A stretch of DNA of 64,000 nucleotides from Urechis unicinctus (Eukaryota > Annelida > Polychaeta > Xenopneusta > Urechidae), in assembly GCA_034190875.2 (NCBI GenBank), contig CM067344.1:14308801-14372800 (forward strand), given 5' to 3'. Positions 1 to 64,000 of this stretch are shown here, one piece after another. Position 1 is the stretch's first letter. Every line of letters starts with the position of its first letter. Position numbers and translations under genes: made by a program. The notes beneath the pieces were generated by a model. It did no database searches and was not told the origin of the DNA. It worked only from the letters and a program-made list of their open reading frames with translations.

Positions 1-80
1 CAAAACAACAGTTACCGCTTCTCGCAATATCCGGCCAAGTCGGATGGGAATGCTTGGAGTGAGTAATACTGTTCAATATC

Positions 81-190
81 TTTGCGCTGCAAATTTACGA
101 CACAATCACGGACCCATAGACCAGCTAACAGATGATCTGTGTAGGAAAAGCCTATTACTGACATGATCAGCAAAAAGCTCAAGTCAAACA
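81..190. repeat. Core element K in a1
   Basis: K is the best-conserved short element shared by all three module types. It starts near TTTGCGCTGCAAATT, then has GGACCCATCGACC, GCTAACAGATGATC and CAGCAAAAAG at similar spacing over about 100 bp. In all types it is followed within 100 bp by TTAGGGAYAGCTA. On the minus strand the a and c copies read as an open frame with a DHLLAGRWV-like stretch, but the b copies have stops just before that stretch, so the conservation is not clearly of a protein. Confidence 0.7.
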
Positions 191-775
191 GGCAGAGATC
201 GACCACAGGCGGAGATGTATGGTTTCATGTTAGGGATAGCTAGTGATGCGTGCATGATGGTCATCTCAGGAGCTGTGTACCGGCCTTAGTGTTGTGCCTT
301 ACCAGTCCGGCGATCTGTTGGCTGATAAGGTTGGATTAAGTCAGTTAAAGCTCATATGCATCTGGTTGTCGACAGGGCACTTAATGATCTCGAAGCGACT
401 AGGAAAGGGCAGCAAGCAGCTATATTTCGATTATCTGGTGGTTACAACGTTACCATAGTGTGAGTGCCTATCTTCAAATACGATGGTCGCTGGTCATATT
501 GAACACTTATTTAAAATAATGTTCACGATATGCACATTCGGCTGACTAAGTAACATGCATTTGTCAAGCCATCGAATCATATATTTTGATTAGATTCATT
601 ATAAAACTCTATAACATAGTCTGGCAGTCTGTGACGCGTGGCGAAGAATGTTGCATATCTTCTCTTAATTACCACCACTTTCTGATTTTCTTTCTTTGTT
701 AAAACAGAATAGCACCACTAAATTCTTTTATTGTGTGTAAACGGCTAGACAATGAAAACTAGGCAGTAATGGAGC

Positions 776-857
776 TCTGAGACATGACAGGCTATCAGGG
801 ACGTTCTAGACTCACATCTGAGACATGACAGGCTGGCAGGGACGTACCAGACTCACA
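776..857. repeat. 41 bp tandem duplication (two copies)
   Basis: Bases 776-816 and 817-857 are near-identical direct copies that both begin TCTGAGACATGACAGGCT and end GACTCACA. The related site in c1 (14,870-14,945) has TTCTAGACTCATACCC once only, so the duplication is specific to a1. Confidence 0.8.
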
Positions 858-1008
858 GCGAACACACCAAAGTAGTTTCTCGTTTAAATGGGATGCGTTT
901 TTGAACCTATCAATAAATAAACACCCCACAGTTGTGGCATAATGAAGTGTCTGATTGACGGGAGCGATTTTTAAATCTTTAATCTCGAAGTGATATCGAC
1001 GTCTTAAG

Positions 1009-1490
1009 CCACAGTCACACCGGATAGTAGGATTTCTGGATCGTGCGATTGTTGACAATTTGGCCAAGGTACGACTAATCGTCAATGATTGCTACGTTTG
1101 CGATATTGGTGGCAGATAATCTTACGATTTTTGTGGTGCGATTGGAGAAGATCGATCGAATGTTCAATCGTAGGTGACTTGTGGTGGCATCAGCGACCGA
1201 TCGCACGATCAATCGTGGCGATCTGTGACCGCTCGCACGTTCGATCGCAGCCAATCGTCTTCTCGGCAGCGCTGGTACACCCGCCATAATGAAATGCTGT
1301 CATCGTGTTTCGTAGTGGAGAGAAACCTGAACCTCAGAAGCCACTCCACATCAACTGGTCTGTGAACTACAGACTGGTGGTACCACCAATCGTAAGGTCG
1401 TGCAACCAGTCGGTACAGGTCGTGACTGGTCGCATGACCAATCGTAAGGTCGTGCATTATGCAACCGCGGTGATGGTGCAAACGCAATGA
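1009..1490. mobile_element. GC-richer CGATCG/AATCGT motif island, possible MITE
   Basis: This block is richer in CG than its surroundings and packed with short variants of AATCGT, ACGATT and CGATCG. The 20 bp ACCAATCGTAAGGTCGTGCA occurs twice, at about 1,385 and 1,435. One edge reads CCACAGTCACACCG, and the far edge read in reverse gives CACCATCACCG, a weak terminal inverted repeat. The frames of 60-96 codons here are by-products of the repetitive composition. No transposase is present. It might instead be a minisatellite, and the ends are approximate. Confidence 0.35.
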
Positions 1491-2064
1491 CAATTAACTG
1501 ATCCAACATTATAGGTTCGTATTAGTCGGGAAAAGAATAGTTGCGAACTGCCTAACTGTTAACATCCAGCTGATGGAACCTGAACCTGACAATATCATGT
1601 TGCGCTTTTATTGACGCATACATCTCTATTGTATGGTCTAAATCGTGTTATTAGCTCTCTGGCTTGTGGGAAGTCTTGTCTGATTTAACTACGACTCGTG
1701 CACCACAAGGCAATGAAACCTCGCCTCATATCATGCATGAGTTAAAATTAAAGTTTTTTAAAGTTGCCGTTTTAGTCGGCGGTGGCATCAGATCACCTAA
1801 ACCACCAAGCCGGGGTACCTGGCCTGATGTCCAAATAAATTTCCACAACATCAAAACGATGATTATGCAATGGAATACAAAATCATTGTATCGCGGTTAT
1901 CATTTTTATATATGTTTTACTATCGTTAACTGACAAAACGAGATGGGGTTTCTTCTATTGCCTTTGTTGAATGAACAAGGAATTGACGTTTTGTAGACAG
2001 ATAATGCAATACTTTGTCAACAAATTTATCTTAATCATTTTCATAATAATTGTTGCAGCATGAA

Positions 2065-2132
2065 TCATTATTATTATTATCATCATGATCATTGTCATCA
2101 TGATCATGATCATGATCATGATCATCATCGTT

Positions 2133-2166
<34 letters not shown>

Positions 2167-2190
2167 CCATCTCTTCATTATCATCGCCAT
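2065..2190. repeat. (CAT)n/(ATGATC)n microsatellite
   Basis: Imperfect CAT and ATGATC repeats, with a pure (CAT)n run at 2,135-2,166. It occupies the position homologous to the CAT tracts of c2 (36,541) and c3 (63,686), upstream of the block ending near TCACTAATGGGAGCAG in c modules. Confidence 0.9.
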
Positions 2191-3136
2191 CACTATAAGC
2201 ACCATGGTAATCATCATCACGATTATTGATAACCAGAGCACTACCAATAATGATGATAACTGTCAATACTATTATATCACTAGTGGGAATAGCAACAACA
2301 ATGTCATGTTTTCCCTAGCACATTCCAGCATTCAAAGTACATTCTCCCTTCACTAAGTTCACCCATACCATTTGTTACCTGTTGTATGGTTTTACGCTGA
2401 TGGACAGTTTTCTGTTTAACTGAGCTGACAAAGAGCTTCACAGCTGTATGTTTAACAGCAATCGATTCCAGTTGTATGAAATAGCAAAGCTTATAACATT
2501 CCCTGTAATAACACCCACAATGCGTATTGTGCAATGTCTACAATTCATCTGGATGTTTGACCAGAAAGAATTGACTTGGTTACTTACAGCGCTCTTGTCA
2601 GAAGAGCAGCCCCAGGACATAACACAGAGTTAGCTTATAACAGCTGCAATATAGCAGTGACCTCAACCTTACGCTACCCCTTTTGAGCATCAGATAGAAC
2701 ACTTTGCTAGTGTTGTAAAGGCTTAACGCACAGACCAGGCCGATACGGGAAACCAAATGGAGAATTATCACCAATCAAATCAGAATAGAATAGTAAAGAG
2801 CAAGAACGAATCGAACCAAGCCGTTATTGGTATTATATCGACGTGTAGGAAGTGCGAAGCCCATGCTCACATGCGTTGCCAAATCTCACCAGTGACCAGT
2901 CATGCAAATGTATTATCCTGGCTTTATATGCAGTGACCAGCTTATGTCGTTCTGCGCTTTATGCTATAACAGGATTGCTGTATCATGGCTTTATCATGGA
3001 TTTGAAACACTATGACTGCTTACTTTTATTATTGGTTAAACTAAATCTCATTGCCGTGTTAACTGCTACGACCTGCTAGTTTTGCCCCGTCTCGATATGC
3101 TGTAGTCTGCATATTTCATCATGCACGTTGAATTAA

Positions 3137-3339
<203 letters not shown>

Positions 3340-4192
3340 TACACTTATATATGCATATATATTTATTATATTTTTATCAACATCATTATTATCATTATTA
3401 CACATTTATTGAGGACATTCTAAATGACACATTGGGAGAGCTTGATGGGAAATCCAATATTTATAACCCATTCTATTAAACCATAAGCAATATATTAATG
3501 AATATTATGACAATGAATGTTGATTGACCTTAAGTAGAATCAGCGGTATATCTTTATGTGGAACCAAGTATGGAGAGGTTGACAGTTCGACTACTGTATG
3601 TACGTGTAAGGTTGGATTGGTTGGATTGGTAGGGTCATGGTGGGAATAATGAGCCACAACCGGGTGCAATATCTGTAAGGAAAACAGCGGATGGATGACT
3701 GCTTTCCTGGATGACTTATGATGTTACAGTATAAATGTGGCCAGGCAATCCGTACAGAGCTAGAGCATTAGATCTCTAGTATTTGTCACTGGGTTCACCT
3801 GGCGTTCCTCGTGTGTGCAGTGTATAATAAGGGTATTTGTCATCGCCATTGTAATGATGCTTGAGAAAGTTGAGCGCCATCATTGTGGGGGTAACTGAGA
3901 GGATGATGAAGACAAATTAACACTTTTCCTTGCTTATTGCATTCTTCAGATAAGAAGGTGACAACTACACTTAATCACCCTTACCATCTCAGTAAGATGC
4001 GTAATGTTTGGTACTGCTTTTGCCATAATATTGTTTATGATATGATATGATTAACCAGTATCCATGGAGCAGTGCAAAGGCAGCACCCTTTCTTATCATC
4101 ATTTATCTGCTTGAACACTGACGTGAAGGTTGCTGAGATGGTGAAGGAGGCTGCTTGAATGCAAGCATATTTCCTTCCAAGCTATCTCTTAA

Positions 4193-4331
4193 AACATAAA
4201 TCAATATACGAGCATAAGTATGAGGCTGCACTTGATAAAAGGACACGCTGGTATAGGAACAATGTACAGTGTAAATGCTGTATATCAGGCCAAGACCTAC
4301 ATTGCGCTATCTCGCCGAGCACTTTATTACA
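4193..4331. repeat. Landmark P in a1
   Basis: P is a shared element of 100-140 bp. It has ACGAGCAT or a close variant, then GGACACGCTGGTAT or GAACACGCTGGTATCG about 40 bp later, then CCGAGCA a further 50-70 bp on. It occurs once per module in all eight modules where its site lies in the window. Between types only these blocks are conserved. Confidence 0.6.
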
Positions 4332-4809
4332 CCTTGAAAGTAGATCACATGCTAGCTGGGTAACAATATTATATTATGAAATAGATACCGATTAAACCTT
4401 CGCCATCTTCTTTCCCGTCAATACTCAAAAAAAAGCATGGCGGAGGAAACATTTGCAAATGGCTGAGTGATCAATGAACCTTACTCTGAAGATATCTGCA
4501 ACGTGAGGGGTTAAATGAAGCAAGCTTCGAAGAGTCGTCAAAAGCGTGAAGGGTTTGTTTCATGATGTGGTCGTACGAACTTTAGTAGTACTTTCTCATT
4601 TTTCCAGTCTTGTAGCAGAACCAGTTAATCTGTGTGAAGTAGCCAATGCATCGTCTGGGTATTATCCTGTATCTAATGACTTTCGAAACGCTGACATTTC
4701 ATTCTCTAAGTTATTCAATATGTATGAGAGGAATATTACAATTTGTTCCAGCAATCACACATTGGCTGTTTCGTAAATACATGCGCAATAAATGTTTGAT
4801 AAATGTTTT

Positions 4810-5711
<902 letters not shown>

Positions 5712-5932
5712 CAATCGTATATTTTCAGCGAATTGTGAAATCGGTAGTTTGTTGTATAACAGCTTGACACGAGTTATTGTGAGTCCGCGCCGGGCTTTGT
5801 TACTTAATTGATAGCACCTGGCAGTTCTAGCAAGCCTTGCTTAATCACGTCCACCTGTATTATTGACACGACGCAATCACAATAAGCCAGAAGGTATCAG
5901 GTTCTCTCAAATCACCAGGATCACAAAAGAGT

Positions 5933-6092
<160 letters not shown>

Positions 6093-6110
6093 GAATTGAG
6101 CTGTCGTCAG

Positions 6111-6215
6111 TTCGCCTCACAGGCGTCCACTGACATCACACCATACGTTTATGTATGGACCTCTTTGGCTTCAGCCGTATTCTAATTGAGCAACAATGAG
6201 ATAATGGTCGTTTGC
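6111..6215. repeat. Landmark T in a1
   Basis: T has GCCTCACAGGCGTCCACTG (or CTGGCTTC variants), then ACCATACRTTTATGTATGG, then TTTGGCTTCAGCC or TTTGGCTSTCAG, and near-end GAGCAACAATGAGAT in the a type. It closes the part of each module where similarity between types is visible. Related copies lie in b1, c1, a2 and b2. Confidence 0.6.
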
Positions 6216-6800
6216 AGATCAATTTGTCCGTATTTATGCCAATAGTTTGTAGAGTAATAAGAAAGAGGGAAGATAGCCTAGCAACTCGATCTTCTCAGCC
6301 CAATCCTCCCTTTCAAGCTGACATTACGTTTACGTGAGAAAAGTAGTTTTGTTTATATTGTAGGGTCCTTTCCTAATATTGTCAATAATTTTGCACCCTA
6401 TCACTCGTTTTACTGACCTTTCATATGAAATGAGTTATCATATATTGAACCCGCTAAACTTTACAATCAGATCAATTTTATCTCTTCATATTTACTCTTC
6501 TTTAGAAGGCTCCATATAAATAATTATAAATGCATGAACAGATGACACATCTGATTTATTCCTAAGTAGTTATCACTTACTACAAATTTTAGTAGCACCA
6601 GGTAATTCTACTAAGGTAGCCGGGGTTAAATGATATTGTGTAACATTAATTCAGTAGGTCTCTGAATCTGGGGCCCGCCAAAGATTTTGGGTTTTCAAGA
6701 TAGCTATTCTTAGAGCATTCATTCAAAATCAATAGCTAGAATAACTTTCTTTACACACTGGGAGTCAACTTGTGCGCACTGGACCAAGCTTGTTACTTTT

Positions 6801-6905
6801 CTCATTCTCTGTATTGACACACATAATAACTCCGGGTTCAAAGCTGACACCCTCACGTCCGCAAATGGCGGGTTATAACCTCCTCGAGTGGATTTTCCGA
6901 TATAC
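6801..6905. repeat. Landmark S (module start) in b1
   Basis: S begins TCTCTGTATTGACA, followed by CATAATAACTCCGGGTTC and GACACCCTCACGTCCGC. It precedes K by about 370-490 bp in b1, b2, b3 and a2, and I use it as the working module boundary. The GGTTCGAA stretch resembles a tRNA T-arm or Pol III B box, but no cloverleaf can be folded around it. Confidence 0.55.
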
Positions 6906-7259
6906 CAGCTAAGATGGAATGAGGAAAATATTCTTTATGTGACCTCGCTATCTATGTGAAATGTCAATTGAATGTGGCTTGAATTTTAAGGAGCTGCTTA
7001 CTTTGTCGGCATTTGTGAGTATGGAACCTCTACTAACGAGGGTGGCAATCGTATGAAAGAGGCACAAATTTTTAATCACCTTTGAACACAGTTATCGCAG
7101 AATAAACCAAGATTGACGAGATCGACAAATGTATTAGAATTGAAATCCAAAAAAAGCAAACAAAATCAGGAAGGGTATTGCCAATTGTACGCTAAATTGG
7201 CGATTTTCGGTTCCCTGTAATGGAAAAACAATTTGGTAGCTGGGATGAGTTCCATATAT

Positions 7260-7353
7260 TTGCGCTGCAAATTGACAATCTCATCACGGACCCATCGACC
7301 CGCTAACAGATGGTCCTGGTTCGAAACGCCTGCCTCTAATCAGCAAAAAGTCT
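7260..7353. repeat. Core element K in b1
   Basis: Carries TTGCGCTGCAAATT, the CCCATCGACCCGCTAACAG block and CAGCAAAAAG. It lies 480 bp after the S element, the same spacing as in a2. Confidence 0.7.
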
Positions 7354-8840
7354 AACAGGCCGAAATATTTCCATCTTGTTAGGGACAGCTAATAATGCTA
7401 GCCGATGAGAGTCATGGCCACTTCCGGTGCACTATGCCGATGTAAGGGTGTGACAGCAGACTGCTATCATTTGGTTAGTACCATATTACCATAGTGCAGA
7501 CTGCTATTATCTGCTTAGTGCAAAGTTATCATGGTGTGAAGGCCTATCTTCGCACTTGATGGTCATTGGAATGATGACGTACACGATCAAAATACTGATC
7601 GCAATGAGCGCATTAAGTTGAGTAAGCTATGTGCTTTTGCAAAACCACCAAATGATATATATAGTCAAATAAACAAACAATCTTACATAACATTACAAAC
7701 CATTTTCATCCTAGATCATACAAAGAATTTATCGTTTCAGAGCAGCCCATTTGGTCACCGTCTTTCTTGAGGTAGGACGTGGCCGCATTCATTCTCGGAA
7801 GATGAATCGTTTCAGAGCTGGGCCGGGGCAATTCTGACCTATGCGACGGGTCGACTTCGCAATATAACATTATTATACTTCTGTAAAATACCATATATTT
7901 AAAGTTTGCAAGGTAGCAGATCGTTTTGGCTTTTGGGGAATAGTTTGGTTTTCAATGAATTATAGTAACTCGATACTTTGTCTATAAAATGGCTGCATCA
8001 GCTATTGGAATTGCACTCAAAACAAGCGATGTCATCTAAAAATCAAAGTTTCAGTTTTGACCTATTTTAGGGGTTCGTATTTACCTTTTAACAACCACAT
8101 CTTGTTAATTTCGATGTCTTGCCTATAGCAGTGTTGGAAAAGAACTAGAATGTGTCCATGGTTGTCATTTTGCTATGGATAAATCATCGACTTTGGGTCT
8201 ACAATTTGTTTCGTACAGAAAATAGACAGCTTTACAATGCCATTACAATGCCATTCCATAGAACAGCGCAAATAAATTTATATGGAACTGAATTCAACAC
8301 AATGTTAGCGCGGAAGCCATTCGTCGCTTCGACGCCCATTCTCTTGCTTGCATTGTATTCCATTTTAACCACAGAGCAAAGCATAAATAAGAAACACACA
8401 CCGGGACCATTAAAGCTAAATGCTTTCAGTGGTATGGTGATGAGAGCAGTGTAATGGAAGTCTACCTTGAGTATCAACTTACTTTACCGCGTCCCTTTTT
8501 GGCAGCATCATCTGTTTTAGGGAAAGTCAAACATTAGTCGTGGCCCAGTAAATGTCTGCACAATCCTTCACTTGTTGTCTCCAGGACTGTAACTCAGCTG
8601 TTGTTGTCCTAGCATTACTCATTCAACGAAGACCATGAGAACGCAACACCAAACAAAACCGTGTATACTCACAGGGATTTGCATTGGCCTGCCGGCCGCT
8701 TTCTTCTAAATATACATAAACCCAAGGGGGACAACGATTTCGTCTAAACCATCTTTAGTCCCGTTTACCAGTCTGGCGAGCCACATAGGCATTGACCATA
8801 ACCATCCGCCCCGACATTTGCCACCGAAAACGCTATTTTA

Positions 8841-9011
8841 GCCGTTTAGCATTTTAACTGTACCCGGTAAACCATTGATCGTCTGAAAGAAGTCGCGAGC
8901 TCTGATTGGACAATCTAATTAAGAGCTCCAATCAGAATTCGCGATTTTTTTCGCCCCGGACGAAGGGCTGATAATCAATGAACTTCCAGGTACAGGAAAC
9001 TTGCTAATCCG
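8841..9011. repeat. Long imperfect palindrome (possible foldback element)
   Basis: Left arm 8,841-8,910 and right arm 8,927-9,011 are reverse complements with mismatches. The inner 18 bp (8,893-8,910 and 8,927-8,944) differ at two positions around CTCTGATTGGA and TCCAATCAGA, with a 16 bp loop. Outer parts pair through TTAGCA, CTGTACC and CATTGAT. It lies inside a ~430 bp insert (about 8,620-9,055) that b2 and b3 lack. This fits a small foldback transposon or MITE. No transposase is present. Confidence 0.6.
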
Positions 9012-9473
9012 TTTGAACCCTTTTGTGTTGCAAATTAAAGCAATTGATCCAACGGTACAGATAAGTGACTGATAGATGGACGGGAATATCGATTAAAATT
9101 ACCATTTTCGTTATGATTGGGACGTCTAACGTCGTCAATATTCCGTTAATGGATCATGTTCGCACAATAATTGTGGGGCATTCATCATATATCATAAGTG
9201 GTGAAGGTACTTTCACGCGGACAATTTACTGATATGATACAAAAGGGTCCGTTTTGCTGGAATAAGAATAGCAGTGAGCCGTTCAACTCTTATTATTCAC
9301 AGAAAGGACTTGAACACCGACAAGTGTTAAGTTTAACTGTTAGGATTCTGAGCTATCAACTTTTAGCTACCAAAGCCGTTCACTGCTAGAATTCCGTTAC
9401 AAGATGACCCATCATTAACAAGCAACGGCGAAAAACGCAGCTGCCTATAGGATGCCATAACGTTATCGAGTAT

Positions 9474-9587
9474 AACATAAATCTAGATACCAGCATTAAC
9501 ATAATGATCCTCTCGTGAAAGGGACACGCTGATATCGGTATAATAGCCTGCTTTTTCAGGCATATCAAGCCGAGCAACATATTGTAA
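9474..9587. repeat. Landmark P in b1
   Basis: Has AGCATTAACATAATG, GGACACGCTGATATCGG and CCGAGCAACAT in order. Confidence 0.6.
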
Positions 9588-9710
9588 CGATTCAGGTAGA
9601 CCTCATGGTTAACGTAATAGGTCACTCTAATGGCATCAATGTCCAATGCGCATTGCACACTGCAGCATAAATGGACATAGTCTGTTTAGATCGATAGCAC
9701 ATCCCACAAT

Positions 9711-9913
<203 letters not shown>

Positions 9914-10860
9914 TGTTGTATTTTCATTTTACTTTAAGAGTTCATCTAATTATGCAGTCTTTTCGTACTGAGCAGAATGTGTTTCCATGGATTTGAATTC
10001 TTAAGGCGACAGCCAATTTCTGAACGGCACATAGTAGCATTCAGACGAAAATCACGCAGCAAAGCAGCTAGCATCAGTAATTCGTTTGCTGCCTCCCCGC
10101 CAACCGCAGACCACAGACGCCGCCGACTTGATTTACGAAAACTTGATCTTCAAAAGCATTCATTGGCACATTATTTTAAATTTACAACCCAACCACAATT
10201 TGACCGTTTCAATTTGAAGTCCATATTGTCGAAAGTGGTTGCATGAAGAGCACCCAGAGACAAGCACTATCATATCGTATGTGACTCATGTGGCTCCATG
10301 GCCTATTATTCATTGCAAATCAAAGCCGTGTGTTGTTGAATCGGCCCCGCAGCCTCCATGCTATATTGATTGCATAATTTCTAAAGAAGGGAATCTATGT
10401 TATAATATTGATAACTTTTCCAGCGCCGTCGTATAAATGGGACTTAACCCAAATCAGCCATGTACTGGTAGGTCGAAAGCCTACGGAATCGATACAACGT
10501 AGAGTGAATGATGGTTATTCGCAAATGAACACAATAGCTGAAAGAATGAATGCTGGTCATACTTTGACAAAAGAAAACATTATTACGGTTTGGAAAGATA
10601 ACAAGGAATCTCATGGAAATGTTGCAAATTTTTCTTTTAGGAATCTCTGAGGAATCTCTCATGTCAAAATGACATTTCAATTTTGAAAAGGTCATCTAAA
10701 GACTAATGCAGGTCAATTTGAGGAAACTCCCATGCGATTTCGCATGTATTCGCTGAGTCACTTAGTGTTATTAAAAGAGAAAATATGTACCATCTTGTTT
10801 CATGAAATAGGATCCACAAATCTGACTTTCCATTGGTCGGCACTACTGAGCTGCGGCGCT

Positions 10861-10945
10861 GTTATCAGTACGCCTCATTGGCTTCAGCTGCCATCGCACC
10901 ATAAATCTTTGTATGGTTCTATTTGGCTGTCAGACCAGTGTACTT
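10861..10945. repeat. Landmark T in b1
   Basis: Has CAGTACGCCTCATTGGCTTC and TTTGTATGGTTCTATTTGGC. Confidence 0.6.
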
Positions 10946-12176
10946 GTAGATTCACTTGTCTGTGTTTGTGCCGTTTGTTTGTAGAGATTTGAGAGGAAAG
11001 GTTGTTCTAATAACTCATTTTCATGCTTTGGATTTCAAATTCTCACGCTTCGGAGTAAATGCGTCTCAGCAAAAACCCGGGGATATGGGGGTAGTTCCTT
11101 GATTTCCCGTGGAGGTACACTCAACCAGATTAAAATTTCACAAACAACCACTTGGAAGAAAACCTCTGCTATAACACTTGTAAGGTGTACTTGATTCTAA
11201 GCGCCCCCATAATCGTGCTATGTTAGGGCTGCGGTGCTCAGACACTTTATCAAAATCGAAAGAAAGCAGGGCTGGCAGCTTAATGCGATACGGGAAAATA
11301 GCCGAGCTTATTCTGGAGCTATGATTGGCTGAGAGGAGGGTGCCATGCGATAATATATTGAAACAGCTAACCTCTACGATGCATTGACTGATGATGCAAT
11401 GAACTCTCTATAATAAGTTAACTCACTTGGTTTCGTGGCTGCAAACTTGTGGTTGAGTTATATCGCATTTAACTGATTTGAACAACCATTTACCTTATTT
11501 TACCTACCTTTTTGTGTAAAATTGTTTTTAGTTATTTAATCACATATATTTCTTTCATTACCAATCGGGCTGAACTTTAAAATACCTGAAAATTTTAATA
11601 TTCATGCTCATAAGATTTAATCGCGGGTAGTTCTATTGAAGTGGCACGATATTGAATTATATTAGTGTCCATCCACACACAGAAACCGGATAAATCTCAT
11701 GCTAGGAATGTCCTTGTCCGAATCTCACCGAAGATGGGAAAAAGATAGCCAAAACTTCATATTACGCAGAGGATAATAAAATGAATAAACGATTTTGGTT
11801 AATGAATAATTCTCGTGCTCAAATGGTTTGAATAATCATAATTATTCAAGCAGTTGTCATTTAAGATAGGTAAGTTAGAGAGGGGCAATAAATGGAACTA
11901 ATGACGGTCATTCTACAAAGCGAATTGGTATCGTTTTGGGTAACTGTCAAGGATTATTATTCAGTTTAGAAGCAGGGGAAAACCACCTCCAAGCAATATT
12001 GATAGCAAGCGTAACTTTGTGCAGTCAAATTGAACACGTTGGAAGGATTCGGAGCCAAATGGACAAAACAACACAACGTTCGATTGTTTCGAGTAAACCA
12101 AGTTATATACAGCAATCATTTCACATCACAAAATTATGTGTCGTGTTATAAATGGGGTGCAAATATACACAAGCTG

Positions 12177-12620
12177 TCAAGCGTTATATTCACGATAACA
12201 AATAACATGCTGGCTGTGCTGAAAGTCAAAATGAACGTGGAAGATATTGGTTGCTATCCGAATATTCAATATAACTTTGAAATGGTTTGCTTCGGTGCAA
12301 CCCTTTTCTGGTGAGATGATTTTGCCGAATGAATGCAAAATAAACGATTGCTTCTGGGTCTGATGTCGACGATCAGGCAAGGGAGGGATCAGGATCGTTA
12401 GTCCTTCTCTTCCAAACCATTGTGCTGCAATTTTACACCCATCCTTGACCCATCGACCCGCTAACAGATGATCCGTGTACAACAAGCCTAATACTGACAT
12501 GATCAGCAAAAAGCTCAAGTCAATCAGGCAGAGATCGACCACAGGCGGAGACTTCATATTAGGGACAGCTAGTGAAGCGTGCTGAAGATACGCATGGCCA
12601 TCACAGGAGCCGTGAGCCAC
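12177..12620 (-). other. Conserved-looking minus-strand frame across core K, probably not a gene
   Basis: A 147-codon frame spanning core K of c1. Its first half (residues about 22-57) reappears in frame in c3 (62,259-62,507) and in the a modules (12-206). Its second half reappears in c3 (62,018-62,302) and c2 (33,914-34,162), but in a different frame from the first half in c3. It includes a hydrophobic stretch LSFLLIMSVLG followed by DHLLAGRWV. In the b modules stops lie just upstream of the DHLLAGRWV part. It could be a decayed exon, but frame loss between copies argues for conserved DNA rather than protein. I do not recognise the sequence. Confidence 0.15.
12421..12519. repeat. Core element K in c1
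   Basis: Carries the CCCATCGACCCGCTAACAG block and CAGCAAAAAGCTCAAGT. The first part is more diverged than in a and b modules. Confidence 0.7.
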
Positions 12621-15600
12621 ACTTGGTGTTATGCCTCACCAGCCAACCAATCTGTTGGCTACTGCAGTTCATTATTGATAGTCAGTCATTGTAGACTGAG
12701 CGCTTTGTCCTTCAAACACTTTACGAATATTCGCTCGACACCCTCGTCCACCTTCCATAGATCAAACATATATAAGTCACTGAATAAGCCAGCGTGCAGC
12801 TACGTTTTGATCATCTGATGCGTGCAAAATTTTCATGAGTTGAGAAGCTGCCCTCGCATTTGGAGTCCACTGGCTTCATTCCACACAACTCCGAAATGCT
12901 GTCCCATGGTTAAATGTTATATTCTAACTCTGAATCAATACCATTGTAGGTTGTCTGGTAATATATGGTGCTGCAACAACATCGTATCAGGAAATCTTGG
13001 GTATTTTATCCCTACTGTTTAGGTGAAGTCTCATAACAACTGAAGGGGCTTTTGCTAGTTCGTCAAAAATCGTCGAGTTTTGCGCAAAATGTGGTGCTAG
13101 TATTCAAGTCCACACAACTATGAGATAGATATATTGCTTTAATAATCGTCATAATTTTGGATCTGTGGCGTGATTGGATTATAGAAGTCACCATGTGAGT
13201 ATTTGAATATGGCTTATAGCAGATGTTGGATTCTCTTGCTCATCCTTGGTTGATTGACTTCCACCGTGAGGTTGGCATTCAAAACAATTTTGACCGGAAT
13301 TCCGCGTCTATAAGGCTGAGCTAGAACAGATCTGTTCCGTATGACTATTTATCTTATTGATCAACATACCGTAATTCCCCTCCTATAGAAACAGACGCAT
13401 CAATAACAAATGGTGTTCTATATTCCATGGGGGAAATAGCTTTGTGTTTCAGTTAATTATTGGTACTTACATAGCTTAGGTCTTAACAATTGTTGCTTTC
13501 GGTTCAATTAGCCACAGAGAAAGCAGTAGATACAGCGGTCTTACGACAAAATTGACTGGGGAATATCACCCTAGGGTACAATTCCTTGATACTCCGACTT
13601 GTTGTCGCAATACCGCAACATAATAACGAAATATTGGGGCTCTACTATGTGTTTGTTGTAATTATAAAAGAAGTTGAGGCAAGATATTGGAATAGGCATC
13701 TTTATAATTAAGGATTTTATTGCAACTGATTAATGATTGTGAGAAGAGGGGGCGGTTTGTTAAATGACCACACAAAAGACATGTTTTGGAAGCTTCTAGT
13801 TATATGGTAATCATAAGTAAAACATTAATAACCTTATTTTAGCGCTGAACGTCATCAGTCGACTTGCATGCCCTCATCACATTTACAAGAAAACAATAAA
13901 GCATAGATTTGTCTGAAGTATAAATCCTGGGACAAATATTCTTTCAATATATATGATGACATGTTATGGTATACGGCAAATGAGGAAAATGACCCTGGTG
14001 CCAATACAGAACCTCTGAATGGTAAATAACTACATCCTATAAGCGAACTGATTACTTATATACGCCACACCAGAATGATGCCGTGTGTGACTCATTGCAG
14101 GCTGCTCTGATGCACACATCCATTAGTCAGTGGTAGTCTTCCAAGCTATGCAATATTTATCTGCATTCTCTACTCGGTATCCAATATCTGAGCAAGCGGC
14201 ACATAGATGCAAATACCCTCCCTTGTTCTGTATGCGTATTTGTATAGCATACACTGGGACATTATTACGTGCATTATTAATGATCCATTGGCAAATAATA
14301 CATTTATCCACGGGCGCTTATGCCTGTCTACAAAACTCCCCCGAGCGGCAGAGACGAGACAGGCGAAACTGAACGTGCTCGTTGAATGAATGAATGCTTG
14401 TGCATTTATCCAGCTACCTTGGCCGTATCAGTCTCTAGATGTCGGGGAAATACGCATCCAAATCTGTTATATAAACAATGTACAATAAAATAATGTGATC
14501 ATTCTTGTGCCTTTGATCGACCTTGTTGTATTTGCTTCTCTTATATGTTCACCTTGCTCAGGTTTTCATTTCCTCGTGACGAGTTCGATATACCACAAAG
14601 TTCAGATGACATTTGACAGTCCAGTACTTGGATGAAATGAAGTAGATTTAGGTCAAAGCCGAATTGCAGGAGATATCGGATTATTATTCCTGTATGTTTG
14701 CTTCAAATTTTCAATCTTATGAAGCCTTGGAGAAAGTGATTACTTCCTTGACAAACAACGATTGATAGCACAGCAAAAGTTGCCGCGTGGTGTGTAGCGC
14801 GATGGCTATTTCCGCTTTCAAACAAAAACACATCATCAATCATTGACTAACTTCTTTAGTCGTGTAAACAGCTAGACATTTGAGAGATGGTTGCCCTGAA
14901 TCACTGAAATGTGGCTGGCTAGCTGTGATGTTCTAGACTCATACCCTACTCATATACTTTTTCTCTCATTAATCTGATCTATTTTTGAAGTCATCAATGA
15001 ATACACAGATGGACGGGAGTATCGCATAGAAGCACTTATTGTGTTAAGACAACAACCGTTGAGGCAAAAGCCATTGTGACTGTGCTTATACGTCAATATG
15101 TCGTATTCTTTGGCGCGAAAAGAGTAGCAGCGAACTTTTTGTCTTTCACAATTTCACCAACTGATGGGATTGGAGGAGGCTAAATTTTTCCAAAATCAAA
15201 AAGCCCTAGAGCGAGACAGGGTCCATTAAATCGTTCTTCCATTGGTACAATCAGGGAGAACGTTGAGCAGCATGAAATCCAAGCGTTGCAATACAAAGCA
15301 GCACCACGAACATTAACTAACACGATTGTTAATCTCGTTTAGAATAGATGGGTGTTGCCTAATAGTGTGCGGTGAGCTTATATTTGATGGTCCTTTAATA
15401 TCAAATTTATATAAAACAATTGAACCTCTTTTTGTATTCATTATTCTTTGCTTTATGTTAAGCATGTGCTTTCTATTAATTATGCGGCAGGTTATAACAT
15501 ATTTTTATCGCCAACATCACGCACAGCTAAGATTGGCCATCACCAGTCAACTAGCAAGATAGCATGGAGCTTTCTCTTTTTGCCTTCGTTTATCAAAAAA

Positions 15601-16596
15601 GCAATCAACAAAGCGGATTTTGTATTGTTTTGTGAATAAATTATGCTATTTATTTCACAATAATCATCATTTTTAACCTTAATAGATATAAACATTGATG
15701 ATATGATTATATCACTAATGGGAGCAGTAATGATAAAGTCAACATTAAAAGTGCACTCTGCGTTCACAACATTTTCCCGCGTGATTGATCATCTACAGTA
15801 GGGTGTGCACATAGAAATGATACTCTGATCAATTGAGTTGGAATAGAGCTACACAACAGTATGCTATTAGCCATCCTATCGATCCAATACGCGACGTTTT
15901 ATGGTGCCCAGTGGATAATACATCTAATTCGGCAATGAACCAAATAGGAACGGTGCCTCTTTGGTCGCTCGTCAGATAAACAACCTTCGCACAGGGAGAA
16001 AGAATAGCAATATCCACAACCAGGTATTTCCGTAAAGTGGCCATTAGGAATATCAATTGAACTATTCTTAGTGCTTGACGTACTGTTTAGGCCTATCTTA
16101 GAAACCAAAAAGATAATACTCATCAATCACCTTCGGAATCAAAAAAGGAAAGAGTAAGCAATATTAAGACGAAAGCATTATTGCTATTGTATGGACTGAC
16201 CGGAAGTGTGGACCAAGTGTTCTAAATGACCTGCTATTTATCTTTAATTTGGAATGGCTTGGTCAGATGTAGCTACATATGCTATGCCTTGTTTCATGGT
16301 GGCTTTGCACACGTGTTGTGACTGGCTTGTTTAATTCCGTCTGTGCAAGGACACAATATAACACTGGGGGTGTAGACTTAATTTTGTAATTTATTCAAGT
16401 CAAACAGGCCTTCAACAACTTGATTGCTTAGTCATCATTTTCTATTACCGAGGCTTGCCTTTAAATGAAAGTTCGAGTTGGGGTTGGTGTCGCAGAATTA
16501 TTCTGTGAATGTTGGGGTGCATATCGCAATAAGACAACCTTGCCTCTTGGAAATATCCTAGAGAACAGATATTTATCTTCTTTGTCGTCTGATTCA

Positions 16597-16645
16597 AGTA
16601 CATCTTATGCAAAACTAGCTGGATAAGATGACGCGGCAGGTCTGT
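16597..16645. repeat. Short element shared by c and a modules out of order (c1 copy)
   Basis: About 48 bp with AGCTGGATAAGATGACGCG followed by CAGGTCTG. Relatives lie at 37,439-37,487 (c2), 26,968-27,010 (a2) and 55,990-56,033 (a3). In c modules it is upstream of P and in a modules downstream, so it breaks the otherwise conserved order. Confidence 0.5.
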
Positions 16646-17292
16646 TTTAATCTGAAGTACTAAGCACAACTTCTCTGATTCCTTGTATTTGATATCGGCA
16701 TGTTTTAAAAGTGCATGAATAAGAAAATACTGTCATGAATAAAACTTTGATTGACCGATGCCCTTTTACTTCTAGAAATGATATACGTAAAATCGGGTGT
16801 CAACTGTAACCTCTGCTATTTCTGATTTCGTATTTGGAAACGTGCGAATTGTAAAGCAAATATTGTATAGGTAGACTCTACACTACATCTGAAGCTGAAA
16901 AAACGGAGTTTGAGTGATAATACAAGAAAATGAGGAAATTGCACATGAGCAGTTTCTTGATCCGGGTGTTACTCATTTGCATATTTTTTAAACAAGTTTC
17001 GGAGGCTGTTTTCAAAACGCCGATATCGTATCTTGCGCATTAATCGGTATGTGTCATATACAACAGCCATACAGTCCAGATGCAATATGATAGTAAAATC
17101 AATGCTGATGTAACATTGATTCTTCAGCAAGCGTTGTTTAGTTGCAAATTATCGCAGGCTGAAATCAATATAGATCGTGAACTCATGTAGGACAATCTTT
17201 AAATGCCTGTTAAAAGTGACCTTTGGTATATATCAGCGGATCTGTTGTGAAGCATCCTGTTATTCGACATCGCATTTGTAATTATGTTTAGG

Positions 17293-17365
17293 AGATTAGT
17301 AGCGGCACCACATTATGCTGAACATTAGCAGCAGCACCACATTACGCTGGATAGCAGCGCCACAT
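17293..17365. repeat. Short minisatellite, three GCASCRCCACATTA-like copies
   Basis: Three direct copies of a unit like TAGCAGCGCCACATTATGCT, spaced about 25-30 bp. The c2 counterpart (37,681-37,735) holds two copies in the form TAGCGGCGCCA, so copy number changed between units. Confidence 0.65.
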
Positions 17366-17689
17366 CATATTGTTTCGAAAGGGTGGTGAACACAAATTAA
17401 AACATTGCATCATTGTTACAATCATAAATAGCAATTTCACTGTTCAGAGAAATGGGTGATAATGTAGTAAATTACCCTCACGATCCAGGTAAGACGCATG
17501 ATATTTGAAACATTGTATGTCATGAAACATATTTTAGTCATGTCTGTTATAGAAAAAGGTCGGGCAACATCCAATCTGGCAATCTAGTTATCATTGATCT
17601 GCCTTTACACTGAAGCAGTATGAAACACATATAGGCTTCTTACATGATGGACCAACAATGTGTCCGAAAACGTTATTGCTTATAACATA

Positions 17690-17813
17690 TATCATCATAT
17701 ATCATGATGCGAGCATTTACATAATGGTGCATTTGGTCAAAGAACACGCTGGTATCGAAAGCAGATATATCATGTCCGGATATATCCAGAGATATATCTC
17801 CGAGCAATATAGG
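17690..17813. repeat. Landmark P in c1
   Basis: Has GCGAGCATTTACATAATG, GAACACGCTGGTATCG and CCGAGCAATATAGG. The AGCATTTACATAATG part matches the b type and the CACGCTGGTAT part matches the a type. Confidence 0.6.
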
Positions 17814-19869
17814 GATGCAAACTGATGTCGTCATAATCCCATCCGATCCCACGTTGCGCCCGCACAAAAAGTGTAAAAACAGCCTGGCTTCAATAGAAAG
17901 GGACTTTCAGCGCCTTGCATTTTGTCCTTAAAATTCTTTTTAGCTTGGAAATCGTCCATATGTTATTGCCCCTGTTATTCTCCAAATAACGACATAAGTT
18001 TTATATATATCCTATTAATGTTTCTAGATACGACTAGAATGCTACAGTGAAAAGGTGTTAAAGAGCCAGTTCGGACCGGTCTAAAATCGATAACAGTGAA
18101 TCAAAAAAGCGCCGAATCTGCTGTGTTATCATGGCCTGCCTGCGACACAATGCTATTGATAGCAGCCTACTTGACAACCAGTTTAATAGTACATAGCGAC
18201 TTGAGCCAGTAAGTAACAGATACTCATAGAAGCATGCGGGAGATGGAAACAGAATCAGGATCTATTTGGCAGCATTATTGCCTAGTCGTCAGTTCAATAT
18301 GCTGCTCAGTTAAAACTGGTATAGTGATAGTCAGAAGTATGTCAAATATTCCATGGACGCCAGGTGCGTTTGGGTGAAGAAATGACACAGTAATTTTTTT
18401 ATCGGAATGTAGTACTGATGACGAAGATATTTGTGAATTATAATTTGTCATCAAGCAAATGATAAATGTTTTATGGAAATACCCGGATAATTGAATACTT
18501 AAGGCTTGGCCTTATACAGTGACACTAATATTACAGAGGTTAACTGTGTGACATGCTGGGGACGTCCGACTGCAACATCAGTCGAAACAGTCGCAGCAAC
18601 ATTACAGCTATGCTATTTCTCATATAAATTCGAATTTTATTTTATAGTATTTATTATTCGTTAACTTGAAAATAAATACATGTCATTTCTTGTGAACTGA
18701 AGTGGACGTTCAAATAAGCCGCATATACGGAGCAAAGAGAGTGATCACTAGGGCCATTCACGCGTATTTCATGCTGCTGGCACTGATGTCGGTCAAGGCT
18801 ACATCCGAATCTCACCTCTTTCATAAATCATCTTTTAAGTGACATTCCAATTCCGTGAAGCAATATTCCCACCTCCCGTAGCTTGCATCATGATCGGAGT
18901 CCGCAATGCTTCTATCCAGATTACTCTGACAATTTCCCAGCACTATTATGAGAAGTAGTGGTCACTATCCAATATGATAACGGAATTAAACAAATGAGAT
19001 TAGGCATCATACTGCGACAGTATACAAATTCATGTTACTGCATAAAAATTCATCGGATCGAAACGCTCGACTTTATAATAACATTTAGGCAATGTTATCT
19101 TCAAGACTCAATATACCTAAGGACGATGTGTCCCACAGGAACATGTAACTGCTGTCACAAAGCTAAAGATTCTCCATGATGCCCCCCCCCGACTTTACTT
19201 ACATGCCATAATGGATCCAATCGCAAGGCGTTTCGCGATATTAGTGACAATCAAGAGTTAGAAGCACTGTTTATGTAAAGCGCTGAAAACGGATGTTTAC
19301 AGAGACATTGCAACAAGCATGACTGAATAAACAATTCGTTTATAAATAACGTTACGTTTTCTCTGTATAGCTTAAAACATATGGAATATTTTGCAAGGCC
19401 ATCTACAATACCCTCCTCTTAATCAGCTTAACAACCACAGTAGGTCTGCTTGATGTAATCTGCTAAATAGATTTAAGAAACAGGGTGATGGCTCACGGGA
19501 TATTCCTCATCATACTTCAGGCTCGTTAACCCATGAGTTCATCTGTGCAGCTGTTATCTCGTGTTCATGGCATGGGGTGTCGAGGCCCGGTGAATGTGTC
19601 ATTGGCGACATTCCAATGCTTGGCAAATGAGATGTCAGATTTCACTGCTAAGTGTATGGGGTATGAATGCGAGGAGTTGAGGCATCCTCACGCATGAATT
19701 CCTGTTAAAAAAACAACGCATCAAATATATCAAATCAATGACCCATATACACGAATGTTATGCACCAAGCATAACAAAAGTGTCCAATTAACCACTTACC
19801 ACATCCCTTACTTATAGATAAGAAATTCTACCTTGGTGTTCAGTGTGCTTATTGTGGAGCATCTAATTA

Positions 19870-20277
19870 ATCTGCATGTATATCACGACTATGGGCATTT
19901 GTGTCTGAATGAGTAGTTTAAGTGTAAGAGCTCAGCAAGTCTATACAAATGCGTTCAGTGAGCATGATTCAAGGGAGTAATATTGTGAGCTGTTTAGTGA
20001 GAGGTAAGCATGTCTCAATGATTGACTGGATTAAGTGGATCAATTAGTGAGTTGTTAGTCTGTATGTATATCATGACTATGGGCGTTTGTGTCTGAATGA
20101 GTATTATAAGTGTAAGAGTTCAGCAGCTCTATTCACTTAACCAAGTTCAGCTGTGCAAATGCGTTCAGTGAGCATGATGCAAGGGAGTAATATTGTGCGC
20201 TGGGTGTTTCGTAAGAGGTAATCATTATTATAATTATCAACTGGATTAACTGGATCAATTGGTGTGTTGTTAGAAGA
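19870..20277. repeat. Direct tandem duplication of about 190-220 bp
   Basis: Bases 19,870-20,057 and 20,058-20,277 repeat the same sequence: ATGTATATCACGACTATGGG, then GTGTCTGAATGAGTA, TGCGTTCAGTGAGCATGAT, GGGAGTAATATTGTG and GGATCAATT in order. The second copy carries about 25 extra bases in the middle. The sequence is absent from c2, whose alignment skips from about 39,780 to 40,000. Confidence 0.8.
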
Positions 20278-20611
20278 GTGGCAGACGGGCAAAGAGTTTG
20301 TGACGGGGCATTAAGTTAGCGGGCTGAGCCGACGAGTGATTTGTTTATCGCATTATGAAGAAAGGTTGTAGGAGTTTTGTACTATGCTGCTCCCACAAAT
20401 TGTCTGCACTGCATGCAATGATGCAAAGGACAATACACGCACGTATCAAAGACAAGTATTAATTACTGGTCCACTGTGATTTTAAATATTTAAAAAACCA
20501 GCCAGCCTTTCTGTGCAGGAGTGAAGATACTTACATGGACCAATTTCAAAGCAATATTCATTAACAGACCTAAGTAGGCTGTCTTATAGAAGTAAATAAT
20601 TCAAAACATTA

Positions 20612-21097
20612 ATGGTAAAGGAAAGCTGGCAATGTTATTGTATTATTGAAGCAATGGGTGATAGCGATGTGAATGCCTACCCGCAACTAGCAATGAATGC
20701 TTTACAGATTCGTATACCACTGCAAGCTGTTTTGTTTCGACACATGTTAGCGCATCGAATACAATCGTACGAGAAATTCTACATTGATGCACTGATAAAC
20801 TGTCGACATGGGCGTAACTTGTCAGCTTACCTAACATATACGGATATTGAGCTGTTTGCAGTGGAGAGGTTGCAATTATTCACGACTAAATGGTATCGAT
20901 GGTACAAGTCACTTAATACGGGATACATAGGAATTATACTCGCTCTGGGACGATCTGTTATTATCCCGTTTCCAAGGATTTGGTCATCAATATATCATGC
21001 AAGTTCATCGAGGATCCTCTGGGATATTCATTTTCCTTATTTGTACAACAGGAACAACCCCATTCAACACCCTATTGATGAAACCTTCTTTAGCTAG
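20612..21097 (+). CDS. Open reading frame of 161 codons, hypothetical, uncertain
   Basis: This is the longest frame in the window outside microsatellites. It starts with ATG and ends with TAG. The predicted product is soluble-looking, rich in Tyr, Arg, Ile and Leu, with no signal peptide, membrane segment or motif I recognise. The homologous DNA in c2 (40,210-40,650) has the same ATG. In its first 22 codons four of five substitutions are silent, but a 10 bp insertion and a 1 bp loss then break the frame, and later differences are mostly replacements. The frame is therefore either a relic intact only here or a chance opening in repeated DNA. It could also be one exon of a spliced gene, but no splice partner is visible. 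Confidence 0.15.
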   Translation: MVKESWQCYCIIEAMGDSDVNAYPQLAMNALQIRIPLQAVLFRHMLAHRIQSYEKFYIDALINCRHGRNLSAYLTYTDIELFAVERLQLFTTKWYRWYKSLNTGYIGIILALGRSVIIPFPRIWSSIYHASSSRILWDIHFPYLYNRNNPIQHPIDETFFS

Positions 21098-23121
21098 AGC
21101 CTTTACGTGTTCATAATATTTGCATAAGACGTTCTATCCGATCTCGCATTAACGGCAACCGCTGGCTAAATCATAACATTCATCCGTCACCGAATATTTA
21201 TGTTGAATGTACACAGAAGAGGATACCGTCGCCTCTTTAAGATGAATTTACATTGAGGATATCCCTTTATGTATGCTCAAACTGCGATTATCGGGAAATC
21301 TCCCATTTTCCTTTATGGAAGTGTGGTCATCTATATGGAAAAGCTAGCTGTGACAACAAGGGGCATACTTTAGGACGGACATGTCTGTAGAGTAGGAGAA
21401 ACTGTTAATAGATAACGCCACATGGAGAGTTTCTGTTGCAATTGATCTGCCAAAAAAAAGTCTAATAATATAAACATCATGTATCATATCTTAATGATGA
21501 TGGATGATCCTAAGTTTCCGTTAAAGGGGTGTATGTTACGGATCGAAACCTCGCTGGTAATGCTTCTCATGGTTACTTTTTGGCAATCAAAACTTGTAAC
21601 GGTTTGTTAAGATATTTTGAATCAACATAAAATCGTCGAAGGCAGCCGTTTTCCCCCTTGATGCTCGGCAAAACAGAACCAGTAATGGCAGTGGACATTC
21701 AATAATTAATCTTAGTTTATAGTTCCGATGTTGCAACCTGTCAAACTATTAAAGGTCAACATAACGCCTGAGGCTAAAAGTAATTGGAAAATTCCTTTTA
21801 TCATTCAACGAAAGAGCACCATCTTTCCTTTTTGCATGTTACGTAGTTATTTCTGTTAATCTATAATCGTATATATGTATTTCTTGAATCATTAAAACTC
21901 ACATTAAGTCGATTTACTTGTTTAGCAAATCAAGTATAATCGCGCATAGTAGTAGGTATGAAGAGTCACTTAAAAGAATTCTATCAACATACTTTAGTAT
22001 CATTGCATTGATTTTCACTTGGGATATCAGCTTAGGGGTGGAGATGGAAAATATTTGTCACTTTACTTTTCTGTAGTTATAGATAACTGAATGAAAATCC
22101 TTTGAGAATGGCATATTGCAATATGCCTATGCTGTTTATTATTCATGGCGAGATGATAAAGGGAAGTTTGAGAAGACGAGCTAGCTTAAGAAGTATGCAT
22201 GCGTGCAAATGTAGATGAACCAAGTTTAAACATGTTCCCACAGATTATCAAATAATTCAACCAGCTTAAATGCAAATCTGGACAGTTATATAAATGCAAC
22301 GAGTCTAGAAGCATTTGAGTTATTCATGTAGTAATATTATGGCTAGGAGGCATCCGGGAAAGCAGCTAGCACTGAATATCCGTACGCTGCCTCCAACCCT
22401 ACAATAAAAGCCGCCTTTGTGATTTAATTTATACCGATTAACTGTCCAAAGGTTAATCTATTCGAGGACTATTACCACGATTCATCGGCACAATATTGAA
22501 GATTCATAATCCTATCACGAATTGACCCCTGCAATACAATTTCGAATAGCCCAAAGCGGTATCCCTTAGATAACCCAGAGACATACACTATCATATCATA
22601 TGTGTCTCGTATGGCTTCACAACAAATTGAACCATGTCATGTATTGTTCACGAAGTCCCGCAACTCCATGCTTTATGGATTGCAAAATTTCTATAGGTGA
22701 GAGTTCATGTTTTGTTAACGACATTTTTCCCAGTACTGCCCTCAAGAGTCGTATAAATCGGACTTAAGCCAAATCGGCCATGCACAGTAAGTTTGACGAG
22801 ATTCTGGCCCATCCGAACGGAATCAATTCAAGTAGATCCATCTGTCTCGAGCTTATGATGGCCAGCGATGCTCATGAAGACCGGATGTAAGTGCTGAAGA
22901 TGTCGTTGCTAAGCTGGTAGTGATCTCTGATGATATATCGTATATTGGTAATATTTTGTCTTAAGCAGATGTGATCTGCAGTGTAATTGGCTGTTATTAA
23001 ACTGAAGAGAAATCCCCTTCACTTTTGTCACGAAATATCGTGCTAAGATACGCCAGAGACACCAACTTGGTTAAATGGTAAAGATCAACTGACGCTAGGG
23101 AATTAATGGGGATAAGCAGTG

Positions 23122-23215
23122 CTATTATCAGTACGCCTCTCTGGCTTCCCATTACATAGCACTATACTTCTGTATGGACCTATTTGGCATCAGCCTTATG
23201 CAGATCGAGCTACCG
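23122..23215. repeat. Landmark T in c1
   Basis: Has GTACGCCTCTCTGGCTTCC, TCTGTATGGACCTATTTGGC and a GATCGAGC end. It is intermediate between the a and b forms. Confidence 0.6.
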
Positions 23216-24368
23216 TGAGTATATCGGTTCTGAAATCACCCGTTCGTAGATCCATTCGTATACGATTGAGTAGAAGGATAGGGAAGAAAGTCAAGCCACT
23301 CGACCAAGTTTGACAGTGTTAATAAACTCAAAGTCGCAGTGAGGAATGTATGCGGGCTATATGCAATTGTTTATATTTCAAATCATTGTCAGTAATATTG
23401 CATCCTAAAATAACTCTTTTATGCCATGATTCTTTGTTCATAGGTATGTGCCGACGTAGGGAGGATTTATTTTTACTATCTATTAACCTTTTGGCAAGAA
23501 CTTCCATTCACTATGAATTATTGTATATTGGAACATCTAAACATATTTACTGACCTTCTCAATTCGTTTTGTAGCTACGAGCTCTTTATTGAGTTATATC
23601 GCATTTGTCTCTTTTGAACGGTCATTTACTTATTTGTACAATTGCTCTTATTTCGTCACAGAAATTGTATAGATTTCCATCGATGTACAATGAATTGCTA
23701 TATACAGGAGCAGCTAAACGTTATGAATAATTGACTCTCATTTGCATGTTTTAACAATCGTGTACCTTTATGTGAGATTGTTCTTAGAATTGCTTGCAGT
23801 TATTTCGTAATATACATTAGAAACTTCAACAAAATTTTGCTAATCGAATGTCATAGAAATGATACGATATTGAGTATCATGTGTCACCAATAACTCTCAG
23901 ACAGAATGGCTCATTATAAGTGTCCTTCCCCGGGTCGACAATTGGAGAAGATTAACCTATTAGCCAAGCTAACGTATGATAATAACAATACACATTTTGC
24001 AGACATTGCGCTTAATGCATTGTAATCATAATACGAAGTACTTAATTCACACATTAATATATTTTGAGATATGTGGTGTGTTCATTTTGATATCAATCGC
24101 AATCGTTTAAGGCGGTGATATAAATGACCAAAGGTTAAAAACTCACTATAGAGAGTGCATTGATGCAGGTCGCACCTGATGACCCTGAAATACCCTTGTC
24201 AGACACCTGCACATTGACGTTGTGATATGATGTCATTCTAGTGTCTGCTTCTATGAGGCTTACGGTAATAAACACTCAATGGTTTGCAATATCGGCCACG
24301 CGACGCAGGAAGACCTATAATGATGGAAGCGAAATTGATTTAAAGACCTGTCATCTTCTGAAATGACT

Positions 24369-24460
24369 TATCTGTATTGACATACATAATAACTAATGGT
24401 TCGAACCCAGAACCCTAACGTACGCCAAAGGCGAGTAAAACCGACTTCGGTGGATTACCA
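24369..24460. repeat. Landmark S in a2
   Basis: Same TATCTGTATTGACATACATA opening followed by GGTTCGAACCCAG. It is more diverged afterwards than the b copies, and shows that a and b modules begin alike. Confidence 0.55.
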
Positions 24461-24822
24461 GAACCGCCATCCAAGACGACTTATGGGCAATTTTCTTAGT
24501 TTCGATAGCTACCAATGTCAGTTAAGTGTGTGATCTTAAAATGCTTAACACGAATTGCAAGTAGCATTTGTGAATTTGCAAGCTACAATTAAAAGGTTAG
24601 CAATCGCATAAAGAAGCAGACATTGATAATCACCCTGGAAGATTGAAGTTTACAACAGATATAGCGACACATTACGAGTACAAGTATTGAAATCCAGCAA
24701 CAAGAAAATTGCCAACTCACATATATAAATGCCAAATGAATGCCAAATTAACAGTTGCCGCTTCTCGCAATATCCGGCCCAGTCGGACGGGAATGCTCGG
24801 AGTGAGTCATACTGTTCAATAT

Positions 24823-24926
24823 CTTTGCGCTGCAAATTTACGACACAATCACGGACCCATAGACCCGCTAACAGATGATCTGTGTACGAAAAGCCTCATA
24901 CTGACATGATCAGCAAAAAGCTCAAG
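24823..24926. repeat. Core element K in a2
   Basis: Nearly identical to the a1 copy at 81-190, including GACCCATAGACC in place of the CATCGACC seen in b and c modules. Confidence 0.72.
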
Positions 24927-25675
24927 TCAAACAGGCGGAGATCGACCACAGGCGGAGATGTATGGTTTCATGTTAGGGATAGCTAGTGATGCATGCATGA
25001 TGGTCATCTCAGGAGCTGTGTGCCGGCCTTAGTGTTGTGCCTTACCAGTCATCCGATGTGTTGGCTGATCGGGTTTTATTGAGTCAGTATCTGCATCAGG
25101 CTGTCTACAGGGCACTTCCTGGTATTAACACCGTAGATCAAACATCGCACGAAAGACCACATCTCGAAGCGACTAGGAAAGGGCAGCAAGCACCTATCCT
25201 TCGATCATCTGGTGATTGTAACGTTACCATAGTGTGAAAGCCTAGTCTCGCACATTCCAGCATTCAAAGTCCATTCTGCCTTCGCTAAGTTCACCCATAC
25301 CATTGGTTACCTGTTGTCTGTTTGTACGCAATGCTGATGTTCAGTTCTCGGTTTAACTGAGCTGAAAAAGAGCTTCACAGCTGTACGTGGAGCAGCAATC
25401 GATTCCAGTTGTATAAAATATCAAAGCTAATAACTTTCCCTGTAATAACACCCATCATGCGTATTGGGCAATGTGGATGCTTGACAAGAACGAATGGACG
25501 TTGTGCCCTACAGCACTCTTGTCAGCGAAGCAGCCTCAGGACATAACACCGACTTAACATATAACAGCTGCAATATAGCAGTGACCTGCTGGTTTTGCCC
25601 TCGATATACTATAGTCTGCATATTTCATCATGCTCTCATGATTGGTTTAATTAGCGCTCTATATGCTAGCGTTTC

Positions 25676-25785
25676 TTTGTATATATATATTCATACACAC
25701 ACGCACACATGTACATAGATATTTAAATCTATATAAATAAATATATATACGTAAAAATACATATATATATATATGTACACATATC

Positions 25786-25824
<39 letters not shown>

Positions 25825-26106
25825 GTACATATACATATTTATATTCTTATATTTATATATGTAAATTTATACATATATATATGTATATTTGTATATATAT
25901 GCATATATATATATTTATAAAAAATAACTCCATATATATGCATATATATATATATTCATAGCATATATATTCATATTTATATATGTACACATAAATATAT
26001 ATATATATACATATATATATATATCAATATATATATATATTAAATATATATATATATATATATGAACATATATTAAAATGTATATATTTATTTATATGCA
26101 TAAATA
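25676..26106. repeat. Mixed AT-rich microsatellite of a2
   Basis: Imperfect TATATA, TATGTATA and TATACACAC repeats lying at the same site as the (CA)n of a1 (3,138). The short CACACACACGCACACATG piece near 25,694 may be the remains or seed of a CA array. Confidence 0.9.
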
Positions 26107-26820
26107 TCAACAGTTATTTCACTTTTATTGAGCACATTCTAAACGACACTTTGGAAGAGCTTAATGTGAAATCCAATATTTGTATCCCTTTATATTACAG
26201 TAAAAGCAAAATATTAACGAATGTTTTGACAATTAAAGTTGATTGACTTCAAATAGAAACATCTATATATAGTTACGTGGTACCATGTATGGATAGGTTG
26301 ACAGTGCGACCTTTATGTGTGTGTTTAATGTTGGGTGGTTGGGAAGAATGAGCCGCAACCGGGTGTCCTGCTTGCGTTATCTGTTAGGAAAACAGCGGAT
26401 AAATGTCTGCTTTACTGGATAACTGTTTGTTTAATGTTATTCATGTTACAGTAGAAATGTTGCCAGGCAATCTGTAGAGGGATAGCGCATTAGATCTCTG
26501 GTATTTATGAATGGGTTCACTTTGCGTTCCTCGTGTGAGCAGTCTATTATCAGGGTATTTGCCATCGCTATTGTAATGATGCTTGAGAAAGTTGAGCGCC
26601 ATCCTTATAGAGTTAACGTACAAGAAACTGAAGATAAATTAACGCTTTTCCTTGCTTTTGTTCACGATTGAACCTGTCTTATTGCATTCGTCAGATAAGA
26701 AGGTGACAACTGGCTATCTTATTATTATTGATCTTCTTTAACAGAATGACGTGATGGCTGCTGAGATAATGACGAAGGCTGCTTATATGCAAACATGTTT
26801 CCTTCCAAGCTATCTCTTAA

Positions 26821-26960
26821 AACATAAATCAAGATACGAGCATAGGTATGAGGCTGCACTTGGTACAAGGACACGCTGGTATAGACCCAATGTACGGTGT
26901 TGATCATGTATACCATGTCAAGACATACCTCGCGCTATCTCGCCGAGCACTTTATTACAC
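26821..26960. repeat. Landmark P in a2
   Basis: Close copy of 4,193-4,331, with GGACACGCTGGTATAG and CCGAGCACTTTATTAC. Confidence 0.62.
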
Positions 26961-28060
26961 CTTGAAAGTAGATCATATGCAAGCTGGATAAGATTACGCG
27001 ACACGTCTGGGTTCATTGCCATAACGCACCGCCACGTGGAAGTTTGCTTATGTCTTTTACTTTGTGTTGTATTATACCATGGTTAAACAGGTCCTGACGT
27101 AACAATATTATGGTTTTGAAATAGATACCGATTAAACCTCCGCCATATTCTTTCTCATTAATACTTAAAAATCAAAGCATGGTGGAAGCAATTCCTAATT
27201 GCTGAGTGATTAATGAGCCTTACTCTGCAGATATCTGCAACGTGAGGGATTAAAGGCAGCCAGAGAATCGGAAAGTCGTCTAAAGGGTGACGGTTTTGCT
27301 TCATGTTGTGGTCGTATGGACGTTTTTTTATTTTTCTAGTCTGTTATCAGAACCAGTTTATCTGTGTGAAGTGGCGTCATGCATCTACTCTGTATTATAC
27401 TTTATCCAATGACAAAGTTATTCATTATGTATGTTGATGAATGTTCCAATTTGTTGTTGCAATCACATATTGGCTGTTTCATGAATGATATGCGCAAAAG
27501 GTATGTTTGATACATGTTTTCAATTCAGAACTAACAATATCAAAGTGCTGAAACCAACCAAATCTGTGTCCGCATTGTTCAAACCAAAGGCGCGAAAACT
27601 CGTATGACCATGGGTAATATTGCATGCCAAGCAATTGCAACATGTTGGAATGTGCAAATACTTTCTTCTGTTAATTCAAATCGCCATAATGACTAAGATA
27701 TGATGCGGCAAGTGAAACTTGTATATAGTCGCACCAATAGCCTAATTCGCACCAATAGCCTAATGCGTACCTGGCTCATTGTTCGATGACTGTAAAGTTT
27801 TGATTTATCAGTGCTATTGTAGCACATTTAATTGTATGTATCAGTTAATTTAACTGGGCTTTGATTTAGCAGAGTTGAGTAAGATAGGTTGTGCAAGCAA
27901 TCTGCTAACCTGAAATATTTGTTTCATTCTTTCAAAAATATTTAAGAAAATGCACATTTACCTCCACAAAGAGGCTACAATTTTCTTGCAACATGTTAAT
28001 CAAACAAGTGAATGTATCAGATAGTTGAACATTTGGTGCTGTTCGGCGATATTGCTGGCG

Positions 28061-28098
28061 TATATATGTTTGTATATATATAACTTAAAATATATTTT

Positions 28099-28164
<66 letters not shown>

Positions 28165-28195
28165 GAGATATATATATATATATATAATATATTTA

Positions 28196-28273
<78 letters not shown>

Positions 28274-28301
28274 GTATATATATATATACATATATATATA
28301 C
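28061..28301. repeat. (TA)n microsatellite of a2
   Basis: TA repeats with ATACATAT and AGAGATAT interruptions. It is homologous in position to 4,811-5,711 and 57,027-57,610. Confidence 0.95.
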
Positions 28302-28497
28302 CTATTGATTTGTGTATGTTTTATCGTATATGTTCAGCTAATTGTGAAATCGGTAGTTTGTTGGATGACAGCTTAACACGAGTCGTTGTTTTGAGTCACC
28401 GCCTGGCACCCCATTCACGTCCGCCTATATTATTGGAACGACGCAATGCACAATACACCATAGGGTATCAGGTTCTCACAAATCACCGGGATAAACA

Positions 28498-28634
28498 AAT
28501 ATTGTGTGTGTGTCTGTGTTTGTGTGTGTGTGTGCGTGCATGTTTGGGTGTGTGTGTGCGTGCGTGCGTACGTGTGTATGTGCGTGTGTGTGCGTGCATG
28601 TGAATGCTGTTGTGTGTGTATGTATGTGTGTGTG
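28498..28634. repeat. Degenerate (GT)n microsatellite of a2
   Basis: GTGT with frequent GC, GCGTGC and GTAT substitutions, at the site of the near-perfect GT array in a1 (5,933-6,092). Confidence 0.92.
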
Positions 28635-28642
28635 GAAGTGAT

Positions 28643-28742
28643 CTATCATCAGTACCCCTCACAGGCGTCCACTGACGCAATACGTCTATGTATTGACCTA
28701 TTTGGCTTCAGCCTTATGCTCCTTGAGCAACAAAGAGATCAT
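28643..28742. repeat. Landmark T in a2
   Basis: Close copy of the a1 element, again directly after the GT-rich microsatellite. Confidence 0.62.
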
Positions 28743-29781
28743 CGGTCCTGAGGCACACTTCCTCGTGGTGTGCCATGCGGCCACACTTGGCACTCTGAGG
28801 TCGGGATAGCTGCTGCCGAGGAAATGATGTTCCATTTGCAAGACATTGTAGAAGAGATCAGAACAATTGTGCTTTGCATCGTAGGTCTGCAGCAGTTTGA
28901 ATAGGCCCACTCTACCCCTTCTATGACATTAGAGGCGACTTATAAGGGACAACCTGTTTGCCGTTGGTTGCAACTCGTTTCGGCGGAGTTCACCTAGACG
29001 AGAAACTGGAATGACCTGGACCAGCCAATCGGCTGGTGGTGACTTGCCCTAAGATAATCGTTGGCATTTTCTTATCGAGTCCACCTTCTTGTAGATTTTC
29101 ATTTTCGTTGATTTTCCTCCATTTTCCAATTATCCTAGACGGCAGCTGCTCAATCATATCAATCTTTTCTCTTCCTATTTACTCTTCTTCTGTGGCTCCA
29201 TATAAATAATTATATATGCATAAGCAGACGTCACTTCTGGCATGTTCCTAAGTAGTTATCACTCACTTCAAATGTAAGTAGCACCTTTGCCGGGATTAAA
29301 TGCAATTTTTGTAACATTAATTCAGTAGGTCTCTGAATCTGGCGCCGCAAACGATTTCGGTTTTACTAAATTACTGTTCTAAGATCAACTCTATCAATAA
29401 CTCCTCCAACGTTGAAAGGAACAAGCGTACAATACATTTGGTTGTGTGAATAAACAAAATGGCTTGGCGCTACATTGCTCTCTCCTTTAGTGAAAACACT
29501 GAACAACCAGATTACGCGTAGCATTGTTCATACCCTAGAATAATTGGTTCAGGGTATAAGGAACAACAAATCTGGAGTATTGTCTTAAGTTATGGTGTAA
29601 ATTGAATAGAGCACAATCACCTAATTAAGTCTGGTTTTGGTTATACTTTATTTGATACGAAATTTAGACGAATGGAAAAGAGGGAAGTTGGTCATTCATC
29701 CATTCAAACTAAAATTAATAGCGAGAATAACGTCATACACTGTAAGGCACCTTGTACGCACTAGACCAGTATTGCTATTAT

Positions 29782-29880
29782 TGTCATTCTCTGTATTGAC
29801 ATACATAATTAATTCCGGGTTCAAAGCTGACACCCTCACGTTCGCAAACGGCGGGTTATAACCTCCTCGAGTGGATGTAC
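29782..29880. repeat. Landmark S in b2
   Basis: Close copy of the b1 element, with CATTCTCTGTATTGACATAC and GACACCCTCACGTTCGC. Confidence 0.6.
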
Positions 29881-30150
29881 CAGCAAAGATTGGGTGAGGA
29901 AAAGTTTCTTAATGTGACCTCACTCTCTTTGTGAAATGTCCGTTGAATGTGGCTGAAATTTCAAGTAGCTCCTTGCTTTGTCGGCATTGGTGAGTATGGA
30001 AGGTGTACTAACAAGGGTGGCAATCCTATGAAAGAGGCACACATGAGTAATCACGTTCGAACATAGACGTTGAACCCAGTTATCGCGGAATATAACTAGA
30101 TTGACGAGATCTACAAATGTATTAGAATTGCCAATTGAATGTAGCTGGGA

Positions 30151-30240
30151 TGCAAATTTTACAATCTCAGCACGGACCCATCGACCCGCTAACAGAGGAT
30201 CCGGGTACCACAGGCCTGCATCTGATCAGCAAAAAGTCTA
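30151..30240. repeat. Core element K in b2
   Basis: Slightly shortened at its start, where the GCGC of GCGCTGCAAA is lost, but with the central CCCATCGACCCGCTAACAG block intact. Confidence 0.68.
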
Positions 30241-31596
30241 ACGGGCCGAATTGAATCCATCTTGTTAGGGACAGTTAATGATGCAGCTGATGAGAGTCAT
30301 GGCCACTTCCGGTTCGCTCTACCGATGTCAGCAGACTGCTATTATCTGGTTAGTGCCATATTACCATGGTGTGAAATCCTATCTTCGCACTTGATGGACA
30401 TTGGAATGATTACGTACAAGATCAAAAATACTGATCACAATGAGCGCATTAAGTTGAGTAAGCTATATGCTTTTGCAGAACCACCAAATGATATATATTA
30501 ATCAAATAAACAAACAATCTTACATAACATTAAAAACCATTCTCATTCCGCGTCCATTTCTTATCAGACCAGCCCATTCGGTCACTGTTTGTCAGACGAT
30601 TAATTCGTTTTTTGTGCTGCGTATGGCTGGGCTGGGGCGATTCTGACCTGTGCGACCGGTGAAGCAAATTCAGCAATATAACATTACTTTCCTTCTGTAG
30701 AAACACATATATAATGTTAAGTTTGCGATGTTAAGTGACCCATACAATGCCATTCCACAGAACAACGCAAATAAATATAGATGGAACTGAATTCAACACA
30801 ATGGTAGCGTGGAAGCCATTCGTCGCTTCGACGCCCATTCCCTTGCTTGCACAGTGTTCCATTTTAACCACTGAGCAAAGCATAAATAAGAAACAAACAG
30901 CAACCGAGACCATTAAAGCCAGATGCTTTCAGTGGTATGGTGATGAGAGCAGCGTAATGGAAGTCTAACATGAGTATCAACTTACTTTTCCGCGTCCCTT
31001 TTTGACAGCATCATCAGTTTTAGGGAAATATCAAACATTAGACTTAGCCCATCAGAGTAAAGGTCTGCTATTTAGTGTTGACATTCTGAGCTTCATTGCA
31101 GATAGCACGAATATTCTACACCATCGTTCACTAGTTGCTTCTAGGATTGGAACTCAGCTGTTGTTGTATTTTGTAATATATCTAAAAAGCTCGTTTTTGG
31201 CCTACATCGCTTACAATTACCCAATTTCGTAATGATTGCGACGTGTAACATCGTCATTATTCCGATAATTAATCATGTACGCACAACAATTGTAGTGCGT
31301 TCATCATATAGTGGTTAAGGTACTTTCACGTAGACAATTTACTGATATGATACAAAAGGGTTTTGTTTGGATAAGACTATCAGTAGCCGTCCAACTCTTA
31401 CAATTTGCAGAATGGACTTGAACATCGTGAAGAGTTAAGTTCAACTGTTCGGATTCTGAACTATAAAATTTTAGTTACCAAAGAAGCTCTAAGCCGTTAA
31501 CTGCTAGATTTCCGTTAAAAAAAAGACCCATCATTAACAAGCAGCGGCGACAAACGTAGCTACTCATAGGTTGCCATAACCGTTATCGAGTATGAC

Positions 31597-31707
31597 ATAA
31601 ATCTAGATACGAGCATTAACATAATGATCCTCTCGTGAAAGAGACACGCTGATATCGGTATAATAGTCTGCATTTGTCACGTATATCAAGCCGAGCAATA
31701 TATTGTA
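31597..31707. repeat. Landmark P in b2
   Basis: Close copy of the b1 element with GAGACACGCTGATATCGG. Confidence 0.62.
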
Positions 31708-32548
31708 CCGATTTAAGTAGACCTTATGATTAACGTAATAGATCACTCTAATGGCATTATTGTTAAATGTGCATTGCACACTTCAGCATTAATGAACAGA
31801 GCCGGTGTAGATCGATACACAAGTGGGGATATATTAATAGATTCATTGTATAATCTTGAAACGATTCTGCATTTTGGAAAAGTGTTCATTGGCACATTAT
31901 TGGCACGATTCCACCGTTCCTATTTGAAGAGAACCCAGAGCCAATCACTTTCTTATCGTATGTGACCCATGTGGCTCCATTGCCTATTATTCATTACAAA
32001 TCAAAGCAATGTATTGTTTTATTGGCCCCGCAGCCCTCATTCTTTATGGCTCACATAATTTCTTTAGAAGGGAGTTTATGTTATACTATTGATATATTTC
32101 CAAGAGCAGCCCTCTAGAGCCATATAAATCGGACTTAACCTAAATCAGCCAAGCACATCGATGTTGAATGTCTACGTAATCGATGCTAATATTTCCTACA
32201 GCCTAGAATGATAGATGGTCATTCGCAAATGGCTGAAAATAAAAATAGCTGAAATGAAAGATTGAATGCTGGTCATACTTTGACGAAAGAAAACATTATT
32301 AGGGATTGGAAAGATATCAAGGAATCTCTGGGAAATGTTGTAGTTTTCTCCATTCCTTTGGAATTGGGGATTTCAATTTAGAAAAGGTCATCTAGTGCGA
32401 CTTCGCATGTATTCTCTGAGGCACTTGCTGATATTAAACAGGAAAGTAATTACCTTCTTCTGTCATGAAAAAAGCATCCACAAATCTGATTTGCCAATGC
32501 CAAACGTACCAGCTCGGTTAAATGGTCGGCACAGTAGCGCTGCGTCGC

Positions 32549-32630
32549 TGTTATCAGTACGCCTCACTGGCTTCCGCTGACATCATACCATACATCTTTG
32601 TATGGTTCTATTTGGCTCTCAGATCATTGT
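32549..32630. repeat. Landmark T in b2
   Basis: Close copy of the b1 element, with CAGTACGCCTCACTGGCTTC and ACATCTTTGTATGG. Confidence 0.62.
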
Positions 32631-34206
32631 ACTTGTACATTCACTGGTCTGTGTTGGTACCGTTTGTCTGTAGAGATTTGAGACGAAAGGTTGTTCAATC
32701 CAATATATCATATTACTAATTTTCATGCTTTTCATTTTAAATTCTCACGCTTCAGTATAAATGCCGCTATCAAATGTGCTATCAAATTATTGCCAGTAAT
32801 GTTGCGCCCTTCTATCACTCGTTGATGTCATGATCTTCTCATTCTTAGAATGTGCTGAGACATCAATGATTCATTGTGTACAATCAATTTACATGTTTGC
32901 AATGATCTGCCATTGACAGTAAATGTTAGTGTTAGTTATGGCACATCTACGAACTGATGATTGAGAGATCAAACGCATTCCGGTCTGCACCATAGGTCTA
33001 CAATGTGCATATTTATTAATGAAGCATATTAATATTTAAAAATTTTCGTCAGGACGATGAAAATATACAGTTATCGTTTGAGAATTGTGGTGGGTTAATT
33101 TTGTTTCCTGTGCGATCTATTCAACTCGCATATAACATTACTAGCACAATGCTATATATCTTACGACCATGTTTCATACTTGCATGAGTGTACACGATCC
33201 GTTGTGACAGATACATACAGGAGATTTATTCTGTGAATATATAAGAGTAACATCAATTGATATAGATGGGTTTGTGTTTGGTCTCCTTCATTTGAAATCT
33301 CATTTTTTTTCGTGTAGTTATAAATGGTTGTTAAAAAGGCGATCAATTGGGAGATCTTTGGTATCTGTATAAATCTTCCTAGCACCCTTAACTAACTGCT
33401 TTGTTGCTTAATGCAGTCGATGGTCTTCTCGAATAAATTCTATCCTCTACTTATCTACTGAGGAAGAGTCGGTCAACGTAATATCATCATAAACGTTGCA
33501 GCGCACATTAGGACTGTTCGCTCGCGAATCACAATCGATGACGTACATTATGAGTAGTGGTGGAGACTAAACTGCTGTGATGATTAAGTTTGGTAAAAAC
33601 AGCGAGACGTAGAGTCGATAGCGATGGCCACTTACTCAGACGGTGCTAGCGATATCAACGATCAGCTATTATAAAATCACATCAAAGTTACAACAATGTA
33701 AGCATTGATAAGGCGGCCCGCAAATCATTCCATGATAATGTATCAGCCGGGTGCGGGTGGCTACTTCTGCAGTTTTAACAAATAGAATATGTCGATACTT
33801 AGTGCAACCTTAATGGAGAATCATCCCCATTTGGATTCGGAGCAAAATGAGCAAATCTACATAACGTTTGATTGTTTCGAGTAAATCAAGTTGAATACAG
33901 CAATTATTTCACATCACCAAAATATATGTCGTTTCATATACGGGATCAAGCTTCTGGGTCCACATGTACACAAGCTGTCAAGCTTCAAAATCACGACTAC
34001 AAATAATATTTTGTCTGGCTGAAAGTCAAAATGGACATGAAAGATATTGGTTACTATCAGAATATTCAATTTAACTTTGGAATGGTTTGGTTCGTTGCAG
34101 CATTTTTTTGCCGACTGAATGCAAAATAAACGATTGCCTCTGGTTCTGATTTCAAAGATCAAGCAAGGGAAGGATCAGGATCGTTAGTCTTTCTCTTCCG
34201 CATCAT

Positions 34207-34280
34207 TGTGCTGCAAATTTACGCAGATGATCCGTGTACAAAAAGCCTAAAACTGACATGATCAGCCAAAAGTCAAAGAG
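34207..34280. repeat. Truncated core element K in c2
   Basis: Has GTGCTGCAAATTTACG, then jumps directly to CAGATGATCCGTGTAC. The central block with CCCATCGACC is deleted. Confidence 0.6.
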
Positions 34281-36540
34281 GCAGAGATCGACACGCATGG
34301 CCACCACAGGAGCGGTGTGCAGGACTTGGTGTGTTGCCTCATGAGCGAACCAATCTGCTGGCAACTGCAGTCAGTAATTGGCTATGTTAAAGCGTTTGAT
34401 TGTACATACAGCACTTCGTCATTTAAACAACTAACGAATATACGCTCAATACCCTCGTCCACCTACCACAAATCAAACATCGCACGAAAGACCACATATA
34501 TAAGTCACTGAATAAGGTAGCATGCAGTTACGTGTTGATCATCTGCTTTTGCTTAATAACACACCATTAATCTTTAGCTGACTTTAACATCACATGTGTT
34601 CAGTTCTTGGAGCTATGAAATGTTGTTTATCTTTAATTAGCCGCGGGAAAAACAGTTTTATGACCAAATTTATCACCCTAGGGCACAATTCCGTAATACT
34701 CCGAATTGTTGTCGTAATACCACAGCATAATTATGAAATATTTGGACTCTACTATGTGTTTGTCGTAATTTTGCAAGTGGTATCTTTATAATTCAGGATT
34801 TGATTGCAACTGATTAATTATTATGAGAATAGGGGGCGGTTTGTTAAATGACTACATGAAAGACCTGTTTTGGAAACTTCTTGTTAGATGGGAATCATGA
34901 GAAAAACATTAATCACCGTTTTTTAACGCTGAACATATACAAGAAAACAAGAAAAAATATAGTTGCATTAAGTATTAATCCCGGGACAAATAATCTTTCA
35001 ATATAAATGATGGCAGCAACCCTGGTGCCAAAACAGAACCTCTGAATGGTAAATAACTACATCCTATAAGCGAACTTATTACTGAGTTACGCCACACCAG
35101 AATGAAGCTGTATGTGACTCATTGCAGGCTGCTCACATGTACACATCCATAAGTCAGTAGTAGTCTCCCAAGCTATGCAATATGTATCTGCATCCTCTAC
35201 TCGATATCCAACATCTGAGCAAGCAGCACATAGATGCAAATACCCCCCTTGTTCTGTATGCGTATTTGTATACCATACATTCTGGCATTTTTTACAGCAT
35301 TATTAATGATTCATTGGCGAAACTGAACGTGCTCGTTGAATGAATTAACTTGGGTGCTTGTTCATTTATCCAGGTACTGACAGTCCAGTACTTGGATGAA
35401 ATGATACTCATGTATTTTAAGGTCAAAGGCGCAAGCCAAATTTCAGGCGATGTCGGATTATTAGTTCTGTATGTTTGCTTCCAATTGCAATGTTATGAAG
35501 CTTTGGAGAAAGTGATTATTTCTTAAATAAGCAACGATTGACAGCACAGCAAAGAAATGCAGCATTGTCTGTATCGCCATGGCTATTTCCTCTTTCAGAC
35601 AACAACACATCACACATCATGGAGCTATTTATTTAGTAAGCGGATAGACATTTGAAAGATGGTTGCCCCGAAGCACTGAAATGTGGCTGGCTAGCTGTGA
35701 TGTTCTAGACTCATACCCTACTCATATACTTTTTCTCTCATTAATCTGATCTATTTTTGAAATTATCAATGAATACACAGATGGACGGGAGTATCGCGTA
35801 AAAACACTTATTGTGATTAGACAACAGCCTTTGTGATGGTGCTTATACGTCACTATGTCGTCCTGTTAGGTAGCAACGAATTTTTACCTTTCACAATTGC
35901 ACCATTTGTTGGGATTAGAGACAATCACTCTCAGTAATAGAGCACGCCAAATTTTTCCTAAATCAAAAAGCTCTAGAGCATGGCAAGCTGTGTCAAATCG
36001 TTCTTCATTGGTATCGCCAGGGTAAACCCTGTGCAACATGAAATCCAAGCGTTGCCATACAACGCAGCACCGCGATCGGTTATCTCGTTTAGTATAGATG
36101 GGTGTTACTTCATAATGTGTAGTGAGTTTATATTTGATTGTAATATCAAATTCATAAAAACAATCGAACCTCTTTTGGCATTAATTATTCTCAAACTTTT
36201 ATGTTAAGCATATGCCTATCACATTTATTTCTCTTACAATTACTGTACCACGAGCTGGCTGGGTTATGAGCATCTTCTCGGATCTTACTGGATCAATAAT
36301 TTTGCGCAATATCGGAAGGTAATACAGCAGATTACAATATATTTATATCGCCATCATAGCGCACAGCTACGATTGGTCATCACCAGTCACTTAGCAAGAT
36401 GGCACAGGGTTTTCTCATTTTGCATTCGTTTAGTAAAAAACCAATCAACAAAGATGATTTTGTGTTGTTGAGTGAAGAAATTAAGCTATTCATTGTTGCT
36501 TTTTACGGTTACTACTACCACCACCACAAACAACAACTAC

Positions 36541-36603
36541 AACATCATCATCATCATCATCGTCATCATCAATTTTATAATTATCCTCTTGATCATCATC
36601 ATT
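36541..36603. repeat. (CAT)n microsatellite of c2
   Basis: A short ATC/CAT run interrupted by AATTTTATAATTATCC. It sits just upstream of the ATAAATATTGATG block shared by all c modules. Confidence 0.9.
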
Positions 36604-38046
36604 TACGAGCTTGATAGATATAAATATTGATGAAATGTTAATATCACTAATGAGAGCAGTAATGATAAAGTCAAGATTCAAAGTGTACTCTGCGTTCACA
36701 ACATTTTCCCGTATGATTGATCACCTTCAGCAGTGTGTGCACATTGAAATGATATTCTGATTAACTGAGTTGGAATATAGCTACACAACAGTAGGCGGAG
36801 CTACATGCGGTACCAGGATATAAGATAACCTAGCTATGAGTCATGCTATCGATCCAGTACGCGACGTTTTATGTTGCCCAGTGGATAAAACATTTAATTC
36901 GGCAATGGACCGAATTGGAAAGGCGTCTCTCTGGTCGCTCGTCAGATAAACAACCTTCACATCGGGAGAGAGAATAGCAGTATTCACAATTAGGTATTTC
37001 CGAATTGTGGTGGGGGCCGTTAGGAATAACAATTTAACCATTCCAAAAAGAGAATACTCATCAATCACTTTCGCAAACGAAATAGGAAAGGGTAAGCAAT
37101 ATTCATGCGAAAGCATTATTGCGCTTGTTTGGACTGACCGGAAGTGTGAACCAACTAACGCACCAAGTCTTCTAAATGACCTGCTATATATCTTTAATTA
37201 GGAATGGCTTGGTCAGATATAGCTACATATGCTATGCCAAGCTTGTTTCATGGTGGCTTTTCACGCGTGTTGTGACTGGCTTGTTTAATTCCTGTGGATG
37301 ACTTGGTTTATATGCTATATTCAGCAGAATCACGCTGATTACTATTGAATTATTCTATGATTGTTGAGGTGCTTATCACTTCTTGCTTCTTGGGAATATC
37401 AAAGAGAACAGATATTTATCTTCTGTGTCGTCTGATTCAAGTACATCTAATGCAAAACTAACTTGATAAGATGACGCGACAGGTCTGTTTTAATCATAAC
37501 TTCTCTGTTCTCTTGTATTTTATATCGGCATGGTTGAAAACGCCGATATCGTATCTTGCACATTAATCGGTATTTGTCATATACAACAGTCATACAGTCC
37601 AAATGCAATATGATATTAAAATCAGTGATATAACATTGATTCTTCAGCTAGTGTTGTTTAGTTGCAGGCTGAAATTGATATAGCGGCGCCACTTTATGAT
37701 GCATCTTAGTAGCGGCGCCATATTATACAATTTTGAAATGGTGGTGTACACAAATTAAAAACATTGCATTATCTTTACAATTAGAAATAACAAATTTCAC
37801 TGTTCAGAAAACTGGGTGAAAATATAATTACCCTCACGATCCAGGTAAGGTGCTTGATATTTGATACATCATATGTCATGAAATATATTTGAGTCTAGTC
37901 TGTTATAAAAAATGCCGGGCAATATCACAACTGGCTATCTAGTTTTCATTAATCTGCCTTTACACTGAAGCAGTCTGAAGCATATATGGGATTCTTACAT
38001 GATGGAACAACAATGTTTCCGTGAACGTTATCGCTTATAACATATA

Positions 38047-38182
38047 TCATCGTATATCATGGTGCGAGCATTAACATAATGGTGCACATGGTCAAAGAAC
38101 ACGCTGGTATCGACATCATGTGCTATCTAAAGCAGGTATATCATGCCCGGACATATCCCGAGATATCCCTCAGAGCAATATA
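38047..38182. repeat. Landmark P in c2
   Basis: Close copy of the c1 element, with about 12 extra bases after GCTGGTATCGACATC. Confidence 0.62.
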
Positions 38183-38424
38183 GGGATGCATGTCGTCATA
38201 ATCCCATCCGATCCAACGTTGCGCCGCATAAAAAGTGTGAAAACAGGCTGGCTTCAACAACAGGGGACCATACAGGTGAGCATTGCATTTTGTCCTCAAA
38301 ATTGTTTCTACCTAGCGAATCATCTAAGTGTTATTGCACCAGTGTGTCTCCACTATCGTATTAGTGTTTCTAGATACGACTAGAATTCTACAGCGAAAAG
38401 GTGTTAAAGAGCCAATTTGTACCG

Positions 38425-38564
38425 TTGTCAGCGATATGACGTCACATACCTTTTAAGTAGATATCATGCATAATAAGCCGAGGTTCATGAAACATATAGC
38501 TGGTATGAATTGGTGTGACGCACCGCCACCACTCGGACCCAACTATATATAGGGCCCACTTTTT
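38425..38564. other. 140 bp block present in c2 but not c1, with CRE-like and TATA-like sites
   Basis: Relative to c1 (18,075) this copy has about 140 extra bases between ACCG and GTCTAAAATCG. The block has a perfect TGACGTCA palindrome at 38,437-38,444 and CTATATATAGGGCCC at 38,543-38,557, about 100 bp apart, which resemble a cAMP-response element and a TATA box. Single matches of this kind arise by chance in AT-rich DNA. No coding region follows that I can identify. It may instead be ancestral sequence lost from c1. Confidence 0.25.
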
Positions 38565-40209
38565 GGTCTAAAATCGATAACAGTCAATCACAAAAGCGCT
38601 CAGTTAACTGAAGCTAGACGCCTTCCTGCGGCACAATGCTAGTGATAGCAGGTTAGTTGACAACCGGTTTTAATGGTACATAGCGACGTGAGGCGTCGCC
38701 AGTAAGTAACAGATACTCATAGAAGCATGCGGGAGATGGAAACAGAATCAGGATCTATTGGGCAACATTATTGCCTAGTCCGTTCAATATGCTTCTCAGT
38801 TAAAACTGGTTTAGTAATAGTTAGAATAATGTCAAACATTTTAATCGGAATGGAGTACGGATATTTGTGAATTATCATTTGTAACCGGTATATTGAATAC
38901 ATAAGGCTTGGCCTTATACAGTGAAACTAATATTACAGAGGTTAATTGTGTGACAAGCTGGGGACGTTCGACTGCCACATCAGTCGAAACATCACCAGCA
39001 ACATTACAGAGGTGGCATTGCTCATATAAATTCGGATTTTATCCAATAGTGTTTTTTGTTCGTTAACTTGAAAATAAATACATGTCATTTCTTGTGAACT
39101 GAAGTGGACGTACATATAAGTCGCACCCACGGAGCAATGAGAGTGATCACTAGGGCTGTTCATGCGTATTTCATGCTGCTGGCACTACTGCCAGTCAAGG
39201 CTACAACCGAATATCATCTCTTTAATAAATCAATTTTAAGTGACATCCCAATGCCGCGAACCAATATTCCCACCTCCCGTAGCTTGCATAATGATCGGAA
39301 TCCCCAATAGTTCTTTTCAGATTACTCTGACAATTTCCCAGCGCTATTATGAGACGCAGTCGTCACAACACGTACAGTGTTATTGTATCAGCTGGCCTTT
39401 ATCCAATCCAATATGATAACGGAATTCAACAGATGAGATTAGGTATTAAACTGCGACAGTATGCAAACTCATATTACTTCATAATTTTGCATCGGGACGA
39501 AACGAATTGGTTGAATTGGCAAGAATATTTTCCATGCGGTTTCTGCTGATAAATTTCCATTGCACCATTTTAATAGTTTGCCTCAATTGCCTTTGTATAA
39601 CACAAAAAGGCTTTCTAAAAATATACCTACTACAACAAATGATGCACTGAGTGTTAGCAGTAAAGATAATTATAGACACCAGAAAGCTTTGTTGTCGTCG
39701 AGCTATGTAAGATGTGCATTATTCAATCCAATGATTCCCGTCATCAATCAATACCATAAGATGACATGACACTGTTTAGTGATAATCGGCTAAGATTTTA
39801 ACAGCATCGAGTTCCAGAAGCCATATGCTCACCAATGTCTCACAATTTATATTAATTTTTCCATTGCAATATTCTGACATATATTACTCGGATCTAACAT
39901 AAGATGGGAAATATAAAACTGTGATCACATGTGCCCAAACAATATCCATCATCCATGATAAACTTATGAGCAAATTATTCTACCTTGATTAACCTAAGAA
40001 AGGTTGTATGTGTGTTGTACTATGCTCTCACAAATTGTCTGCACTGAATTCAGTGACGTAAAGGGCTTAATACATGCACGTATCAAAGTATTTATACTGG
40101 TCCACTGTGATTTAAATGATTTTTAAAACAAGCCAGCTTCTCTGTGCAGGTGTGAAGATACACATACGGACCAATTTTATTAGGAGGCTGTCAAGAGCTG
40201 GAAACTTTA

Positions 40210-40650
40210 ATGGTCAAGGAAAGCTGGCAATGTTATTGTATTATTGAAGCAACGGGTGATAGCGATGTAAACGCATTGCCAATCCTCACCTGCTACTAGC
40301 AATGAATGCTTTACAGATTAGTATACCTCTGCTAGCTGTTTTGTTTCGACACATGTTAGCGTATCAAATACAATCGTGAAAGAACTTCTACGTTGATTCA
40401 TTGATAAACTGTCAACATGGGCGTAACTTGTCATATTATCTAGCAGATACTGACACTAGAGAGAATACAATTATTCGCGAATAAATGGTATCGATGGTGC
40501 CTGTCACCTAATACGGAATACAAAGGAATACTCTATGACGATCTGTTATCATGCCTTTTCCGAGGATTCGGTCATCAACAGGTCATGCAAGCTCATTGAG
40601 CATCCTCTGGGATATTCATTTGCCTCATTTGTACAATAGAAACAACCACA
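40210..40650 (+). pseudogene. Frameshifted copy of the 20,612-21,097 frame
   Basis: Aligns with 20,612-21,050 of c1 through most of its length, with early identity over the first 20 codons. It carries an inserted block near 40,275, a single-base loss near 40,378 giving an early stop, and further small deletions near 40,450 and 40,530. If the c1 frame was ever a gene, this copy is dead. If not, this is simply diverged repeat DNA. Confidence 0.2.
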
Positions 40651-40714
40651 TTCAATATCCGATTACGTTCTATTTGATCTCAGATTTAGGACAACGACTG
40701 GCTAAATAATTAGA

Positions 40715-41330
40715 CTGATACGGCACCGTATCCTTCCAGTGGAGGCAATGAGCGTGTAGGCGTCCACCTCGGGTATTACTTAAGCCATGCCTCTTTCAAG
40801 CGTGTTCCAGACTCTTTCTTGTTAGGCATGCCAATGCTTAGCGGGATCAGCTCAGTTGCTGACCCGTCTGGCCACAGCCCGCTTTAGGGCTAATTCTCCC
40901 AGCAGGGTGCCTCCAAGTTTGTGCGATTCAATCGGTAGTCCCAATTAACAGTAGTCCTGCCATGTTCAGAGTCTTCATAGATTTGAGCCTTTCAGTTATT
41001 TGTACATGTCTTAAGGGTTCGAGTAACTTGTATGTTGAGGAAGGGGTGAGCGTTAACCCAAACCCCCAATCCCGGTGTACACCTCGGCCGCCTGCAAGGA
41101 AACACTTCTGAGGCGTTCGTGGTGAGAGAATTTTAGTTTTGATCATCCGACTGGGAGCCGGGTTCACAATTTAAGTATTTCACAGCAGGAAGGTACTCTC
41201 GCTTTCAACCAGTACTTTTATTTAGAGAATACCCGCGCCATAAGTAAGCAAAGTTACTTAACATTTCAACAATCAGCGATCAATACCACAGTCAGGTCAG
41301 TTGAGGTCTAATTAAACCCACCAGAGAATA
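40715..41330. mobile_element. GC-richer insertion of unknown type
   Basis: At 40,715 the alignment of c2 with c1 (21,170) breaks and base composition rises clearly above the surroundings, especially 40,740-41,170. The segment contains a small hairpin at 40,840-40,865 (GGGATCAGC pairing with GCTGACCC). A minus-strand frame of 79 codons lies at 40,928-41,167 and resembles nothing I know. I could not find clear terminal repeats or a target-site duplication. It may be an old transposon fragment or an unrelated genomic insert, and both ends are approximate. Confidence 0.35.
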
Positions 41331-44300
41331 CCTTCGTCTGCAAATTGATCGACTTGTGTTTTCATTACTCTGTTGAAATCGTTCCGACTTGCATAACAGG
41401 CAAAGAGGGTCTTCAGATATTGAACATTAACTTGTCACGAATTTGCATAATTTCTGACAGTAGGGATATCTTAAAATCTCATAATCATCCTCTTTTAGAG
41501 CTCTGATTTGATCACAAATATGGCAGCATGATGTCAATCACACACTGCGAGTTCTGCAAATATGTATTACACTCAATTAGAATGTCCAAAGGGTAGGATC
41601 CTCTGATGCTATACACAATTGATATTGAAGCAGCGATTAACCAGACTCAAGGATGATACGCTGATGATGCGAAAATGGACTCTCTTGGTTGCTCGTGATT
41701 TAGTAAGGTAATTAACTCACGCCAAATAAGATCCCGATATGGCACGATTATCAGGGCACTATGAATATTATCTTCATTGTGATCTGATCCCTTATTCACT
41801 TGACGTTGCACATCAAAATCACGTGCAATCCGTGTGTATTTAACTTATTTTACAAGGTACTCACGTTGTAGGGATTCTTTGTTATAATATCAGATTTCAA
41901 CAGTTACACAAACACTCATCCCTGCTTAATACTGTCCAATACCGTGTTTAAAGGCCTAACTCTTCATAAAATATGTTAATCATTGGACTATTTTGTTTGG
42001 AGAATTATGTACGCGAGGCTAATAAAATTGCAGAAAGAAATATGGAACCATTTAGCACCGGCGGTCAGTTTTACATCATCGCATTAGAGTTTGACCAATG
42101 ATATAGAGCAATATTGACATGAGCAAACATCAGCCTTTGTGCTTTTTTTTGGTCCTGATTAAAAAAATGCACTTTGCTTTATTATACAATTATAAAGAGA
42201 AAATTCATACTTGGTCATTTTTGTCTCTGTCCGATGAATTATGAAAGAAGCGCTGCTGTCGGTTAGGAATGAATGCCTGATACGTTATATTATCATACAG
42301 CGCAGGTGATCAATATTGTCCATATTATGTAAATGTGAATAATAGAACATATTCCTTCATCTGTCATGTTTGTTATATTAATATTGCTATAGGGAACATA
42401 CGAGCCGACGTATTATCCCGGAAGTGCCAACCGCAGTTTAGTAGACATAAATAGTTGTCAAAGATCCTAAATGACACTTAGTATGAGTGGCACGTTGCGT
42501 CACGCAATGCAGTGGAAATTTTATAAATTGCCGCCGTTATCAATTATGCGGTAGTTTTAACACAACGTAAATATAGTCGAATTGAGTTGTCAACGAGTAA
42601 AAACATGCCTTTATGCTGTATCAACGTCATACGTGTGGGGTGTGGAGTGAATTTGTAAGTTGTATTGATATCAATCATAACGTTGATCCAGTTATTGCCT
42701 ATCCTAAAACTAGCAACGGTAGGAACACGCAACCCAATCATGTTTTTTTGCAGTAATCTAAATAAGTATGCATCACTTTTTATCAATATCATGCCTCGCG
42801 AAGCACGCCACCATGCGAAGGTTTAGATTGTTCTAAGAATGCTAGCGCCATTGACTTGTTTTATAGCAACCAAAGACTGAGATGTTTTCGGAGGCATTGA
42901 ATATATTTGTAGAAAATTTTCGCTTGTTAATAGGACTTCCATTCCTTTATTGAATGATCGATGGGTGTTGATATTCTGCATTATAGGATTATCATATGAG
43001 TAGCAAGGGCCAGCTGATGCTGCGGACAATGTGTCTATTCTTCATTAAAGGAAACACTGGTAACAACTTACTTAGCTAAAGCAAATAGAGTTCCTGCCAA
43101 AGAATTAAGGGACCTGCAATATCATATCTACAGTGGGAAAGGATACCGCATCAAAATAAAGGCATACATCATTAAAGTAGCAAATAGCAAACCTTGATCG
43201 ATATTAAACTCACTATAAAGACGCCATGGTAGAACGAGCAGAAGTTATAGAAGTCTATCTACAATGAATGCAAACATCGGATTCCAATCTGAAGCGTATC
43301 TTGAAGAGATAATCAAATACATATATGTCCGGCATTAAAACAAATAAAAGCAGCCTGTTGGTGGACATGTTTTTTCGCTCTCTTGCAGATGCATGGAATT
43401 GATTGCGTTAATTTGGAAAGGGACAAGAGACAACTGAAACAAACCACAAATCTGACCAGAACACGGCAAAAAAAATCATTACCAATTGTTGGCAAAAGCA
43501 AGTTGCACCTGAAATTGCAGGCTTATGTCAGTACTAAGATTGGGTAGAACTCTTTGCTAAATGTTTTGAAACGATTGATGTACTCCGGAAGCGTGAAGGA
43601 ACAATTAACTTTCATGTTCTTTCATTACAGTAAAAACGCGTGCGTGAACCCTAAAACGGACCACATCCCTTCTGAGATTGTGTCCGCCATTTGGCAAAGT
43701 AACAATGGTTAAGTCAAGCATATTCACAATGAGGAATTTGTTATTGATAGTTGTGAACGATATCCGTCTATAAGAGATTATTTCTAAAAAAATATAAATT
43801 CGATAATGGTAGCAGCTGGAAAAATAAATGACGCCTTACCATACTGACACATAACAATGACAATTACTTACATGTTGTCTAACTCAATTGATAATCCCTT
43901 TAGGTGCTGTTCACCAAGACTACAGCAAATAAGGCAATATATCCCCGCCAACCACAGGCTACACCATACAAGCTTGCAAAAATTTATCGACGCGGCTAGC
44001 ACGTGAAGCAGCAGTTAGATCCATTTGCTCAACCCTTTGATCTTTTTGTTGAAAACTTTGCTTCTTTATGCCAATTTTAGTGGCGACTTTTATTGAATCT
44101 ACGTAAGTGGAGATATCTTCCCATTAACGTATTTGCCCAGAGACTATGTGCTTCAGATACGACCACTCTCAAACGATAGCAGGCATGTGGTGCGCGAGTG
44201 TTGGATGCTTGAGACTCACAGAAGCACGACAGCAGTGCAAATATGCAAAGTAAGTGCTACAAGATTGTTGCCATACACGAAAGCAGGGCTCAGGGACCCA

Positions 44301-47039
44301 AGATAATCTTGTTGCGGCTACAAACGGAAAACATTGCTATCGTTAATTTTCATTCAACTGCCATTCCGGTGCAATATGTTCAGCCGCAGCTGGCCTCGCT
44401 TTATGAATCCGTAAAATGCTTCCCGCAAGATTCTTTGCATGATATCCAAGTCACCAATACAAATTTAGTGATATTATATCAGTTGGATATCATTTATTCC
44501 AACTTTTGGCTGCGTACGGCACTCATGTGAATGCCTCAACGCATACCATCGAATTGCCAAGAATAGTTTGCAAGATCTATTCATTCGTTGATCGTATGCA
44601 GGTATCATCTCAAGCCACTAATATTCATAAGATGAAACCTACAAATTGTTCAATGATTTGCCAAGCATCTGAATTGCATTTAGCGTGCATTTTCAACATA
44701 ATTATTTATAGGTAGAATATGCATTTAGCGATACATATGCAGATTAGTAACGAATACATCGTCACGTGTATCTTCTGCTGCATAATACGATGTTTACAAC
44801 GGAAGAACATAATGCATAGAAGTATATTTTAAGTTCATCATGTTTGGTGATTGTGCGGTATTATGTCAGGAATTATTCATGGCACCACACTGTAATATGC
44901 AATATGGGGTGATATAATATGACAGTACAGTATGATAATCACGTCTGTCATAGTATATGTACATAATGCCATGGACTCATTGCCATATGATATGCTTTAG
45001 TTCACCCAGGCATATTGATGAGTAGTTGTCCCCAGAGCTACAAATGTGAAGCCCATATAATCCAGTAGTCTACAAAACCATATAGTCATAGAGATCACCG
45101 CACAGAGAAGTACAACATACAATCTAGCCATCCAAGAGACTACAAAGTTCGTGGCACTGTGTAGTTCAAGGTGCTATGTAGCATTCTAGACCAACCCACG
45201 CACTGTGCAGGCTGCTGGACTATGCAGCGCTCGGTACGGTGTAGTTCAGTGGGGTGGGGGGCTCACGGCTAACAACGTCGGGATAATGTGAGCTTCATGT
45301 TACTATCTGGGGTTGCTGGAAAAATATGATACTTCAAAATGCTTTACAACCCTACCAAACAATCAATCCGTAATGGAGTTAGCTTTCTGAAAGTCACTGT
45401 TTCATCACAGCACTTGCACCATGTTCAGAATCTGCTTATGCTAAATCAAAAGGAACCTCTAGGACATTTTGCAGCCCCACCCCTCCACCTACATACTTGT
45501 AGTCCTTAAATCACATGACAGTAAGCATAACGAAATTTTAGTGTCGACGAATATGTATAAAGTTAAAAAAACCAAATACAATCATTCCCACTCGTTTAAC
45601 GTCTCGTAATAAACGATGGCAATATGACTTAATTTGTAAAGCAGTTATTGCCCAAAGGACTAATATCCTGTATGCAACAATGACGTACGATGCAGGATGG
45701 TAATTAGCGAGATGAATATCTAACTTTTTGTGCTCTGGAACTCAAAAAGTGACCTTTGGAACAAGCGTTAATTTAGACGTATTTCCGTAACGTTTATTGC
45801 TTGGCCTTATACAATCTGCATCATATTAGCTTTCTAGTTGTCCATTTTATTTGGTTGGAATTCTCGTGGTTGCTTTATTGGGAACAATACGCAAAGAAAG
45901 CATAGTAGCTGGACATATTTCAAGATTTAATGAAGACCATGAATAGTTCGCACAAGGTATTATTCATCTTGTTCCACTTAATCATTTCTAATGTTGCCTT
46001 TAATTCTCGTCGTAGAACACATTTCTTTAGTCAGATTTGTTTTAATAACGCACCAATATTGATTATTAATTTGCCAGTTAAAATCATATCCCCGACAAGT
46101 ATCTAGATGTAATCAATACAATTGCTGAGTGATGTTGTTCGTAATCGCTTGTTTAAATATAGCACTAAAGGGAGACAATACCTCCCCAAATATTACTTTG
46201 ATTGGGTTCATCAGATTTATGAAGTGTCACATATCTCATCATTAAGTAGCAAAAGAGTCCATTGTTCCTGATACAGATGAACAATTTCATTTTAAATATC
46301 TGTAATAAGCTTAACATTGTGGTTATAATCTACGATGCAGCTGTCGGTTCGCAGTGAAGACACCATCCAAAGAAATTGTACAGTAATTTCATTTTATATG
46401 GAATCAATGATAGCAATAATGGATAAACGCTGGGATTTCAAAGTGTAGTACGATGAAAACTATCAAGTTAAAGCCATTGGGAAACACTGTTTTCTAAACA
46501 TAAACCGACAGTATATATAAGGCATTTCTACACTTTTGAAATCGTTTACATTTGCTGCTAAGGTATAGCATTTCCTGGAATCATTGGATTTGTTTGCTTA
46601 TGTGACTAACACAAAGATAGTTTTCATAGCACTTTCCACAAATTGCACCGTTTTCACTTACGATGTAGTCTTAACAAAACACGAACATATTTATCCGATG
46701 CATCAGAGAGATTAATAAGCTATGTCATTCTTTTATTTGATTGTAGGAGGTGGAATGTATAAGTCAGTTGTATAAGTATGAATAAAGGTGGTAATAGAAT
46801 TATTTCTTACCATTGAGCTTACAACTGTACGAACTCGCAACTGTGTCCCTGAAGTTAGAAAATCCAATCACATATCCATCCTATTCCATCAGTTTCATGC
46901 CTCGCGTAACGTGCATTCGACGTAGGTACCGACTGGAATTCCAGATTGATCCAAAGTTAGAATGGATGCATGCAGACATCCATGCAAGGATGCATGTATG
47001 TTTGAATGTATGTATGTTTGTATGTATTTATGTATAAAC

Positions 47040-47300
47040 GAGTCGGGTTGGCTACTGCAACACCGAATTCTACAGAAGTGGTCTTTGTATTGTCCTCACG
47101 ACATATGTCTTACCGGGAAGTCTGAAATCGATAGCTGTGAATCCAATAGCGCCCTGATCTCATTTGCGTCTGCTCTACCCTATCTGCGATACCATGCTGT
47201 AGTTGGCACCCTCCTTGACGACCAGTGTAATGATACTCAGCCACGTGAACCGCTAGCAAGCGAGTACTAGACACTCAAAGAGGTATTCGGGAGATGACGA
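47040..47300. repeat. Diverged module-c fragment
   Basis: Matches 18,030-18,280 of c1 (and c2 near 38,385-38,750) in order: GAATTCTACAG, AAATCGATA followed by GTGAATC, CTTGACGACCAGTGTAAT, GATACTCA or ACTCA, and GGGAGATG followed by AGGATC. It is clearly more diverged than c1 is from c2. A 102-codon frame at 46,962-47,270 overlaps it and is probably fortuitous. Confidence 0.6.
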
Positions 47301-50300
47301 AAGAATAAGGATCGATTATGAAAATAGAATATGTGGTCCTCAGTTTTCATGCAGCTGTAGAATTGTCGTATATCCTCGAAGTACCATGTTAATCTCGAAT
47401 GATCGAGTTTCTGTCTCTTTCCGGTTAGGTTAATGTCGACGTCGCTGTAGTATATGCTTATGATCGGATTTGACCAGGCAATTTCAAAGCCATAAATATT
47501 TGAAGAGTATTATTAGTCCCCCAATGTTATTCATAGAATACTGCTCCCGTGATAATAATTATATCCTTGACATGATAATATTGATTTTAATTACATTTCA
47601 ATGTTTGTGAATTTAATACCGATTTCGTATTTTATGTCATTCCATAATATTCGATCTTCTAGTACTATCAAGTGTCATTTATACTTGTTCGTAAAATGGA
47701 GGCGATTGTACAGAAATATTCACGAAGTCCGCATCAGCAAACCTTTTCCAAGCCTATTCATGACCAAATTGACCGTATTCCATATGCTTCGTTTATCTGC
47801 CGAAGACGGCTGCGGCAAAGGTTTATATTATTGTGACCAACCTGTTACCGTAGCTTTAGTGATTTCAATTTCCAACATCTAACTTACGTACTCAAGGGAC
47901 GGACACACCGGTTGGCTTCATGGTAACCAAATAAAGTACAGTATGACATTCCACAGACGCCGGCTCATGTTTAAGATGTCAAACAGCTATTCATGCCGTC
48001 CATGAAGTAAAGACGCAACAGTCACAGAGACCAACATTATTTATGATGTGTACGTGGTTACTGTTGTTTGACATATTTTGTCCAAGTAAAATATTTCACG
48101 GTCACAAACGTCGTTCGGTATATTAACTCTGAAATGATTAAGTAATTATTATGATGAAAGTTTTAAATTTGTTAAGTGCATACCAATTCGCGTTTTCTGT
48201 TGCCAACGTATCAAACTGCTGTTGAACATGCAAACTATTGTGGCTACCATTGTATTTCCCCTACATGGAAATGTAGTGATGCATAGCGATGGTATTCGTT
48301 CCCTTGTTTGGCACTTTCAATGAATTCACTTTATGCACTTCTTTCTTCTGTCTGCCACACAGTAACCAGAGATCTGCCAATTAATTTATCAATCAGTATG
48401 AGAGCCTACATGGCCACGATGTTGATGGCACATGATTGATTCCACATTTGCTAAGTGCATGCTGTGAGCAAGTACGTCATATCCAACTTCTTGCATCGTA
48501 AAAATTGCACCCGATCTCATTGGACTTAAGACGAAACTGCACTTTATTGGTTCATCTTATTGGACGACATCCTCCTCACAACCTACTCGTGATAGACCAG
48601 CGCAACTTCACTACCGGGTGATAACCGAGAGCACAATCGGTCTAATCCCCATATCTTTATCACGCTCTGTGCTGTCAGCCAGTGACGTCGCAAAAACATT
48701 CATGGATGAGGCCACGCGTAACAACGTTGTATGTTGTACATTTGTTTCGTCAAAGCAGTGATCATTTGAACGATACTCGACACGTTATATGTTAACAATA
48801 TTATGCTGAAAAAAATCGACTGAACACAATGACATCAAAAGAATATACAGTCAAAGTTCGTGCATAAATTAGTAGATTAAACAAACCTCACTTGTCGAAA
48901 AATATACCAGTGTTTTAAGATATATTTTAGTTGTAGAATTCGCCCGAAAGGACTATCCAATCAAATATCATCGAGGTTATCTTAATGTGAACCTCATCGG
49001 CTGAATGTAAACTATCTAGACATAATAAAGCGTGGTTTATATCAGGCAGCACGCATGTTAATGTGGCATATTCATCAAGGTGACACGCAATATGACTTGC
49101 GGCAAATGTGATCCCTGACAATCTCGTGATCGAAAAGTTATGCAGCGTGTTGTCTCAGTAGTCTACATCGACTGCGTGTAACCATAACACTAACTGACTT
49201 TAGGCAGTCACTTCAGAACGGTGAATAACTACCGATCGTTTGAAATACACGTTTGGGAGGTCCCAAAGTTTTGACCTGATCCTCACGTCATTCACCTGCC
49301 ACATGTTCAGTATAAGCATATATCTTACTAACGTTCTGACAATACGCTTATTCATCTTGACCTTAGGAGGCGAAATAGCTGTTTGGCTACCTGATCTGCG
49401 TTATTCACATGCTATTTCCGTTTTCATAATATTCGCCTTTAGTGTGTAGCAACTGAGCCCAGTGCTGCACTTCGTAATACATTGATACCTCATATGTCAT
49501 TGGGTGTTTTACTTTACTCGCATACATAAACATGAACATGCCTCATTTGTCATTTATATATTCCAGATCATTTTTCAAAGAACCTTCTGTTGATGTCGAG
49601 TGCTTCGCGTGTTACACACAAAACAAGATGTATTTAGAGAGAGCCTTCTGTAGATGTCGTTAACGCAGACGCTCCTTTCATTTATACTCAATATTCCATG
49701 GGTCCTCCTCATGAAACCAGTCCTGCAGCTGTAATTGGCTTACCGATCACAGGCGACCTGGATACATACCGAATACAACAAGGCAGGTATATATTGAATA
49801 ACATTTCAGTAATTTAAATAGGATGATGTACATAAATCATCGGTTAGCCCTGACAGCATAATACCGTATTATAAACATTGTACTGCAGCAGTTCAAACAT
49901 ACATGTCAATCAATCATAACTTATTATCATGAACGATTACTTATACATTTATAGTGATACTTATACAAATTGTCTTGATGGTATTCTGTCACTGACTGAA
50001 ATATTCCTTAACGTTTATCATCACAAATAAGTAACATGTATATTATAAATCGCATACCAAAGTCTGCTATACTATCAAAATGCAACGCTGAGTATGTCCA
50101 TCAGCGATATCTAATTTTTTTAGCTTTCATTACAATCTGGTTTTCTGGTGTGCAGGTTTTCCTCCCTTTGTAACATTCACATGGCCAACATAGTCCATCT
50201 TTGTAAAAGAGGTAATGCAATCAAAGCTGATTGGTCTGTCTGCTAAAAATACACTCCAGTTATTTGAACAGGTAATAGCAAAATATTGTATAATGTTGGT

Positions 50301-51016
50301 TTCCGCAATTGTTGTTCAGTATCATACCTATTTGATGGCACGCTGGGATGTCACAAAAGTCAAATCTTGTTGCTGGGTCAGTCGTATAACACCAGGAGTA
50401 TCTATCAATAGCACAGGAATCGGAACGGCGGTAGTTGGCAGCATCGCCTACAGTTTTGTCCGGTAAACATCTATATGATATCAATCTTTTTGCGGGAAAA
50501 TTAGGCTGATTGGAGACCCACCCGAAAGGTTATATCAATACGTCTATAACATATCCCTCAAAGAAGATATTTACTATCAATTGAAAACTGTATATTTAAA
50601 AACGCAATCTTATATGGAAATGACAGCAATGATAACTAACTATGGAGGTGGTAAATTAACCGAAAACATAATAGCAGGACACTTTCCTTTGGCATTGAAT
50701 CCGTTCCATGTGACGTTGATGCCAACTAAAAAGATTGATAGTGCAATGGGCAAAGTGACGCAATCCTTTGCTGTACACGTTTAAACAAGTGAGCAATACT
50801 GACAATCAAATAAGTAGAAATCGTGTTGGTCAATTAGCCAAGGAGCAAGACATTACGGGAAACTATTGTGATTTTCCCAAGCCATTCATGCTTCAAGGTG
50901 CTATGCAAAGGAAAGTCCTAAGTGGATAGCAAACATCTGGTAATCATGGGCGACTTGGCTATGAACGTGTCATTCATGATGGTAATTCATTGCTCAGCTC
51001 TTGCAAGTTAGGTTAT

Positions 51017-51082
51017 ATACATACATACATACATACATACATACATACATACATACATACATACATACATACATACATACAT
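51017..51082. repeat. (ATAC)n microsatellite
   Basis: About 16 perfect ATAC units, 66 bp, inside the diverged interior block. It has no counterpart at a homologous site. Confidence 0.97.
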
Positions 51083-54000
51083 GCATGTAATGAAATAACT
51101 TGTGCATTGCTAATTAATGCCTCTTCCCAAAATATAATGGGTGATTAATAATCTGTTGCCACATTGAGTCAGTCAAGATGATAAATGGCCTTAATGCACC
51201 GATTCTGTTGGTGCCTTAAGTTCAGATAGGGATTGTATCTCTTGTGTTTGAAAGGCATTGCTACCACACTTATTCACGCAACTCATTACTCATTCACATA
51301 ACCTGTACGCACTATTGTTTTTACCCAGACAAAAGTCCTTCCACACAGCACAAATACATATTTTTATTTGTTAGGTATCTTTTAAAAACGTTATGAATTT
51401 CATATGGAAGCTTTCGTCTATGCTTCATGAAGTGTTTCTAAAAACAAAGATCATCATGTTATTGTTTAAGAGAACAGTAGACAAATGATACAGATCATGT
51501 TTCTATATGTTTTGTCGCGGATCCGTGGAACTGAAGAATGGTATTGATGAAGTGATATGGTTGGAAGCTCAGCGCAAAACTCAATTTTGCCGATGCACGA
51601 AAGAATAGAATAGAATATTGATTTCATCCTTCCATTTTCAGATGCTTGCGTTATTAATTCAACATTACATTACTGGAACTTGACAATAACATACTTGGTC
51701 AGCTTCTCCATGCAGGCTGAACAACAACAGCATCCACAACCGTAGGTTAGTCACACAAAGCTTGATAGGCGTTACCGTTTTATTCATAGGAGGAGTGCAT
51801 GAATGTTTAATCTTATAGACTTTCCCTCTGCTTATGCTTATTACAGCAATTCCTTTTGGATCCCGATCTCCGGAATATACACCTGTACGTCACAGCCATG
51901 TAATGAGTCACCCGTTAGTCTGCAAAAAAGTCTTCTGTCCGGTGTAAAATACCAATAACCAATGCAGGTAGGCTTTACTTATGCAGTACTTAGATTGCTA
52001 CTTACGATTTACACAATTTACATTCATCCAATCATCTGCGTCCATTTGCTAACTAATATTGTTGGGTTTAGAGTAGGATACGACTGACAGTTTGCCTAGC
52101 GGTTTCATCAGTGGCGGTGTTTGACGCAAAGAGAAATAGGCACACAAGGTGAATTATTGATGAGCAATAAAACCAAAACAACAGGCATCCTTAAGCAGTA
52201 ATGACCAAAGCCATTTTTTTTTAGTTAATGCGTCTTTTATGGTGAAATGCAGCACTTCATGTACTTTGATAAGACACCGACATAACATTCGCCACGGGCC
52301 TGTTGCATATGGATTTCCACCCATTAAGGTATCGTGCGATGGCAATGGCTAGTTTATCTCCGTCATACGTCATACATAAGTAATACAATTGTACAGCTAA
52401 ATGGCGATTGTGGGGTTGTTGTTCCTATAGGAGTGGCATTCACGTTTATGATATTGTGTAATGGGATTTGTTTCGACTGGGGAACGATGTACTGAGGAAA
52501 TATTCAACGAGGGCTTCATAAAATTGGTTTTATTACAGGTCTGAATAGAAATCACCGTAGATAATGACCAATACAGCTGTGTCTTAGGAGCTTGACTCTA
52601 GGCGACAACGAACGGAATTGCATGGCAGCCTTAAAGGGGATGGGATAAGGTCTTTGGGTACAGAACCTCCTTGTTGCAGACACAGATTGACGGTAGCTAC
52701 TTGTTCATTAACCCCAACAAGGGTTTGAAGTGATCGGGAGGTTTTCCATGTCAGTAATTAGGTCCTTACAATTGCTTGCAGTGCTGATTATATGTGCTGT
52801 CATAGTCAATGCTAGAGGCTAGCCATTTACATAATTGTGTGGCTGTATTTTTAACACTTGAGTAACATTATGTCGTTAGTAGCAGGTCTGGTCCTCACCA
52901 CAATGCTGGCAATCAATATTGCAATGGAAACAATGTTGTGCGAGGACTATTCCAATCATTATTGAGTACTCCAACGTTAGCCAGTTAATCGATTTACAGT
53001 AAATACGGGAAGTGCAGGGATGGAATTATTCATATAGAGCAACCACGGCCACCATTTAGACATTTTTGACTCATACCGATGATTGTCTCTGTCCGTGCCA
53101 TTCGGTCGTCGTCACGGCACACTTACCAACCACACAGCACATAGCAAAGTAGATTATAAAAAAACAAGCAAATGGGACTCCAATAGAATAAAGTGGCAGT
53201 TGCTTAGATAGCGCAAAAGCCAGGCGTTTATATATAGCAAAGATTAGTATTGGCTCGAGGAGAAAAGCAAAATTAATAAAACTTCGAAAAAAATGCAACC
53301 AAAATGAAGTCGTCTTCATTTGCACTGCATCGCAACTATACTTAGCAATCAATCATATCCCAGCACCGAGCAAGATCATGTAAAAAGAAACAAACGCACC
53401 TCAAGGGCGTTTTGAGCAGCTGACCAGTCGGCCCACCTTTGAAGTAATACATAGCATGGCATACATGTATATGGGAACAACGGCTAGAGCCATTGAGGAA
53501 GCAGGGAAAGGGGTCTCGACAGGCTTCTATAAGAATGTTAAAAAGACGTACACATAGTATCATCTGATATCCTGTTGTGACATGCCCTAGCACAAGGTGA
53601 ACTTATGGAATATTAAATTGCTGTAATTAAATGATGTAATAGCATGATCCTTTGGTACTGATTTCATAATGCTGTTTTTATGCGTCATGTGTTGACGATA
53701 TTTATTCCGGTCAAGCCGTAACAAGAAGGTTAATTTTATAACGCCTGGACTGCTCTTTGAGGTTTGATGGTCTACGTGCGCCTCCGTGATGTTTTGTAAT
53801 TGGGAATGTCTATAGGCGAAGAAGGCTGAGGTACAAATGCTTAAAATAAGGATGTGCTCTAGGGGAACTACTTTTAAAGCTGCCATGGATTCTCTCAACA
53901 TAATCTGGATTCGGCTTGTGTGATTCTCTATAATACACAGTCAAACCAATATGGAAGAGGAGAAACGTGTCATATGCGTTTCGTTTGCATTAGCGAATCA

Positions 54001-54344
54001 GGGGTTATTGAAAATAATAAAGTGGACTTCAATTGACATGAGAGAATTGCAGTTTAATATGCCACTTAGTACAGTAATGTTATAGAGATAGTGAAAATAA
54101 TGTTATCGATTCTAGAGACCAAAACGTTTTGGGATGATGTCTCAGTTCTTTTGACCGTTCGTATGACGAGGATGTGAACAATATAACCTTTATTACGGTG
54201 CTGAAGTATACGAACAATTTATAGTTTGAGCGTTTATTACCTAGTATCAGTGTCATATTCTGTCATGCTGGTGACAATCTTAGACAACATTCGTCATTCA
54301 CTGCCTACATCGGGTGTTATTTGACCATTATTGTACGGCGTTGT

Positions 54345-54430
54345 GTAAACATCGATGTATGATAACTGGCGGGATATTCCTCGTCATGTTTCAAGTGTTT
54401 TTCAACACAGGCTGTTATCTCGAGAAGAAT
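54345..54430. repeat. Second diverged module-c fragment
   Basis: Matches 19,480-19,565 of c1 through GGGATATTCCTC, TCATRYTTCA and GCTGTTATCTCG at similar spacing. It lies 7.3 kb after the 47,040 fragment, whereas the corresponding sites in c1 are 1.45 kb apart, so this stretch has been expanded by insertions or rearranged. Confidence 0.45.
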
Positions 54431-55843
54431 ATAATCTCGGCTGCAAATTACCAGGAAGTCGTAAAGTATTCAGCTGCCGATGTCACGTTAATCATGGCCT
54501 CAGAGGGTAGTTCACAGAGGGCGTGCTTCAATCCAATTAGTCGCTTCCCCAGATACATCTTCAGTTAATGCATATTTCATTCCCTGAGTATTTAAAGTAT
54601 TCCCGACGGATTGGTGCCGCTAAATGTTTATGATGACATGCCATGTTAACTTTGTAGGTAATATATTCTTGAAAAATATCTACCGAAGGCGCCTTAATAT
54701 TCTGGTGGATGAACGTGACCAAAACAGATAAAGAAACATTCCCATTAAGCTTTCCAGACTTCGCCCATATTAACTTTATTGTCGACTTTTTTGGACTTGG
54801 AGTGGATGACCTAGTGGGTTCCTCACGCATATATCATGTTCTATATATTTTTTCGAATCCACACATGTATCAAATCAGTGACTCTTATGTTACAAACTGA
54901 ATGGATTAGAAAAGCTGATATTGCAGAGGTGTAGTAAGCACAAGGACTAGATAAAATGCTGCATTCCGAACACATTCAACATTCCAACCTGTTATATAAT
55001 ATATAAAATTACTTTTCAATTGATAAAACATAAAGGCACCAATTGCTACTGTGTGTGTGTGGTTGGGGAGGGGTGGGGGTGCATTATTAGGAGATGATAA
55101 GGCCGGCGGCAGCATAACCAACGCCAGTCCGTCCTGCAGATCCAATTATCTAACAATGAACATCTCAACCTTGCTCAAGCATCACCGTGGTCACAACTTA
55201 TATATATACTATAACCTTGAGGATGGTCATGGTCAGTGGGTCAATGTCAAAGAAAACGCTGATTAGTTCTAATTATCGTTACGTGGAACCATGCAAGGAG
55301 AGGTCGACAGTTTCGACTACTGTGTGTGTAAGGTTGGATTGGTTGAGTCATGGTTGGGAGTAATGAGCCACATCCGGGTGTCCTGCTTGCGTTAACTGTA
55401 AGGAAAACAGCGGATGAATGTCCGCTTTACTGGATGACTGCCTGTTGCATGTTATTCATGTTACTGTACAAAGGTGTCCAGGCAATCCGTAAAAGGCTAG
55501 AGCATTAGATCTCTGGTATTTGTCAGAGGGTTCACCTGGCGTTCCTCGTGTCAGCAGTGTATGATAAGGGTATTTGTCATCGCCATTGTAATGATGCTTG
55601 AGAAAGGTGAGCGTCATCGTTGTAGGAAAATGAGAGGATGACAAAGACAAATTAACGCTTTTGCTTGTTTGTGATATTAATCAGTTATCTACGATGAACC
55701 AGTATCATGGAGCAGGGTAAAGGCGGCCCCCTTACTGGCTATCTCATTATTATTGATCTGCTTTAACACTGACGTGATGGCTGCTGTGATGATGAAGGAG
55801 GCTGTTTGTATGCAAACATGTTTCCTTCCAAGCTATCTCTTAC

Positions 55844-55983
55844 AACATAAATCTAGTTACGAGCATAAATGTGAGGCTGCACTTGGTACAAGAACACGCT
55901 GGAATAGACCCAATGTACGGTGTTAATCAGATATATAATGCTTAGACATACCTCGCGCTATCTCGCCGAGCACTTTATTACAC
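55844..55983. repeat. Landmark P in a3
   Basis: Close copy of the a1 and a2 element, with GAACACGCTGGAATAG. Confidence 0.62.
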
Positions 55984-57026
55984 CATGAAAGTAGATCACA
56001 AGCTAGCTGGATAAGATTACGCGACATGTCTGGGTCCATTGCCATAACGCACCGCCACGTGGAAGTTTGCTTACTTCTTTTACTTTGTGTTGTATTTTAC
56101 CACGGTTACACAGGCCCTGGCGTAACAATATTATGCTTATGAAATAGATACCGATTAAACCTTCGCCATCTTCTTTCCCATCAACACTTCAAAAACAAAG
56201 CATGGTGGAGGTAACATTTCCTAATGGCTGAGTGATCAATGAGCTTTACTGTGAAAATATATCTGCAACGTGAGGGGTATAGGTAGCCAGAGCATCGGAA
56301 AGTCGTCAAAAGCGTGACGATTTGCTTCATGTTGTGGTCGTACGGATGCTGATAGTTAATTCTATTTTTCCAGACTGGAAGCATAACCAGTTAATCTGTG
56401 TGAAGTGGCGCCATGCATCTTCTCTTTATCATACTATATCCAATGACTAAGTTATTCAATGTGTATGTTGATGAATATTCCAATTTGTTGGTGCAATCAC
56501 ACATTGGCTGTTTCATGAATGATTTGCGCAATAGTTATGTTAGATACATCAGAACAAACCATATCAAAGTGCTGAAACCAACCAAATCAGTGTCCGCAGT
56601 ATTCAAACTATAGGCGCGAAAACTCCTTTGACCATGGGTAATATTGAATGACAAGCAATTGCAACATGTTGGAATGTACAAATACTTTCTTTTGTTATTT
56701 CTAATCGCCATAATGACTAAGATATGATGCGGCAAGTGGCACTTTTATATAGTCGCACCAATAGCCTAAAGTAAACTTTGCTCATTGTTCGATGACTGTA
56801 CAGTTTTAAATTTTTCGGAGCTATTGCAGCACATTTAATAGTCCGTATGTCTAAGTTAATTTAACCGGGAGAGGTTGGGCGAGCAATATGCTAGCCTCAA
56901 ATATTTGTGTTATTCTTTTAACAACATTTATGCACATCCACTAAGAGGCTCCAATTTTCTTGTAACATGTAAATAAAAAAAGTGAATGTATCTGATACTT
57001 AAACATTTAGTGCTGTTAGGAGATAT

Positions 57027-57029
57027 TGC

Positions 57030-57117
<88 letters not shown>

Positions 57118-57147
57118 CATATATATGTATATACATATATATATATT

Positions 57148-57190
<43 letters not shown>

Positions 57191-57343
57191 TTATATAAAC
57201 ATATAAATATATTTATATATACATATTCATATATGTATATATATACATAAAATTTATGTATATAAGTATATATATATTTACACGTATATATATATAGTAT
57301 ATGCTTGGATGTACGTTTGGATGTATGTTTGTTTATATACATA

Positions 57344-57390
<47 letters not shown>

Positions 57391-57565
57391 ATATAGAGAG
57401 ATATATATAAATACATATATATATATATGTAAATATATATATGTTTATATATATTTATATATATATACATACATATACATATATATATATATACATATAT
57501 ATATTTTATATTTATCTATATATATATATCCCTATATATGTATATATATATATCTATATATATCT

Positions 57566-57610
<45 letters not shown>
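57027..57610. repeat. (TA)n-rich microsatellite of a3
   Basis: TA repeats with TATGTATA, ATACATAT and AGAGATAT variants, interrupted at 57,296-57,340 by GGATGTACGTTTGGATG. It forms the junction between modules a3 and b3. Confidence 0.95.
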
Positions 57611-57657
57611 CTTGACACACTGCAAGTCAACATGTACGCACTTGACCAGTGTTGCAT

Positions 57658-57750
57658 CTCATTCTCTGTATTAACATACATAATAACTCCCGGTTCGAAG
57701 CCGACACCCTCACGTCCGCAAATAGCGGGTTATTACTTTCTCGAGGGGAT
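57658..57750. repeat. Landmark S in b3
   Basis: Close copy of the b1 element with CCCGGTTCGAAGCCGACACC. It begins about 50 bp after the end of the a3 TA tract. Confidence 0.6.
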
Positions 57751-58118
57751 TTTCCGATGTACCAGCCAAGATGGAATGAGGAAACGATTCTTAATGTGAC
57801 CTCGCTATCTATGTAAAATGTCCATTGAATGTGGCTGGAATTTTAAGTAGCCCTTTGCTTTGTCGGCATTTGTGAGTATGGCCGCTCTACTAACGAGGGT
57901 GGCAATCGTAAGAAAGAGGCAGAAATTTGCAATCACCTTTGAACATAGAAGTTTAACACAGTTATCGCGGAATATAACATGACGAGATCGACAAATGTAT
58001 TAGAATTGAAATCCCAGAAAATCATGAAGGGGATTACCAATTGTATACTAAATTGGCGATTTGCGCTTCCCTGTAATTGAAAACAATATTTGGGTAGCTG
58101 GGATGAGTTCCATAACTT

Positions 58119-58218
58119 TGCGCTGCAAATTGACAATCTCATCACGGACCCATCGACCAGCTAACAGATGATCCGGGTTTGAAAAGCCTGCATCTGATCA
58201 GCTAAAAGTCTAACAGGC
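58119..58218. repeat. Core element K in b3
   Basis: Full-length copy close to the b1 copy, with a few substitutions. Confidence 0.7.
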
Positions 58219-59947
58219 CGAAATGTATCCATCTTGTAAGGGACAGCTAATAATGCTAGCTGATGAGAGTCATGGCCACTTCCGGTGCACTATGCCGATA
58301 TCAGGGTGTGACAGCAGACTGCTATTATCTGGTTAGTGCAATGTTACCATAGTGTTAAGGCCTATCTTCGCACTTGATGGACATTGAAATGATTACGTAC
58401 AATATCAAAATACTGATCACAATGAGCAAGCTATATGCATTTGCAGAACCACCAAATGATATATATTAATAAAATAAACAAACAATCTTATATAATATTA
58501 CAAACTATTTTCATCCTAGATCGATATAAAAAATTAATATGAAAACTTCCGCGCCCATATCCAATAAGACAAGCCCATTTGGTCACCGTCTGTCTAGAGG
58601 TAGGACGTGGCTGCATTCAATCTCAGAAGATGAATTCGTTCTTTGTGCAGCGCATAGCTGGGCTGGGGCAATTCTGACCTACGCGACCGGTGGAGCGAAT
58701 TCAGCAATATAACATTACTCTACTTCTGTAGAAATCCATATATAATGTTAAGTTCGCGAGGTAAAGTGAGAAATACATCATGGTTTTGTTCTTTTCCACA
58801 GGGGAATAGTTTGGTTTTCCGATGAATAATTAGTAACTGGATACTTCTGGTCTATAAAATGATTGCTCTCAGCTATTTGGAATTACATTCAAAACAAACG
58901 ATGTCCATCTAAAAATCAAAGTCTCCAGTTTTTGGCTATTTCTCAATCAATACCTCCTATTTTCAAGGGGTTCGTATTTGACTTATTACAACCACATGTT
59001 GTTAATTTCGATGTCAGGCCTATGACAGTGTTGGACAACTAGAATATGTCCATGGTTGTCATTTTGCCATAGATAAATCATCGACTTTGGGTTAACAATT
59101 TGTTTCGTACAGAAAACAAACAGCTTTAAATGACCCTTCCATGCCATTCCACAGAACAACGCAAATACATATAGATGGAACTGAATTCAACGCAATGTTA
59201 GCGCGGAAGCCATTCGTCGCTTCGACGCTCATTCCCTTGCTTGCACAGTGTTCCATTTTAACAACAGAGCAAAGCATAAATAGAAACAAACAGCAACCGA
59301 GACTATTAAAGCTAAATGCTTTCAGTGGTATGGGGATGAGAGCAGTGTAATGGAAGTCTAGCTTGAGTATCAACTTACTTTACTGCGTCCCTTTTTGGCG
59401 GCATCATCTGTTTTAGGGAAATGTCAAACATTAGTCTTGGCCCATCAGAGTTAATTTCTGCTATTTAGTGTTGACATTATGAGCTTAATTGCAGATAACA
59501 CGTTTGGTAGCCTTGCCAAACAGCTGAGTGACTGATAGATGGACGGAAGCATCGATTACAATTACCCAATTTCGTTATGATTTGGACGTCTGACATCGTT
59601 CATATTCCGATAATTGATCATGTACGCACAAAACTGTGGGACATTCATAATATATCATAAGTGGTGAAGGTGCTTTTATGTAGACATTTAACTGATATGA
59701 TGCAAAAGAGTCCGTTTTGTTGGGACAAGAATAGCAGTGTGCCGTCCAACTCTTACAATTCATACAATGAAGTTGAACATCGTTAAGTGATAAGTTCAAC
59801 TGTTCGGATTCTGAGCTATAAAGGTTTAGTTACCAAAGCCGCTCTAAGCCGTTTACTGCTAGAATTTTGTTAAAAGATGACCCATCATTAACAAGAAACG
59901 GCGAAAAACGTAGCTACATATAGGTTGCCATAACCGTTGTCGAGTAT

Positions 59948-60044
59948 AACATAAATCTAGATACGAGCGTAACTTTATGATCCTCTCATGAAAGGGACAC
60001 GCTGATATCGGTATGATACGTATATCAAACCGAGCAGTATATTG
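59948..60044. repeat. Landmark P in b3
   Basis: Close copy of the b1 and b2 element, shortened by about 14 bp after GATATCGGTATGATA. Confidence 0.62.
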
Positions 60045-62305
60045 TACCGATTCAGGTAGACCTCATGGTTAACGTAATAGGTCACTCTAATGGCATTAAT
60101 GTCCAATACGCATTGCACACTGCAGCATAAATGAACACAGTTGTCAAAACGCCACAGACTGAAAACAATAAAGACCCTTTCATTTACAAGCTGACGAGCC
60201 CTATAGATCGTTATAGAGTTAAGAGCTATCAGCATAAGCACATTTCATGTATCAATTATATATTTGCAAGTTTGAACATTAAAGGGCGTAAAAAATCTTT
60301 GATTGCTGTTGTATTTTCGAACGGCTAACATTTAAGATGCATTAACTGATCTGTCTACAATAAGTTCACTCACTTTGTTTCGTGGCTACAGACTCGTGGT
60401 TGAGTTTTATCGCATTTACCTGTTTTGAACAACCACTTACCTTTGTGTATAATTGTTTTCAGTTATTAAATCACGTCTATTTCTCTCATTACCAATCTGG
60501 CTAATCTTTAATAAACTTGAAAATTTCAATATTCATGCACTTAACGTTTTATCGCGGGTAGTTCCATTGAAGTGGCACGATATTGAATTATGTTGGTGTC
60601 CATCCACACACATAAACCAGATAAATTGCTTATTAGGAATGTTCTTGTCTGAGGCTCAGCGAAAATGGGAAAAAGACAACCAAAACTTTATTTGATGAAT
60701 ACACGTTTTGCAAGGGTTTCGGTTAGTCAATAACCCTCTTGCTCATATTGTTTGAATAATCATAATGATGTATGTTTCATTTCCATATTCAATGCAGCTC
60801 ACAACTAGTGCCGGTTATATATATATTCCATCCAGTAGATGACCCGTCTACGTACTGATGATTGGGAGATCGAATACATTCCGGTCTGCACCATAGGTCT
60901 ACACTGTGCATATTCATTAATGACGCATATTAATACATAAAAGACTTATCATTGGATTTGTCCAAGAGGACCAACATTAATTGCTGGAGCCCCAAGAGTT
61001 ACAATTTCGTCAGGGCGATGAAAATATACACTGTCATTTGAGATTTGTGGTGAGTTAATTTTCTTTCCTGTGAGATTGTATTCTACTCCCATATAACATT
61101 GGCAGCACAATGCTAAATATCTAGCACCATGTTTTATACTTGCATGAGTGTACACGATCCGTTGTAACAGATACATAAAAGAGATTTATTCTGTGAATAT
61201 ATAAGAGTAACATCAATTGATATAGATGGGTTTGTGTTTGGTCTTCTTCATTTGAAATTTCCATTTTTCCGAGAAGTTAAAAATAGTTGTTAAAAAGGCG
61301 ATTAATTGGGAGATCTTCGGTACTTGTATTAATCTTCCTAGCACCCTTAACTAACTGCTGTATTGTTTGATGCAGTCGATGGTCTACTCGAATAAATCAT
61401 ATCCTCTATTAATCTGCTAGAGAAGAGTCGGTCAATGTAATATCGATCATAAACGTGCAGCACACCATAGGCCTATTGGCTGTAAATACGATCAAGCTCT
61501 TCGAAGACAACGGGTGGGGAACTATCTAGGTTTTCATGCTCTCATAATTATGAGCTACGGGACTGTTCGGTCGCGAGTCGTTATCGATGACGTAATTATG
61601 AGCAGTGGATAATTACATGCTGTGATGATTATGGTTGGGAAAAATAGCGAGTCGTAGAGTCGATAGCGATGGCCACTTACTCAGACGGTGTTAGCGATAT
61701 CAACCATCAGCTATCATTAAATCACATCACCGTGTATCGTTGCGCGCCGGCTGCAAATCATTCCATGATAATGTATCGACCGGGTGTGCGTGGCTACTTC
61801 TGAAGTTTTAACAAATAGAATATGTCGATAGTTAGTGCAACCCTAATGAAGAATCATTCCCATTTGGATGTGGCTTTGGCAAATGCATTTCTTGTATGTT
61901 AGAGACTTCTGCTGCTGCAAGGGACAATAAATGGAAGGATTCGGAGCCAAATGTGCAAAACAACACAGCGTTCGTTTGTTTCGAGTTAATCAAGTTGAAT
62001 ACAGCAATTAGTGCACATCACCAACGTATGTGTCGTTTCATAGGAGGGGTCAAGCTTCTGTACACAAGCTTCAAAATCACGATTACAAATAATATTCTGG
62101 CTGGCTGAAAGTTAAAATGGACGTGAAAGATATCTGTTGCTATCAGAATATTCAATTTAATTTTGGAATGGTTTGGTTCGGTGCAACATTTTTCTGGTGG
62201 GTTGATTTTGCCGACTGAATGCAGAATAAACAATTGCTTCTGCGTCTGATGTCGAAGATCAGGCAAGGTAAGGATCAAGATTGTTAGTCTTCTCTTCCGC
62301 ATTAT

Positions 62306-62404
62306 TGTGCTGCAAATTTACAACACTATCCCAGACCCATCGACCCGCTAACAGATGATCCGGGTACGAAAAGCCTAATACTGACATGATGAGCAAAAAG
62401 CTCA
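62306..62404. repeat. Core element K in c3
   Basis: Full-length copy with the CCCATCGACCCGCTAACAG block, closer to the a and b consensus at its start than c1 is. Confidence 0.7.
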
Positions 62405-63685
62405 AGTCAATCAGGCAGAGATCGACCACAGGCGGAGACTTCATATTAGAGACTGCTAGTGAAGCGTGCTGAAAATACGCATGGCCATCACAGGAGCGGT
62501 GAGCCACACTTGGTGTTATGCCTCACCAGCCAGCCAATCTGTTGGCTACTGCAGTCAGTAATTGGCTATATTACAGCGTATGATAATAGACAGAGCACTT
62601 TGACATTTAAACCATTAGCCAGTGGTAGTCTCCCAAGCTATGCAATATTGCATTCTCTACTCGGTATCCAATATCTGAGCAAGCGGCACATAGATACAAA
62701 TACCCTCCATTGTTCTGTATGCGCATTTGTATAGCATACACTGTGACATTATTACGTGCATTATCAATGATTCAATGGCAAATGATACATTTATCCACAG
62801 GCGCATATGCCTGTCTTCAGAACTCCCCCGAGCGACAGAGACGAGACAGGCGAAACTGAACGTGCTCGTTGAATGAATGAATGTTTGTGCATTTATCCAG
62901 CTACCCTGGCCGTATTAGTCTCTAGGTGTCGGGGAAATACGCATTCAAAAATATTATATAAACAATGTTCATTGAAACAATGTGTTCATTTTCATGCCTG
63001 TGATTAACCTTGTTGTATTTGTTTTTGTTATATGTTCACCTTGCTCAAGTTACCATTTCCTCGTGAAGGACTTCGTTGAAATTAATATAAAACCTAAAAA
63101 TATTTTTCAGAAAGCCCTAGAGCAAGACAGGCTGCGTTAAATCGTTCTTTGGTACCGTCAGAGAAAACACTGTGCAACATGAAATCCAAGTGTTGCAATG
63201 CAACGCAGCACCACGAACATAAACTCACACGATTATTAATCTCGTTTAGAATCGATGGGTGTTGCTAAATAGTGTGCTGTGAGCCTATATTTGATTGTCC
63301 TTTAATATCCAATATATATAAAACAATCGAACCTCTTTTGGCATTTATTATTCTTTGCTTTATGTTTACATATGCCTATCACATTTATTTTTATAACTCT
63401 TACAATTAATGTACCACGAGCTGACTGGGTTATGAGCACCTTGTTGGATCTCACTGAACCTATAATTATGCGCAATATCGAAAGGTAATACAGCAGATTA
63501 CAACATCTTTATATCGCCACAATAGCTCATATCTACGATTGGCCATAACCAGTCAATTAGCAAGGTGGCACGGGGTCTTCTTATTTTTCATTCGTTTAGT
63601 AAAGAAGCAATCAACAAAGCTGAGTTTGTTTTGCGATAAAATTATGCTATTCATTTTTACTTTTAACTGTTACTACCACAAACTG

Positions 63686-63740
63686 ACATCATCATCATCA
63701 TCATCGTCATTTTCATAATCATCCTCTAGATCATGATCAT
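63686..63740. repeat. (CAT)n microsatellite of c3
   Basis: A CAT run, then TCATAATCATCCTC and GATCATGATCATT, at the site homologous to 36,541-36,603. Confidence 0.9.
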
Positions 63741-64000
63741 TTTCGACCTTGATACATATAAACATTGAAGATATGATTATATCACTAATGGGAGCGGTAA
63801 TGATAAAGTCAACATTAAAAGTGTACGCAACATTTTCCTGCGTTTGTTGATAACCTAGAGTAGGGTGTGCACATAGAAATGATACTCTGATCAACTGAGC
63901 TGGAATAGAGCTACACAACAGTAGGCGGAGTTTCATCTGATTCTGGGATATAAGATAACCTAAGCTATGCTATTGATCCAATACGCGACGTTTTATGGTG

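What the first reader, a model, noticed from the sequence alone, without database searches (positions are those of the whole stretch)
1..64000. Nested higher-order repeat: a-b-c modules of 4-12 kb, block-duplicated
Modules of one type match over kilobases between units about 23 and 28 kb apart, while a, b and c share only ordered short landmarks (S, K, P, T). This two-level divergence is how higher-order satellite arrays look, but the 'monomers' here are kilobases long and unrelated to known alphoid-type satellites. No recognisable gene explains why such an array is kept.
Basis: partly seen in the sequence, partly recalled or inferred. Interest (0 to 1): 0.75.

Follow-up and report, generated by a model that had tools for sequence, protein, structure and literature searches.

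The report
Diverged tandem array of kilobase modules
Nearly the whole window is one stretch of a large cluster in which a few blocks, thousands of bases long and without a recognised gene, have been copied side by side again and again at different times; it is a real and rather elaborate duplication cluster, but not a classical satellite.

Summary
The masked window holds 86 self-similar pairs in direct orientation (plus one palindrome); shuffles give none. Diagonals lie at 19-25, 26.5-30 and 47.5-52.5 kb. Trees of two landmarks split A from c with 100/100 support. 59,366 of 64,000 bases have another copy in the sequence examined. The array spans C3 14.27-14.43 Mb of a 1.19 Gb eukaryote genome; probes find further copies essentially only at C3 11.50-11.74 Mb. 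It is a cluster of tandem segmental duplications of several ages (length-weighted means 66-70% between types, 76-84% between copies of a type, 89-98% in young blocks), not a homogenised satellite. No coding gene, RNA family or protein domain was found, though power for short exons is low and Pfam covered only part. One ~50-base core (165-215, 12501-12551, 24908-24958, 62388-62438) is nearly identical across A and c and evolves slowly in both: the best lead to a function. TATA-like elements occur in A and c but are not specially conserved.

The parts
1..3100 (+). module A, copy 1 (begins about 2.8 kb left of the window); carries a dispersed repeat at about 1003-1453
   Evidence: 1-470 matches 24744-25244 at 83%, 2315-2663 matches 25247-25587 at 83%; matches on other chromosomes lie within query 1003-1453
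3380..9700 (+). module b, copy 1, with a long (AT)n tract at 4812-5711
   Evidence: matches to 26.1-31.8 kb and 55.3-60.1 kb; tandem repeat table
9900..21200 (+). module c, copy 1
   Evidence: colinear matches to 31.9-40.7 kb and 60.3-64.0 kb
21600..25710 (+). module A, copy 2
   Evidence: 96% copy at +95.6-99.9 kb, more diverged copies elsewhere in the array
26098..31830 (+). module b, copy 2; its segment 26098-28060, which lies between two AT tracts, is inverted in the copy at +100.4-102.4 kb
   Evidence: self-comparison of 244 kb, AT tracts 25715-26097 and 28103-28300
31900..40700 (+). module c, copy 2
   Evidence: 93% copy at +108.3-114.6 kb for 32938-39178
40700..55260 (+). block D: almost single-copy inside the window, but multi-copy in the array
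   Evidence: 40.2-50.5 kb has 91-95% copies at +114.6-124.9 kb; both probed parts have copies in the C3 11.5 Mb cluster, 76-95% for the long pieces of 40.7-46.9 kb and 80-100% for the long pieces of 50.5-55.3 kb
55268..60150 (+). module b, copy 3, with (TA)n at 57030-57609
60310..64000 (+). module c, copy 3, continues past the window end
10158..10480 (+). landmark L1 in c1; TATA-like TATAAATGGGACTTAACCCAAATCAGCC at 10432-10459
22480..22800 (+). landmark L1 in A2; TATA-like element at 22752-22779
31925..32171 (+). landmark L1 in c2 (shortened); TATA-like element at 32123-32150
165..215 (+). L5 core, A1
   Evidence: 0 mismatches to the core pattern
12501..12551 (+). L5 core, c1
   Evidence: 0 mismatches; the slowest 60-base windows of module c start at 12485-12495
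24908..24958 (+). L5 core, A2
   Evidence: 1 mismatch; slow in module A
62388..62438 (+). L5 core, c3
   Evidence: 1 mismatch
8245..8560 (.). slow-evolving block of module b (copies near 30743-31068 and 59126-59461)
   Evidence: holds the slowest windows of module b; a 4-base indel separates the window copy from the other five rows

Best explanation
The window is part of a cluster of tandem segmental duplications, found in this genome almost only at two places of one chromosome. SHOWN: modules of diverged types A, b and c share ordered landmarks; copies of each type recur in larger blocks; some blocks are much younger (89-98%), including a 5.9-kb c unit several times in a row and a roughly 30-kb block at a 74-kb offset. 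A second cluster about 2.6 Mb away carries the same modules in both orientations, with one stretch 96-99% identical to part of the first. INFERRED: the types descend from one ancestral module; the copies arose by unequal crossing-over or similar tandem duplication between repeats already present, with long (AT)n tracts as possible breakage points. Most of the sequence drifts; the array persists chiefly because duplication keeps renewing it, while a ~50-120 base core (L5) in A and c modules is held by selection as a non-coding element, most likely a regulatory site or part of a non-coding transcript.
For: Direct parallel diagonals against zero in shuffles. Several age levels. Trees by type. 59,366 of 64,000 window bases have a copy in the sequence examined. 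Matches of the L1, L5, b and D probes lie on C3 in or near the two clusters; the exceptions, from the 50.5-55.3 kb probe, are five pieces at C3 49.29 Mb (four on an (ATAC)n tract, one of 60 bases) and one 82-base piece at 76% on C9. Tandem 5.9-kb copies and an A/c fusion at about -22 kb. A 937-base unit carrying L1 repeated about ten times at C3 11.511-11.520 Mb, where the fetched stretch ends. Inverted b segment between AT tracts. L5 core: 0, 0, 1 and 1 mismatches in 49 specified bases in four window copies of two types, chance expectation 0.00; the three lowest of 701 windows in module c start at 12485-12495; in module A 2.7% of 789 windows are lower than the core region.
Against: Landmarks as a class do not evolve more slowly than the rest of module c (0.185 against 0.191, circular-shift p 0.43), so constraint rests on the L5 core and the b block 8245-8560 alone, and each is not the only slow part: over 12450-12590 as a whole 7.3% of c windows are lower, the very lowest A windows start at 24325-24330, and for the b block 8.3% are lower. 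Repeated gene conversion between types could mimic constraint. The core is damaged or missing in some modules (the c copy at 79 kb lacks it by deletion, the b copy at 76 kb is diverged; the pattern finds no intact core in c2). Breakpoints were not mapped base by base, and alignment ends at AT tracts are partly an effect of masking. No expression data, no relatives, no population data. Of the second cluster 50 kb and 15.7 kb were analysed.
Confidence: 0.65

Rival explanations
1. Cluster of real genes: each A and c module is a transcription unit with a TATA-type promoter (L1) and small exons, either a non-coding RNA or a short, fast-evolving protein, and the array is an ordinary expanding gene family.
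For: L1 holds a TATA-like box plus a shared stretch in the same orientation in A and c modules: of 12 plus-strand L1 copies in the 244 kb, 11 fit the strict pattern TATAAA...ACTTA and the twelfth reads ACTTTA there. An inverted L1-like copy lies upstream of a flanking open frame with a hydrophobic segment, single-copy at E<=0.01. L8 shows donor-like GTAAG in 5 of 8 rows. Module spacing of 6-12 kb is typical of gene clusters (general knowledge).
Against: Synonymous/non-synonymous scan over the window shows no excess (maximum z 4.14 against 4.06-5.16 in six nulls). No codon-phase bias in L1-L6 (p 0.42-0.60). No Pfam family above its cut-off in the frames scanned. Conservation along c shows no clear exon-like peaks. 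L1 is not slow within types (25-64% of windows are lower). A 4-base indel breaks the frame in the b block. But a simulation shows the scan would miss most exons of up to 60 codons.
Confidence: 0.25
2. Higher-order satellite array in the strict sense, maintained as heterochromatin or centromere.
For: Two-level divergence, direct tandem order in the window, clustering by type.
Against: 28 L1 and 31 L5 matches at two loci on one chromosome, 10-34% divergence between units, irregular order, long and unequal modules.
Confidence: 0.05
3. Transposon-derived tandem array.
For: A dispersed repeat sits at 1003-1453; a palindromic insert at 8816-9035.
Against: The other probes find copies almost only in the two clusters; no reverse transcriptase or transposase domain in the scanned frames.
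Confidence: 0.03
4. Assembly artefact (haplotype copies placed in tandem).
For: A 96-99% identical stretch occurs at 11.500-11.512 and about 14.404-14.415 Mb.
Against: Most copies differ by 10% or more, with different internal orders and an inversion.
Confidence: 0.04

Closest known systems
Clustered tandem segmental duplications, as around multi-copy gene clusters in animal genomes (recalled)
   Same: kilobase blocks copied locally at several times, block-in-block structure, fusion modules, inverted pieces, few loci
   Different: no coding gene recognised in the modules; older layers are far below the usual 90% identity threshold for segmental duplications
Macrosatellites such as DXZ4 or the 7.3-kb tRNA repeat at human 1q23.3 (PMC6985041 and PMC4041453, seen as search listing and start of abstract only; details of DXZ4 recalled)
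   Same: kilobase monomers, one or two chromosomal sites
   Different: known ones are near-identical head-to-tail copies of one monomer (recalled); here three diverged types and a fourth block. No enrichment of a CTCF-like core (4 found, 10.1 expected)
Alphoid-type higher-order repeats (recalled)
   Same: divergence between types exceeds divergence between units on average
   Different: monomers about 171 bases against 4-15 kb here; hundreds to thousands of homogenised copies against about 30

Membership tests
Higher-order satellite array | copies cluster by monomer type and not by unit | tested here: met
   L1 and L5 trees, 100/100 for A against c; b not included
Higher-order satellite array | higher-order units homogenised (usually over 95% identity) | tested here: not met
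   copies of a type in the window match at 66-90%; only some outside blocks reach 93-98%
Higher-order satellite array | regular periodic order of monomers | tested here: not met
   A-b-c, A-b-c-D, b-c, and c-c-c runs outside
Higher-order satellite array | centromeric or heterochromatic location | not testable with these tools
   position 11.5 and 14.3 Mb of a 77.6 Mb contig; centromere unknown
Macrosatellite | kilobase monomers at one or few loci | tested here: met
Macrosatellite | near-identical head-to-tail copies of a single monomer | tested here: not met
   three to four block types; only the 5.9-kb c copies at -30 to -2.8 kb and the 937-base copies fit
Tandem segmental duplication cluster | blocks of at least 1 kb at 90% identity or more, locally arranged | tested here: met
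   20.6-50.5 kb against +94.7-125 kb at 89-96% in nine pieces; older layers are below 90%
Protein-coding gene cluster | conserved open frames or known domains in each module | tested here: inconclusive
   no signal (Pfam), but power is low for short exons and Pfam covered only part of the frames
Structured non-coding RNA array | known RNA family or stable conserved fold | tested here: not met
   Rfam 0 matches at gathering score over the window; single-strand fold z between -1.04 and 0.24 in 8 folds; forward-strand alifold z -2.11 to 0.27 for six landmarks

The most novel reading that the evidence does not exclude
Most A and c modules carry a selected non-coding element (the L5 core, with the b block 8245-8560 as a second), so the array is a multi-copy regulatory or non-coding-RNA locus whose dosage is tuned by tandem duplication; it would be a macrosatellite-like locus of a new sequence family, with a diverged set of isoform modules in place of identical copies.
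Probability: 0.2. Interest if true: 0.6.

Novelty: new member of a known kind. Interest (0 to 1): 0.33.

Why it matters
It is a clear example of how a few blocks without a recognised gene can grow into perhaps 400 kb of nested duplications (about 164 kb mapped here, the second cluster read only in part) at two sites of one chromosome. If the conserved core is functional it would give a handle on why such arrays are kept.

Tried and rejected
Coding genes: six-frame ORF comparison (ORFs with a relative 402 on plus, 401 on minus), windowed synonymous scans, shared open frames, codon-phase tests (in one search 30 segments given, 29 with a result, 2 at p<=0.05, about what chance gives) and signal-peptide-like starts. 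The best shared frame (minus strand 15907-16056, 9 of 9 aligned copies open, indels of 3 and 6 bases) has many replacement changes and was judged chance; it is not excluded. Power is limited: with omega 0.3 and 40 codons 4% of simulated exons exceed z 4.3, with omega 0.15 and 60 codons 47%.

RNA: Rfam, folds, hairpin scan. The strongest hairpins (8881, 40801, 1351) occur in 1-2 copies. Moderate hairpins on the minus strand near L5 (12571, 62326) are in 18 and 22 rows, but the L5 fold is no better than shuffles (z -0.97). The reverse-strand alifold z-scores are invalid because the shuffle used forward column groups; I do not use them.

Promoter reading of L1: kept as a rival only, since L1 is not slow within types. 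Constraint on landmarks as a class: not supported. CTCF: fewer matches than expected (consensus recalled). One search, a bacterial promoter scan, says nothing for a eukaryote.

Papers: three searches; I saw only listings and abstract starts and read no paper. I make no claim that such arrays are absent from print.
Full report
WHERE IT IS. The window is C3:14308801-14372800 of an unnamed assembly of 1,190,315,542 bases in 926 contigs; C3 is 77,575,773 bases long. I fetched 80 kb to the left and 100 kb to the right, and 50 kb plus 15.7 kb of a second cluster. Coordinates with a sign are relative to the window start.

OBSERVATION. After masking simple repeats the window compared with itself gives 86 pairs, none inverted, apart from a 220-base palindrome; five first-order shuffles give none. 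Aligned bases pile up at offsets of 19-25, 26.5-30 and 47.5-52.5 kb. The layout is A1 (to about 3.1 kb), b1 (3.4-9.7), c1 (9.9-21.2), A2 (21.6-25.7), b2 (26.1-31.8), c2 (31.9-40.7), D (40.7-55.3), b3 (55.3-60.2), c3 (60.3 to beyond the end). Offsets shrink along each diagonal (22.7 to 19.6 kb for b and c of unit 1 against 2; 29.0 to 27.2 kb for unit 2 against 3), as insertions and deletions would make them. Identity between copies of one type is 66-90% (length-weighted means 84, 77 and 76% for A, b, c); between types only short ordered blocks align, 62-83% (means 66-70%). Blocks shared between types include: L1 (22480-22796 with 10158-10476), L2 (23121-23539 with 32547-32949; 23121-23303 with 6100-6289), L4 (24368-24942 with 6805-7366), L5 (24730-25252 with 12323-12858; 12410-12600 with 7250-7420), L6 (25262-25429 with 36676-36836), L7 (2721-2854 with 16073-16208) and L8 (3936-4326 with 37794-38182).

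TYPE AGAINST UNIT. Trees of L1 (27 rows: 6 A, 6 c, 15 from the second cluster) and L5 (16 rows: 5 A, 7 c, 4 from the second cluster) put A and c on opposite sides of a 100/100 branch. Labels were given from map position. The second-cluster rows fall into both groups, so the types are older than the split between clusters, unless copies were exchanged later.

EXTENT AND AGES. The array runs from about -38.4 to +125 kb. Left of the window lie four c copies of 5.9 kb, matching one another at 93-98% over long stretches, and a fusion of an A front with a c body at about -22 kb. Window 20.6-50.5 kb recurs at +94.7 to +125 kb at 89-96% in nine pieces, with the b segment 26098-28060 inverted there; that segment lies between (AT)n tracts at 25715-26097 and 28103-28300. 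In the second cluster, 11.500-11.512 Mb is 96-99% identical to about +94.8 to +106.4 kb, followed by about ten copies of a 937-base L1-bearing unit up to the end of the fetched stretch, while 11.690-11.720 Mb carries A-b-c in the opposite orientation, best matches 71-92%. Counting the parts of the clusters in hand, 59,366 of 64,000 window bases have another copy (matches of at least 66% over 120 bases); of the 4,634 others 3,003 are masked simple repeats.

CONFINEMENT. Genome-wide probes find L1 28 times, L5 31 times, the b block in 18 pieces, 40.7-46.9 kb in 21 pieces and 50.5-55.3 kb in 79 pieces. The first four probes match only at C3 11.50-11.74 and 14.27-14.43 Mb. The last also has short pieces on C3 up to 11.95 and 14.47 Mb, five pieces at C3 49.29 Mb (four of them on the (ATAC)n tract that one search lists at 51017-51086) and one 82-base piece at 76% on C9; many of its 79 rows are that (ATAC)n tract. 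The probe 1-3000 found 72 matches (40 of 114 candidates scored); those on other chromosomes, and those on C3 at 42.3 and 48.8 Mb, fall within query 1003-1453, a dispersed repeat. DNA search skips very common words, so these are not proofs of absence.

IS THERE A GENE. The synonymous/non-synonymous scan of the whole window has maximum z 4.14 and 120 windows above 3; six null shuffles give maxima 4.06-5.16 and 97-177. Codon-phase tests on 30 segments gave a value for 29, two at p<=0.05 (8244-8559 at 0.04 and 12400-12860 at 0.05); in the first the window copy differs from the other five rows by a 4-base indel. Pfam was scanned in six frames for 9900-18900 and 50500-55300 and on the plus strand only for 1-9900, 18900-26050 and 40600-50500; the rest was not scanned. 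Hits were ZIP transporter at E 1.4e-4 and 0.0034, both under the curated cut-off and lying on the (CA)n tract, and HmuY at E 0.081, under cut-off. Rfam gave nothing at gathering score. Conservation along c is without clear exon-like peaks. A simulation shows the main scan would miss most exons of up to 60 codons, so absence of coding is likely, not proven.

WHAT IS CONSERVED. Pattern search for the L5 core with 49 specified bases finds four window copies, two A and two c, with 0, 0, 1 and 1 mismatches; expectation 0.00. In module c the three lowest-divergence 60-base windows of 701 start at 12485, 12490 and 12495 (0.038; mean 0.117), and 7.3% of windows are lower than the mean of 12450-12590; in module A 2.7% of 789 windows are lower than the core region, the two lowest being elsewhere, at 24325-24330. 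The row numbers suggest that these stacks contain rows of the other type at L5, which works against finding low divergence. In module b the slowest part is 8245-8560, with 8.3% of windows below its mean. Against this: landmarks as a class are not slower within c (p 0.43), L1 with its TATA-like box is average, and some modules have lost or damaged the core. So the L5 core is the element for which selection, or repeated gene conversion, is most needed.

MECHANISM. Stepwise tandem duplication by unequal exchange among existing copies explains direct order, fusions, runs of near-identical c and several age levels. AT tracts as breakage points are inferred from the inverted segment and were not mapped. 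Persistence by renewal and drift with one selected non-coding core is my best reading (0.65); a cluster of unrecognised transcription units is the main rival (0.25).

NOVELTY AND INTEREST. A new member of a known kind. The nested structure is striking and correctly seen from raw sequence; the open point worth a test is the L5 core.

Noticed in passing
L010:4606-5391 (-), about 65 kb left of the window: An open frame of 262 aa matching ectoine synthase (PF06339, E 1.3e-27, two stretches), unusual in an animal-like genome; contamination or horizontal transfer not examined.
   Followed up: partly
L012:7203-7643 (-): Open frame with a hydrophobic segment, single match in the genome at E<=0.01, apparently an exon of a host gene running away from the array; an inverted L1-like element lies about 2 kb upstream of it.
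   Followed up: partly
window 8816-9035: A 220-base palindrome, possibly a small hairpin-type mobile element, in a stretch (8660-9053) with no copy in the array sequence examined.
   Followed up: no
window 776-857 and about -34.6 to -33.7 kb: A 41-base minisatellite: two copies in the window, about 23 copies left of it.
   Followed up: no
about +125 to +137.5 kb (L023-L024): A separate tandem array of about 2.65-kb units at 85-93% identity directly right of the module array, with internal 42-base repeats.
   Followed up: no
window 3936-4000 and 17434-17500 (landmark L8): Acceptor-like TTCAG and donor-like GTAAG about 37-42 bases apart in 5 of 8 rows, of two types; might be a small non-coding exon.
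   Followed up: partly
window 14975-15034 and 35756-35839 (-): Two homologous minus-strand frames among the higher synonymous scores (z 3.42 and 3.66), within the range of the nulls; the translation recalls a short reverse-transcriptase motif, by eye only.
   Followed up: no
about -71.6 to -69.4 kb (L009-L010): Reverse-transcriptase-like fragment of a non-LTR element, judged by eye from its translation.
   Followed up: no
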